Shown here one piece after another: positions 1-64,000 of a stretch of DNA of 64,000 bases; the first letter of the stretch is position 1, and every line of letters begins with the position of its first letter. Source of the DNA: Odiellus spinosus. Lineage: Eukaryota > Arthropoda > Arachnida > Opiliones > Phalangiidae. The position numbers and the translations under genes are program-made. The DNA lies in the NCBI GenBank assembly GCA_963920705.1, contig OY987226.1:4404501-4468500 (forward strand), in the 5' to 3' direction. Below the pieces are notes generated by a model that saw nothing but the letters and a program-made list of their open reading frames with translations, searched no databases and was not told the DNA's origin.

Positions 1-204
1 TTAGCTTTAACTTGTCTCTCATCTTCATTGTATTAGAAACTGGTTTCGAGTGAGCTCTCTTGCAAAAGTTACAATTGGAAATAATTTATATATACATATA
101 CTGGTTTTGTGCATGGGCGCGACTCTATAGAGAAATAATTTGAATAATTCGTATGATAAAACCTTTTTAAAGGACGAGTATGTTTAGTTAATATTAATAT
201 TATA
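1..204. other. AT-rich stretch, nothing recognised
   Basis: No open frame, inverted repeat or tandem structure could be recognised before the satellite array that follows. Confidence 0.5.
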
Positions 205-1575
205 AATTTATAGCAACAAGCTCGCTAGTTCTATAAGGAACTAATTAGCCATATGCCTGGAAAGACCTTCGTATTTTTCCAAATAACGCATATATACAAA
301 ACCCGCTAAACCCTAACACAACCTGATGGACTAAATTCGGGCCTTGGCAAATTGATCTTACGACAGATATATTTATAGCAACAAGGTAGCTAAGTCTATA
401 AGGGATTAAGACATACCTCGAAAGGCCTTTGTAATTTCCCAAAGTAAGCTAAGCCTACGCATATATACAAAACCCGCTAAGCCTAAACACAACCTGATGG
501 ACTAAATTCGGGCCTTGGCAAATTGTTCTTACGCCAGATATATTTATAGCAACAAGGTAGCTAAGTCTATAAGGGATTAAGACATACCTCGAAAAGCCTT
601 TGTAATTTCCCAAAGTAAGCTAAGCCTACGCATATATACAAAACCCGCTAAGCCTAAACGCAACCTGATGGACTAAATTCGGGCCTTGGCAAATTGATGT
701 TACGCCAGATATATTTATAGCAACAAGGTAGCTAAGTCTATAAGGGATTAAGACATACCTCGAAAGGCCTTCGTAATTTCCCAAAGTACGCTAAGCCTAC
801 GCATATATACAAAACTGCGCTAAGCTTAAACGCAACCTGACTAGATTCGGGCCTTGGCAAAATGATCTCATGCCAGATATATTTATAGCAACAAGGTAGC
901 TAAGTCTATTAGAGGTTAAGACATACCTCGAAAGGCCTTTGTAATTTCCCAAAGTACGCTAAGCCTACGCATATATACAAAACCCGCTAAGCCTAAACAC
1001 AACCTGACTAGATTCGGGCCTTGGCAAAATGATCTCATGCCAAATATATTTATAGCAACAAGATCGCTAAGTCTGTTAGAGATTAAGACATACCTCGAAA
1101 GGCCTTTGTAATTTCCCAAAGTACGCTAAGCCTACGCATATATACAAAACCCGCTAAGCCTAAACGCAACCTGACTAGATTCGGGCCTTGGCAAAATGAT
1201 CTCACGCCAAATATATTTATAGCAACAAGGTAGCTAAGTCTATAAGGGATTAAGACATACCTCGAAAGGCCTTTGTAATTTCCCAAAGTACGCTAAGCCT
1301 ACTCCTATTTATAAAAACCCGCTAAGCCTAAATCCCGGCATGAACGCAATCTGACTAGATTCGGGCCTTGGCAAAATGATCTCATGCCAAATATATTTAT
1401 AGCAACAAGATCGCTAAGTCTGTTAGAGATTAAGACATACCTCGAAAGGCCTTTGTAATTGCCCAAAATACGCTAAGCCTACTCTTATTTATAAAAACCC
1501 GCTAAGCCTAAATCCCGGCATGAACGCAATCTGACTAGATTCGGGCCTTGGCAAATTGATCTCCCGCCAAATTTA
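205..1575. repeat. ~170-bp satellite, about 8 monomers
   Basis: The motif agacatacctcgaaa recurs at 409, 580, 751, 919, 1086, 1253 and 1433, giving spacings of 167 to 180 bp, and a diverged first monomer starts near 205. Each monomer carries gctaagcct and gattcgggccttgg. Monomers differ by small indels, and the last two share an extra block (aatcccggcatgaacgc). Short open frames on the minus strand recur once per monomer and are products of the repetition. Single diverged pieces of the same sequence occur near 15.52 and 58.98 kb (family N). Confidence 0.93.
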
Positions 1576-2335
1576 TTAACACGACGCGTATTTGGGTGCT
1601 AAAATCTTCGTATTCTGTTCAACAAAATTTAATTTTTTTGTCCTGTTTTGTTGAATTCAGTTGGACCATTTTTGTACAAATTAGAATTTTGAATATATTT
1701 GTTCATTGGGTTATCCGATTTCGTTATTCTATGGGAGCACAATTGAAAGTAAAACTGACGTTGTAAAATCAACTACCGGAAGTTTTTCTTGGAATTTTTT
1801 GTAATTCAGTTCTCCATATAGGCGCGAAATTAATTTGGCGTCAATTTGAATCGAATCTACTTTAAAATTATTTTAGTTTTGAGATTTAACCTTCAAATAC
1901 TTCTACTCCTTCGAAGTTCTTTGTTCTTGTTACGTCACATCTTCAAATTTGTGAACAACGTAGGCGCTTTTCTCTTGCTCATCCTGTAGGCCTAATATTC
2001 AAGGATCTTAAACTTTCTATTCTCTGAAACATAATAAATTCAAATATATTTACTCTTTGTTATTGAGTATATGTACTGAAAATTGTATGTTTAAAATTCC
2101 AATATGTTGTAACTGTACGTATTTGTATAGTCTGAAACATAATTGAGTTTCGCTGTAAGGATCGAAATATCGAATACAATTAATTTCGGCCAAGGACTAA
2201 ACGCAACCTATTTAGCCAAGGCTTAACGTAAATTCTAAGGAATTTTCAAAATAGATGCCGGGTAACTTTTATTATGCTTTGATGATTTCGAAATTTATAT
2301 CCTTTAGTGAAAGGGCGGAATGGTACGCAATGTGT
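1576..2335. other. Non-coding, no recognised feature
   Basis: AT-rich sequence without a long open frame or a match to another part of the window that I could see. Confidence 0.4.
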
Positions 2336-3190
2336 TGCTATGAAGTTCTGATCAGGGTCAGTTTTATACCTCTGGGTTGAATCTTTCTTAAACTTCAAAA
2401 TGTGTTTCCAACATATGACGTAGTTAGATTCTGGAACCTAATTAACCCCAATTTTCATACGAATGGTAGGACTTTTTTGATCGAGTACTTTTGCGGAAAA
2501 GACCGCGCGAAAGTGACCTTATCAATTGTGCCAGGACGCACTACAATCAACTGTAGGCTCTACGAAAGCCACGTGACCATATTGATGACGTAATATTGTG
2601 GGAATGTTTTAAAATAGCGATTACTGTAGCAGTAACAGGGTGACCACTTTTCCTATATTTCCTATTTTTTTCCTATATTTTCACCTCCTTCCTATTTTCT
2701 CCTATAATTTAATGTCAATTCCTATAATCTCCTACATTTCTACTCAAAATCTCTAGTTAAGGGTAAAGTTCTAAATCATACTGTCAGCTGTGGCTGTATA
2801 AGATTATTTTAGCTTAACTGTACATTTTCCAGTTAAAATAGTCTGTAAAATTCCTTACTATTTAAGCAATTGGATCATATTAATACCATGTTTAAACCGG
2901 TGGCGAGAGTTGTGACGCAATAATAAACACGGTTCCTACTTTTAATTAATTATTTTCCTATTTTATCATATATTTTACACTTATTTCTTCCTATTTTATC
3001 CTATATTTTTCATAAAATTCTTCCTATATTTCCTATATAGGATTTTCAAATTTTCAGTGGTCACCCTGCAGTAATTTTGTTCTATGACATATGTAAATAT
3101 ATTTTAAATCGTTTTTAACGATCTCTCCGAAAATGTTACTGAATTTCCTTATGGAGTTCATGAAAAATCCGTAATAGCTCTACTTTAAGT
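2336..3190 (+). repeat. Dispersed repeat family A, copy a (interrupted)
   Basis: Segments on both sides of the L element match the copies at 20.1-21.0 kb, and in reverse at 61.96-62.6 and 63.0-63.4 kb. Shared landmarks are a gaccgcgcgaaagtgacctt block, a gatgacgtaatattg block, the imperfect palindrome ttactgtagcagtaa, and a downstream ccgaaaatgttactgaatttc block. Family A is the target of several younger insertions in this window. No coding capacity is visible. The nature of the family is unknown. Confidence 0.75.
2636..3068. mobile_element. MITE family L, copy 1 (CAGGGTGACCAC termini)
   Basis: The element has perfect 12-bp terminal inverted repeats, CAGGGTGACCAC at the left and its complement at 3057-3068. 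It is flanked by the direct repeat cagtaa (2630-2635 and 3069-3074), a 6-bp target duplication lying in the ttactgtagcagtaa palindrome of family A. The interior is rich in ttcctatttt runs and has no coding potential. A second copy at 26.07 kb has lost its right end. The superfamily cannot be assigned from the termini alone. Confidence 0.88.
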
Positions 3191-3620
3191 TCTTTGTAAG
3201 AAAAAATAACGGTATATTTTTAGTGAAAACCAGCGCCTAGTTTTACGATCTAATTAATTAAGAATTATCGGGCATTTAACTGCACCTTAAATCAACTCAT
3301 TAAAACCCATAAAAAATCGCCTCGGAAATTAACTTCCTGTAAAAAGGTTTTTCGCGATTCTCGCTTTCGAAGTTGTTCGCTTTTAAAATCCTAATAGTGC
3401 ATTAAGCACTATTTTAGCTCATAATTTTAAATCCCCGAAATAAAAAAAACTTTGGTTTCATAAAGACATAGCGAGCGGACAATCTAGGGCTGATATTTGC
3501 CAGAAAAAAAAATAGCTTTGCTTTATTTTTGCCTTATAAAGGCGTGTTTCCATCACATTCACATTTTTAGTTAAAGGGGAACTTTTTATACACGTTTTTG
3601 ATGTTTAAACAAACTACTAG
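3191..3620. other. Non-coding, no recognised feature
   Basis: Nothing beyond A/T runs could be supported. Confidence 0.4.
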
Positions 3621-4096
3621 GACTAGAGCTTCGTTCATACTAGGCCTTGGAATCGATTTAAACCGTTTCCAAACGTTTCGCTAGAATCGTGTGAACGGGA
3701 AACCGTCTTTTCTCGAATCGATTTGATTCGATTTCTCGAAACTGCTTCGGGAACCAGTTTCATACCGATTCGGTTTCAACAACCGATAGATGAAGATACG
3801 ATAAATCGATTTATAAAGATATTACGTGAACGCCTGACGCCTTAAACGATTCCTGGCGATTTGAATATCGGTTTGATTTTACCGTTTCAAATCGATCAAG
3901 AAATATCTAAGCTGCGTTCACACTACAGACTTTGAAACCGTTTTGAACCGTTCTGGAAAGGTCAATTTTTAAAATTTTGGGGTCACCCTTTTAGATTTTT
4001 GATCAAGAAACAAAATTAATATCTTGGAAAGTCGATTTGAACATTCGAAACGGTTTGAAAACGGTTCCAAAGTGTCAAGTGTGACCGTGGCTTAGA
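3621..4096. mobile_element. Family C elements: C-long followed by C-short
   Basis: 3621-3910 matches the complete C-long copy at 57.37-57.67 kb, including tcgtttcataccgattcgg-like and aaacgattcctggcgattt blocks. 3911-4094 is a separate palindromic unit (C-short), opening taagctgcgttcacact and closing aagtgtgaccgtggctta. Its interior carries aaaccgttttgaaccgttc and its inverse. The same C-short sits inside a C-long copy, in the opposite orientation, near 7.27 kb. Confidence 0.75.
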
Positions 4097-4894
4097 TAAA
4101 TGTCTTCCCTTATCATCTAACGCCTCTGAAAGCGCACCTTAAGACCTGTATTTCCGGTTATCCACGATATCATTTCTGGGAAAAAAGACCAAAATGCATA
4201 TTTCAGAGTGTGTGGGGGACCCATATACACTAAACGATGATAAGCCCTTATAGCTTTTTCTCTGTCTCTTTATAATAGCTCTTTACTCTCACCCAGCGCG
4301 CGTTATCGCCTTCCCCAAAACCCTAGTTTTCCCCAGAAATGGGCCCATTTATTAACAGAGAAAGTCCCCAAACGCGAAAACGATATCTCTAGCACATTCT
4401 CTCTTCCATATGTTGATATAAACTCTTGAAACTAAAAAGGGGTCTAATTTTGAAGCTAAATACCATATTTTATACACTTAATTTAGGCAATTTTAAGGTT
4501 GAAATTTTGTATATATGTCCCGAGTTATTGCCCGTACCGCTTTAAAGTTGGTTTGACTTATTAGAAGCAATAAAGAAACGTAGGGGGAATAAGGAAAACT
4601 GCTAAATCGTCATAGGATTAAGTTCTACTTTTGAAGATTGCCTCAAATTGTCGAATTCATATTTACGTATCAGATATTTTAAAAGCCTGGGTGTTTTATT
4701 TCTTTTAATGGCCATTGAATAGAAAATTGTCTGCGGTTCAAGAGTTGTTTTAATAAACTACTTTTAAGTTCTTTGATACGTTTTACATTGTGTATTAATA
4801 CGCTCTAGCTTAGCTTAACTATTGTTACGCTTTAAAAGTGCGTAACGTTTATCGTTATGGTTTAAATATTTGTAGCCTATTTAGTTTTAAGTAT
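4097..4894. other. Non-coding, no recognised feature
   Basis: About 0.8 kb of AT-rich sequence. No frame, splice pair or repeat relationship was seen. Confidence 0.4.
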
Positions 4895-4898
4895 TTAA

Positions 4899-5376
4899 AG
4901 GGAGATTGAAAGGCCGAAACAACATATTTTTAATCGATTAAGAATGCTAAAATAATGAGAAAAACAATAATATAACGCACCAAAAATATTTCCTTATTTT
5001 ATAATCAATTTCCAAAGTTCCGATGCTAAGCCTAGGCTGCCTAGCTCGGTGAACTAGGCTAGCACGAACTGTATTATTTTAATATTCGCGGCTGTTCTTG
5101 TCGCCAATCACGAGCGAGTACGAGTATTTTAAAGATACGCGTACTCGCTCGTGATTGGTGACTAGATCAGACGGGAATATTAAAAAAAAATACGGCTCGT
5201 GTTCGCCTAGTTCGCCGTGCTAGGTAGCCAAGGCTTAGCATCCGCAAGTTTCGGAACTTTGGAAATTGATTATAAAATAACGAAATATTTTTTGGTGAGT
5301 TATATTATTGTTTTTCTTATTATTTTAGCATTCTTAATCGATTTAAAATAGGTTGTTTTGGCCTTTCATTCTCCCT
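4899..5376. mobile_element. TTAA palindromic MITE family H1, copy a
   Basis: The element begins AGGGAGATTGAAAGGCC and ends with the near-exact inverse, and is flanked by TTAA on both sides (4895-4898, 5377-5380). The whole ~478 bp folds back on itself: the ataatataac, aatttccaaagttccgatgc and cacgagcgagtac blocks all reappear inverted, leaving only a short loop near 5120-5135. TTAA duplication is typical of piggyBac and Kolobok; which of the two applies cannot be settled without an autonomous partner. Confidence 0.88.
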
Positions 5377-6150
5377 TTAAAGTGAAGGTGAAGGTAAAAA
5401 TAAAATTATAAAATTATAACATATTAAAAATAAACAAATATTTTACCGATATTTCCGAAAACTAATCTCAAGTTTAAGAATTGCGTGACATGGTCACTTT
5501 CAACAAAAAACATAATATAGCCTCTAAAAGGAATCCTCAAACATATTTCATGCGCGAATTTTGACCGATAAATAGAAAAGAAATTGGAATTTGAAATATT
5601 GGCCTTTTTCGCCTCAATTCTAGTCCGATTCTCCCGCAATTTCTTTCTTTGTATTTTCGCGTTCTCGTTTTCTGTTTTTCTTTTTTGTGTTATCAGTATT
5701 TGTTTCCTAGCAAGTTGTTGAGCCAGCGGATAAGTATGTAACAGAGAAAAATACAAGAACAAAAAAATTATTTAAAAGAAAAATTGTAAGAATTTGTTGG
5801 AAAAAAAAAAGGAGCGCAATTCTTTCGCTTGGAGAATTTTGATCTTTTTACGGGTTAGAAAAATTTGGGGCCAAAAATCGACAAGCTTTCCGTGAAAACG
5901 TCGACGTGGGAATTCGAATATCGAGGCCATTCCTGTAAGGATGTATATCATATGGAAATATATTACGTACCTTTTTTTCCAGATGATAACTTTCGCCCAG
6001 TATTTGAAACCTTTAAGAGTATATATTGTAACATATTTTTATATAGAAAAATACCATATACAAAACCTACTTTTCATATATTGTACATTGGGACAAAAAT
6101 GTAACTCTAAGTTTAAACCAATCGTAATATAGTGAAAATAATGTCTAACT
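5377..6150. other. Non-coding, no recognised gene
   Basis: A 112-codon open frame on the minus strand (5424-5762) starts at TTG, is lysine/asparagine rich and has no recognisable motif. I treat it as chance. Confidence 0.4.
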
Positions 6151-6835
6151 AGAACCAAAAGTCTATTTATTCCATAAAAGCAAGAATTCATTCAGGTTCC
6201 ATAAGAATATGGGAGGGCCGGGATTCAATAACCATCCTCCCAAACTTTGTAGCAAAAGTTCGTCCGCTTCGAATCGATTTTTCAAGTAAATCGCTCCTGA
6301 CATATATTATTAAACCGCGCCACTAACGACCTTGACATAATATTTTGGGCAATAAAAATGGAGCCGACCGAAAAAAAGATCTAAGCGTACAAATGTTGCG
6401 AAAATTGCGGACGAACTTTTGTTACAAAGTTTGGGAGGATGGTATCAGAGGCTAAAACTATGCTCCCATATTCTTATGGAACCTGAATGGATTCTTGATA
6501 AAAGTAAACAACGCCCCGTAGCTTAATACTATCAATAAAGAACCAGTTTACATCAAAGCCAGCACTTAAAAATAGACAAAAAAGTCATCACCCCTGTCTG
6601 GCTCGAGTGATTTGGACTCTTCCTCGATATTTTGAGTCGGGAGAGATGGAGGGAATAAAGGCGGGCCGCGCTTGGTTATATTGTCTTCCAGCCCACTCCT
6701 GAATTTCTCCAAAGAGTGGCGCTTCCGATTTAATTATTTACACAGCGACTACGGCCCATAGAGTGTCTGGAATCAGAATCTGCCGGTACATTTACCCGGA
6801 CCTTTACTGATAGTATTCAGTTTTAAGTAGGGGCT
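6150..6835. repeat. Dispersed repeat family G, copy 1 (split by F1)
   Basis: Family G starts around attccataaaagtaaacaacg and contains gccccgtagcttaatac, tcatcacccctgtctggctc, cgggccgcgcttgg and tggcgcttccgattt, then ends with an inverted form of its start. Partial or split copies occur at 9.2-9.84, 21.9-22.0, 22.76-22.99, 55.55-55.84, 57.68-58.16 and 59.80-59.94 kb. F1 is inserted in its left end. The ~60-bp inverted termini suggest an old non-autonomous DNA transposon. Exact ends are uncertain. Confidence 0.7.
6181..6497. mobile_element. MITE family F, copy 1 (7-bp TSD)
   Basis: It starts CAAGAATTCATTCAGGTTCC, continues ataagaatatggga, and ends with the inverse. The 7-bp direct repeat ataaaag flanks it (6174-6180, 6498-6504). 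The inner part holds a second inverted pair, catcctcccaaactttgta and its complement. No coding capacity. Its only other copy in the window is at 22.44 kb, in mirrored internal orientation. Confidence 0.9.
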
Positions 6836-7186
6836 CAATTTTAATATTGCTCTAATTATATCAATATCTCATTTACTTCAATGTCCGAAGTCTGCAAGGG
6901 TCAATAACTCGTCTAATTTTAGGTTGAAGCTGACAGAGACTGAAAATAGGTAGTAAATCACTTCTGTTCCTTACTCCCTGGGATGGTTCATCACCCAACC
7001 TATCGTATTTCCTTCCTTCCTTCCTTACCAAGCGAGGTACAACGTTCCCATTCCATAATACATGTCTTATAAAATGAACTCCAAAGAGACTCTTAAAGAA
7101 AAGGAGTGGAAAGTTGGCTCATAAAATTATAAAACTCTTTTTTTTTTTTCATAGTAAAATTTAACTCGAATAAGATCATGAAACTG
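6836..7186. other. Non-coding, no recognised feature
   Basis: Contains a short ccttccttccttcctt run near 7010 and a poly-T run near 7140. Nothing else was supported. Confidence 0.4.
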
Positions 7187-7565
7187 TAAAATCAAACCGA
7201 TATTCAAATGGCCAGGAATCGTTTTTAGCGTCACGCGCTCACGCGTTATCTTTAAAATCGATATATCTATAGGTACGTTCACACTTGACACTTTGAAACC
7301 GTTTGCAAACCGTTTCGAGTCGTCAAATCGATTTTTTTTTTAGAATTTAATTAGGTTTCTTGATCAAAGGTCTACACGGGTGACCCCAAAATTTTATTAT
7401 TTGACCTTTCCAAAACGGTTTAAAACGGTTTCAAAGTCTGCAAGTGTGAACGTAGCTTCTCGGTTGTTGAAAACGAATCTGTACGAAACGAAACAGGTTC
7501 CCGAAGCAGTTTCGAAAAATCGTATCAAATGGTTTCGAGCAAAGACGACACTTGGCTTGATTCGG
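7187..7565. mobile_element. Family C: C-long (reverse) interrupted by C-short
   Basis: The left part (7187-7267) and right part (7460-7560) are the reverse complement of C-long as seen at 3.6 and 57.4 kb. Between them, 7268-7459 is a C-short palindrome with acgttcacacttgacactt at one end and aagtgtgaacgtagctt at the other. The 130-codon plus-strand open frame across this region is a by-product of these inverted repeats. Confidence 0.7.
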
Positions 7566-7811
7566 GTCTTATCGGATGGGTCTTCTTCTTCTCCTTTTCC
7601 ATATTCTCTCTGGCTGTTCTCTATATCTCCCTCTGGAATTCGCTTTCGTTGCGAAATTGGCCTATTAAGAAAGGCATCGGACCAGAAATCTAGATCAATA
7701 CCCAAATTCGAGCAGTCAAGCTTAGTTTATATAGGTTTAAGCTTCTACAACACTCAAAATTTTCTTTGTTGAAATATAGGCTGACTCTTTTTACTCAAAG
7801 AGAAGTAATAT

Positions 7812-8239
7812 TAAGGTTCGTACTCAATTTTAGAAGTTAATTTCCCTGACTTTTCCAGGTTTTTCATGATAACTATTTCTAAATAATTTCCCTGAGCAAT
7901 TTTAATATTTTTTCATGAATTTATTTCTATGGGCGAGCTCTTGGAAATACCTATTTTTTACGTGACGTAGTTATCAATCAGGGTCTATATAAGAATATCA
8001 GAGAAAAGGTTAAATCTTTAGGCAATAATGACGTTACAATTAATTGTTCAATCGTTCATAAACAGTTCCTTGACAAATTATTTAATTTATCTGACAATTT
8101 GGGGCCATTTTTAAATTCCCTGACTTTTTCCTGATCTTTTGGGCCAATTTCCAAATTCCCTGACTTTTTCCTGATCTTTTGGGCCAATTTATAAAATTCC
8201 CTGGCTTATCCAGGTTTTGCAGGTCGTGTACTAATCCTG
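7812..8239. mobile_element. MITE family J, copy 1 (5-bp TSD)
   Basis: This is the reverse-oriented relative of the element at 14.1 kb. It shares gaagttaatttccctgactt, tttctaaataatttccct and the ttcatgaat block. The termini are taaggttcgtact and ctaatcctg, slightly decayed from CAGGGTTCGTA. The 5-bp direct repeat aatat flanks it (7807-7811, 8240-8244). Repeated ccctgactttttcctgat units mark an incipient tandem array near 8110-8190. Confidence 0.8.
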
Positions 8240-8264
8240 AATATATTATTATTTAGTATATTAC

Positions 8265-8602
8265 CAGAAGCAGATGAAACCCTCCTTTGAAGTCTATTAC
8301 TCCCGGGTCTTGTCTACCCCTCTCTGTATGGGTTATTCTCAAAAGGCGCGATTCGTACGCCTCCTAACGGTACATGTTTTCGGAGCGGGAGTTTGTCGAG
8401 CGAATATCTCTAGCAGCCTCGGAGTTCGTCAAAAAAACGTAGTCGTTTGTGGAGAGAGAGAATTTCCAATTTTCCGTAGACAATGGGGTATGAAGTAGGA
8501 CCCCTCCGATCTCGTAAAATTGGGAATTTTACCCATACAGAGAGGAGCGCTATATGGAACATTGGAGTAGTAGACTTCAAAGGAGGGTTTCATCGGCTTC
8601 TG
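8265..8602. mobile_element. MITE family D, copy 1 (7-bp TSD)
   Basis: Family D starts CAGAAGCCGATGAAACCCTC (one base differs here, AAGCAG) and has a ~36-bp terminal inverted repeat, followed by an imperfect inverted pair around tcctctctgtatgggt. The target duplication atattac is at 8258-8264 and 8603-8609. It belongs to the subfamily with ttctcaaaaggcgcg. Confidence 0.93.
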
Positions 8603-9210
8603 ATATTACCTATTTTTAATATCCAAAAATTATATATTTTTTTTTATTCGATTTTCTCCAAATTCTGGAACCCAGGTTTCCTGTGTTCCTTTAAGGCTAA
8701 GGCCTATGATAGAGGTCGGGGTTTGGATAAGATAATTTCTGTTTGTTTTATCTTTATTCATAATTTGAAATTATTCGCGGGAAGTCTATGATAAATGCAA
8801 TGTAATCGCGAATAATTAACCGATTATTTTTATGATTAACTGATTAACCAAATATTTGTGGATAATCTTGTTCAAACCCCGACCTCTAGCCTATGAACAC
8901 TTATCAATGTATGAAAATACTACCAAATAGATAATTCCAAGCAGACTTCTTTATGAACACATTAAATTTATTATCATATTAGAAAATATTTGCGGAAGTG
9001 GAAAATAGGTTATTTCCGCTATATAAAGTAAGGTTAAGTTGTTGGGAAAAGTGCCATGGATAGAACTCTGGGTAAGACGATTTCACCATTACTTAGGTAC
9101 TTGAAACAAAAATGCGAAATAAAGTTGAACTCCGAGCATCTCTAGAAACGAAGACAAATCCGATTTTAAAAGTCCCGGATGCAATTTTATAAATATAGTC
9201 TTACGTATAA
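8603..9210. other. Non-coding, no recognised feature
   Basis: AT-rich; no gene or repeat relationship was supported. Confidence 0.4.
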
Positions 9211-9350
9211 TATCAGAAGTCAATTCTTTTATTCCATAAAAGTAAGCAGCTTAATACTATCAGCAAACGTTTACTAGCCTATCGCTTAAAACAAGCCAGA
9301 AAAGTCAGCACCCCTGTCTGGCTGAAGTGAAATGGACACTATTATTTTAA
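9211..9350. repeat. Family G fragment
   Basis: Contains attccataaaagtaagcagc, taatactatcagcaaacg and gtcagcacccctgtctggct, matching the left half of G at 6.5 kb, with deletions. Confidence 0.65.
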
Positions 9351-9380
9351 TCAGAAAACAGTAGACGTGCTGTTTTCATA

Positions 9381-9842
9381 GTATCAAAAGTCTAATAATT
9401 TATTCCATAGAAGTAAACAACGCCCCGTATCTTAATAATATCAGAAAAGGCAGAAGCCGATGAAGTCTATTACTCCCGGGTCTTGTCTACCCCTCTCTGT
9501 ATGGGTTAGTTTCAAAAAGCGCGATTCGTACGCCTCCTAACGGTAGATATTTTCGAAGCGGGAGTTCGTCGAGAGAATATCTCTAGCAGCCTTGAAGTTC
9601 GACAAAAAAACGTCGTCGTTTGTGGAGAGAGAGAATTTCCAATTTTCCGTAGACAGGGGGGTATGAAGTAAGACCCCTCCGATCTCGTAAAATTTAGAAT
9701 TTTACCCATACAGAGAGGAGCGCTATATGGAACATTGGAGTAGTAGACTTCGAAGGAGGGTTTCATCGGCTTCTGGTATTAAGTTACGTGGCGTTGTTTA
9801 CTTTTATGGAATAAAATGATAGACTTTTGATAATATCAAAAC
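9381..9842. repeat. Family G inverted ends enclosing D2
   Basis: The left flank of D2 (9381-9450) is one G terminus, with attccatagaagtaaacaac. The right flank (9776-9842) is its reverse complement, ending ataaaatgatagacttttga. D2 therefore lies inside a short G copy. Confidence 0.7.
9451..9775. mobile_element. MITE family D, copy 2 (TIR deletion, no clear TSD)
   Basis: It is a family D element with about 13 bp missing from the left terminal repeat, just after cagaagccgatga. The flanking heptamers (gaaaagg and gtattaa) do not match, unlike nearly all other D copies, so one side was rearranged after insertion or insertion took another route. Confidence 0.88.
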
Positions 9843-10468
9843 TTAAGCGATGTAAAACTTTAAAAGGGTATTAGGATTTTATTTTCGTAAGAATATAAGA
9901 ATGGTTTTCATTCTTAACAGAGTATATCGTTTACTTGGTAAAGTTAAATCCCCAATATAGAACTTGAAGAATATTATTTGTTATAGAGATTCCTAGCTCC
10001 CATCATTCCGAGAAAAGAAAGATGAGATCTTGGTGTTCATGAGCTGACGTAATGTAAAAATATTAATGCGGATTGAGACGTAATAATAAACCCGATAAGA
10101 CTCGAAAGTAGTTTTCTCTAACTCATCTTGAAATAAAGTTTATATAGATTTCATTTTTCATTTCTTATAGGCCCTTCTCAAAGTCCTTGGGAAAATCCCG
10201 TTTTGTGTCGAACCTTAGTATTTTATCCATTGCCTTAAATCTCAAAAGCCAATTTGAAATCCACTTCTAATCAGGTCCGGAGTTGTTTTTTTTTTATTTA
10301 TACTCATCTCCAAACTATACGAGTCTAAAAAGGATATAGTCAGAATGACTTTTTTAGTTTCAATTCGTAAAAGACAGACTCATCTCAGGATATATTGTTA
10401 AAGCAGTGTTTTCATTGGTTATCTATAGCCAATGAAATAATAGTTATGGTTAAAGAAAATCCAGTTCT
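9843..10468. other. Non-coding, no recognised feature
   Basis: No frame, repeat or signal could be supported. Confidence 0.4.
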
Positions 10469-10472
10469 TTAA

Positions 10473-10953
10473 AGGGAGAATGAAAGGCCGTAACAACCTA
10501 TTCTTAATCGATTAAGAATGCTAAAATAATGAGAAAAACAATAATATAACTCACCAAAAATATTTCATTATTTTATAATCAATTTCCAAAGTTCCGATGC
10601 TAAGCCTAAGCTGCCTAGCTCGGTGAACTAGGCTAGCACGACCCGTATTTTTTTTAATATTCGCGGCTGTTCTTGTCGCCAATCACGAGCGACTACACGT
10701 ATTTTAAAGATACGCGTACTCGCTCGTGATTGGCGACTAGATCAGACGGGAATATTAAAAAAAAAAAAATACGGCTCGTGCTCGCCTAGTTTGCCGAGCT
10801 AGGCCGCCAAGGCTTAGCATCTGCAAGTTTCGGAACTTTGAAAATTGATTATAAAATAAGGAAATATTTTTGGTGAGTTATATTATTGTTTTTCTCATTA
10901 TTTTAGCATTCTTTTCGATTAAGAATAGGTTGTTTCGGCCTTTCATTCTCCCT
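10473..10953. mobile_element. TTAA palindromic MITE family H1, copy b
   Basis: Near-identical to the copy at 4.9 kb: AGGGAGAATGAAAGGCC terminus, TTAA on both sides (10469-10472, 10954-10957), and a full-length fold-back with an aatcacgagcgac/gctcgtgatt stem next to the loop. Confidence 0.9.
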
Positions 10954-11225
10954 TTAAAGAGTCATTGTGAAAGCGTTAAGAGGGTTCATGGTTAGGCTAG
11001 CTTTATTATCTGGTCACCAGAGGCGCTAGTGTTTCCTGATGTAAGCCAAATCACTCTCTGGTTAAAATTGGAGCAGCTTTGGAATTTATTTTCAAAAATA
11101 AATACTATTTCCACAATTTTACGAGATATTTTAGTGATTAATTTAAATTGTGACGTTGAGTTGGGTTTGAATTTTAGCCTATAGTAAATTCGAACCAATA
11201 TTATTTTAGCCTTCCCAATTGAGTT

Positions 11226-11475
11226 TCTATAAACCGTTGCTAGATGGCGAGAGCGGACGCCGTTATGTGTAATGATGGGAAATCTGTACTGTTACTGAAG
11301 CCCTTTGGCTCGTTTAGATTGGTCCAATTATAAATTTCACTGAAAATTCAAACCAAATTTCAGGAGTAAATTTAAACACCGAAAACGTGTCCCATTATTG
11401 CTGAAAAATATCTCAAGTTTTTTTGGAACTTGGTGATTCCGAAAATAAACGAAACTGTAATGTGAAACTACAGTT
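11226..11475. repeat. Dispersed repeat family I
   Basis: Shares taatgatgggaaatctgtac, gattggtccaattt and taaatttaaacaccgaaaac-type blocks with 42.74-42.85 and 62.55-62.73 kb. The ends are not defined. The preceding 270 bp (10954-11225) shows nothing. Confidence 0.6.
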
Positions 11476-13064
11476 AGTATCATGAAAGCCCGCCTTAAAG
11501 ATGAATTGGTTTCTAGCTTTCCACGACCTGAAAACTCGAAAGAACTCTGTCTATATATAGAGCTTTTGAGGGTGAGGACTATGGTTGGGGTTGAAGTTGA
11601 GGGTGAAAGAAAAAGCTATCATAGATAGTTTTTATTTGGAGAAATTTCTCAGATAAAAATAAGACTCTTCTGGAAAGAGAAGGATGGGGAGTGAGAGCTA
11701 AAGAGCTTCGTTGATCCGTAAAGAAATAACAGAACCTTTCGCTAAAGAAATATAAAATAACAAGATGGTTCGTTACGTATTATCTTAATTAACTCGAGGA
11801 ATTATTTTCCCTCACTCGAATTCGTATAATTTTAATTAATTGGATAAAATCTACTAAATTCTGATGTATATTATCCGTTTGATTAAATATATACAATTTT
11901 TCATTCGAGTTAACTTATTCGAAGATAAAGTAAAAAACCTAATCCATATCCGATTTTATCCAAAGATGGCCTTATCTTAGAATATTATCCGCGTTATACG
12001 TTCGGATAAAAAAATTCCTAAAAAATAACGAATAAAAATATGATTTAAAATCTTAGTTTCGTTGTTTTATTTATATTCTTCGAATTAAAAGTCAATTTGA
12101 AATATTTTTCTTACATTTTAGACTAATTCTGGAAATGTGTATTTTTTTATCCATCGTTATACGTTTGAATACGAGTAATTTATTCGTAGATAAAGCGCCA
12201 AACGCTTATCTTCGGGTAAACCTTATACATTTAACAATTATACGAATATACAAATTTCATTCTTTAAACCCAAAAGCTTGGTTTTTATTGTTTTATTTAT
12301 ATTCTTCGAATTGTAAGAAATATATTTTATACTACCAGTAAATTTTCTTATCCATTGTTATACGTTTCAATACGTTTATCTTTGGATAAACCCTGCATCC
12401 ATAAATATCAGAAAAAATATGAAAAACAGATACCGAGCAACAGAATGTGCATCTATTTAAAAGTTAGTTTGAAAAGTATCAAATTATATTCTTCGTATCA
12501 GATTTAGCTTTAATATTTTTCGAAAAATATTTCTCCCGAATTTTACTCGTTTATCTTATTATCTTCTTTATTTAATTATAATTTAATTGTTTCTTAATGC
12601 AATTAATTAATGGAATTATTCTTACCTATGTGCGCCCATATATATCAATTTCCTATTGCGCCTGTAGAAGTGTTTCAACAGCCGCGCTTGGTGATCAGAG
12701 AGAAGCCGACATCTTCTTGATTTCGGGGCGATTTACAGCATAATCAAATATCTTTTAATTATTATTATTTAAAACTACAATAATAATTTCATTTTTATTG
12801 GATTTAAGATTAATAAGACAACAATATCCTCTTAAATCCCAAAGATAAAGGATTTATATAAAGCAAATAAAAATAGCAATATTATTTATATTATTTTATA
12901 ATCTAACGGCAAACACGTCCACTTCGGACCAAAGTGATAACCAACAAAGACCCACGTGGTTGTCTGCCTATTCTTTACGTGGTTTTGTTGGTTCCTACTT
13001 TTGCCCGCACTGTTTCGGCCGTTAGAGGACGCTTATGAAAGCCATGATTTGTTATCTTTATCTA
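11476..13064. other. Very AT-rich, degenerate repeats, no gene
   Basis: From about 11870 to 12400 the phrases ttatccatcgttatacgttt and tattcttcgaatt recur three times with heavy divergence, suggesting an old local duplication. No coding frame or splice-supported exon was found. Confidence 0.45.
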
Positions 13065-13068
13065 TTAA

Positions 13069-13501
13069 AGGGAGAATGCAACCTAATTACAAGTGATTTT
13101 TTATCGATTCCTTATCGTTTAAATAGGCCTAATCCATCGATAAAAAGTTTAAAATACAAATATTAAACTAGAAATAAATTTAAAACTTACCCTGAAAATA
13201 GGCTTAGCGGGATTGATGGAGATCCTGAATCGCGTCCGTGTAAGGTCTAGCGACCAATGAGCGAAGGCCCGTCGTTCACGCGAGATCTCCACGAGACTTA
13301 CGTCGCGCGCGATTGGTCGCTAGACCTTACACGCGAGGAAATCAGGAGCTCCATGAATCCCACTAAGCCTATTTTCAGGGTAAGTTTTAAATTTATTTCT
13401 AGTTTAATATTTGTTTGTAAATTTTTTAAATAGTGGATTAGGCCTATTTAAACAATAAGGAATCGATAAAAAATCACTTGTTCTTAGGTTGCATCCTCCC
13501 T
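13069..13501. mobile_element. TTAA MITE family H2, copy a
   Basis: It starts AGGGAGAATGCAACCTAATT and ends with its inverse, between TTAA sites (13065-13068, 13502-13505). Internal inverted blocks include aggcctaatccatcgataaa, aaactagaaataaatttaaa and ataggcttagcgggatt. It shares the terminal decamer with H1 but not the interior. Other copies are at 48.5, 52.8 and 54.1 kb, with fragments at 16.8 and 23.6 kb. Confidence 0.88.
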
Positions 13502-13505
13502 TTAA

Positions 13506-14097
13506 GATTCTCAAGAGTCTTAGAACACGGGAACAGCGTAACAAATTCTATTATTTTAACTGAAACCCAGTTTTAAGGGATGGAGCTAAATATGTGTGGA
13601 TCTAGCGAAAACGGTAGGCCACTTCAATTTCCTCCGCCAGAAGAAATAAGTCTCGGGTTGGCTAAAATTCCCATTTGATATTGTAGCGTACTCGGCCTTA
13701 AGAGATTAAAGGACCCCTCCCACATTTTCCACCCACTTTTTTTTCCACTCCTTCTTCCTCCCGCAATCGTCCTCTCAACGGCTATAACAAGGTAAAGAAG
13801 GTCCAAGCGTGGTCTATAATTTATTTTAGCTTCATACTAAGGTTGACTGTTGCTTTTTTTCGTGATATAGTAGTATTAGTAGTATTATCTAATATATATA
13901 TACTAATTATTATACAGTTAATTCATTAAATAATTGAAATATTCTTGTAATAACAGTTTAAGGCTGAATTTACCAATGACGACCCATTTGATAAACTTAT
14001 TTGAACTTCAAATATATGCCCACAATAAGTTCAACTAAATTTAGTAGGCCCATAGGCATAAAATGTTGATTGGGGGCATTATTAAATATATTATTAC
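13506..14097. other. Non-coding, no recognised feature
   Basis: A 60-codon frame on the minus strand (13624-13806) has no recognisable feature. Otherwise empty. Confidence 0.4.
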
Positions 14098-14102
14098 TGA
14101 TC

Positions 14103-14608
14103 CAGGGTTCGTATACACGACCTGGTAAACCTGGAAAAGTCAGCAAATTTGGAAAGTGGCCCCAAAGGTCAGGGAAAAGTCAGGGAATTTGGAAAGTGGC
14201 CCCAAAGGTCAGGGAAAAGTCAGGGAATTTGTAAAGTGGCCCCAAAGGTCAGGGAAAAGTCAGGGAATTTGGAAAAGTCAGCAAATTTGTAAAGTGGCCC
14301 CAAAGGTCAGGGAAAAGTCAGCAAATTTGGAAAGTGGCCCCAAAGGTCAGGGAAAAGTCAGGGAATTTGAAATAGCCCAAATGGTCAGAGAAAATATTTG
14401 CCTAAAGATTCAAATTGTTTCTCATATTCTGAGTAAACTATCAGCTGACCCCGATGTCGAATAAAATGTGGGAATTGCCAGCAGCTCGCTCGTAAGAATA
14501 TATTCATGAAAAAAGTATTAAAATTGGTTAGGGAAATTATTTAGAAATGGTCAGGGAAAACCTGGAAAAGTCAGGGAAATTAACTTCCAAAATTTTGTAC
14601 GAACCCTG
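14103..14608. mobile_element. MITE family J, copy 2, with internal ~35-bp repeats
   Basis: The terminus CAGGGTTCGTA is mirrored by tacgaaccctg at 14598-14608. The 5-bp direct repeat tgatc flanks it (14098-14102, 14609-14613). The left half holds about five units of ggccccaaaggtcagggaaa spaced by roughly 35 bp, with some 19-bp part-units. The open frame across it is a product of the repeats. Confidence 0.88.
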
Positions 14609-14613
14609 TGATC

Positions 14614-15192
14614 CCTTTTGCCATTTAGGAGCAAAACCAAATTTAATTTAAGGAGGCAGGATATCTTTTTGAAGGGCATTACCACCTGATACCCCCATAC
14701 CGACATTGAATGATATTATCAATACCTATAAAATCGTCAGATCTCTTGTTACTGTAATATTATGGCCTTCGCCATTCTGTTGTCCATGAGTCTGTAGAAG
14801 CTTGGACAGGGACCGTCTTTCTCTTCCTGCACATCCACGAAGAGCTTTTTGCCTTTTTTTTTTCTTAGGGCCAATTTTTCGTTTTGGCTTTTGAGGGCAG
14901 AGGATTTTCTTAGGATTCATCTACCGGTGATGAGACTTAGACGTCTCCTAGCTATATAGATTTATATTTTACTTTTACTTCACTTTCTTCTGGCGCGACG
15001 CGGTCCCTATTGCCCAAGCTACTTAGCCCTCCCCCTATTTGAAGCCCATATCTAGACCATCACGAAAGGCCCAAAAGTAAACATCTAGACCTAAAATGCT
15101 ATTTGCTCTTCTTTTATTTTTCTCGCCTTTTTTTCTTAAAATGAATCAAAAGGCCAAGTCTTATCAAAACTACGACTTTTTAGATGTTTCAT
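14614..15192. other. Non-coding, no recognised feature
   Basis: Short lysine-rich minus-strand frame at 14726-14920, without a recognisable domain. Confidence 0.4.
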
Positions 15193-15484
15193 CAAGAAGG
15201 ATCAAATAAGGAGAGGAAAAGTGGGAACGGCGCGGCTCCTACTGCATCGGCCTAAACTCCCACTCTGGGAGAACGGGGGACAGACGGGGGTAGAGATGCT
15301 TCGTGGTAAAATGTTGTCGCGTGGATAAAACGAATCCTTTATGAGACGCGCTAGCTAGCGACCACGTGACAACAGTTTACCTCGAGAATTTCCTATCCCC
15401 CCTTTCCACCCGAGTGGGAGGTTGGCTCTTCTCTCTCTAACTCAACGCAGCCCCACTTTTCCTCTCCTTATCTGATCCTTCTTG
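15193..15484. mobile_element. MITE family E, copy 1 (7-bp TSD)
   Basis: Family E begins CAAGAAGGATCAGACAAGGA (aaataagga here) and ends with the inverse. The interior carries cccactctgggagaacgggg and an inverted cacccgagtgggaggttggc. The 7-bp target duplication is gtttcat (15186-15192, 15485-15491). Confidence 0.92.
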
Positions 15485-15507
15485 GTTTCATCAAAGGGGA
15501 ACTTTAA

Positions 15508-15565
15508 GTAGACACGAAAACCTGGCTCGATTCGGGCCTTGTTAGTAGAGCTCGGAATCGGATAA
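15508..15565. repeat. Family N fragment (satellite-related)
   Basis: The phrase agtagacacgaaaacctgg, then ctcgattcgggccttg, is nearly repeated at 58.97-59.02 kb, and the latter part matches the 0.2-1.6 kb satellite monomer. Confidence 0.55.
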
Positions 15566-15654
15566 TGAATAACTGGGGATATTCATTGTTAACGATATTT
15601 TAATCTCGGATAAATTGTTAATATAAAACCACAAATTATACAAACAGACGTGTA

Positions 15655-16567
15655 TCAATTTCTCAATTTCTCAAATTTCTCAATATCCCATTTTCTCAAT
15701 ATTTCTCAGAATTTCTCAGAATTTCTCTGAATTTCTCAGAATTTCTCAGAATTTCTCTGAATTTCTCTGAATTTCTCTGAATTTCTCTGAATTTCTCTGA
15801 ATTTCTCTGAATTTCTCTGAATTTCTCTGAATTTCTCTGAATTTCTCTGAATTTCTCTGAATTTCTCTGAATTTCTCTGAATTTCTCTGAATTTCTCTGA
15901 ATTTCTCTGAATTTCTCTGAATTTCTCTGAATTTCTCTGAATTTCTCTGAATTTCTCTGAATTTCTCTGAATTTCTCTGAATTTCTCTGAATTTCTCTGA
16001 ATTTCTCTGAATTTCTCTGAATTTCTCTGAATTTCTCTGAATTTCTCTGAATTTCTCTGAATTTCTCTGAATTTCTCTGAATTTCTCTGAATTTCTCTGA
16101 ATTTCTCTGAATTTCTCTGAATTTCTCTGAATTTCTCTGAATTTCTCTGAATTTCTCTGAATTTCTCTGAATTTCTCTGAATTTCTCTGAATTTCTCTGA
16201 ATTTCTCTGAATTTCTCTGAATTTCTCTGAATTTCTCTGAATTTCTCTGAATTTCTCTGAATTTCTCTGAATTTCTCTGAATTTCTCTGAATTTCTCTGA
16301 ATTTCTCTGAATTTCTCTGAATTTCTCTGAATTTCTCTGAATTTCTCTGAATTTCTCTGAATTTCTCTGAATTTCTCTGAATTTCTCTGAATTTCTCTGA
16401 ATTTCTCTGAATTTCTCTGAATTTCTCTGAATTTCTCTGAATTTCTCTGAATTTCTCTGAATTTCTCTGAATTTCTCTGAATTTCTCTGAATTTCTCTGA
16501 ATTTCTCTGAATTTCTCTGAATTTCTCTGAATTTCTCTGAATTTCTCTGAATTTCTCTGAATTTCTC
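15655..16567. repeat. 10-bp minisatellite (atttctctga)n
   Basis: After a few degenerate units (atttctcaga, caatatttct), the decamer atttctctga repeats without change for at least 84 copies from 15721 to 16560. Because 10 is not a multiple of 3, all three frames cycle and no stop occurs on the minus strand. The long Glu/Arg/Phe-rich frames there are artefacts. Confidence 0.97.
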
Positions 16568-16629
16568 CCGTTTGAACTTTGGTCTTTCATTCAAAAATTG
16601 GTTGCAAAAATAACAAATTATTATTTCGA

Positions 16630-16792
16630 TAAGTTATGTCCCGGAATAGGCATGTCCTCGAAAAAGTCGATTTTAACGTTATTTCTATGGGAAAATGGAG
16701 CGTTTTGATTGGATAATAACTGACTATTTTAAGAAAATTGAAATTGCATTACAGATGATGATGGGCCCCATAACATTGAACTCGCTACAAAT
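16630..16792 (-). repeat. Dispersed repeat family O, copy 1
   Basis: Reverse complement of 29765-29905. Shared phrases are the inverse of ctgtaatgcaattt, tcagaacgctccatttcc and aaaatcgactctttcgagga. Confidence 0.65.
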
Positions 16793-16975
16793 AAGTTATT
16801 TTTTAGTCAATATTCCTTATTGTCTAAATAGGCTAATCCACCGGTAAAAAAAATTAAAAACAAATATCAAACTAGAAATAAATTTAAAACTTACATCAAA
16901 TTAGGCTTAACTCCCCGCATAAGGACCAATGGACATGGCTCTTATAAAGGGGAATGCACGATGTCCATGATCAAT
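16793..16975. repeat. Family H2 fragment
   Basis: Carries ttccttattgtctaaatagg, aaactagaaataaatttaaa and attaggcttaactcc, i.e. the left arm of H2. The right arm is missing. Confidence 0.65.
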
Positions 16976-17419
16976 GTCATTTGTTGCGTGCAAATGTAAT
17001 TAAATATAATCAAAATGAATTAAATGGTAACAGGGGCCCTTTAATTGCGTTTTACCATTTGAAAAACATTGGATAAAAAACCCCACTAAATATAAAAGGA
17101 AAAATCAGAAGCATTTCCAGTCCTTTACCATGCCATAGAGTTTAACAATAATGTAAAATGTTGCCTTCCACAATCCTTCAAGAGTTTCGCCAACTGAGTA
17201 AAGAAAAAATAAAAAAGTTTCCCTTTTTGCGGTTCAAGAAGTTGACGTCGACAAAAAAATCTTTGTTCTTTTGGCTTTTTTTATTTTTTGGCAACCAAGT
17301 CAACCAACATTCTTATTTTGGGGTACTTTTTTTCTGAGGCAGTAAAGTTACATTTGGGGGAAAGAGAAAATTCTGTAGACATTTATTTATTGATAACTAG
17401 TTCGGACGTTAAGTATACA
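16976..17419. other. Non-coding, no recognised feature
   Basis: Sequence between the H2 fragment and the foldback element. No gene seen. Confidence 0.4.
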
Positions 17420-17464
17420 CGAGTATGGGGCGCCAAACAGGACATAATTCAGGTTTTATCTTCA

Positions 17465-18660
17465 TATATTTCTAGTTTAAAAAATATATTTCTAGTTTAA
17501 CAAATATATTTCTAGTTTAAAAAATATATTTCTAGTTTAACAAATATATTTCTAGTTTAACAAATATATTTCTAGTTTAAAAAATATATTTCTAGTTTAT
17601 CAAGTTTAGGTTCGTATATATCAAGTTTAGCTTCGCATATATCAAGTTTACCTTCGTATATATCAAGTTTAGCTTCGCATATATCAAGTTTACCTTCGTA
17701 TACATCACGTTTACCTTCGTATATATCAAGTTTAGGTTCGTATATATCAAGTTTAGCTTCGCATATATCAAGTTTACCTTCGTATATATCAAGTTTACCT
17801 TCGTATATATCAAGTTTACCTTCGTATATATCAAGTTTACCTTCGTATATATCAAGTTTACCTTCGTATATATCAAGTTTACCTTCGTATATATCAAGTT
17901 TAGCTTCGTATATATCAAGTTTAGCTTCGTATATATCAAGTTTAGCTTCGTATATATCAAGTTTACCTTCGTATATATCAAGTTTACCTTCGTATATATC
18001 AAGTTTAGCTTCGCATATATCAAGTTTACCTTCGTATATATCAAGTTTAGCTTCGTATATATCAAGTTTAGCTTCGTATATATCAAGTTTAGCTTCGTAT
18101 ATATCAAGTTTAGCTTCGTATATATCAAGTTTAGCTTCGTATATTTCTAGTTTAGCTTCGTATATTTCTAGTTTAGCTTCGTATATTTCTAGTTTAGATT
18201 CGTATATTTCTAGTTTAGCTTCGTATATTTCTAGTTTAGCTTCGTATATTTCTAGTTTAGCTTCGTATATTTCTAGTTTAGCTTCGTATATTTCTAGTTT
18301 AGCTTCGTATATTTCAAGTTTAGCTTTGTATATTTCTAGTTTAGATTCGTATATTTCTAGTTTAGCTTCGTATATTTCTAGTTTAGCTTCGTATATTTCT
18401 AGTTTAGCTTCGTATATTTCTAGTTTAGATTCGTATATTTCTAGTTTAGATTCGTATATTTCTAGTTTAGATTCGTATATTTCTAGTTTAGATTCGTATA
18501 TTTCTAGTTTAACTTCGTATATTTCTAGTTTAACTTCGTATATTTCTAGTTTAACTTCGTATATTTCTAGTTTAACTTCGTATATTTCTAGTTTAACTTC
18601 GTATATTACTAGTTTAACTTCGTATATTACTAGTTTAACTTCGTATATTACTAGTTTAAA
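17465..18660. repeat. Left-arm minisatellite (20-bp then 18-bp units)
   Basis: About seven 20-bp units (aaaatatatttctagttta) are followed by about sixty 18-bp units. Unit variants change along the array in runs: first tatcaagttta(c/g)cttcg, then tttctagtttagcttcg, tttctagtttaacttcg, and finally ttactagtttaacttcg. Confidence 0.93.
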
Positions 18661-18774
18661 CAGTTTATAATATAACGAAATAGAAAAAGGAAAGTAATTA
18701 ATTTTATTGGTGCCGAAAACAACAGATTTACATTAATTGTAGAACAGAATGTGTTGTCTTATGCAGACACCACG

Positions 18775-19153
18775 CAGGGTTGCCACAGGTCAGGGAAAAC
18801 AGGGAAAAGTCAGGGAATTTGAAAAGAACCAAAAAAGTCAGGGAAAAATCAGGAAATTTTAAGATATTTTAAAAAGTCAGGGAAATGTCAAGGAATTTAA
18901 AGATCTTTCAAGAAGCCAGGAAATTCCAATCATCTGTGAAAAAGATTTGAAGCCGACCGTGTCAGTTGTATAGATTAAAACAAAGACAAGCGTGCAAAAG
19001 GTTTGGCGAACGCAATTGCAAAATAATATAAAAATAAAAGGTTCAAAATTGGGTAGTATGAGCTGAAACGGTCAAGGAAAATCGTTGGAAAAGGTCCGGG
19101 AAAAACCTGGAAAAGTCAGGGAATTTGTATTTGAAAAAAATGTGGCAACCCTG
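18775..19153. mobile_element. M-family element forming the foldback loop
   Basis: It starts CAGGGTTGCCACAGGTCAGG and ends tgtggcaaccctg. The interior (agatctttcaagaagccagg, gtgtcagttgtatagatt, attgggtagta) matches the copies at 51.2-52.4, 61.2-61.5 and 63.0 kb. Its flanks here are inverted copies of each other (cagacaccacg / cgtggtgtctg), not direct repeats. Confidence 0.85.
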
Positions 19154-19261
19154 CGTGGTGTCTGCATAAGACAACACATTCTGTTCTACAATTAATGTAA
19201 ATCTGTTGTTTTCGGCACCAATAAAATTAATTACACTTTCCTTTTTCTATTTCGTTATATT

Positions 19262-19750
19262 ATAAACTGTTTAAACTAGTAATATACGAAGTTAAACTAG
19301 AAATATACGAATCTAAACTAGAAATACACGAAGTTAAACTAGAAATACACGAATCTAAACTTGAAATATACGAACCTAAACTAGAAATATACGAAGCTAA
19401 ACTTGATATATGCGAAGCTAAACTTGATATATGCGAAGCTAAACTTGATATATGCGAAGCTAAACTTGATATATACGAAGCTAAACTTGATATATACGAA
19501 GCTAAACTTGATATATACGAAGCTAAACTTGATATATACGAAGCTAAACTTGATATATACGAAGCTAAACTTGATATATACGAAGCTAAACTTGATAAAC
19601 TAGAAATATATTTGTTAAACTAGAAATATATTTGTTAAACTAGAAATATATTTGTTAAACTAGAAATATATTTGTTAAACTAGAAATATATTTGTTAAAC
19701 TAGAAATATATTTGTTAAACTAGAAATATATTTGTTAAACTAGAAATATA
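19262..19750. repeat. Right-arm minisatellite (inverted, shorter)
   Basis: 18-bp units (gatatatacgaagctaaact) followed by eight 20-bp units (ctagaaatatatttgttaaa). It mirrors the left arm but has about half the length. Confidence 0.93.
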
Positions 19751-19795
19751 TGAAGATAAAACCTGAATTATGTCCTGTTTGGCGCCCCATACTCG

Positions 19796-20129
19796 CGTTG
19801 ATTCAAATAAGTTAAATGGACAGTAGAAAATATCTTTTAACAACGGTATATGAAGAGGAAACCCTAGTAAGAAATAAAAGCGTTCTATTTCGGTGATAGG
19901 AAAAAACCCGCGCTGTTTTAGACCAATAATTGTCCGGATGAAGAGTATCAGATATCTTATTTCGCTGATTTTTTAGAGATAATTCTTAGCCGCTTTCACA
20001 CTAAGGGCTTTTGAAAGGTCAAATTGGTAATTTTCTGAGTCAACTGTTAAATAAAGTGAGGCTATCACCATTTTCTTTTTCGAATGACTGAAGATTATAT
20101 TTTTAGTTTTATTATACTATTAAAACGCC
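19796..20129. other. Non-coding, C-like fragment
   Basis: gccgctttcacactaagggc near 19990 resembles a C-family terminus. Otherwise nothing is recognised. Confidence 0.4.
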
Positions 20130-21050
20130 ATATTCAAAATTTTATACCTCTGGGATGACGCGTTCTTAAGGAATTTTAAAACGAAAATGTCAAAATTAGA
20201 TTAAGTACTTTTACGAACAAGACCGCGCGAAAGTGACCTTATCACTTGTGTCAGAACGCCCGAGAGAGACTGTAGGGTCTACAATTTCCACGCGACCATA
20301 GTGATGACGTAGTATTGCGGGGAATGTTTTTTACTGTCGCGGTAATTATTTTACTGTCGCGGTAATTATTTTACTGTCGCGGTAATTATTTTACTGTCGC
20401 GGTAATTATTTTACTGTCGCGGTAATTATTTTACTGTCGCGGTAATTATTTTTACTGTCGCGGTAATTATTTTTACTGTCGCGGTAATTTTTTTTACTGT
20501 CGCGGTAATTATTTTTACTGTCGCGGTAATTTTTTTTACTGTCGCGGTAATTTTTTTTACTGTCGCGGTAATTTTTTTTACTGTCGCGGTAATTTTTTTT
20601 ACTGTCGCGGTAATTTTTTTTACTGTCGCGGTAATTTTTTTTACTGTCGCGGTAATTTTTTTTACTGTCGCGGTAATTTTTTTTACTGTCGCGGTAATTT
20701 TTTTTACTGTCGCGGTATTTTTTTTACTGTCGCGGTAATTTTCTTTACTGTCGCGGTAATTTTTTTTACTGTCGCGATAATTTTTTTACTGTCGCGATAA
20801 TTTTTTTACTGTCGCGATAATTTTTTTTACTGTCGCGATAATTTTTTTTACTGTCGCGATAATTTTTTTTACTGTCGCGATAATTTTTTTTACTATCGCG
20901 GTAATTTTTTTACTGTCGCGGTAATTTTTTCTATAAAATATGTATATATATATTTTGAATCGTTTTTTAACGATCTTTCCAAAAATGCTACTCAAATTCC
21001 ATTTGAAAAATCCCTGAAACAACTTAGAAAACTGAATCTTATTTAATCTA
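20130..21050 (+). repeat. Dispersed repeat family A, copy b
   Basis: Left part 20130-20330 matches 2.34-2.63 kb (ttttatacctctgggatgac, gaccgcgcgaaagtgacctt, gatgacgtagtattg). Right part 20936-21030 matches 3.09-3.18 kb (ttttaacgatctttcc). The two are separated by a tandem array that occupies the same place where copy a carries the L element. Confidence 0.78.
20325..20935. repeat. 20-22 bp minisatellite (ttactgtcgcggtaatt)n
   Basis: About 28 units of the palindromic core ttactgtcgcggtaa separated by T-rich spacers. The unit grows from 20 to 22 bp, and the core changes from cgcgg to cgcga and back along the array. The core occurs once in the other A copies, so the array arose by amplification inside A. 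Confidence 0.95.
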
Positions 21051-21472
21051 ATCTTTATGCAAATAAGCCTAATTGTTTTTCCGTTTTACCATCCCTTTAA
21101 GAATGTTTTTCTTATTGGTCTACGGTCTTTATTGCGTTTAAAGCAGCTTTAGGGGGAAACGAGCCTTACTTTTTCTAGTTTCCGTTTTGCCCAAAAAACT
21201 GTCTCCAAAGTGCAGGAAGTAGAAAATAATCTGTATTAATTTATTTTATTTTTGCTTCAACAACTTTGCGCAGACGTTACTGTTTTATTTTTCCTCATGC
21301 GGGATTGCCATAAATTTGTATATAGATAAGAAGTTAATATTATCTGAAACAAGATAACTATGTGATATAATTGATTTACATATGGCCCCCTTCTTTTTTT
21401 GGCCACGGTCTAAAAAAATAATATTATACAAAAAAAGATTGCTTCGCGCCCAAAAAATGTCTTTACTTACAA
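21051..21472. other. Non-coding, no recognised feature
   Basis: Nothing supported. Confidence 0.4.
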
Positions 21473-21809
21473 CAGAAGCCGATGAAACCCTCCTTTGAAG
21501 TCTACTACTCTAATGTTCGATATAGCGTTCCTCTCTGTATGGGTAAAATTCCCAATTTTACGAGATCGGAGGGGTCCTACTTCATACCCCCTGTCTACGG
21601 AAAATTGGAAATTCTCTCTCTCCACAAACGACGACGTTTTTTTGACGAACTCCGAGGCTGCTAGAGATATTCGCTCGACGAACTCCCGCTCCGAAAATAT
21701 CTACCGTTAGGAGGCGTACGAATCGCGCTTTTTGAAACTAACCCGTACAGAGAGGGGTAGACCAGATCAGGGAGTAATAGACTTCAAAGGAGGGTTTCAT
21801 CGGCTTCTG
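21473..21809. mobile_element. MITE family D, copy 3 (7-bp TSD)
   Basis: Full-length element in the orientation with the tctaatgttc end at left. Flanked by cttacaa (21466-21472) and cttataa (21810-21816), a 7-bp duplication with one change. Subfamily with ctttttgaaactaaccc. Confidence 0.92.
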
Positions 21810-22436
21810 CTTATAAGGAGACTACCGAGGTGTTGTCCAAAGTCTGCCAGAATGTAGACCTATCTAAGATATTAAAACCCCCAAAAGGAGGCGACGCACT
21901 ACCCATTAGTTTGGTCATGGCAACCGAAAATGTATTTGGCCATTAAGCACCTAGTAAAAATACTAGCCCATCATTTAAAACTAGCCAAAAGTCATCATCC
22001 CTGTCTACCTCGAATGATTTTGAGGAATTAAGGCGGGCCATAATGACGAACTCTTTGTCCACTTTCAATAAACTAATTTAATTCAATTAATTGAACTACC
22101 ATATAGGATATGGTTCATTATTTTGTTATTATTATGAATATCTTTATCCTTTACAATGTATAGACGCGTATCAACTTATTAAACCAGCCTTTCTGTTTTA
22201 AACAAGTGATTTAAATAATCTCAGCAACGCGCCAAAATTATCCTCTGTCGATTCTCCTTAAATCCTTAATCCTATTAGCATTTTTAATAAAACCCGGAGG
22301 AATCCCATTTTCTGCAGATTATGTTCTATATCGATAGCGCATAATTGAAGGGCAGCTCTTATTACTTCCTACATGGCTGAGAAACCATATTTTAATTTTA
22401 AAGTAATAGAATTTAATAATATTTACCAAGAATCCA
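21810..22436. repeat. Non-coding with a family G fragment (about 21935-22045)
   Basis: The phrases tagcccatcatttaaaacta, gtcatcatccctgtctacct and ggcgggcc match the middle of G. The remainder is unassigned. Confidence 0.5.
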
Positions 22437-22742
22437 TTCAGGTTCCATAAGAATATGGTAGCATAGCTTTAGCCTCTGGTACCATCCTCCCAAACTTTGT
22501 AACAAAAGTTCGTCCGCAATTTTCGCAACATTTGTACGCTTAGATCTTTTTTCGGTCGGCTCCATTTTTATTACCCAAAATATTATGTCAAGGTCGTTAG
22601 TGGCGCGGGTTAATAATAGATTTCAGGAGCGATTTACTTGAAAAATCGATTCTAAGCGGACGAACTTTTGCTACAAAGTTTGGGAGGATGTTTATTGAAT
22701 CGCGGCCCTCCTATATTCTTATGGAACCTGAATGGATTCTTG
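22437..22742. mobile_element. MITE family F, copy 2 (7-bp TSD)
   Basis: Starts CAAGAATCCATTCAGGTTCC and ends with the inverse. The duplication tatttac is at 22430-22436 and 22743-22749. The interior is the reverse complement of F1, including the ggtcggctccatttttatta-type block and the paired cctcccaaactttgta stems. Confidence 0.92.
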
Positions 22743-22759
22743 TATTTACTATAAACTCC

Positions 22760-22990
22760 ATACATTTTCCCCCCTCAGCAAAGGTCCGGGTGAATTTACC
22801 GGCGGATTCTGATTCGAGACACTCTAGCGGCCGCAGTCGCCGTGTAAATAGTTAAATCGGAAGCGCCACTCTGCGGAGAAATTGCGGAGTTGGGAGGGAA
22901 AACAATATAACCAAGCGCGGCCCGCCCTAATTCCATCCCTCTCTCGAGGAAGAGTCGAAATCATTCGACCCAGACAGTTAAATTTGTCGA
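22760..22990 (-). repeat. Family G fragment (reverse)
   Basis: Reverse complement of the right half of G1: cagcaaaggtccgggt, gattctgattcgagacactc, aatcggaagcgccactctg, ccaagcgcggcccgcc. Confidence 0.7.
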
Positions 22991-23778
22991 TTTTTAGTAA
23001 CCGAAAAAGTATATATTTAAAGGAGACTTGTACTTTAAAAGCTCAATCCTTTATGCAACATATCTAATTTCGTATAAGACGATTACGCAAGGACCACTCG
23101 CTTCCTCCTGGTGTTCGCCCAAAAGACTACATTACAATACCATCAAAACCAGACCCCTCTTGATGTAATTTCGAGAGAATTTATCGCGTCTACTTTTCTG
23201 CATCTCTATGAGGTTTATCATCGTGTATCAATTCGCCCTACCTTTAGCTCTTTTGTAAACTCATTTTAAACGCAAGTTTATTTTAAAATATAGCTTAACG
23301 AGTTCCTTATAGCGGTAAATTCCATTTTTTTTTTCTCGGTCTTATTTTGTTTTTAGACCAAAGTTGATAGTTGGCGTGTTTGCGTAATGATGAGGACCAT
23401 TATTTAGACCATCACCTGAATAAATGGCTTTTATCTAAAGTTAGAAATAGCTGTATCTTCTCCGAGGGCAACGTTACTTGACTACAATAAGTATTAACTT
23501 ACTTCACTTGTAGTTAGAGGTAAAAATTGGCTAATGGGAATTAAGAGCCTAATCTTATCTCTCTAAGTTGGCCTAATCCTCCAGTAAAAAAATTACACAC
23601 AAATATTAAACTATATCCCTAAAGATGCCTGGAAATATTTGTTTCAAAATGGTTAAATCTTCTTAATTTAGCTAGATCAGGTTATTTAAAACAAATCTTT
23701 AAATATATGATAGTTCAAAATATCAATATTTACCTCTCAAAATCTATGAAAACAAATCTCAAAACTATTTGAGAAACG
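22991..23778. other. Non-coding, small H2-like fragment
   Basis: 23560-23620 resembles the H2 left arm (ttggcctaatcctccagtaa, caaatattaaacta). No gene seen in the rest. Confidence 0.4.
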
Positions 23779-24345
23779 CTCGCTCCAAAACGTTCGCGCC
23801 AAAACGTTCGCGCCAAAACGTTCGCGCCAAAACGTTCGCGCCAAAACGTTCGCGCCAAAACGTTCGCGCCAAAACGTTCGCGCCAAAACGTTCGCGCCAA
23901 AACGTTCGCGCCAAAACGTTCGCGCCAAAACGTTCGCGCCAAAACGTTCGCGCCAAAACGTTCGCGCCAAAACGTTCGCCCCAAAACGTTCGCCCCAAAA
24001 CGTTCGCCCCAAAACGTTCGCGCCAAAACGTTCGCGCCAAAACGTTCGCGCCAAAACTTTCGCGCCAAAACTTTCGCGCCAAAACTTTCGCGCCAAAACT
24101 TTCGCGCCAAAACTTTCGCGCCAAAACTTTCGCGCCAAAACTTTCGCGCCAAAACTTTCGCGCCAAAACTTTCGCGCCAAAACTTTCGCGCCAAAACGTT
24201 CGCGCCAAAACGTTCGCGCCAAAACGTTCGCGCCAAAACGTTCGCGCCAAAACGTTCGCGCCAAAACGTTCGCGCCAAAACGTTCGCGCCAAAACGTTCG
24301 CGCCAAAACGTTCGCGCCAAAACGTTCGCGCCAAAAAGCTTGCGC
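23779..24345. repeat. 14-bp minisatellite (cgccaaaacgttcg)n
   Basis: About 40 units. Three central units read ttcgccccaaaacg, and about ten read ctttcgcgccaaaa, each variant in a contiguous run. Both strands stay open in several frames because the unit is stop-free; the resulting Arg/Phe-rich frames are not genes. Each unit contains TTTTGGCGCGAA on the minus strand, which fits the E2F consensus TTTSSCGC. Confidence 0.95.
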
Positions 24346-25699
24346 CAAAAAACTTTCAAACGTATTTAGTCACAAATTAGGCTTAACGCAAAAGCAACCA
24401 AAAATAGCTTTTCCAAGTGTAAAAGTGAATTATTTTATCGCTAATTGCTAGAATAATATCGTTTTTTGTTTCGGTAAGTCTTTTTATTATAGTTATTGTA
24501 CATTTATAATTAAATATCTAGAAATTAACTGTAGTCTTAAATGGCCCTTTGATGACTAGTTAACCTCAACTGACTAACTCTGTTCGTGACTGGCTACTGA
24601 ATTTTATTTCAAAATGCCATTTGGACCGCCTTTAATTGTAATCGAGGGGGTAATCATTCTCGGATTCCCTGTACCCCAATTACGGATTACGCTTAATCAT
24701 TTTAGCACCGTTAAAGGCAGGGATTTTAAAGATTACCCTTAATCATTTTTAGTACAGTCTGCACATAACCGATTACGCTGAGTCACGGCCCCTCGCTTGT
24801 AATTCAAGAACACTTTGATATTTTTAAGAAAATCATGATAGCCGTACATTACGTTTTAGTCTACATATTCAATGGACCAATATCAAAGTGTTTGGAATAT
24901 ACTACAACTTTTCAATAACAGTTTGCGAGAACTATTTTTCAATCTTGTAACATTCAACATTTTGTATTAATCCGCGACTGTATATGATAGTTTTGTAAAC
25001 TGGTTTTGAACTTAAGTTTATATTCTACTTTCTATTGGTTGAAAAATAAGGTTGGGAAAAAAAATAAAATAAACCTCGACGGGAAATAAAATATCCCGAT
25101 GAAAAAGTGTGCGGCCAGGCGTTAACTTAAAAATCTGTTTAATATAAAAACCAATAATATCCTTCAAACTCGGCCCTCTCACCATCCAATAAAATGATAG
25201 GGCGACGGGTGTTAGGGTGGCAACTATTTTCGTGGCTTTTCCAAAATCGGTCAAGCCCCATTTTTGCCTTAAAATATTTTTTTTTCATGCCAATATTTTT
25301 GGGTCCCATCGTCTGCGTGTGTCCTAGTTCATGTCGTTGGTATTGTACAATAGGTTTTAAAGCCATACTACATAGTTATTTCATTTAGATTTAGTCAGGC
25401 TATGAAGTAGGATCGACTCAATTGTAATTTAAAACTGAAATACGTTTGTTTTCATTTCATACGAAATACGCATTACGTAGAAAGTTGAGTTTTTGAGCGT
25501 TCAGAAATCTAAAGGTTATGTTCGGACTGGAATCGCTATTTCTTTATTTTAATCGATTTTGGATATCCTCAACCATAAATTGTTACTTTGTATATAACGT
25601 TTTCGCGCCAAAATTTGGTCGCGGCCATGCAGGGATCATAGTTGATGGGAAACAGATTTGTTTCAGAGAGAGAGACAGACGTAAAATCATAGATTAGGG
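24346..25699. other. Non-coding, no recognised feature
   Basis: About 1.35 kb. Overlapping 60-78 codon frames on both strands at 25.0-25.4 kb have no recognisable domain or convincing splice context. A lone gttttcgcgccaaaat near 25.6 kb resembles a unit of the 14-bp array. Confidence 0.4.
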
Positions 25700-25980
25700 C
25701 AAGGAGGATTAGACAAGGAGAGGAAATGTGGGGCTGCGTTGAGTTAGAGAGAGAAGAGCCAACCTCCCACTCGGGTGGAAAGGGGGGATAGGAAATTCTC
25801 GAGGTAAACTGTTGTCACGTGGTCGCTAGCTAGCGCGTCTCATAAAGGATTCGTTTTACCCACGCGACAACATTTTACCACGAAACGTCTCTACCCCCGT
25901 TCTCCCAGAGTGGGAGTTTAGGCCGACGCAGTAGGAACCGCGCCGTCCCCACATTTCTTCTCCTTGTCTAATCCTCCTTG
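25700..25980. mobile_element. MITE family E, copy 2 (7-bp TSD)
   Basis: Starts CAAGGAGGATTAGACAAGGA, ends with its inverse, and is flanked by attaggg (25693-25699, 25981-25987). The interior is the reverse complement of E1. Confidence 0.92.
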
Positions 25981-26070
25981 ATTAGGGATAGAGCCAAACG
26001 TTTAATCATATGGAGTGTATCTTTTTTTTGCAACATTTAAATTTGGCCACGGTTTAAATTAACAACTTCA

Positions 26071-26440
26071 GGGTGACCACTTTTCCTATATTTTCACCTC
26101 CTTCCTATTTTCTCCTATAATTTAATGTCAATTCCTATAATCTCCTATATTTCTACTCAAAATCTCTAGTTAAGGGTAAAGTTCTAAATCATACTGTCAT
26201 CTGTGACTGTATAAGATTATTTTAGCTTAACTGTACATTTTCCAGTTAAAATAGTCTGTAAAATTTCATACTATTTAAGCAATTACATCATATTAATACC
26301 GTGTTTAAACCGGTGGCGAGAGTTGTGACGCAATAATAAACATGGTTCCTACTTTTAATTAATTATTTTCCTATTTTATCATATATTTTACACCTATTTC
26401 TTCCTATTTTATACTATATTTTCCTATATTTCGCAAAGAA
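26071..26440. mobile_element. MITE family L, copy 2 (right end lost)
   Basis: From cagggtgaccacttttccta onward it follows the copy at 2636 closely (tttaaaccggtggcgagag and others). Instead of a right terminus it runs into a tandem array near 26450. Confidence 0.85.
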
Positions 26441-26449
26441 GAAAAATAT

Positions 26450-26700
26450 ATGATTTTATAGGATCGTCTTGAAAATATTGGATAAAGTGGGATCGTCTTG
26501 AAAATATTGGATATTATGGGACCATGTTGGAGATATTGGATATTATAAGATCATCTTGAAAATATAGGATATTATAGAATATGGGATCATCTTGAAAATA
26601 TTGGATATTATGGGACCATCTTGTAGCTATTGGATATTATAGGATCATCTTGAAAATATAGGATTTTATAGGAATTATTGGATATACTGAGAGTCCTGAA
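26450..26700. repeat. ~30-bp minisatellite growing out of L
   Basis: About eight irregular units of ggatcatcttgaaaatattg plus gatattat. The unit resembles the tataggattttcaaattttc sequence next to the right end of the intact L element. Confidence 0.82.
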
Positions 26701-27913
26701 AAGGGAGACTGACCGCACATACTAGTAGGAGTACGATTATGGTAACGCCAATTTATTCTAAACCCTGAAGCAGTTGGCTACTCCCTTTCTTGATACGAGA
26801 TCTATGATCTCCAGTCCGAACAAGTCATCTATTTGCTAGCTATTTATAACTGGATTCCTGACGCGTTTAAGCTCTATTGAATTCTCCATCTTGGGGAGTG
26901 TTTTGGTGGTGGAGCGGCGGCCATCTCTGCTTCTTATATAAGCTTCTTATCTTCGGAAGTAGGAAGTTTTCTTCGATTTTGGTAGCTCCTATAACTGAAG
27001 ATTCGCTTATAGCTTTTTTTTTTTTTATATCCTTGATGGAGGAAGAGGAGCCGAGGGTGAGATCGAAGTAGGCCTTAATATGATCCCTAGCGACCGGTTT
27101 ATAGTGACTTGTTTGGATTGGGAAGCTCTGTAGAAGACGGCGACTCTCACTCGGTGGTGTTGGTGGTATACAAATGGCTCGAAATCGCTGTCACTATTTC
27201 AGGATTTTCTAGAGAACGTTCTTCTATGGGCTTTTCGACTAAACCACTCTGACGGTATTAAACGGAAGGTGAAAAAGAAAAATTTAAAGTGAAGTTGTCA
27301 CTGAGATTTCTATTAACTGATTTGATCGAGCAAGAAGACATTTTCGTTACGGGTTTCCTGGTCCCTTTTGAGATTCATCAGATTCGGATATCCTTATTTT
27401 TTTTCTTTTGTAATAAAATGGGTGGTAATCCGGCCAAATGGTTCCTTAATAATTCAAAACCTATTTCACTTAAGGAACAAAAGAAACTAGATATAATGTA
27501 AATCTGTTAAGGCCATATAATCAATATTGAATTGACAAGAGAGAGATAAAAAAAAATCAGTTTTGACTGAAATAGAAGTTCGTTTTTGTGGAAAATTTGT
27601 CTGTTCGCCCCGAAGACAACTAAGAGAATTACGTGACTAGCTTGATGAAGAGCTCTTTATTACATCGATGAAAAGAGGAGATATCTTATAAAGTGTAAGG
27701 AGTATTTTTCAAGCGTATTTTTGGGAAAGATGCCGAGGGGAAGGAAATTTGGTTATTAATTCGCTCCAATACTCGACGCTTCTTTACGCTTTATAGCCGT
27801 GATTCAATTCTCTTGTCTTACTGCGTCAAGGGATAGTGAAATATTATAACTATGTATCTTAAATATGGATAGTAAAACTCTAAAATTATGAATAAAGGTT
27901 TATTTGGTATATC
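26701..27913. other. Non-coding or unresolved, no gene identified
   Basis: Two plus-strand frames of 64 and 70 codons (26877-27071, 27289-27501) have no recognisable motif. Sequence is less AT-rich around 26.9-27.2 kb, but no domain was seen. Confidence 0.35.
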
Positions 27914-28216
27914 CAAGAAGGATCAGACAAGGAGAGGACAAGTGGGAATGGCGCGGTTCCTACTGCGTCGGCCTAAACTCCCACTCTGGGAGAACGGGGG
28001 ACAGTCGGGGGTAGAGATGCTTCGTGGTAAATTGTTGTCACGTGGGTAAAACGGATCCATTATGAGACGGGTAGTAGCCGACGACGCTAGCGACCACGTG
28101 ACAACAGTTTACCTCGAGAATTTCCTATCCCCCCTTTCCACCAGAGTGGGAGGTTGGCTCTTCTCTCTCTAACTCAACGCAGCCCCACTTTTCCTCTCCT
28201 TGTCTGATCCTTCTTG
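27914..28216. mobile_element. MITE family E, copy 3 (7-bp TSD)
   Basis: CAAGAAGGATCAGACAAGGA terminus and its inverse. Duplication gtatatc at 27907-27913 and 28217-28223. Confidence 0.93.
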
Positions 28217-28249
28217 GTATATCCGAAAATAAACTTGGTTTTACCGCTA

Positions 28250-28541
28250 CAAGAAGGATCAGACAAGGAGAGGAAAAGTGGGGACGGCGCAGTTCCTACT
28301 GCGTCGGCCTAAACTCCCACTCTGGGAGAACGGGGGTAGAGATGTTTCGTGGTAAAATGTCGTCACGTGGGTAAAACGGATCCATTTTGAGACGGGTAGT
28401 AGCCGACGACGCTAGTGACCACGTGACAACAGTTTCGCTCGAGAATTTCCTATCCCCCCTTTCCACCCGAGTGGGAGGTTGGCTCTTCTCTCTCTAACTC
28501 AACGCAACCCCACTTTTCCTCTCCTTGTCTGATCCTTCTTG
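28250..28541. mobile_element. MITE family E, copy 4 (7-bp TSD)
   Basis: Same orientation as E3 and only 33 bp downstream of it. Its own duplication, accgcta (28243-28249, 28542-28548), shows it is an independent insertion, not a tandem copy of E3. The unusual gtagtagccgacgacgctag stretch is shared by E3 and E4 but not E1 or E2, so E3 and E4 are close relatives. Confidence 0.93.
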
Positions 28542-28548
28542 ACCGCTA

Positions 28549-29540
28549 TTAATGATGCAAATAAGCATTCAATCCATCTGGTGGGCAATTCAAAAATAAC
28601 TAGTGGTCTCGCGACCTATGACTTGCCTATTTTCCTCACTGGTTTTAATTTAACGTTAATAGTTTCTTGTTAATAACTATTTCAAAAAAATCTGCTGTTA
28701 ATAGCTTGTCAACAAAATTTATTATAATATATAGATTTATTCAAATCTTAGAAACTATAATATATACGTGTATGATATTTTTCGAAAAGCGTTTTTTGAT
28801 TACCCGGCGTACGGATTTTATGTCCAGTGACCTGAGATTTTCTAAATATATAGAAACATCCAATTTTTATCCGCGATTGACAGAATGGACAGATAGGGAT
28901 CACTAAGCCTTTGAAAGTGGTCTTTAGTGACGCTGATTTTCGAAATAAAGTAATGGCAGCCCTCTACCCTTTCATTGTATCGGTCTTAAAGGATCGAGCT
29001 TAGTAGTGACATGACGGAAGAAATTTGTCCTTCGTCGCGAATCTTTCACGGGAAATTAAACTTAATTTCCATTAAATATATAAAACTCCTCCTCAATCTC
29101 CAATTATCTTTTCATTTTTAAAGCCTGACTTACTAAAAGGGATAACGAAATGTTAAAACGAAATTAGAAATTAATTTTTAATTGTTACGAATTGTAGGAA
29201 AACAATTTCATTGTGCGTGGGACAGTTAGTAGTAAACTCCAAATTATTCACTAGCACCTTTTCCATGTAAATAAACCGTAAAGATCTTGAGAAATATATG
29301 ACAATGTCATGACGTCACGAGTTTGTCAGACAAAACTAAAAGTCAAATCGATAGCTGGATATCGAAAACAGTTTTAGCTGAGGTCATTTTTGAATTTTTG
29401 CTCAATTTGTATCTAGTGGCGAGACTTGCTTTAACTTCATCCCATGAAACTATTTCAATTTTGGCAGAACTTAATAATAAGCAAGAATTAAGTTATTGAA
29501 TATGGCGAGAAATCTAATTTTAATTTTTCTTTTAAAATAG
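28549..29540. other. Non-coding, no recognised feature
   Basis: A 79-codon frame at 28667-28906 has no recognisable motif. Otherwise nothing was seen. Confidence 0.35.
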
Positions 29541-29649
29541 GTATATTAATTGCATTTGGGACTCAACTACCACTCAACATTCACCAATCAACATTTTGCG
29601 CAGTGGAAACTATTTCCCAATCAATCTGGTTTGTGGGCTACTAGTAAAG
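29541..29649 (+). CDS. Candidate orphan exon, unknown product
   Basis: A 109-bp segment is preceded by a pyrimidine-rich tract ending ttttaaaatag and followed by AAAG/GTAAGC, a good donor. One frame is open through it (36 codons after a first split base), reading tyrosine, isoleucine, asparagine, cysteine and ending Leu-Val-Lys. No domain is recognised and no partner exon was found on either side. It could equally be a chance pairing of splice-like sites in AT-rich DNA. Confidence 0.22.
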
Positions 29650-29764
29650 GTAAGCACTTTTGACTAGTTCATTAATTTGTTTTAATTTGCTGGAAACGCG
29701 CTCATTTTGAGCAACCATATAATTTGGGCAACGAAATACACAAATTCGGAGAACCCGGTAGGGT

Positions 29765-29905
29765 TCTATGTTATGGGCTGATCATCATCTGTAATGCAAT
29801 TTTGATTTCCTTAAAAAATTGGACCTTTAGCCAATCAGAACGCTCCATTTCCTAATTGAAATAACATTAAAATCGACTCTTTCGAGGACATGTCCCTTGC
29901 ATCGC
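29765..29905 (+). repeat. Dispersed repeat family O, copy 2
   Basis: Inverse of 16630-16792. The two copies point toward opposite strands 13 kb apart. Confidence 0.65.
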
Positions 29906-31036
29906 AGAACTAAAAGAGGAATTATTTGTTACGGTTAAAACCAATTTTAAATGGTAGAGCAAGGTTCGAATGTGTGCCTTTTCCAAGTTTCATTTAAAAA
30001 TATTAAGTCTAAGTATTTTAAAAATAATTCTGAAGTTGACCCTTTTTTTGGTACTTAGCTGGTTTCGCGCATGGCCAAATTCGTAATGTTATTCTATGGG
30101 ATTTGGTTTTTTGAAAGTGGCTTACCTTTCAGGTTTATTTTCTAATACTTCCGGATATTTTTATAACTTTAAACAAATAGATCTCGTAATTAGAGAACGT
30201 TTAATTTGATGTTGATTAAATTACATATAGAACTTATCGTGTTTAACACGATAGAGGCGCGTTTACATGAAAGTGATATTTGAAGCGATTTATCAATGAA
30301 CAATATTGCTGAAGTGCGAGAGGCAAGTTTTGATAATTGCGTAGTAAATAGAAATAGTTTAATAAGTGTTTCAGTTAAACAATTAAGTCATTAAATACTT
30401 GAAACCGTTTAATTTTAGAAGTTAATTAAAGCAATCGTCATGTTTGTGAGTTAATTTGCGGACTTCCCCTTTAAATCAGTTTAAAAAGTCTACAAGACGT
30501 GGGAAAATCCTTTTTAGGAGCTTAATAATCTTTCTGAAGGAGGAAACATTAATTTCCTTGATCCCCTTAAATGTTTTCTTGAAGAAAAAAAAAACCTCAC
30601 CCTGGCTAACATCTTGACCTGGTCAAGCTCGCCACCATATTTCTTCTTGGCTAATGGGAAAATGGTCTAGTCGCGGAATCTTGCTGTTTTAGTTTTCATT
30701 CCGTACAAAACCAACATTTTCTTTTATCTTTAAAAGAAAGACTCTGATAAGAAGATTTTTCATGAACTCCAAATAGAAATTGAGTAGCGCTTTTACAAAA
30801 CATAATGCAAGTATACAGGCTTGACTTTTTACGTGGTGAAAACTTAGATTGTTTCTTGCCTACAAGATCAATTTCGTTTTCCAAAAAGCTGTTTAGATGT
30901 CTTATATACTCGGTATACATGTTAGAAAGCCACTGTCTGTTGAATCATGGACCCAAAAGCATCCCCCAACACAAAAGGAAAGTAATTTTAAAACTTTCTG
31001 GGTACCAAAAGCAGTGTATAGTTTTGTTAGAAACAC
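29906..31036. other. Non-coding; small family A fragment
   Basis: 30757-30800 (catgaactccaaatagaaat, tgagtagcg) resembles the 5'-reversed end of family A. The remainder shows nothing. Confidence 0.4.
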
Positions 31037-31374
31037 CAGAAGCCGATGAAACCCTCCTATGAAGTCTACTACTCTAATGTTCCATATAGCGCTCCTCTCT
31101 GTATGGGTAAAATTCCCAATTTTACGAGATCGGAGGGGTCCTACTTCATACCCCCTGTCTACGGAAAATTGGAAATTCTCTCTCTCCACAAACGACGACG
31201 TTTTTTTTGACGAACTCCAAGGCTGCTAGATATATTCGCTCGACGAACTCCCGCTCCGAAAATATCTTCCGTTAGGAGGCGTACGAATCGCGCTTTTTGA
31301 AACTAACCCATACAGAGAGGGGTAGACAAGACCCGGGAGTAATAGACTTCAAAGGAGGGTTTCATCGGCTTCTG
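31037..31374. mobile_element. MITE family D, copy 4 (7-bp TSD)
   Basis: Full-length element, duplication gaaacac at 31030-31036 and 31375-31381. It lies about 300 bp beyond the 3' end of the receptor gene. Confidence 0.94.
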
Positions 31375-31654
31375 GAAACACCAATGGTTAAAGGGAGAAG
31401 GCAACCTAAAAACAATTTAGTTTTTGGTCGGGTGTTTGCCTCAACAGATTCAAACACAGGGGCTTCATGCTTTTTTGTAGCAGTCCCATCTTTAAAACTC
31501 ATTCTATCATATTTAGGAGATGCTTAAAAATAAGAGTTGATATTTTTCTTAGGTTTTTGATAACGTAGATTCATCATTTTTCGATGCATTTTCGCAAGGA
31601 CCAATTAATTTTGAAGAAAAACTTTTCGAGGTAGTGACAGCCTTACTTTCAGAA

Positions 31655-31660
31655 TTTATT
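31655..31660 (-). terminator. PolyA signal AATAAA of the receptor gene
   Basis: AATAAA on the minus strand, about 33 bp beyond the stop codon of the last receptor exon. Confidence 0.55.
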
Positions 31661-31692
31661 TAAATGTCCCATCGCTCGTTCGGCCAATCATT

Positions 31693-31954
31693 TTAAAGCC
31701 ATTGTGTGAGGAAATACCTCCTTCTTCGGTTTTTATTCCTCATTTTGTATCGATAGTATATCTCTTCGAGGAGGTATGTACCGCATGACGCGATCATTAG
31801 CGAACTCCAAGCTTCGAAAACGGACCACAATTGCGAGAAGGATTCCGATTGAAATAAATTAATTGATTCTTCATTCTTCAAATATGCGGCGTACAGTTGT
31901 TTTTCGTATTGTTCAAATATTATATTCTGTCCAGTTTCCACGTACCTGTGCACC
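31693..31954 (-). CDS. Receptor exon 4: S2 end, M4, stop
   Basis: A strong acceptor, tttttactttcag, precedes it, and its first G completes a Leu codon from exon 3. It encodes the S2 end with QSESFSQ, the M4 helix LWSVFEAWSSLMIASCGTYL, and a short basic tail rich in Arg before TAG. Confidence 0.7.
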
Positions 31955-33783
31955 CTGAAAGTAAAAACGGCCATCGTATTTAATCAAATCTTGACAAGAA
32001 ATTTTCCAAATTTCTTTTCGCTTACAAAATGTCGACATTTTCAGTTATCGACGATGACAAGTTTTTGTTGAAAAATAAAGAGGTTGTGGTCCATACTAAT
32101 GTTTCTTTGCCTTGGTATAATTTTTGGTCAGATTCAAAATAGTCTTTCATTAACATAAATGCTGGGAGGAAATATGTTGGATTATCCAACACCGCTGCTG
32201 TCCCTCGAAACATCATCTCGCCATGTTCTCTGTCGTATTCGACGAAATCGTTTTTTAAAAGTTCGTTAAGGCTTTTAACTTCCTCGGTGTCGCAATACTG
32301 TTCGTTCGTTGCGAAGAATTGACTATTACTACATTTGTCAAATATTTACTTAAATATTGAGTAGTAATTTTTACCTGCATTACGCCTCTATACGGAGACC
32401 ATTTTCGGACTAACGGCGTTAAGTTACTTCTTAGTAAATCTCCAATAGAATTGACGTACGTGGTTTTCCCAACCAAAAACTCTGATTTCATGTTTCCAAA
32501 ATAAGATTGACATAGAATGAATATTGAAATGAGCCACGTTGCTACCAGTATTCGGAGAATGGATCTTTTGGAATTCACGGTCAAAGCTGCGTAAAACGAA
32601 TTATTCTTATATGTTTTCCATAGTCTCAACGGCTTAATTGACTGCTTTGTGGTTTGAGTATAGCCCTCGTGCCACTGCTAACCACAAGGCGCCCTAGTCT
32701 TAAAGGGATACTATTAGCTGAAATGAAGTATTTTTTTTCTGATTCCTTATGTAAAAATATGCTCCCCTGAATTTTTTCATAATTTTTGAAGTACAAATAC
32801 TATTAGAAAATATTTTTTAAAGTTTTATATCCTAAACATGCATTTGAATTTTTCTACTATTGCCAAGAAGCCAATCAGAACCAAGGACTCATCCCCCGAC
32901 TTACTAAGATAAAAAGTAGAAACCCTAGCGACATCTAGGTGATAACGTAGTTTAAATTTTGGATTTGATTTTTATGAAAATTAGGTTTATAAAAGATTGT
33001 AGGCATCATTATCATCCAAAGCTCGTTACTAGCGAAGCTTATAGTTTTTAAAAAGTTGCTGCTGCTTCTTTTGGAGAAAATTAGTAATCTATTCTATTTC
33101 AAATCTTCAATTAAAACCAAGATCTTTATATTATCACCTAGATGTCGTTAGGAGCTCTACGATCTAACTTCGATAGAGTCTCCTGTCATTGGCTCTTAGC
33201 TCTGATTGGTCCTTTGGCAACAGTGAAAAATTCAAACACATAGCTAAGCAAAATTAAGTTTTAAATAATTAATTCTCATCGAAATAATTTTTTAAAAAAT
33301 GTGAAAAAATTCAGCAGGATATATTTAATTGCAAGGAATCAGATAAAAAATTAAAATGGGTACGAAATTTTCACCTAATAATCTTCCTTTAAGGTTCAAC
33401 CGTATAGAAAATATGGTCTAACTAATTTCAGCCGCGAATAGTTTTGGGGCAAAATTTCATTGTAAAAATACTTAACGATTATTTAGGAAGGCGGCCACGT
33501 AAAACCACGTTGAGCTTGAAAATGTTCGAAATGGAGATTTTTGACGCGTTCTCGTTTGGTTTTGAATGATCCACGAAGTCGCTGCTAGAGCGAATAGCGA
33601 CAGGAATAACATTCCCCATAATAGATTCGAAAATGTGTTTAGGGAGTAAGCGCTGGATTTGGTGTTTACGTCGTCCACGGACGTAAATATGAAAATTTTA
33701 GTCATCATAATGTTGGGAGAGATGTGAAATTTTGGAATGAGGCTGGGAGTCGGGAACCACATACCCACCACGGTATCTACGAC
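31693..33783 (-). CDS. Divergent ionotropic receptor (IR-type), 5' part not located
   Basis: Four minus-strand exons encode the end of ligand-binding lobe S1, the M1 helix, M3, lobe S2 and M4 of a ligand-gated channel. This order is that of the arthropod IR branch of ionotropic glutamate receptors, chemosensory channels of the dendritic membrane. Introns of 77 and 71 bp with CAG/GTAAAA, TTTT/GTAAGC and a ctttcag acceptor join exons 2-3-4 in frame. M3 is ILRILVATWLISIFILCQSY followed by FGNMKSEFLVGK, in place of the SYTANL signature, and the S1 arginine after the PT pair is absent, as in many divergent IRs. Together the exons give roughly 373 codons. The exon 1 to exon 2 join (about 0.8 kb) has a phase problem, so the locus could be a pseudogene or miss a small exon. 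No start codon has been placed. Confidence 0.68.
32026..32297 (-). CDS. Receptor exon 3: S2 lobe
   Basis: 272 bp, begins TATTGCGAC after an acag acceptor and ends GACATTTT before gtaagc, leaving phase 2. It encodes the main S2 portion, with the pattern DYFESDQKLYQGKETL, close in style to IR S2 segments (Y-F-x(5)-L-Y-x-G). Confidence 0.66.
32375..32677 (-). CDS. Receptor exon 2: M1-M3 linker, M3
   Basis: 303 bp, phase 0 at both ends. It follows a gttag acceptor and ends ATGCAG before gtaaaa. It encodes the linker after M1, the M3 helix, then the start of S2 with GKTTYVNSIGDLL. All AG dinucleotides that could start it lie at codon ends, fixing its entry phase at 0. Confidence 0.66.
33499..33783 (-). 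CDS. Receptor exon 1: S1 end and M1
   Basis: Starts after a gtag acceptor at 33784. It encodes a stretch with VGMWFPTPSL (end of S1), then the M1 helix LLWGMLFLSLFALAATSWII. The frame stays open to a TAA at 33472. A donor at 33499 (TAC/GTGGCC) keeps phase 0 but is weak. A better-looking donor, C/GTTAAG, would end the exon at 33477 in phase 1, which no acceptor of exon 2 matches. Confidence 0.6.
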
Positions 33784-34065
33784 CTACAATTTTCATAAGT
33801 CTTTTTAATTATAATAATTTGACATTCACCGACTTGTTATATAGTCGATATGGGGATTGGCAATCAATTAGATGGACCTGATATTTGTCGTATTTGTAAA
33901 TTACGCGATTAAATAGCCATATTTAACAAATCTGCCTATTCTTTATCTAATAGCATCCAGGTTGTGTTAGTTCTTACGCTGTTTTCCATTAGAGGACCCT
34001 TACGAACGCCTGGTTTTGTTATTCATACTTGTCTAAGATAGGTGTTTTAGTTTCAATCGATACGT
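33784..34065. other. Upstream of receptor exon 1, unresolved
   Basis: A short minus-strand open frame occurs around 33.84-33.92 kb, but no good splice pair supports it as an exon. Confidence 0.3.
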
Positions 34066-34403
34066 CAGAAGCCGATGAAACCCTCCTTTGAAGTCTACTA
34101 CTCTAATGTTCCATATAGCGCTCCTCTCTGTATGGGTAAAATTCCCAATTTTACGAGATCGGCGGGGTCCTACTTCATACCCCCTGTCTACGTAAAATTG
34201 GAAATTCTCTCTCTCCACAAACGACGACGTTTTTTTGACGAACTCCAAGGCTGCTAGAGATATTCGCTCGACGAACTCCCGCTCGGAAAATATCTACCGT
34301 TAGGAGGCGTACGAATCGCGCCTTTTGAGAATAACCCATACAGAGAGGAATAGAGAAGACCAGGGAGTAATAAACTTCAAAAGGAGGGTTTCATCTACTT
34401 CTG
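34066..34403. mobile_element. MITE family D, copy 5 (7-bp TSD)
   Basis: Flanked by gatacgt (34059-34065) and gttacgt (34404-34410), one mismatch. The right terminus reads tctacttctg, a variant shared with D9, while the left terminus has the usual gccgatg. Subfamily with cttttgagaataaccc. Confidence 0.92.
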
Positions 34404-34706
34404 GTTACGTTTAGATAATATTTCCCACAAAATGAATCTAATAGGTCGTTGTTGTGTGGAACCTTTCTTTTTTGGGGGGGCCCACAGGGATCTTTTCTTG
34501 TTCGTTTAGTATATAAGCGGAGTTGGCAAAAGTTAACCTCATTTTCTTACATTATAGTACAATCCGTAAAAAATTTCCTTCATCCCAGATAGGTGGCTTT
34601 GATTCCACCTAGAAGTTATTTTGCTGGGATCGATTAGTTTCAACCTGTAAAGCATCGCGCTTAAATTATTTGATTTCGAATCTAATTCCAGTTAATTAAT
34701 GAAAGA

Positions 34707-34880
34707 TTTATCATAAAAATGCGCGTACGTGACATTTTTCAAATTGAGAAGAACGTATTGGGCAACGGACAGCGTCACGTCTTCTTTTAAGAAACATCCA
34801 TCGATGAACTCTTGATAAACCCCACTTTTTAAATGTTCCTTTATATAAGGTGTATAAGAAACTTAAGTCAATCCAACAAA
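34707..34880 (-). CDS. Candidate receptor-like S1 exon
   Basis: One minus-strand frame reads SGVYQEFIDG, then EDVTLSVAQYVLLNLKNVTY, then AHFYDKSF, and stops. This resembles the S1 pattern of ionotropic receptors (G-x-x-x-E-x-x-D-G, then D-x-x-L-S, then a V-x-Y-x-x-x-Y stretch), the same part of the lobe that exon 1 covers. It may be a remnant of a second, tandem receptor copy. No M1 exon follows it and the splice sites around it are weak, so it could be chance. Confidence 0.28.
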
Positions 34881-35178
34881 TGACTAGAGATTTTAACATG
34901 CACCATGCAAGATTCGACAATAGGAGATTGGTTTGATCCTCGAATTTATATTTTGAGGCTCAGCTGTAACTTTTACTATAGACCAAGAAAAGGTTTCACC
35001 CTGGACACGCGACGTGCTCCCTTCGTCATTATTTTCTGCTGTTGCCGATAGAGGCGGTAATAGTACGTTTCGGTGGCGTCTTCTTCCTTCCCACCATCTC
35101 TACCACTAAGGCACCCGCGCATCTACGATAATTGGTTTGATGTCCGGTAGAGGCGCCAGCGAACTGCCCCACCAAGAT
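34881..35178. other. Unresolved, open frame adjoining D6
   Basis: On the minus strand a 50-codon open frame (35178 down to 35029) runs directly from a ctag acceptor that lies across the D6 insertion. Its product is basic and has no recognised domain. Confidence 0.25.
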
Positions 35179-35515
35179 CAGAAGCCGATGAAACCCTCCT
35201 TTGAAGTCTACTACTCTAATGTTCCATATAGCGCTCCTCTCTGTATGGGTAAAATTCACAATTTTACGAGATCGGAGGGGTCCTACTTCATACCCCCTGT
35301 CTACGGAAAATTGGAAATTCTCTCTCTCCACAAACGACGACATTTTTTTGACGAACTCCCAAGGCTGCTAGAGATATTCGATCGACGAACTCCCGCTCCG
35401 AAAATATCTACCGTTAGGAGGCGTACGAATCGCGCTTTTTGAAACTAACCCATAAAGAGAGGGGTAGACAAGACCCGGAGTAATAGACTTCAAAGGAGGG
35501 TTTCATCGGCTTCTG
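35179..35515. mobile_element. MITE family D, copy 6 (7-bp TSD)
   Basis: Duplication ccaagat at 35172-35178 and 35516-35522. It interrupts what may have been a coding or intron boundary on the minus strand (ctag/ATCTTGG). Confidence 0.94.
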
Positions 35516-35614
35516 CCAAGATCTAGCAGAAATAACTGCATGTCGCGTGTCCATGGTCTATGCTTTTATCCAGCATGCGGATTGCAGAGACAATTTTTGT
35601 CAGTATATACTTAC

Positions 35615-35656
35615 ATCTGCCATCGTATAACGGATGGTGTACTCGTCTTGGTTCAT
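35615..35656 (-). CDS. Candidate 42-bp exon upstream of receptor
   Basis: On the minus strand a pyrimidine-rich acceptor, ctctgccattactttcaag, is followed by 14 open codons (MNQDEYTIRYTMAD) and a perfect GTAAGT donor. The splice signals are the best in this part of the window. It could be an N-terminal or S1 microexon of the receptor at 31.7-33.8 kb, but no joining partner was established. Confidence 0.33.
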
Positions 35657-36823
35657 CTTGAAAGTAATGGCAGAGTAAATTACTTTATGTATGAATCCCT
35701 GGTCATATTAGTAGACATCACGTTTTTTCTGCCTTTATTGAGTGCTCGTACATCCATCGACCCCCTTAGATGAGAGTAGGGTAGGTTGCGAAAGAGGAGG
35801 CGAGCTGGTCTTAATTTTTTCAAGCGTTTTGTTAATTCTAGCTGTGAAAACTTTCTTTCACTGCTTAGCGGCTGGACCGTCACCAAAAGCATAACCGCGG
35901 TTCCTTAATTGTTCCAGTAATCCGCTAACGTTTACTCTCGACATTTGACCGAGCCTGTCTGATTAACTTTTAAAGCTCAATAAAATTATCTTGTATTTGT
36001 TTATAAGCGAAAATATACATATTTTGGCTCAAAATATAGCTCGATGGTTGAGGTAATATTCCAATTGAGCTCTGTTTTCCTAATCAAAACTCTCTTGCGT
36101 CCCAATTCTTTCAGTTGTGAGCTTTCCCATGCAGTACTATTAATATTTTTTACACGTAACTCATTACTATTTTAAGTGTCACGCAGCAATTATTACAGAT
36201 TTGCAGAGAAATATATTTATTTACAGTTACCTTTCATTTCCCCCCAAAAAATTCAATCCTTCAGTTAGAATCGTGTAAAAAAGTCAGCACTTACTTATTG
36301 GCAGCCAGGTTTTATACGCGTGTGCTGAAATCTTAATTGATATTTTATTTTTCTAATCTAGTCCGTGACGAGCAATTTCAATCATTACCTACTTTATTTA
36401 AGTGACACTGTATTTTAAATTTATATATTTAAGGATAAAATGACACTCCCCACTCCATAGAAAATAATTTTAGATTGACTTCAGGAAAGTGTACGAAACC
36501 CAATTTTCTCACTAAGTTTGAAAAATATGCCCTGCAGGTGCTAATATTTCCCACAAAATCGTACGTTGTTATTCCGTTATATTTTATGCTAAGGTACGTG
36601 TTCGTGTAGTTCTTGATACTTTTATCGAATTATAATAATAATTAAATGAGTTTCAACATTTCTTATTTGCCTAACGTCCCGTGTATAAATTTTATTTTTA
36701 TTTTCACAAGGAAACAATGGACTATAACTTTTTTTTTTTAAAGTTTGACAAGGTTTCCAAGTAAGCGCTAAAATAAGAGTACAGTGTTTCCTTGTGAAAA
36801 TAATAATACAATATCAATGTTAC
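35657..36823. other. No secure feature
   Basis: Minus-strand open frames near 35.68-35.95 kb start at ATG codons in two different phases, and neither has a convincing donor. The remainder to 36.8 kb is AT-rich and empty. Confidence 0.35.
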
Positions 36824-37123
36824 CAGAAGCCGATGAAACCCTCCTTTGAAGTCTATTACTCCCGGGTCTCGTCTACCCCTCTCTGTATGGGTTATTCTCA
36901 AAAGGCGCGATTCGTACGCCTCCTAACGGTAGATGTTTTCGGAGCGGGAGTTCGTCGAGCTAATATCTCTAGCAGCCTTGGAGTTCGTCAAAAAAACGTC
37001 GTCGTTTGTGGAGAGAGAGAATTTCCAATTTTCCGTAGACAGAGGGGTATGAAGTAGGACCCCTCCGATCTCGTAAAATTGTGAATTTTACCCATACAAA
37101 GAGGAGCGCTATATGGAACATTA
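36824..37123. mobile_element. MITE family D, copy 7 (right end truncated)
   Basis: The left terminus is complete. The element stops matching after ggaacatta, lacking the last ~38 bp, including the whole right terminal repeat. Consequently no target duplication can be assigned. Confidence 0.9.
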
Positions 37124-37876
37124 CGTAGTATTCTTAATCCCATTAACTTGATTGTATAACACTTTTGCATATAGATTATAAATATCCTAGACGTTTGCCA
37201 AAAATGGTGACGGTGTCACTTTAAGTTTATTTTCCGAGAACTCGGAATGGGGTTCTTGTCTTAGTTTCTTTCCCAGAGGATACAACTCTGAGATAGGTCT
37301 TATAATGAGTTTCATATTGATTTTTCAAGTTTTGAGGACCCCGCGTGACCCACCAGCTTTCTACGGGGACTAGGACCTAAACCTCTAGAAATAGATCCAA
37401 CCGCTGCTTATAAAACTATATATAATACCTCGTAGTATCCTCTTTTTATATCACTGTCAAGTTATCTTATATAGATTGTCCTTGAACTCTGACCTTTGAC
37501 TTCCATTGCCATATTTCTAAACGAAAGCAGTTTCATCACAATGAATTTTAACCTGATGTATTTCGTAATTGGCCAAAATTTCTTTGAACTCGAGACGAAG
37601 TGAAATAAGAAACATTTAAAGATATTTGGAGACTTTCTGTTTGTTAGAATTTGCGAAACATAAACAAAAACAAGTTGACTTTGTCTTTTGAACTTTTCGT
37701 CTTTGTGTTGTGAAATAAACGAGAAATTGGTGGATATGAAAAGCAAAAGGTCGTGAATGTAGACTTAAAAACAATGTTTTTCTAGTTAATTTGAAAAACC
37801 ACTTTGTTCTAATTAGGCTTAGTAGTTTTATTGTTAATTGAAAAGTAATTTTGTTTAAATTAGTCCCCTAGACTGG
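37124..37876. other. Non-coding, no recognised feature
   Basis: No gene. A 94-codon minus-strand frame at 37462-37746 has no motif. Confidence 0.4.
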
Positions 37877-37881
37877 CAACT

Positions 37882-38102
37882 TAATGGATTTCTAACTCTA
37901 ATCACAAGAGAAAATGACAAGACTTCTATGCACAACGAGTGTTTAATAAGCGAGTGACCGGAAAATAATACAAAGCTGTCTTTATATATAATTAGGAATC
38001 ACTTTAAAAAAAGAAACAACTAAACAAGTGATAACAATAAAAAAATAGTGTAAACATTGTTCTATATAATTTTTCGTAACATGCTGTCGCTCTATTCCAT
38101 CA
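37882..38102 (-). repeat. 3' LTR of the copia element
   Basis: 221 bp, no difference from the 5' LTR found by eye. The gag-pol stop codon lies inside it (38092-38094). Confidence 0.95.
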
Positions 38103-41100
38103 CCCCTTCTCGACAGATACGAATAATACCTAAATTCGACATATGATAGTAAAGTCTTTCCTTGATCAGTGGCTTTGTTAGAACGTCAGCCAACATCTCG
38201 TTCGTCTGGCAATAACATAGGTCTATTATTGTTTTCTCCTGCATATCTCGTAGGAAGTAATGTTTGACGTCGATATGCTTGGTCCGTGGACTTGACTTTT
38301 CGCTGAGACTCATTTTGATACAACCTTGATTGTCCTCATATAAGGTCGTTGGGCGTGATTGTTTGTAGCCTATATCTTGGAGAATTTGACGCAACCAAAT
38401 CACCTCTTGAGCTGCGTGTGCAGCAGCTATGTATTCGGCTTCAGTCGAGGAGAGAGCAACGGTGCTTTGTTTACGGCTCGACCAGGAAATTGTTGCACGC
38501 CCAATTTTAAATAGGTACCCGCTAGTTGATTTACGATCGGAATGATCGCCCGCATAGTCGGCATCGACATAGCCTACAAGAGTAATCTCTTTCGCTGATG
38601 GTAGGAGTAGAGCAGCGTCAATGGTTCCCTTGAGATACCGCATGATTCTCTTCACAGCGACCCAATCACATTCTCTGGGTTTAGCTACTCTCCTACATAA
38701 GATATTAACACTAGCTGCTATATCGGGTCTGGATACTGTTGCTATATGGAGTAGTTTTCCAATGGCTGTACGGTATTGTGTATTATTAGGAAGTAGATTG
38801 TCTTCACCTAGTAGTTTCAAATATGCCATGTCCATAGGTGTTTGTGAAGGTTTTGCTTCTTCCATGCCAAAATCTTCCAACAGGTGTTTAATTTTAGTGG
38901 CTTGGTGCATTATAAAACTCCCATCTTCTTTACGCTGAATTTGTATTCCTAGGTAATACGTAACGTCTCCAAGATCTTTCGTTTCGAAGTGCAGATTTAG
39001 TTTTTCTAGTAGACATTCTATTACGTCGACGTTCCGACTGGCGACTAATAAGTCATCCACATAAAGTAGGATGTAAGACCAGTTATCATTTTCTTCTCTT
39101 CTACTATATAGACCAGGGTCTGCTTTACTTCTTTCAAAGTTTTCTTTCAGTAGTACTCTGTTGACTTTCTGGTTCCAGCTTCTCGCCGACTGTTTCAAGC
39201 CGTAAATACTTTTCTTCAACTTGTATACCTTTTGCTCTTGACCTTTCTTTAGAAAACCCGGCGGTTGATCCATATAAAGGTCCTCTTCGATAATGCCGTG
39301 TAAAAATGCTGTTTTAACATCGAAGTGTTTGACTCTCAATTCTTTGGATGCCGCAACGCTGAGGAGGATACGAATTGTCTCGTACTTTGCGACTGGAGCG
39401 TATGTTTCTTCGAAGTCTTCTCCGTATTTTTGCGAGTTCCCTTTAGCGACAAGACGGGCCTTGTATTTGTCAATATCACCATGTTGATTATATTTTACTT
39501 TAAAGATCCACCTACAGCCAATGGCTTTACGTCCTTTAGGTAAATCCGTCAATTCCCAAGTTTTCCTCTCTTCGAGTGACTTGAATTCTTCTTTAGCGGC
39601 TTCTTGCCATTTGATACTCTCTCTCTCAGGTAAGTTGGTAATGTCGTTCCATGTAGACGGCTCTCTAATGTGGTCTACAGAGGCTTTATATCCAAGTTTC
39701 TTCGGTGGTATACCTTGGTTGGTTCTAGTGGGATATCTTCGAGCGCTTAGCTGTTCTCCAGGTTGATTAGCGGCTTCTTGACTCGGTTTTTCTATAGTTT
39801 CTTCATGCAATACAATGGTATCTTCCATATCTTCAACATCTTGATAGTCAGAGACGTTCGAATCCGAGAAGTTGGTCAAATTGAGATCCGGTTCTTCCTT
39901 GATATTAGGTTCTTCCTTTATATCCGATTTCGCTTCCCCTTCTTGCTTTGTAGGGATTACTGGAACCGTGATGTTGTACTGACAGTTAGAAGTACCAACA
40001 CCTTCATCAAATCGAACGCTTCTGCTATAATGAACCATGTTGGTTTTAGGGTTTAGTATTCTGTAACCTTTGGTTGCAATACCGAATCCGACTAGAATTC
40101 CATCCAAAGCTTTATCGTCCCATTTCGTTCTTCTTTCTTTTGGTACGTAAGAAAAGGCTCGACTTCCAAAAACTCGAATGTGTCCTATTTTAGGCTTAAC
40201 TCCATTCCACAGCTCATAAGGGGTCTTCTCTATCGCTTTACTCGGTAGTCGATTCTGAAGGTAATTAGCTGTGTTCACTGCTTCTCCCCACCAGCAATCA
40301 GCTAACTTGGCGTCGAGCAGCATGCATTTGGCCATTTCAATTAAAGATCTATTCTTACGTTCAGCTACGCCGTTCTGTTGCGGTGTATAAGGGACTGTTA
40401 ATTCGTGTTTGATGCCTTCCTTTTTCAAGTAAAGGTCCAGTTCTTTTGACATATATTCTCCGCCATTGTCCGTTCTTATAGTGAGAGGTTTGCGTCGGAA
40501 TTTATTACTGTACACTGCCACGTACTCTTGAAGTACTCTTTGTACTTCGCCTTTGGTCTTGATCAAGTAGATCTCAGTGAATCTGGAATAGTCGTCGATG
40601 AAGGTTACTAGGTAACGATTTCCGCCTATTGTTGCCTTTTTCATCGGTCCGCAAACGTCGCTATGTACTGTGTCAAAGGGCTGTTTACTTCTGGAGGTTG
40701 ATGTCGGAAACGGAACTTGTGACATCTTGCCTTTGAGGCAAAAATCACAGGGTGGCATCACTTGATTGTTATTCAATGTAATTCCATTAGCAAGATCTTT
40801 CGTATGGAGAGTTTTGACTGCCAAAGGATCTCGGTGCCCCATCCGCCTATGCCACAGATGCAAACATTCTTCGTGGGTGGCACTTTTCACCATAGACGTG
40901 CTTTGCATCTGCAATCGATATAATGAACCATCCATTTTGGCCGTAGTTATGACTTCCTCTCCTTCGTTAATGCAACAGCTATTCTCTTCGAATGTGATCT
41001 TGTGTCCAGTCCTGGCAAGCTGATGCACGGATAGTAAGCTTCCGCCAAGTTTAGGAACGTACAAGACATTATTGACGGGTATATTACGTATGTCTCCTTT

Positions 41101-42087
41101 GGGTCCAAAGCATTTTAAAATTCCGTTGCCAATCCCTTCGGCCTTGATCGTGGACTCATCTGCCAGATGAATATTCTCACTGCGCTTTTCCATACTTTTG
41201 AAAAATTCTTTATCACTTGTCATATGGCTCGTCGCGCCTGAATCGACGTACCAGGCAGCTAATGCAGCGGGGATATTCGTAGCCATGAATGCGGTAAACT
41301 CCCTGGTTCTAGAGTGTCCTACTGCGCATTTATTCTTCTGTGCTTCATCAGCTGACGTTCGTTTGCTCTGATCTCGTTTCATCCGCCTGCAATCCATTTT
41401 TAAGTGTCCTGGTTTCTTACAGTAAAAACACACCCGTGTTTCTCTCTTGTGGCCAGCCTTATGTCCATTGTTTGTCGTATTTAAAGCTACTTCTGCCTTG
41501 GCTCCCTCGAAACAGTGCCCATTTTCTTGCCGTCGATTAAACTCGTCGATGACTTTGCTCCGAACAAATTCCAGGGTAAGCTCATCTGAGGGTCTGACCT
41601 CCAATGCTGTTATTAATGTATCATACGTGTCTGGAAGGCTACATAGCAGGATGGCTGCGAGATTCGAATCTGGGATTGTCTCGCCTATTCCACGTAGACG
41701 TTCAGCAATTTCCAGCATACCCTTGACGTGTTGCTGCATTTGTTGCCCTTCCTGATATCGCATCTTGTAGAGTCGTCGAAGCAGGAACAATTTACTGCTG
41801 AAGTTTGCCTGTTCATGAAGCTTTTGAAGGATTAGCCACATGTCCTGTGCGCTGTCCGCATTTACGATATGTATCAGCTGGTCATCATCAACGGCAAGCA
41901 CGATGATTGCTTGTGCTTGTGTATCCTTTTTCGTCCAGGCAGCAGTTATGTCTGAAGGTGTAGGCTTCTCAACAACGTCCCACAGCTCATCTCGGGTGAG
42001 GATCATCTTTATCTTAAATTTCCAGAGTTGATAGTTCCCATTGTTTAACTTCTCCACCAAGAGTCTTGCATCTCCGCTTTTAGCCAT
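38092..42087 (-). CDS. Copia gag-pol polyprotein
   Basis: 1331 residues in a single uninterrupted frame starting at ATG 42087, 109 bp inside the PBS. Order of domains is that of Ty1/copia: Gag (about 1-215) with a CX2CX4HX4C zinc knuckle at 220-233; aspartic protease with DSG at 282-284; integrase with H410/H418-C447/C450 zinc site and D477, D540, E576 (D,D-35-E); reverse transcriptase from about 845 with D923 and the YVDD box at 1009-1012; RNase H from about 1170 with D1175, E1216 and D1252. It copies the RNA into DNA inside virus-like particles and integrates it. All catalytic residues I could check are present. The C-terminus runs 11 bp into the 3' LTR, which is unusual but consistent with the overlapping PPT. 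Gag and Pol share one frame, so Gag would be made by splicing or processing. Confidence 0.97.
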   Translation of the reverse strand: MAKSGDARLLVEKLNNGNYQLWKFKIKMILTRDELWDVVEKPTPSDITAAWTKKDTQAQAIIVLAVDDDQLIHIVNADSAQDMWLILQKLHEQANFSSKLFLLRRLYKMRYQEGQQMQQHVKGMLEIAERLRGIGETIPDSNLAAILLCSLPDTYDTLITALEVRPSDELTLEFVRSKVIDEFNRRQENGHCFEGAKAEVALNTTNNGHKAGHKRETRVCFYCKKPGHLKMDCRRMKRDQSKRTSADEAQKNKCAVGHSRTREFTAFMATNIPAALAAWYVDSGATSHMTSDKEFFKSMEKRSENIHLADESTIKAEGIGNGILKCFGPKGDIRNIPVNNVLYVPKLGGSLLSVHQLARTGHKITFEENSCCINEGEEVITTAKMDGSLYRLQMQSTSMVKSATHEECLHLWHRRMGHRDPLAVKTLHTKDLANGITLNNNQVMPPCDFCLKGKMSQVPFPTSTSRSKQPFDTVHSDVCGPMKKATIGGNRYLVTFIDDYSRFTEIYLIKTKGEVQRVLQEYVAVYSNKFRRKPLTIRTDNGGEYMSKELDLYLKKEGIKHELTVPYTPQQNGVAERKNRSLIEMAKCMLLDAKLADCWWGEAVNTANYLQNRLPSKAIEKTPYELWNGVKPKIGHIRVFGSRAFSYVPKERRTKWDDKALDGILVGFGIATKGYRILNPKTNMVHYSRSVRFDEGVGTSNCQYNITVPVIPTKQEGEAKSDIKEEPNIKEEPDLNLTNFSDSNVSDYQDVEDMEDTIVLHEETIEKPSQEAANQPGEQLSARRYPTRTNQGIPPKKLGYKASVDHIREPSTWNDITNLPERESIKWQEAAKEEFKSLEERKTWELTDLPKGRKAIGCRWIFKVKYNQHGDIDKYKARLVAKGNSQKYGEDFEETYAPVAKYETIRILLSVAASKELRVKHFDVKTAFLHGIIEEDLYMDQPPGFLKKGQEQKVYKLKKSIYGLKQSARSWNQKVNRVLLKENFERSKADPGLYSRREENDNWSYILLYVDDLLVASRNVDVIECLLEKLNLHFETKDLGDVTYYLGIQIQRKEDGSFIMHQATKIKHLLEDFGMEEAKPSQTPMDMAYLKLLGEDNLLPNNTQYRTAIGKLLHIATVSRPDIAASVNILCRRVAKPRECDWVAVKRIMRYLKGTIDAALLLPSAKEITLVGYVDADYAGDHSDRKSTSGYLFKIGRATISWSSRKQSTVALSSTEAEYIAAAHAAQEVIWLRQILQDIGYKQSRPTTLYEDNQGCIKMSLSEKSSPRTKHIDVKHYFLRDMQEKTIIDLCYCQTNEMLADVLTKPLIKERLYYHMSNLGIIRICREGVME
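38103..38111 (-). promoter_or_regulatory. Polypurine tract
   Basis: gagaagggg on the element strand, immediately before the 3' LTR. It overlaps the final codons of gag-pol. Confidence 0.8.
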
Positions 42088-42182
42088 TATTGTTTGAAAC
42101 TAGTGATACCGCCTGAGGCTTAACTACTAAAAGCTCAACTTTTATTTAAACAATTAACTAAGCCGCGTAATGAAACTATTGC

Positions 42183-42196
42183 CTGGGCCCATAACC
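42183..42196 (-). promoter_or_regulatory. Primer-binding site, internal initiator-tRNA-Met type
   Basis: The plus strand reads ctgggcccataacc directly beside the 5' LTR. This equals the anticodon stem-loop segment of eukaryotic initiator tRNA-Met, so the element strand is complementary to an internal tRNA fragment rather than to the 3' CCA end. Drosophila copia uses the same half-tRNA priming. Confidence 0.85.
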
Positions 42197-42417
42197 TAAT
42201 GGATTTCTAACTCTAATCACAAGAGAAAATGACAAGACTTCTATGCACAACGAGTGTTTAATAAGCGAGTGACCGGAAAATAATACAAAGCTGTCTTTAT
42301 ATATAATTAGGAATCACTTTAAAAAAAGAAACAACTAAACAAGTGATAACAATAAAAAAATAGTGTAAACATTGTTCTATATAATTTTTCGTAACATGCT
42401 GTCGCTCTATTCCATCA
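42197..42417 (-). repeat. 5' LTR of the copia element
   Basis: 221 bp, opening TGATGGAATAG and closing with tccatta on the element strand. A TATA-like tatatataaa (plus 42296-42305) in the middle is a plausible promoter core. Confidence 0.95.
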
Positions 42418-42422
42418 CAACT

Positions 42423-43532
42423 AACTTAATTTATATTTATTTTTTTAGTTAGCCATATAAATTTGTTTTCTGTAGAAATGAGACTGCGGATTAAAAGACG
42501 ACAGACAACTGATTTTAAGCTTTAAATATACGCTCTAGCTTGAAACAAGTTATTTTTAATCGGTTTAGACTGTTAAAATATGTTCATTATCAAATTAGTC
42601 TCGAAGAAATTTCATATTTATTTGAAAAAGAGTCAATACGATTATGTCAATGAGAGTTTATCCTTTGTTGAATTGGTTTACACTCCACTTTTATCCGATA
42701 TTTCTGCTTTCAATAGTTTATTATAAACGTAGGAAATGGTCTTAGATATAATGATGATAAATCTGTACTGATAAAGGCTGTGGAGAAATAGATTCACGCG
42801 ATTGGTCCAATTTTACTTAAATGGCAAATTTCTTACGTTTTTCCATTTTGGTTTTATTTTTTGTTAAGATTTTCGGTTAAACATCTAAAAGTATTCTAGT
42901 TTTAAATAGTTAAACCATATTGCGTTCACAAAAACGCCATAATTTCTGAATTAACTACTTAATTAACTAATTTTCAAAGTAGGGATAGTATATAAATTTT
43001 CTTAGATAACTTTTTACGCGCTATCTTTTATTTTTGAAATCAGATGTCGGTCTACATTCTATTTAATCAATAATATTTCAGTTATATTTGAAATTTAATC
43101 ATTTTTAGAACAAAACAAACATTACTATATACTCCTAGCTGAAAGAAACTTTTGGAATTCTATTTCTCTGGAGGTTTTAAGTCTAATCCGGCTTTGCTGC
43201 GACTAAAATCCTCTTGAAAAGAGTTACTGTGAAAAATGAAAACAATTCGTTCCAACATACAAGCCCATTTACTATTATTAATATAATAAATTGATAAATA
43301 TATACTCTTATGAATGCGGAAATCGAAAATAAACCAATTGAATTTGTTTCTGTTAGTTATATAAAATGATAATATCACATCATTTTTAGAATGTTAAAAC
43401 ATATGGAGCTTCTTTATATAAACTGGGGTGAGTCTGCGCAATTAACTAAATTTTAAATTCTGACGTCATTTCTCTCAGAGCATGTAGCGTATCATAACCA
43501 ATGTTGCGACATCATCCCAAAAGCTGTTTCAT
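42423..43532. other. Non-coding; family I fragment at 42740-42850
   Basis: taatgatgataaatctgtac and gattggtccaattt match family I at 11.27 kb. The rest is AT-rich with nothing recognised. Confidence 0.45.
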
Positions 43533-43860
43533 CAGAAGCCAATGAAAGCCTCCTTTGAAGTCTATTACTCCCGGGCCTTGTCTACCCCTCTCTGTATGGG
43601 TTAGTTTCAAAAAGCGCTATTCGTACGCCTCCTAACGGTAGATATTTTCGGAGCGGGAGTTCGTCGAGCGAATATCTCTTGCAGCCTTGGAGTTCGTCAA
43701 AAAAAACGTCGTCGTTTGTGGAGAGAGAGAATTTCCGATTTTCCATAGACAGGGGGTATGAAGTAGGACCCCTCCGATCTCGTAAAATTGGGAATTTTAC
43801 CCATACAGAGAGGAGCGCTGTATGGAACATTAGAGTAGTAGACTTCAAAGGAGGGTTTCA
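43533..43860. mobile_element. MITE family D, copy 8 (right terminus deleted)
   Basis: Left flank heptamer gtttcat at 43526-43532. The element ends at gagggtttca and lacks the final tcggcttctg. gtttcat also occurs inside the D terminus, so recombination between it and the right-hand target duplication would produce exactly this end. Confidence 0.9.
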
Positions 43861-44639
43861 AATACGAATATTAAAGTCATTTAGTCTTTTTTCCTGAAAC
43901 TTTTCACTTCCTCCTTAAAAATTCCAACTTGCAATGCATCTTTGTTGAAATTCCGTTTCACATTAATAATACTAGAGCCTTGAGAACTAAATCTGTTCTT
44001 GAATGAACGAATAATATAAAGTTAGAGCCCGATTTTAGAGACAGAGAAAAAAAAAAGACATGATTTGGTAAAACGGCAGACAGAAACCCATTTTTGTAAG
44101 ATGGTTGAAAAATAGTGTCTGGGTGGGTATGAGGTGTCATCAGACTATGGTGTGGTAGCCAAGCGCGATTCATTCCTTGGCATTGGGCTGTAACAAACGT
44201 GTCTGAATCCCCGGAAGCTGAAGAGAAAGGAATAGATCTTACATCCTTCCACTCCCACCCACCATCTTCCAATCGTTTTCTCTTTGGAAATAACAAAAAC
44301 AAGAGAAAAAACATTCCATCCATCGGACCTTTCGGAACTTATATAAAAAAAAAAAAAAAAATTGTAAAATGAAAAAAAAAAAAATCGAAAGAAAATAAAA
44401 AAGTTCCTTTCGATTCTTGAGAAACTCAGTAATATATTGTCGTAGAGGCCAAACAAGGAACGTCCAGCTACCATTTACTTTTTTTCAAAGATATTTTTGT
44501 TTTTCCAATTTAAAGGAGACGATTGTTTGTGTAGAGCAAAATAGACAAAGCGATTGGGGTGTGTGTTATGTATTATAAAACCTTATTTATATAAATGAAA
44601 TTTTACGTTAAGTAAAATTAAAGTTAGGCTATCACGGAT
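43861..44639. other. Non-coding with A/T homopolymers
   Basis: Runs of A at 44347-44400 generate a phenylalanine-rich minus-strand frame. No gene was supported. Confidence 0.4.
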
Positions 44640-44740
44640 TTTTTTATGAACTTCAAATACGTTTCCAACGATCTTTCCGAAAATGCTCCTCAAACTACAT
44701 TTGTAGTTTACGAAAAATCCTTGTTAGGCTCACTTTAAAT
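44640..44740. repeat. Family A fragment
   Basis: tttccaacgatctttccgaa, aatgctcctcaaa and acgaaaaatccttgttagg match the right end of family A. Confidence 0.6.
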
Positions 44741-44918
44741 CAATCAAAATATCTTGAAAGAAATGAATGCAAATATTTTATTAAATATAAGTAAAATCGT
44801 AAAGGTAAGGTTCCAATTGCGCAGTGCCCTTTTGCGCAGTTCCCACAAGCGCATTTCCTTTTGCGCAGTTTTCCATTTCCGCAGGTTTCCATTTGCGCAG
44901 TGTTCATTTGCAGGTTAT

Positions 44919-45020
44919 GTTAGGTTAGGTTAGTTAATCACTCGAACTAGCCTGTCCCTCTTGTTATATTATTAGTTAGGTTAGGTTAGTTAATCACTCG
45001 AACTAGCCTGTCCCTCTTGT
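44919..45020. repeat. Exact 46-bp direct duplication with TTAGG tract
   Basis: 44919-44964 and 44975-45020 are identical, starting gttaggttaggttag and ending gtccctcttgt, with a 10-bp spacer. The start holds TTAGG repeats, the arthropod telomere unit, but only two to three of them. Confidence 0.88.
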
Positions 45021-45095
45021 GGACAGCTCGAATGGCAAACGGTCCAAATGGAAAACTGCGCAAATGGAAATGTTCAAATGGAAACCGCGCAAATG

Positions 45096-45380
45096 GAAAC
45101 CGCGCAAATGGCTACTGCGCAAATGGCTACTGCGCAAATGGCTACTGCGCAAATGGCTACTGCGCAAATGGCTACTGCGCAAATGGCTACTGCGCAAATG
45201 GCTACTGCGCAAATGGCTACTGCGCAAATGGCTACTGCGCAAATGGCTACTGCGCAAATGGCTACTGCGCAAATGGCTACTGCGCAAATGGCTACTGCGC
45301 AAATGGCTACTGCGCAAATGGCTACTGCGCAAATGGCTACTGCGCAAATGGCTACTGCGCAAATGGCTACTGCGCAAATG
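45096..45380. repeat. 15-bp minisatellite (aaatggctactgcgc)n
   Basis: About 18 almost perfect units. Every frame is open in both directions because 15 is a multiple of three and the unit lacks stops. The Ala/Thr/Gln/Met and Ser/His/Leu/Arg repeat frames are not taken as genes. Confidence 0.95.
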
Positions 45381-45412
45381 AAAATGCGCAAGTGGGAAAC
45401 TTCGCAAGCGGA

Positions 45413-46255
45413 CGCAAACCATCGTAAAATACCCTTCCCTTCGCGCTTCGAGACTCGACGCGTTTCCCATAGCAACTGATAGTTACGAGAGCGAGAGATA
45501 GTGAGGCGTAGGCGCGCCATCTATTGTGATAATTTATCATTATATTTGTATCCCAATGGCCGTAGCCCCTTTAAGTTGGTTTATATGTATGGATATTTCG
45601 AATTCGTCAATTCTTAAAATGAATTTAAAAGTTGCACTATTTCCAGCTCGTAGGGTTCTATTAACCATATCCCTAGCGTTACATTTCACTGTGTCAAGAA
45701 ACCCAAAAAAGTTCTGGAAGGTTTTTATATTGAAAAACCATCTAGGGTCAAGTTGAAAAAAAGACTTAAGTTTTCATTTTCTTTTAACTTCCGTCTTTAT
45801 TTTCATATCCAATATAAGACTTATATATTTCCTTTACTTTTCTTCGTATAATGTCAGTTTCTTATTTGCTCTCGCGAGATATATGGTTCCTTTTGATGGG
45901 CGATAAAAATGAACAGAAAGACGGATCATCTTTCATTATACGTTCCCAAAAGGTTCATGATTTTTTTTTTTTATTGGTCAAAAAGGTTGACATTCAAAGA
46001 TTGCCAATTATACTCCGGCCCGGAATCATTTAAAGTACGCATCACGCAACCTGACTTGACAAATTGAACTCGAATTTTATCTGTAGAAATTGAAACAATT
46101 CGTTAGGTTGTTCTTACATACGCGTGACGTCGTTTTTACTTTTCATTTAAATACGCTCCCATACAATAACCGAAGAAATCGACTTACCCAATGAGGAAAA
46201 ATCTTTTATTTTGGTTAAAAATGCTCCATATTGGAAAATTCAAACAATATTCGAC
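45413..46255. other. Non-coding, no recognised feature
   Basis: Frames of 60-76 codons without motifs. No splice-supported exon. Confidence 0.4.
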
Positions 46256-46256
46256 C

Positions 46257-47902
46257 AACTAGACCCAATTAATTGACCCTAGACCCAATTAATTGACCCT
46301 AGACCCAATTAATTGACCCTAGACCCAATTAATTGACCCTAGACCCAATTAATACACCCTAGACCCAATTAATTGACCCTAGACCCAATTAATTGACCCT
46401 AGACCCAATTAATTGACCCTAGACCCAATTAATTGACCCTAGACCCAATTAATTGACCCTAGACCCAATTAATTGACCCTAGACCCAATTAATACATCCT
46501 AGACCCAATTAATACACCCTAGACACAATTAATTGCCCCTAGACACAATTAATACACCCTAGACCCAATTAATACACCCTAGACCCAATTAATTCACCCT
46601 AGACCCAATTAATTCACCCTAGACCCAATTAATTCACCCTAGACCCAATTAATTCACCCTAGACCCAATTAATTCACCCTAGACCCCAATTAATTCACCC
46701 TAGACCCCAATTAATTAACCCTAGACCCCAATTAATTAACCCTAGACCCCAATTAATTAACCCTAGACCCCAATTAATTAACCCTAGACCCCAATTAATT
46801 AACCCTAGACCCCAATTAATTAACCCTAGACCCCAATTAATTAACCCTAGACCCCAATTAATTAACCCTAGACCCCAATTAATTAACCCTAGACCCCAAT
46901 TAATTAACCCTAGACCCCAATTAATTAACCCTAGACCCCAATTAATTAACCCTAGACCCCAATTAATTAACCCTAGACCCCAATTAATTAACCCTAGACC
47001 CCAATTAATTAACCCTAGGCCCAATTAATTGACCCTAGACCCAATTAATTGACCCTAGACCCAATTAATTGACCCTAGACCCAATTAATTGACCCTAGAC
47101 CCAATTAATTGACCCTAGACCCAATTAATTGACCCTAGACCCAATTAATTGACCCTAGACCCAATTAATTGACCCTAGACCCAATTAATTGACCCTAGAC
47201 CCAATTAATTGACCCTAGACCCAATTAATTGACCCTAGACCCAATTAATTGACCCTAGACCCAATTAATTGACCCTAGACCCAATTAATTGACCCTAGAC
47301 CCAATTAATTGACCCTAGACCCAATTAATTGACCCTAGACCCAATTAATTGACCCTAGACCCAATTAATTGACCCTAGACCCAATTAATTGACCCTAGAC
47401 CCAATTAATTGACCCTAGACCCAATTAATTGACCCTAGACCCAATTAATTGACCCTAGACCCAATTAATTGACCCTAGACCCAATTAATTGACCCTAGAC
47501 CCAATTAATTGACCCTAGACCCAATTAATTGACCCTAGACCCCAATTAATTGACCCTAGACCCCAATTAATTGACCCTAGACCCCAATTAATTGACCCTA
47601 GACCCCAATTAATTGACCCTAGACCCCAATTAATTGACCCTAGACCCCAATTAATTGACCCTAGACCCCAATTAATTGACCCTAGACCCCAATTAATTGA
47701 CCCTAGACCCCAATTAATTGACCCTAGACCCCAATTAATTGACCCTAGACCCCAATTAATTGACCCTAGACCCCAATTAATTGACCCTAGACCCCAATTA
47801 ATTGACCCTAGACCCCAATTAATTGACCCTAGACCCCAATTAATTGACCCTAGACCCCAATTAATTGACCCTAGACCCCAATTAATTGACCCTAGACCCA
47901 AT
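46257..47902. repeat. 20/21-bp satellite (ccctagacccaattaattga)n
   Basis: About 80 units in four blocks: 46257-46685 (20 bp, mixed ttgac, tacac and ttcac variants), 46686-47020 (21 bp, extra C, ttaac), 47021-47535 (20 bp, ttgac), 47536-47895 (21 bp, extra C, ttgac). Blocks are internally homogeneous with sharp borders. The Gly-Leu-Ile-Asn-Trp repeat frames exist only where the unit is 21 bp. Confidence 0.97.
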
Positions 47903-48498
47903 TATTGAGCGAAATTCAAATATTTGAATCTAGAAATTACACAATAAGGATTTTTTAAGTCTTTTAGCATCTTTGTTTTTTTTTTATAATCTCGAGATCA
48001 AAGGTTACGTTGATATTACATGTTTTTAAACAGCCCCTCCTCTCCTCCCGATTTTGGAAGTGGACAAATAATATCCACGTTTTTTCTCCCCATATCATTG
48101 CGCCCCTTTTTGATTATTTGCCCCTCCCCGCGCTTAACGCGTTACTACCGGTACAAACAGTCTACAGAGTAGAGGTACAACGACGGGCAGGAAACCCAAG
48201 CGAACTGCTTTAAAACCGCGGGAAATCATTTCTTAGTGTACGCGGTAATTTACAATGCGCGTTTTATTTAAGATCGTTAGGCTTAGTTTTTAGCTTTGTT
48301 AGGTATGAAAAAACCACCCTAATTTTGAACTGTCCGGATTCCAAGGGGTGTGAAGTTTATTTTTGTTTAAATTAAATATGTGTACGTGACTACGAATGTT
48401 AAGTTGGTGTCAGAAATCTCCAAGTTTCGATTGAAAGTAAGTTTAATATCTTTCTTCAGTAAACGTATTTTCGAACCCACAATTTCTTAATTCGCCTA
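47903..48498. other. Non-coding, no recognised feature
   Basis: Nothing supported. Confidence 0.4.
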
Positions 48499-48892
48499 GA
48501 GGGAGATTACAGCCCCCTAACAACGAGGGATTTTTCGTTTAAATATACAGAATCCGGTTACAAACAAGCGTCAATCTAGAAATCAATTTAAAACTTCTCC
48601 AGAAAATAGGCTTAGCTGAATTCAGGGGGATGCTGAATTTCTTTACATTGTTGTGTCAGCGACCATTGAGCAAAGGCCCGTCGTTAAGGCGAGAGCTACA
48701 TGGGATAACCAATAACATTCGATTGGTCAATGCTATGAAATTCAGGATCTCCATGAATTCAGCTAAGCCTATTTTGCGGGCAAGTTTTAAATTTAATTCT
48801 AGTTTAATATTTGTTTATAAATTTTCTACTGGTGGATTAGGCGTATTTAAACGATAAGTAATGATAAAAAATCAACTGTTGTTAGGTAACAT
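48499..48892. mobile_element. TTAA MITE family H2, copy b (diverged)
   Basis: Left terminus reads agagggagattac. The interior keeps aaaataggcttagctgaatt, aaggcccgtcgtt and the inverse arm tcagctaagcctattt. The right terminus near gttaggtaacatt is decayed and the TTAA pair is not intact. Confidence 0.75.
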
Positions 48893-51172
48893 TAACTTAA
48901 TTTTAGTCAATTGCGGTTAACCATCTTTCCCTGCTATCTTTAGGTGATTTTTAAACTCCCTTAATCGAGGTTAAAATATTCTAGTCCTACACCCAATTGA
49001 TTTCATAACAGATTAAATATAATACGTTAGACGTCTGGATTATCCTTACCAAACTCTTGCATTAGGCTCTAAGAGACTTCAAATTAAATTTTAAGGCCTT
49101 AGTCGCTGATGCCAAAGAGATTTCATCTTTGAAATGGCACGTTTTAACAAATAGCCGTCGTTTTAGAGTAATTCCGAAGCCATTTTAGACGGTATCTCGT
49201 CAACAATGCAGACTTCTCTATAATTTTGAAATTCTGAAATTGTTTCGAAACGTATTTTGACTTAACGCGTTGTACCTCGAATAATTTTTGCTAGTATATT
49301 TTACAATTAAATCCCAAATGCCCTATTAAACCAAATGATAGTGTGTCCTTGTAACCGAGTCAACTGCTTAACAAGTATGAACTGTCGGTGGTGACCAAGG
49401 CTTAGTGGTGGCCAAGAATGTCCAAGATAATAGATTTTCTTTTCTTTGTATATTCTTTGTATATTCTCTAAACCTAAAAACCAGCGGATGTGGGGGATGG
49501 GATGGGGAGGGGGCTCACCCTTTTTAGACATGCCTCCCTCTACCGGGTAGGTGGTGTAGCTATTATATTAGTGTGTGATGAAATGATGGTGGTGTGAATA
49601 TTTAACTAAAAATATACAGTAACTCAAATAAACTGACTTACCGAAGCTAGGACGATATTTTTCTAGCTATTACCAATAAGATTATTCACTTTTACGCTCG
49701 GGGAAGTATTTCCGGTTGATTTTACGCTAAGCCTAATTCGGTCCTGATTCCTTTTGAAAGAAACAAACGTTGCCATGGTTACGCTAGATGGAGGGCGCTT
49801 CAAACTCAGTTTTAAATTTGATTGACCATAGAATTCCTTTGAAGGGCAAATATTGATTCAAATGACCTGGTCTAACTAAATAAAGAAGAATTAGAAATTT
49901 TGGAAACGTATTTCATGTTCCCTTTAAGCTAATACATTTATTATTGCACACCGGATTTAAAAGTGGACTAATGGCCAAGGCCTATCAATATGTGGCCTTC
50001 CCTCTTGAACTATACCATCTTGTTCCGTTCTATTTGTAAATGAATGTCCATTACTTTTGCTATTATTTATCGAGGTGATCTTATATTTCACCTATTTCAA
50101 GCTTATTCTGTGACGCGCGCCTCATTTTACCGTCGTGTGACAGATTTTATCGATAGCGAATGGTATAGTACACTAAAGACTTAGCTAGTCTATGGTAGGC
50201 CATAAGTTAGGAAGTCAATTTGTCTTATTTTTTCGCTGCTGGGTTCTTTTTTTTTTTTTCCCCTTCGTTTGGGAATCAGTTTGGTCGACGCTCGCGGAAG
50301 TATGTCGAAAAGGTTGGCGCTAGATGTCAGTGGTAAATTTAGCGTTAAATTAACGTCCCGTAATGTCCGTCCCGCTCGCGCCAACCCAAAAGAAAAAGAA
50401 GGAAGTGGTCATCCGGTGGAAGCAAAACCGGACCTTGGACGTTAACAGTCCAAACTAAATTCTTTATTTTCTTTTTTCTCGGCTTTAACCTTTTTTTCTC
50501 GGAATCTATAAACAAGGTGTGGCTTACGTAAGGTCTTACCAGCTTACTTCGCGCGCTTTTTGTACCATATTACTTCCTACATCTTTTGTAAAGGGTATTA
50601 TTATTTTATGATACCTTCTCCGATAATTAAAATTCATTAGAAAATGCTTAATATAACTAGCTCGGTCTATATTTTAATATGAATTCCTATTAAAACCTAG
50701 GTTATGTAATTTTGTATGTAAATTAAACTCTAAAAGACGAGACACGCTTTGCTGTGAATTTAACTCTGGAAATTAAAGGGAAACTTGGATTAGCTTTTGA
50801 ACTTATTTTCTTAATAAATTCGGGCCAATCATATTAATTGAGCCTTTAACAGAGCTTGTAATGTCCTAACAGAATAGGCCTACTTTTGGAGCGTAAGACC
50901 TAGATCATCAAACGCCGGCCTATTATTTTAATGTTAAGACATTACAAGCCCTGTTGAAGACTGAAATAATATGATTGGTCCGAATTTATATTAAGTTTCT
51001 CAACTCTCACTTTAGCGTAAAAAGTATAATACCTTAACAAATTCTTGGGGTTGTTTTAAAATTAAAATATTTTTATTTCAAATATTAAATACTAGCTGTT
51101 AGATTAAGCTTTATAATTTATTCTATTGAAGAACTTTTGGGATTAAACCACACTACACTGGACATAATAGTG
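48893..51172. other. 2.3 kb without a recognised feature
   Basis: AT-rich. Short frames at 49307-49531 and 50190-50384 have no motif. A G/C-richer patch with cgtcccgctcgcgccaaccc lies at 50355-50400 but carries no recognisable gene start. Confidence 0.35.
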
Positions 51173-52402
51173 AGGTTGCCACAGGTCAGGGAAAAGTCAG
51201 GGAATTTATAATGAACCAAAAAAGTCGGGGAATTTTAAGATATTTTAAAAAGTCAGGGAATTTTAAGATATTTTAAAAAGTCAGGGAATTTTAAGATATT
51301 TTAAAAAGTCAGGGAATTTTAAGATATTTTAAAAAGTCAGGGAATTTTAAGATATTTTAAAAAGTCAGGGAATTTTAAGATATTTTAAAAAGTCAGGGAA
51401 TTTTAAGATATGTTTAAAAAGTCAGGGAATTTTAAGATATGTTTAAAAAGTCAGGGAATTTTAAGATATTTTAAAAAGTCAGGGAATTTTAAGATATTTT
51501 AAAAAGTCAGGGAATTTTAAGATATTTTAAAAAGTCAGGGAATTTTAAGATATTTTAAAAAGTCAGGGAATTTTAAGATATTTTAAAAAGTCAGGGAATT
51601 TTAAGATATTTTAAAAAGTCAGGGAATTTTAAGATATTTTTAAAAAGTCAGGGAATTTTAAGATATTTTTAAAAAGTCAGGGAATTTTAAGATATTTTTA
51701 AAAAGTCAGGGAATTTTAAGATATTTTTAAAAAGTCAGGGAATTTTAAGATATTTTTAAAAAGTCGGGGAATTTTAAGATATTTTTAAAAAGTCGGGGAA
51801 TTTTAAGATATTTTTAAAAAGTCGGGGAATTTTAAGATATTTTTAAAAAGTCGGGGAATTTTAAGATATTTTTAAAAAGTCGGGGAATTTTAAGATATTT
51901 TAAAAAGTCGGGGAATTTTAAGATATTTTAAAAAGTCGGGGAATTTTAAGATATTTTAAAAAGTCGGGGAATTTTAAGATATTTTTAAAAAGTCGGGGAA
52001 TTTTAAGATATTTTTAAAAAGTCAGGGAATTTTAAGATATTTTTAAAAAGTCAGGGAATTTTAAGATATTTTTAAAAAGTCAGGGAATTTTAAGATATTT
52101 TAAAAAGTCAGGGAATTTTAAGATATTTTAAAAAGTCAGGGAAAGATCAGGGAACTTAAAGATCTTTCAAGAAGCCAGGAAATTACAATCATTATCTGCG
52201 GAAAAGATTCTCAGCTGACCGTGTCAGTTGTATAGATTAGAACAAAGATACGCGTGTAAAGTTTGGCGAACGCGATTATATAAAAAATAAAAGGTTAAAA
52301 ATTGGGTAGTATTAGCTGAAACGGTCAGGGAAAATCGTTGGAAAAGGTCAGGGAAAAACCTAGAAAAGTCAAGGAATTTGAATCTGAAAAAAAGTGAGGT
52401 TT
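51173..52402. mobile_element. M-family element expanded by a 28-bp array
   Basis: Left part gaggttgccacaggtcaggg and right part from 52150 (aagatctttcaagaagccag, gtgtcagttgtatagatt, attgggtagtattagctgaa) match the foldback loop and the copies at 61.2 and 63.0 kb. The right terminus is decayed (gtgaggtttc). The middle is almost entirely tandem repeat. Confidence 0.85.
51213..52145. repeat. 28-29 bp minisatellite inside M
   Basis: About 33 units of aaaaagtcagggaattttaa plus gatatttt. Blocks differ by TTTT versus TTTTT and by cagg versus cggg, again in contiguous runs. The sister M elements hold one to three units. Confidence 0.95.
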
Positions 52403-52816
52403 CTTGAGCTCCAAATGGAAATTGAGTTAAAAAACATATGTCAAGGATAAAATTACCGCGAAAAAACGTTTCCTTTCGTTAACAAGTTGTCGTTTAGCGC
52501 TAAGCCTAACGTTAAGTTTTAGATACAAGCGCTGTGATTCTATAGGGATGGATTAAAGATTTTTAATTGAGATTTGAGAAAAAGACGATTCTTATTAATA
52601 TCCGATTAAGCTTTGAAATTTTAAACGATTTTTAATTAAAGGAACCATCGATTGAAAGGTGTTCAAATATATGTTGGTTTTCGAGAAATTTGATATTTGA
52701 AAACTTGAATCATTTCACTCTCAAAGAATCGGGTTAAACGCCAGTTTTAATTTCAGTTTTAGCCGGGTTAAATGTTGTTCAATGAAAAATTCAAATTGAT
52801 AGAATATTATACTCAT
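52403..52816. other. Family A fragment then unassigned
   Basis: 52400-52465 (gagctccaaatggaaattga, aaaattaccgcg) resembles reversed family A, so the M element probably inserted into an A copy. The remaining sequence is unassigned. Confidence 0.45.
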
Positions 52817-52820
52817 TTAA

Positions 52821-53516
52821 AGGGAGAATGCAACGTAAGAACAAATGCATTTTTTATCGATTCCTTATCGTTTAATTAGGCCTAATCCACCTGTAAAAGT
52901 TTACAAAACAAATATTAAACTAGAAATAAATTTAAAACTTACCCAAAAAAAATAAGCTTAGCGGGATTCATGGAGATCTTGAATAGTCCTGGTCGATTTG
53001 CCGGAAATGGGCCCTTGTCTCATAGCCGCGCCGCCATCTTTTTGTAGTAACAGGTTGCCAGACTATTTCTAATTTTATTTCCCACAAACCAAATTCAAGT
53101 TGTTAGTCCAACGCTTCCTATATGATAAAGTATAGGAGGCGTTGGTTAGTCTGTAGCTATTTTCACACTACAAAAAGATGGCGGACGATCACGTGACAAA
53201 AAGTTTTCCCCGCCAAAATTTTCGCGAGGTTCTCTAGACTTCCGGTTTTGGAAATCGACCAGGACTATTGCCTCCGTGTAAGGTCTAGAAACCAATGAGC
53301 AAAGGCCCGTCGTTCACGAGACTTACAATCGCGTTCGATTGGTCGCTAGACATTACACGCGAGGAAATCAGCTGATCTCCATGAATCCTGCTAAGCATAT
53401 TTTGCGGGTAATTTTTAAATTTATTTCTAGTTTAATATTGGTTGATAAATTTTTTCACTGGTTGATTAGGCCTATTTAAACCATAAAAGAATCGGTAAAT
53501 AATCACTTGCATTCCT
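52821..53516. mobile_element. TTAA MITE family H2, copy c (split by K)
   Basis: Left terminus AGGGAGAATGCAACG follows TTAA (52817-52820). The interior matches H2a on both sides of the K insertion: tcatggagatcttgaat before it, cctccgtgtaaggtctag after it. The right end is eroded (cttgcattcctctaag). Confidence 0.85.
52986..53265. mobile_element. MITE family K nested in H2c (TA target)
   Basis: GTCCTGGTCGATT at the left is mirrored by aatcgaccaggac at the right, with TA on both sides (52984-52985, 53266-53267). Comparison with H2a shows the host sequence continuous without it. TA duplication is typical of Tc1/mariner-type MITEs. Only copy in the window. Confidence 0.85.
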
Positions 53517-54144
53517 CTAAGTTTGTCAGAACTAGAAATGATGAGAAACTTTCCACATGGCCTTCTTTTATAAGCAACGTTTATCGACAATTTAGGGGAA
53601 TATTTTCTCTTAACGATGATATTATTGTGGTAGTCCACCAGTGTCCATTGCATTGGACGTCACGTCTTAGCGGTACTGTTGTGTCCTTATTCGGACCTCT
53701 AAGTTAATCAGGAAAGAATTGGACGAATAAGAAAAGCCATAAGGTAGTTTTCCTTTTGGTTGGTCGTTCGTTCTTATTTTTCTTTTCTACATCAAACGGA
53801 GTACTACTTTTCTATCTATGGAGTTAAACCTTAAGTAACCATCCTCTGGAATATTGTCTTGTAACATTTATTTCCTGATCGACCTGAGAAATATTTCAAT
53901 GTGAGGATAAAAACATGTTAACTTGTATAAATAACGTTTGGACGAATCTTACCTTTAGTTGAAACGTAAAATATTCATTCGAATTACAAGGGATTTGGAT
54001 GACGTGACGTCATATAATTGTAAAGTTCTCAAGATGTGTGCCGCTGATTTCTAGAAAAAGTTTAATTTATATTTTGGAGGACAAATATTTATATTTCTCT
54101 AATTTGTTTTCGCTGGAACCAATTAACGAACATTTAATAAAACT
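53517..54144. other. Non-coding, no recognised feature
   Basis: Short overlapping frames near 53.5-53.7 kb without motifs. Confidence 0.4.
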
Positions 54145-54148
54145 TTAA

Positions 54149-54700
54149 AGGGATAATGCAACCTTACAACGTCATTTTTTTATCGATTACTTGTCGTTTA
54201 AATAGGCCTAATCCAACAAATTTAAAAACAAATATTAATCTAGAAATAAAATTAAAACTTAGCCTTAAATTAGGCTTAGCTGGATTCATGGAAATCACCC
54301 GAACTCCAAAATAGGCTTAGCTGGATTCATGGAAATCACCCGAACTCCAAAATAGGCTTAGCTGGATTCATGGAAATCACCCGAACTCCAAAATAGGCTT
54401 AGCTGGATTCATGGAAATCACCCGAACTCCAAAATAGGCTTAGCTGGATTCATGGAAATCACCCGAACTCCAAAATAGGCTTAGCTGGATTCATGGAAAT
54501 CACCCGAACTCCAAAATAGGCTTAGCTGGATTCATGGAAATCACCCGAACTCCCCATATAAGGACTAGCGACCAATGACATTGATCGATGGCTCTTGTAT
54601 CTTAATCTTCATGAATCCAGCTAAGCCTATTTTGATGGTAAGCCTAATTTAAACGATTAGGAATCTATAAAAAAATCACGTGATAGTTTGCATTCTCCTT
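54149..54700. mobile_element. TTAA MITE family H2, copy d, with internal array
   Basis: AGGGATAATGCAACC terminus, inverse at the right, TTAA at 54145-54148 and 54701-54704. Arms are as in H2a, but the ataggcttagctggattcat segment is multiplied. Confidence 0.9.
54262..54555. repeat. 41-bp tandem array inside H2d
   Basis: Seven units of ataggcttagctggattcat plus ggaaatcacccgaactccaa, essentially identical. Other H2 copies hold one. Confidence 0.95.
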
Positions 54701-54704
54701 TTAA

Positions 54705-55548
54705 ATGACGCATCTAAAGCATAAATGAGATAGTGTTCCACTTCTCCACCAATCTCCTTCTGTTAACTACGAAAAATAACCACTAAAATACTTTAAAAAC
54801 TTAATTTAAATTTGAAATATACTTTACTTTATTTCGAAGTTATTGCTTTCCTCAGGTCCCTATAGACTTAAGAGTATTGACCTGATGATAAACCCATTAA
54901 CTTGAAACCGTCAAATAAATTTAATTAAGAAATTAAAATTATAAAAAGCTTAAATACTAATTTCTTTGGAACCCCAGATTTTTTCCGTTACGATGTATTG
55001 GTTCTCGTGTATCTAAATTCTTTTCTCTTCCTCCAAAAAAATTAGGTTCGAAGGAGAGCGCGACAGATGTCGTTACCATCCAAGCGAGTTATCTCGAACT
55101 TAGTTGGGTGGGAAAGCGGATAGTATAGTGAAAAGACTTTGGGCTTCGTCGCCAGCAGGAAATGAAGTTCTTTTTTGTTTTTTTTCTCGGGTTCTGCAGC
55201 GCTCTTTGTTTTTGCTGGTGCCAACATTTTTTTTGTTACCCCGGTTCTTGATTATGTAGACCTATGATCACTGAGAAAGGGTTTGGAGGTAGGCCTTCCC
55301 ATGGACGGATTGGTCATTAGTCCACTAATCCGTGGCGCTGCTTTTTTTTTTTACGTGAGGCTATAGTTTATCCCGTATTTTCTCTTCATTTTCTGATGAA
55401 TAGGGTCTTTTTTGAAAGGATAAGATATTGTATATTTTACTTGGCGCCTTGACCTAACGTGTTTAATAATATACTGTTTTTTTACCTCAGTACTTGATTG
55501 AAATTGTTTTTTATTTTAAGAACTTTTGTTAGTGTATTAGCAACATGG
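54705..55548. other. Non-coding or unresolved
   Basis: A 61-codon minus-strand frame (55042-55227) starts with an ATG after an A-rich leader and is Lys/Glu/Ala rich at its start. No domain or donor supports it. Confidence 0.3.
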
Positions 55549-55840
55549 ATTTTAAAAGTAAATAACGCCCCTTAGCTTGATACTATCAGCAAAGGTCATG
55601 TTTTACGTCATAGCCATCACTTAAAATTAGCCAAAAAGTCATCACCCCTGTCTAGCTCGAGTCATTTGGACTCTTCCTCGGTTTTTTTTGAGTCAGGGGA
55701 GAGGGACGAAATTAGGCTGGCCGCGCTTGGCTATATTGTCTTCCCTCCCAACTCCTGAATTTCTCCAAAGCGTGGCGCTTCCGATTACATTATTTACACC
55801 AATTGAGGCCACTAGAGTGTAAATTTACCCGGAAACCTAA
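55549..55840. repeat. Family G copy
   Basis: taacgccccttagcttgata, tcatcacccctgtctagctc, ctggccgcgcttggctat and gtggcgcttccgatt follow G in order. Confidence 0.7.
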
Positions 55841-57369
55841 GAAAAATATCAACTCTTATTTTTAGAAGAAGAATCAATTACTTTCTTGAGTACCGGAATC
55901 CCTTTTTAAATAAATACATAAATTTGCAATCTCTTAAAGAACCTAGATTTATATTTTATAACCGGTTTTTCTACGCGATTTTTGGTTTTACTAAGATTGT
56001 GTTTATATAATATCAAATTAATATCCAAACCCCGTCTTGTTGGTACTCAAACAAAAGCCCAGAACATAACAAATCGTTTGATGCTAGTGGAATGTTGATT
56101 TTGCGAACGATATAGTATTTTGTTATGTAAAAGATAGACGCAGAGAGACAAAGATGGTACTATTTTCTCTAAACCATCGTGTCTTTACACTTACAGGCGT
56201 AATAGGGTACTTCAAACTTATATTCCCTATTGGCAGACATCGTAAAAAAAACTTTTTTTTTTAGTAGCTCGTGAGAAAGTACTCTTGAGAGATTTTTCAG
56301 AAGCTGTGCCAAATTATAACTGTTCCCAAGAACTGACCTTATAACCGCTTCTGTCCGAGCTAGATCTATAAACTAGAATGCACTCTTAGAAAGGGGTGAA
56401 ATTTTTACGTCTTTGCTAGAATTTCAAGCCTGCTTCTCGCCGAACGGTGTAATAGTTCCAGCCCACCGTTTTGACATGATTAGTTCGTGGCATAGAGTAT
56501 TTTGTCTTTTGGATGCGAAGTCGAGGTTAAACAAGGTTAGGGTTATCGTCATCTGACACCACTAGCAAAATCTGTGACTCTTTCTTTTTCCCTTCTCCAA
56601 GAGACCTAGACTCTGGTTGACATCAAGTGGCGATAGGTTTAGTTTTCAGTGTGAAAAGCAAACGCTCGCTTCTTTCTCACGTTTCCATTATTTCTATTTT
56701 CTTTAGAGGAGTCTCGTTTTTGTTTTTGCTCAATGGCGTCACGGTTCACGCTTTCATCCCAGGCTCACCTCATTTTTAAGAATCTAAATTATTCTTATTA
56801 TCAGCCCTGTCTCAGAACTCTGTAGAGCAGACGACATAATCGCTCAGATCGAGGGATGATGTAATGATCGGAGTTTTGGTAGTACAAGTAATAAGCGTGT
56901 ACCGTTCCGCGCTTTGTAGACTACTTACAACTTTGCTTAGACGTAAAAAGTTACCTTTTCAAGGTTGCATTCTACTATAGTAAAATCATTTGGACCGTAG
57001 ACTCGCGCGTTAGATTTCTTGGTCCCCAGGCCCTCTTATGAGCGATATCTATGGACTATTTCAAAGGAACCTAATCTAGGGTGGTAAAAACTGAGCCATA
57101 ACGTTATTACGACCATTCGGAAATATTGCAGTACAAAACTCTTATCTTTTGTTATAAAACCACATGACGCCACTAAAAATGTTAGGACCTAATCTTGAAG
57201 GCCTCGGGTTGCGCCAAGCTTTGTGGCAACTAGATGCGTTAAAAAATCCACCGTCCATCTCTAATAAGGAGTTGAATGTTTATATAACTGTATTCCGCAA
57301 ATGAAATATTTTAATCGTAAAAGTTTTTAATGTCTATCAAACCTTGTATATTTTTTATGCGTCCGACTC
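55841..57369. other. 1.5 kb without a recognised feature
   Basis: No gene, inverted repeat or array could be supported. Confidence 0.35.
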
Positions 57370-57671
57370 AAAGCCGCGTTCATACTAGGCCGTGGAATCA
57401 ATTTAAACCGATCCAAAACGTTTCGCTGGAGTCGTGTGAACACGAAACCGTCTTTTTATCGAATCGATTTGATTCTATTTCTCAAAAACTACTTCGGGAA
57501 CCAGTTTCATACCGATTCGGTTTCAACAACCGATAGATGAAGCTACGATAAATCGATTTATAAAGATAATGCGTGAACACTTGACGCTTAAAACGATTCC
57601 TGGCGATTTGAATATCGGTTTGATTTCAACATATCAAATCGATTAAGAAATGCTAGTGTGACCGTAGCTTA
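57370..57671. mobile_element. Family C, complete C-long
   Basis: Opens aagccgcgttcatactaggc and closes gctagtgtgaccgtagctta, so terminal repeats are inverted. It aligns throughout with 3.62-3.91 kb. About 300 bp, non-coding. Confidence 0.75.
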
Positions 57672-58165
57672 AGAGTCCAAACCACTAGAGCCAGACAGGG
57701 GTGACAACGTTTTTGGACTATTTTTATGTGATGGGCTAGACTAGACCTTTGCCAGAAGTAGATGAAACCCTCCTTTGAAGTCTATTACTCCCGGGTCTTG
57801 TCTACCCCTCTCTGTATGGGTTAGTTTCAAAAAGCGCGATTCGTACGCCTCCTAACGGTAGATATTTTCGGAGCGGGAGTTCGTCGAGCGAATATCTCTA
57901 TCAGCCTTGGAGTTCGTCAAAAAAACGTCGTCGTTTGTGGAGAGAGAGAATTTGCAATTTTCCGTAGACAGGGGGTATGAAGTAGGACCCCTCCGATCTC
58001 GTAAAATTGGGAATTTTACCCATACAGAGAGGAGCGCTATATGGAACATTAGAGTAGTAGACTTCAAAGGAGGGTTTCATCTACTTCTGCCTTTGCTGAT
58101 AATATTAAGCTACTGGGAGCTGTTTACTTATATGGAATAAAGTGGTAGGCTTTTGCTATTATAAC
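57672..58165. repeat. Family G end split by D9
   Basis: cagacaggggtgacaacg and gatgggcta at left, and gataatattaagctactggg, ttatatggaataaag at right, are the two sides of a G end. Confidence 0.7.
57753..58089. mobile_element. MITE family D, copy 9 (7-bp TSD)
   Basis: Duplication cctttgc at 57746-57752 and 58090-58096. Both termini carry the gtagatg variant. Inserted within G. Confidence 0.94.
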
Positions 58166-58975
58166 TCTTTCTAGAAATAATTTCAAAAAACCCGGTTATA
58201 TTTTATAAATATTAATCCAATCTATATACGTGTAAATGGAGCTTCCAAAAGGGTTCAAGCACGGTCAAGTTATACGAGAAAAAATATTTTCAACATTTTC
58301 TCCCCATTTCTAGTTTGTAACAAGCTCAGATTACTACTTTTAAATTTTTGACACTTATGTAGTTTGAAAGTTTTTAAACATAATATACCTTTTTTTTATT
58401 TGATAAAAACCTCCAGAAACTTGTAGCAATTTTACGCAATTTTAGAGCCATAAAAAATGTAAAAACTTTCAGCAGATATAGCTCCAAATAAATCCCCTCT
58501 TAAAATTTACCGTAAAACGTCAAAAAACCCTAAACCACCGTATTACCAATCTTTCGAGATATAAAAAACCCATGCACTTTTGAGAGTAAGCTTTCCATTC
58601 CCTAGAAAAAAAAAATATCTGGCCTTCCTAAAAGAACATCGATAAATTTAAAATAGTGTAAAAAAAAAAAAAAAATCGCTCCGTTTTTATTCAAGTTATA
58701 TTCCCTCTCAAGTCGAGATTTTTCTAGACTTTTTTAAAAAGCAAAGATGTCACCGTCCCGGCGCTAAAAATTTCTTTTCCAACTGTAATTTTCAATCTCT
58801 TCCATTGAGTATATGTGGGGAAGCGGTGGAGTATAGGAAACAAGGTGTTCAAGACAGTTTAATATTTACCCTGGCAAAGTTTTAAGCACATCCGTCCGTT
58901 TTCTGTATTATAGTTATGGTAATTTGTCAACAAATTACAGGAAGCAGTAATACTTAGATGAAGTAGACGCGTAGG
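58166..58975. other. Non-coding, no recognised feature
   Basis: AT-rich, poly-A near 58660. Nothing else. Confidence 0.4.
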
Positions 58976-59024
58976 AACCTGACTCGATTCGGGCCTTGTC
59001 CAATTGATTTCGCACCAATTTAAA
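58976..59024. repeat. Family N, single satellite-like piece
   Basis: aacctgactcgattcgggcc and ttgtccaattgat match the 170-bp satellite monomer, here as one copy beside another array. Confidence 0.6.
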
Positions 59025-59028
59025 GGGT

Positions 59029-59790
59029 TTCACTCCTAAATTTTGCTATAATTTTAAAGATTGCACCTAAATTTTGCTATCATTTGAAAGATTGCACCTG
59101 AATTTTGCTATAATTTGAAAGATTGCACCTAAATTTTGCAATCATTTGAAAGATTGCACCTAAATTTTGCTATCATTTGAAAGATTGCACCTAAATTTTG
59201 CTATCATTTGAAAGATTGCACCTACATTTTGCTATAATTTGAAAGATTGCGCCTAAATTTTGCTATAATTTGAAAGATTGCACTAATAAATTTTGCTATA
59301 ATTTGAAAGATTGCACTAATAAATTTTGCTATAATTTGAAAGATTGCACTAATAAATTTTGCTATAATTTGAAAGATTGCACTAATAAATTTTGCTATAA
59401 TTTGAAAGATTGCACTAATAAATTTTGCTATAATTTGAAAGATTGCACTAATAAATTTTGCTATAATTTGAAAGATTGCACTAATAAATTTTGCTATAAT
59501 TTGAAAGATTGCGCTAATAAATTTTGCTATAATTTGAAAGATTGCACTAATAAATTTTGCTATAATTTGAAAGATTGCACTAATAAATTTTGCTATAATT
59601 TGAAAGATTGCACTAATAAATTTTGCTATAATTTGAAAGATTGCACTAATAAATTTTGCTATAATTTGAAAGATTACACTAATAAATTTTCCCACAATTT
59701 GAAAGATTACACTAATAAATTTTCCCACAATTTGAAAGATTACACTAATAAATTTTCCTACAATTTCAAAGATTACATTTTTAAAATTTC
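59029..59790. repeat. 31-33 bp minisatellite
   Basis: About 24 units of attttgctataatttgaaag plus attgcac. The first eight units are 31 bp (cctaa), the later ones 33 bp (taataa), with a final group in which tgctat becomes cccac. In the 33-bp part both strands stay open, giving Asn/Lys/Cys- and Ile/Ala/Lys-rich repeat frames that are artefacts. Confidence 0.95.
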
Positions 59791-59945
59791 CTATTACTTT
59801 TCCCAGACAGGGGTGATGACGTTTTTGGCTAGTTTTAAGTGATGGGCTATTACTTTTACCTGACCCTTTGTTGATAGTATTAAACTACGGGGTATTGTTT
59901 ACTTTTATGGAATAAAATGATAAACTTATGGTACTAATTTATTAG
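59791..59945. repeat. Family G terminal fragment
   Basis: ccagacaggggtgatgacg, tttgttgatagtattaaact and ttacttttatggaataaaat follow the right end of G. Confidence 0.7.
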
Positions 59946-60638
59946 CCACACCCAAACCTTCGGGGGATAGGTCTAAAAAAAACCCTTCTATTCCATCGAA
60001 GATCAAGAACTAGGAGTTGGAGAATCTTTTTCTCGAGTTATTTTTTGACTGGAAGGGGATGAAATTGAAAGCTTTAATGTTCGGTCCTTTCTTTGCGTAA
60101 TCTATCAATTTATTCGCCGAAAAATCTAGTTGCAATATTTTTGAAAGAAATCCAAAGCCGTTCGTCCTAGTTCTCTCGCCTATAGCGAAAAGGGGATGCC
60201 GATCAGGGGATCCAAAAATATGACCCTAGAATTTTCTTCACCATGAACTATAGCACCCTACTTTGTTACTTTATTTCTTTTAACTTTTTTTCCTACGTTT
60301 TTTTCGTTTGGGCCCCGGGTCTTTGACTCGTGCCAGTCCGAAATATACACGCGGAAGCTTTAAAAAAAAAAGGAAAAGGACCCCTCTTATGCAATTGGGA
60401 TAAGTGTATCTCGTTCTTGAATATGTTATTGATCTTATACAATTCTTCTTTGTTGAGTTATGATCTAAAGAAGGGTGGATGATATGGGTGGGAAAAAAAT
60501 CTAGTTAATAGTTATACTTCAAAGGGGTACTATCGTTTGATAGTTTTTTATTGTTGGCCCTTTCAATAATCCTACCAAAATCGACGGTTACAACATTTCT
60601 AACATATCTTCGTAAATTAACGAAGTTTTACTTTAAAG
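59946..60638. other. Non-coding, no recognised feature
   Basis: Nothing supported. Confidence 0.4.
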
Positions 60639-60976
60639 CAGAAGCCGATGAAACCCTCCTTTGAAGTCTATTACTCCCGGGTCTTGTCTACCCCTCTCTG
60701 TATGGGTTATTCTCAAAAAGCGCGATTCGTACGCCTCCTAACGGTAGATGTTTTCGGAGCGGGAGTTCGTCGAGCGAATATCTCTATCAACCTTGGAGTT
60801 CGTCCAAAAAACGTCCTCGTTTTGTGGAGAGAGAGAATTTCCAATTTTCCGTAGACAGGGGGGATGAAGTAGGACCCCTTCTAACTCGTAAAATTGGGAA
60901 TTTTACCCATACAGAGAGGAGCGCTATATGGAACATTGGAGTAGTAGACTTCAAAGGAGGGTTTCATCGGCTTCGG
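60639..60976. mobile_element. MITE family D, copy 10 (7-bp TSD)
   Basis: Duplication tttaaag at 60632-60638 and 60977-60983. The right terminus ends cttcgg, one substitution from cttctg. Confidence 0.93.
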
Positions 60977-60983
60977 TTTAAAG

Positions 60984-61120
60984 GGAAACTTAAGCCTCGT
61001 TCATACTTGAGGGCAGAAATCGGTTCCAAAACCAGTACGAAGCGTTTTCCGTTTTCCCTGGTTCACACGCTGACAAGACGGTTCGCGGCCGTTCGCCCCG
61101 GTTCGACCTAAGCCAAGGCT
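60984..61120. repeat. C-like fragment
   Basis: aagcctcgttcatacttgag at left and ctaagccaaggctta at right suggest a small, diverged member of the C type. Confidence 0.45.
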
Positions 61121-61231
61121 TAGCGTCGTTTTAAAAAATGCCCAAAACTTAAATATTTTAAATAGTTATCTCAAACTAATTAGTAAATCGTGTTTGTAAC
61201 TCGTTGGTTAATAATTTTTGACAGAAACTAT

Positions 61232-61485
61232 AATTTAAAGATCTTTCAAGAAGCCAGGAAATTACAATTATATCTACAGAAAAGATTGGAACCTAATCGT
61301 GTCAGTTGTATAGATTAGAACAAAGATATTCGTGCAAAAGGTTCGGCGACCGCGAGTATATAAAAAATAAAAGGTTAAAAATTGGGTAGTATTAGTTGAA
61401 ACGGTCAGGGAAAATCGTTGAAAAGGTTCGGGAAAAACCTGGAAAAGTCAGGGAATTTAAATCTGAAAAAACTGTGACAACCCTG
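61232..61485. mobile_element. M-family element, 5' truncated
   Basis: Starts at taaagatctttcaagaagcc, lacks the left terminus, and keeps the right terminus tgtgacaaccctg. Closely follows the right part of the 51-52 kb element. Confidence 0.8.
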
Positions 61486-61955
61486 TGTTTTCTGAATCAT
61501 ATAGAATAATAATTTGGTTCTGAAATTTTCGTATTAATTTAAGCGCGTTAACTAAACTTTGCGTGATAGGATGATGAACCGCTTTGTACGCGCCGGACTT
61601 TTAAGATTCTCGGGACCTCTTATTTTCAAAGTCTATATTTTTCTCGGCCATGGAAAAGAGATAGGAGGAAATAGGGAACGGATCTTCCGCAAGATTTATA
61701 CGACGGATTATAAATGGCGCAGTTTACTTTCAGAAACCCGGATGCTATATCGACAAGTAGCCCGAGTCCACCCATGCCCACCCGCTTGCCGTACAACGTT
61801 GGCGTGAGAGTGAAAAAAAAAAAATAAAAAATTGGCTAAACTTTTATATTTTTATATATACCGATTAGATCATATACAGGGTGTAACCTAGATTTGTAAA
61901 AGGGATATTGAAGTTGATACACAATTTTTCTATCAATTAGGTTTTTGAAATTAAG
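61486..61955. other. Non-coding, no recognised feature
   Basis: An 82-codon frame (61559-61807) shows no motif. Confidence 0.35.
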
Positions 61956-62735
61956 GCTGTAACGTATTTTTATCAACTCCAAATTGAAATTGAGTAACAT
62001 TTTCGGAGAGATCGTTAAAAAAAGATTCAAAATATATATACATGCAGAAGCCGATGAAACCCTCCTTTGAAGTCTATTACTCCCTGGTCTTGTCTACCCC
62101 TCTCTGTATGGGTTAGTTTCAAAAAGCGCGATTCGTACGCCTCCTAACGGTACATATTTTCAGAGCGGGAGTTCGTCGAGCGAATATCTCTAGCAGCCTC
62201 GGAGTTCGTCAAAAAAACGTCGTCGTTTGTGGAGAGAGAGAATTTCCAATTTTTCGTAGACAGGGGGTATGAAGTAGGACCCCCTCCGATCTCGTAAAAT
62301 TGTGAATTTTACCCATACAGAGAGGAGCGCTATATGGAACATTAGAGTAGTAGACTTCAAAGGAGGGTTTCATCGGCTTCTGATACATGTCATAGAACAA
62401 AATTACCACGACAGTATGATCAATATGATCACGTGGCTATTGTAGAGCCTACAGTTGATTTTCGCGTGTTGTGGTACAAGTGATGTCGCTTTCGCGCGAT
62501 CTTTTTCATGAAAGTACTTAATCCAGAAAGTTAAAGAGAGCGGCACCGTAAATATGAAATGGGGAATGTGCAGTTCAAGGCTAGTACCGTTGGGTTCATC
62601 TGATTGGTCCAATTTTATACTTTAACTGAAATTCAAATTAAACTAAACTTTAGAAATTAATTTAAACATCAAAAACGTATCCAATTAATGCGAATAACTT
62701 CTTGAAAACGTGATTTCGAAAATAATTGGAACTAA
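61956..62735 (-). repeat. Family A copy c (reverse, split by D11), joined to I
   Basis: ccaaattgaaattgagtaac, cggagagatcgttaaa before D11, and aaaattaccacgacagta, tgatcacgtggctattgtag after it, are the inverse of the copy at 2.4-3.2 kb. From about 62550 it continues into family I (tctgattggtccaatttt). I and A may therefore be parts of one longer repeat. Confidence 0.75.
62045..62382. mobile_element. MITE family D, copy 11 (7-bp TSD)
   Basis: Duplication atacatg at 62038-62044 and 62383-62389. Full length, inserted in family A. Confidence 0.94.
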
Positions 62736-62985
62736 AATTGATATTTAACTTATATTTTCCCTTTTATATTGATTCACTTGATTTCGCAACGATAAGCAAA
62801 CGATCTAGAAGATATTCGACTCTATTTCGTTTTAATAAATAATAAAGCGCGGGTTTTCAAGTAATGTATTTTGTATGGGTGCCTGTAGAAGTGTTCAACT
62901 AGCAGTGCACCAAAGTTCCGTGCAAAGCCTCCCACCAGGGTGAAAATAATAATCTTAAATTCATATTTCCAAGATCGCTGCTTGA
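62736..62985. other. Non-coding, no recognised feature
   Basis: Nothing supported. Confidence 0.35.
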
Positions 62986-63425
62986 ATTCTAAATGGAAAT
63001 AGCATTTTCGGAAATATCGTTAACCGGGTTGCCACAGGTCAGGGAAAACAGGAAAAAGTCAGGGAATTTGAAAATGAACCAAAAAGGAGAGGGAATTTTA
63101 AGAGATTTTAAAAAGTCAGGGAATTTAAAGATCTTTCAAGAAGCCAGGAAATTTGAATCTGAAAAAACTGTGCCAACCCTGTTAAAACTATTATATATCT
63201 CATAGAAAAAATTAACTCGAATGATAAAATACAAATTTTATAATCGCCAATTTCGAAATTTTTAAAATAAATATTCCACGCAATAATACGTCATCACAAT
63301 GGTCGCTTGGCTATTATAGAATCTACACTTGATTCTCGGGCGTTCCGACACCAATGATAAGGTCGGTTTCACGCGATCATTATCATAAAAGGTTCTACAT
63401 TTCGTACGAAAATCATCGTTAATTA
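62986..63425 (-). repeat. Family A copy d (reverse, split by M4)
   Basis: ctaaatggaaatagcatttt, cggaaatatcgttaa before M4. After it, caataatacgtcatcacaat, ggctattatagaatctacac and gataaggtcggtttcacgcg are the inverse of A. Confidence 0.72.
63024..63181. mobile_element. M-family element, short, TTAA target
   Basis: 158 bp. Left terminus ccgggttgccaca, right terminus tgtgccaaccctg (inverse with two changes). TTAA on both sides (63020-63023, 63182-63185); the TTAA matches the gatcgttaaa site of uninterrupted family A. Internally deleted relative to other M copies. Confidence 0.82.
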
Positions 63426-63513
63426 TATTCCAAAAATAAACTAATTCATATATCGGAAAAAATGACTCAAATATTTTGAAATTTTTGAAAATAAAAAAGG
63501 TTTTAAATAGTAC

Positions 63514-63851
63514 CAGAAGCCGATGAAACCCTCCTTTGAAGTCTACTACTCCAATTTTCCATATAGCGCTCCTCTCTGTATGGGTAAAATTCCCAATTTT
63601 ACGAATTAGAAGGGGTCCTACTTCATCCCCCCCCTGTCTACGGAAAATTGGAAATTCACTCTCTCCACAAACGACGACGTTTTTGGACGAACTCCAAGGC
63701 TGCGAGAGATATTCGCTCGACGAACTCCCGCTCCGAAAACATCTACCGTTAGGAGGCGTACGAATCGCGCCTTTTGAGAATAACCCATACAGAGAGGGGT
63801 AGACAAGACCAGGGAGTAATAGACTTCAAAGGAGGGTTTCATCGGCTTCTG
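63514..63851. mobile_element. MITE family D, copy 12 (7-bp TSD)
   Basis: Duplication atagtac at 63507-63513 and 63852-63858. Full length, subfamily with cttttgagaataaccc. The last 140 bp of the window after it show nothing. Confidence 0.94.
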
Positions 63852-64000
63852 ATAGTACCGGTATGAAAAACAAAAATTTAATTATAAACTTTCGAAAATG
63901 GTGATAGCATCACTTCAAAATAGAAAATACCGCAACCCCTTCTTCTTGTGTAGTTATTGCGTGAAATATAAATCTTGTTAAATATTTATCTTCGATTTTT

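Follow-up and report, generated by a model that had tools for sequence, protein, structure and literature searches.

The closest described systems belong to the P superfamily of transposons, and the comparison made here uses them as described in the cited sections of the reports. Galileo of Drosophila inserts at GTANTAC targets and produces target site duplications (TSDs) of 7 bp, with a few of 8 bp (PMC4168063), and 1360/Hoppel, likened here by its description, shows a modal TSD of 7 bp and a GTTNAAC target (PMC3276498). The P element of Drosophila melanogaster, which has an 8-bp TSD and a GTCCGGAC target, carries 31-bp terminal inverted repeats (TIRs) and, farther in at about 41-63 bp, a site for its transposase (PMC7776569; PMC3688188). 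THAP sites are placed at 41-63 bp in P and at 63-80 bp in Galileo, in the latter beyond a terminal segment of about 40 bp (PMC3688188). The P-MITEs of Anopheles gambiae are small elements with P-like ends, in which the P transposase sets the TSD, as we propose here; their TSD is of 8 bp, unlike the 7 bp found in this work (PMC1562414).

The main finding obtained here is that three families of small elements, D, E and F, present in a window of 64,000 nucleotides (the whole stretch of DNA analysed, to which all plain coordinates refer), are very probably three separate non-autonomous families (MITEs) of the P superfamily, mobilised by P-type transposase encoded elsewhere, a well-supported and fairly ordinary identification. 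The predicted positions of all copies in the window were verified. Family D has 12 copies, ten of them with both ends. Seven of these ten are flanked by a perfect 7-bp TSD: 8265..8602 (+; ATATTAC, 7/7; reference for D orientation), 31037..31374 (-; GAAACAC), 35179..35515 (-; CCAAGAT), 57753..58089 (+; CCTTTGC; TAGATG subtype at both ends), 60639..60976 (+; TTTAAAG), 62045..62382 (+; ATACATG; TIR of 38 bp, subterminal inverted repeat at 55/58) and 63514..63851 (-; ATAGTAC). Two show one mismatch (6/7), at 21473..21809 (-) and 34066..34403 (-; one CCGATG and one TAGATG end), and the copy at 9451..9775 (+), with a rearrangement inside the left inverted repeat, has no TSD. The right limit is approximate for the other two, at 36824..37160 (+; left end only, no right end) and 43533..43870 (+; degenerate right end). 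The four E copies all have perfect TSDs: 15193..15484 (+; GTTTCAT; reference for E orientation), 25700..25980 (-; the CAAGGAGGATTA variant; ATTAGGG; best subterminal inverted repeat at 76-78), 27914..28216 (+; GTATATC) and 28250..28541 (+; ACCGCTA; TIR of 34 bp, subterminal inverted repeat at 62/62). The same is true of both F copies, at 6181..6497 (+; ATAAAAG; TIR of 35 bp, subterminal inverted repeat at 51/55) and 22427..22742 (-; TATTTAC; TIR of 30 bp, subterminal inverted repeat at 57/53). Genome-wide, we counted 26,149 ends of D (21-mer, up to 2 mismatches), 8,562 of E (34-mer, up to 3 mismatches) and 5,780 of F (32-mer, up to 3 mismatches), which by halving correspond to rough estimates of 13,000, 4,300 and 2,900 copies, respectively; reversed-pattern controls gave 0 matches for each.

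The duplications of 7 bp described in the original prediction were confirmed in nine of the ten two-ended D copies, counting the two with one mismatch, and in all E and F copies. Across 16 window copies, the mean flank identity was 0.94 at 7 bp and ranged from 0.20 to 0.31 at the other lengths compared (2-12 bp). A scan blind to family gave 12 matches in the window at a TSD of 7 when run with 12-base ends on elements of up to 5 kb, and every one belonged to D, E or F. Run with 14-base ends and a limit of 6 kb, it gave eight such matches, of which seven were D, E or F and the remaining one, 5135-10702, looks like chance. The tabulation over more copies that had been proposed bears this out: among 54 paired copies from the window and the sampled loci L006-L035, 48 had the 7-bp length (39 exact, 9 at 6 of 7), and the 8-bp or variable duplications that would speak against the prediction were confined to one exact 8 (D, L027) and one exact 6 (F, L012). 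Four of the 54 had no TSD, two of them being mispaired nested ends. This tally omits D 9451, whose left end has more than 4 mismatches, and loci L001-L005, four of which overlap L006 or L007 and one of which (L005) overlaps neither. The 7-bp TSD is that of Galileo and 1360, 8 bp being that of P.

The insertion sites of D, E and F are varied and AT-rich, and they favour the GT..AC-type 7-bp target of the Galileo/1360 group. Matches to GTANTAC numbered 70/150 in D (41 expected), 27/54 in E (15) and 16/30 in F (8), and also 22/42 in other 7-bp families (11.5) and 12/24 in elements bearing a P transposase (6.6). The excess in the five sets had P values of 0.00005-0.011 against genome 7-mers and of 0.00005-0.026 against within-site shuffles; the preference was first noticed on D, E and F sites, so that only the last two sets constitute a partly independent test. 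The 7-bp sites did not show significant self-complementarity in any single family (P=0.09 in D, 0.44 in E and 0.81 in F); all 50 sites pooled gave P=0.03. The flanks differ from those of Galileo at base -2 beside the TSD, which is A in Galileo (AANGT) and mostly T here (0.68, strand-averaged).

The organization of the ends is also that of the P superfamily, with TIRs of about 30 bp followed, about 40-80 bp in, by an inverted site or a transposase site. TIRs measure 38 bp in D, 34 bp in E and 30-35 bp in F, unlike the very long, internally repetitive inverted repeats of Galileo. Subterminal inverted repeats scored above all 100 shuffles in the six D, E and F copies tested, and the best one started at 51-62 bp in five of them, the exception being the E copy at 25700 described above. 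These repeats sit about where P and Galileo have THAP sites, and they are likely to be binding sites for the THAP domain of a transposase. Of four transposase-bearing elements, only one had a subterminal repeat that exceeded every shuffle.

The genome itself contains abundant P transposases. The TNP-like GTP-binding domain PF21788 gave at least 144 matches, as compared with 0 in 14 control genomes. Thirty of these matches fall within open frames of 626-929 aa, of which one has an internal stop. All six transposase loci fetched encode RNaseH_N and the GTP-binding domain (GBD), five encode THAP (L031, L032, L033, L034 and the C1:507640 element), and RNaseH_C was found in each of the tails that were scanned, those of L030, L031 and L033, the THAP plus RNase H/GBD composition being that of the D. 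melanogaster P element; in addition, a comparison of the L033 protein with solved structures gave the P transposase 6p5a (E=8e-20). Four of the six loci gave resolvable ends, and a perfect 7-bp TSD flanks every one of these elements: L031 (CTCCAAT), L033+L036 (ATATTAT), L034 (GTAGAAT) and C1:507640-512220 (GTTTATA); a search for the ends of L030 and L032 found none. The original prediction had named P/Galileo among the nearest candidates. A deletion derivative of 923 bp (L009 6623-7545), with CATGGAAAA ends starting CA and the TSD ATTTTAG, retains a decayed P-type THAP exon, as found by tblastn to the L032 transposase in a small database made of the fetched loci and the window (E=2e-6). A second gene, on the opposite strand and convergent to the transposase, is present in L030, L031 and L033, and its three copies are mutually similar. 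It had no Pfam match above the cut-off, its similarity to the C-terminal region of the transposase in L035 was not significant, and against solved structures one search found nothing and another six weak hits with unrelated names (best E=0.058). It is conceivable, if rather improbable, that the P superfamily here diversified into a two-gene form, with a THAP/RNaseH/GBD protein and a convergent second gene, that mobilises MITEs like D, E and F in trans, the second protein being perhaps a DNA-binding or C-terminal function split off the canonical transposase.

The original prediction went further, attributing all three families to one transposase type and proposing a cross-mobilising system that links them. 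The part concerning a single superfamily is supported, with the evidence favouring P, and the part concerning a single shared transposase is unsupported. That one P-type enzyme cross-mobilises D, E and F through a common CA(A)GAA end is a reading to which we give little credence. It would agree with their likeness in TSD length and target preference, and with the terminal hexamer CAAGAA common to E and F, which also share a 10/11 subterminal match at 60/56 bp (uncorrected P 0.04 in one test and 0.018 in another). This match, however, is lost after correction for 91 comparisons, leaving no significant subterminal likeness among D, E and F, and bases 7-40 of their inverted repeats resemble each other no more than shuffled sequences do (P 0.68-0.997). 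Nor do the ends single these families out: among 14 families compared (ten MITE-type from the 14-base scan and four transposase-bearing elements, two non-CA scan rows, L014 999-1764 and window 5135-10702, being omitted as likely chance), 12 start with CA and 13 have purines at positions 4-6. Ends of the form CA, any base and a purine, together with an exact 7-bp TSD, occur in ten sampled families, among them D, E, F and F2, the last possibly related to F. Of the four transposase-bearing elements with resolved ends, two have them as well and the other two start with CT and CG; both characters therefore appear to be characteristic of the P superfamily in this genome. Moreover, since the sampled P transposases are about 27-47% identical across the main aligned stretches, many candidate enzymes exist, each of which could move a single family. 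A single end-recognising transposase was rejected on the end and subterminal comparisons.

The longer elements with the same termini and a transposase frame, suggested as a check, were not found for D or F by searches whose patterns tolerate little deviation in the ends, so that diverged partners would escape them. D ends not continuing into the known MITE gave 143 matches, and none of the 100 listed lay near a PF21788 match (coordinates compared by eye); F ends gave eight, none near a listed PF21788 match (by eye). Most of the listed D matches look, by eye, like insertion/deletion variants of the MITE. None of the D, E and F elements seen encodes a transposase, and DNA comparisons of these families with the sampled P elements gave nothing significant; this differs from the P-MITEs of A. 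gambiae, for which related full-length P elements were found (PMC1562414).

We favour the mobilisation of D, E and F as P-superfamily MITEs by the P enzymes of this genome, presumably with a separate transposase for each family and most likely by different P lineages. On this view, the subterminal sites would be bound by a P-type transposase encoded elsewhere, which has a THAP domain and in which a GTP-binding insertion interrupts the RNase H fold. The enzyme would bring the element ends together, cleave them and insert the element by 7-bp staggered cuts at AT-rich, GTANTAC-like targets, giving rise to the 7-bp duplication.

It is very unlikely that D, E and F are hAT elements with a stagger of 7 rather than 8 bp. 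They are without CAGGG-type ends, which we take to be those of hAT, and the CAGGG-ended elements of the 14-base scan, a weak local control for hAT, included one with an 8-bp repeat (L015 3833-4196), the others being at 5 or 6 bp. The target could be read as hAT-like, as T in the second and A in the penultimate position is also the pattern of hAT, seen in the hobo target NTNNNNAN, but the modal TSD given for hobo is 8 bp (PMC3276498), as against 7 bp in 48 of 54 copies here and 8 bp in one, and the four transposase-bearing elements whose ends were resolved, all with a 7-bp TSD, encode P transposases. On TSD length, ends and these transposases, hAT was rejected as the source. An origin from the Dada superfamily is scarcely credible and was also rejected, since its TSD of 6-7 bp would fit but the families described target snRNA or tRNA genes (PMC3706591), unlike the varied AT-rich insertion sites found here in a window with no tRNA or Rfam match, and P-type elements account for the same TSD length.

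The cross-mobilisation idea is not needed, and the question raised by the original prediction is answered in that a 7-bp duplication in this genome most likely marks the P superfamily. A large MITE load, of roughly 20,000 copies in three families as judged from halved end counts, probably traces to that superfamily. In a single genome, four divergent P transposases are surrounded by 7-bp duplications like those of Drosophila Galileo and 1360, which makes it possible to compare staggers of 7 and 8 bp within one superfamily.

The copies of the MITE families D, E and F were found at the positions originally given, and the 7-bp target-site duplication (TSD) noted for them was borne out by the 16 two-ended window copies, in which the flanking 7-mers were 0.94 identical and flank identity at the other repeat lengths from 2 to 12 was only 0.20-0.31. 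The duplication was perfect in 7/10 D, 4/4 E and 2/2 F two-ended copies; the remaining D copies comprised two with one mismatch and one (9451) with no duplication. A family-blind scan returned 12 window matches at length 7, each of them D, E or F, and under changed settings these families made up 7/8. When duplication lengths were tabulated over 54 paired copies from the window and L006-L035 (loci of the same genome; L006-L009 picked for listed D ends, L010-L029 being positions on contigs C1 and C2, five near the window), 39 had exactly 7 bp, 9 matched at 6 of 7 bases, and exact 6 and exact 8 bp occurred once each. Four lacked a duplication, two of these being mispaired nested ends, and, owing to its rearranged left end, D copy 9451 is not among the 54. 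Across the genome (443 Mb, 286 contigs; introns may affect matches) we counted 26,149 D, 8,562 E and 5,780 F ends, and the reversed-pattern controls gave zero matches.

The window covers C2:4404501-4468500 of a genome that is eukaryotic and probably that of an animal; other features of it were also recorded. The E copies at 15193, 25700, 27914 and 28250 have lengths of 281, 292 or 303, 11-bp steps in the alignment. A 179-bp element at 8710-8888, with perfect 14-base inverted ends TAGAGGTCGGGG, carries an 8-bp duplication, GCCTATGA, in contrast to D, E and F. Minisatellites are numerous, including mutually inverted arrays of 21-bp and 20-bp units (17464-18648 and 19272-19751; longest pairs 89-95% complementary) and about 81 copies of a 20-bp unit at 46259-47908, in the window's most negative GC-skew 4-kb bin. 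A copia polyprotein occupies an open 1,331-aa frame at 38092-42087 (-), and no tRNA or Rfam match was found in the window.

The same genome encodes P transposases. The P-transposase GTP-binding domain PF21788 had at least 144 matches, a lower bound since 150/164 candidates were scored, and none in 14 control genomes. Six loci were fetched (L030-L034 and one on C1, which overlaps L010); RNaseH_N and GBD were present in 6/6, THAP in 5/6 and RNaseH_C in all three tails scanned, and an HTH match in L034 fell slightly below the cut-off. The sampled proteins are ~27-47% identical over the main aligned stretches, and the one from L033 matched 6p5a, a P transposase of solved structure, at E=8e-20. No element ends were found at L030 and L032, and all four loci with resolvable ends showed a perfect 7-bp duplication: L031 663-6106 (CTCCAAT), L033+L036 835-6504 (ATATTAT), L034 635-5952 (GTAGAAT) and C1:507640-512220 (GTTTATA). 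Their first bases are CA in two, CT in one and CG in one. Within a 923-bp element at L009 6623-7545, which has CATGGAAAA ends and the 7-bp duplication ATTTTAG, lies a THAP exon of P type, now decayed (E=2e-6, small set searched); the element is a P element that has undergone internal deletion. Convergent second ORFs lie on the opposite strand at L030 4773-6224 (-), L031 4536-5723 (-) and L033 4531-5196 (-), with no above-cut-off Pfam match; in a five-sequence phmmer set, the L030-L031 likeness was clear and that of L033 weak. L034 has a separate THAP ORF (5415-5714, minus strand), and in the C1 element a frame follows the transposase on the plus strand.

Target sites and end anatomy were also compared with known P-type elements. 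Exact D, E and F duplications had T at position 2 in 29/39 and A at position 6 in 25/39, a preference seen before published targets were consulted. Published targets are GTANTAC with a 7-bp duplication and a few 8-bp copies for Galileo (PMC4168063), and GTTNAAC with a modal duplication of 7 bp for 1360 (PMC3276498). GTANTAC matches were in excess in all five sets of sites (D, E, F, P-transposase elements, and the remaining families with 7-bp duplications), against genome 7-mers at P 0.00005 to 0.011 and against within-site shuffles at P 0.00005 to 0.026. For self-complementarity of the sites no single family reached significance (D, 0.09; E, 0.44; F, 0.81), and the 50 sites taken together gave 0.03. 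In the flank profile, position -2 is T and position +10 is A, a symmetry arising by construction because the profile was averaged over both strands; this T differs from Galileo, which has AANGT there. In the six copies of the three families that were tested, terminal inverted repeats measured 38 (D), 34 (E) and 30-35 bp (F). A second inverted repeat, offset by 3-4 bp between the two sides in D and F, started 51-62 bp inward in five copies and at 76-78 bp in E 25700. These positions overlap the THAP sites given in PMC3688188 for P (41-51 and 53-63 bp) and Galileo (63-80 bp); PMC7776569 describes the asymmetry of P. The subterminal repeats beat all 100 shuffles in 6/6 copies; they are support rather than proof, because only 1/4 transposase-bearing elements did so.

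The CA(A)GAA ends, originally noted as shared by D, E and F, proved not to be peculiar to them, since among ten types and four transposase-bearing elements 12/14 start with CA and 13/14 have purines at positions 4-6. The family-blind scan gave 34 rows with a 7-bp TSD in the sampled loci and window, 32 with CA ends, including seven types besides D, E and F; one of these, F2 (CAAGAATAGATTCA), is possibly kin of F. L010 also holds a 5,886-bp element (794-6679; ends CAGGAACACTCTAT, TSD CACTAAG), with no domain above cut-off in the single ORF scanned (1411-1905). That a single enzyme moves D, E and F is possible but not favoured: their inverted repeats resemble one another over bases 7-40 no more than shuffles do, and the same holds for their subterminal regions, except for a weak E-F match that did not withstand 91 comparisons. 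Among near-exact ends departing from the MITE continuation, compared by eye-read coordinates, no autonomous candidate was found near the listed transposases for D (100 of 143 matches listed) or for F. Of the original interpretation, the superfamily part (P) draws support from the same genome, and the cross-mobilising D/E/F system does not. Our findings support the assignment of D, E and F to the P superfamily.
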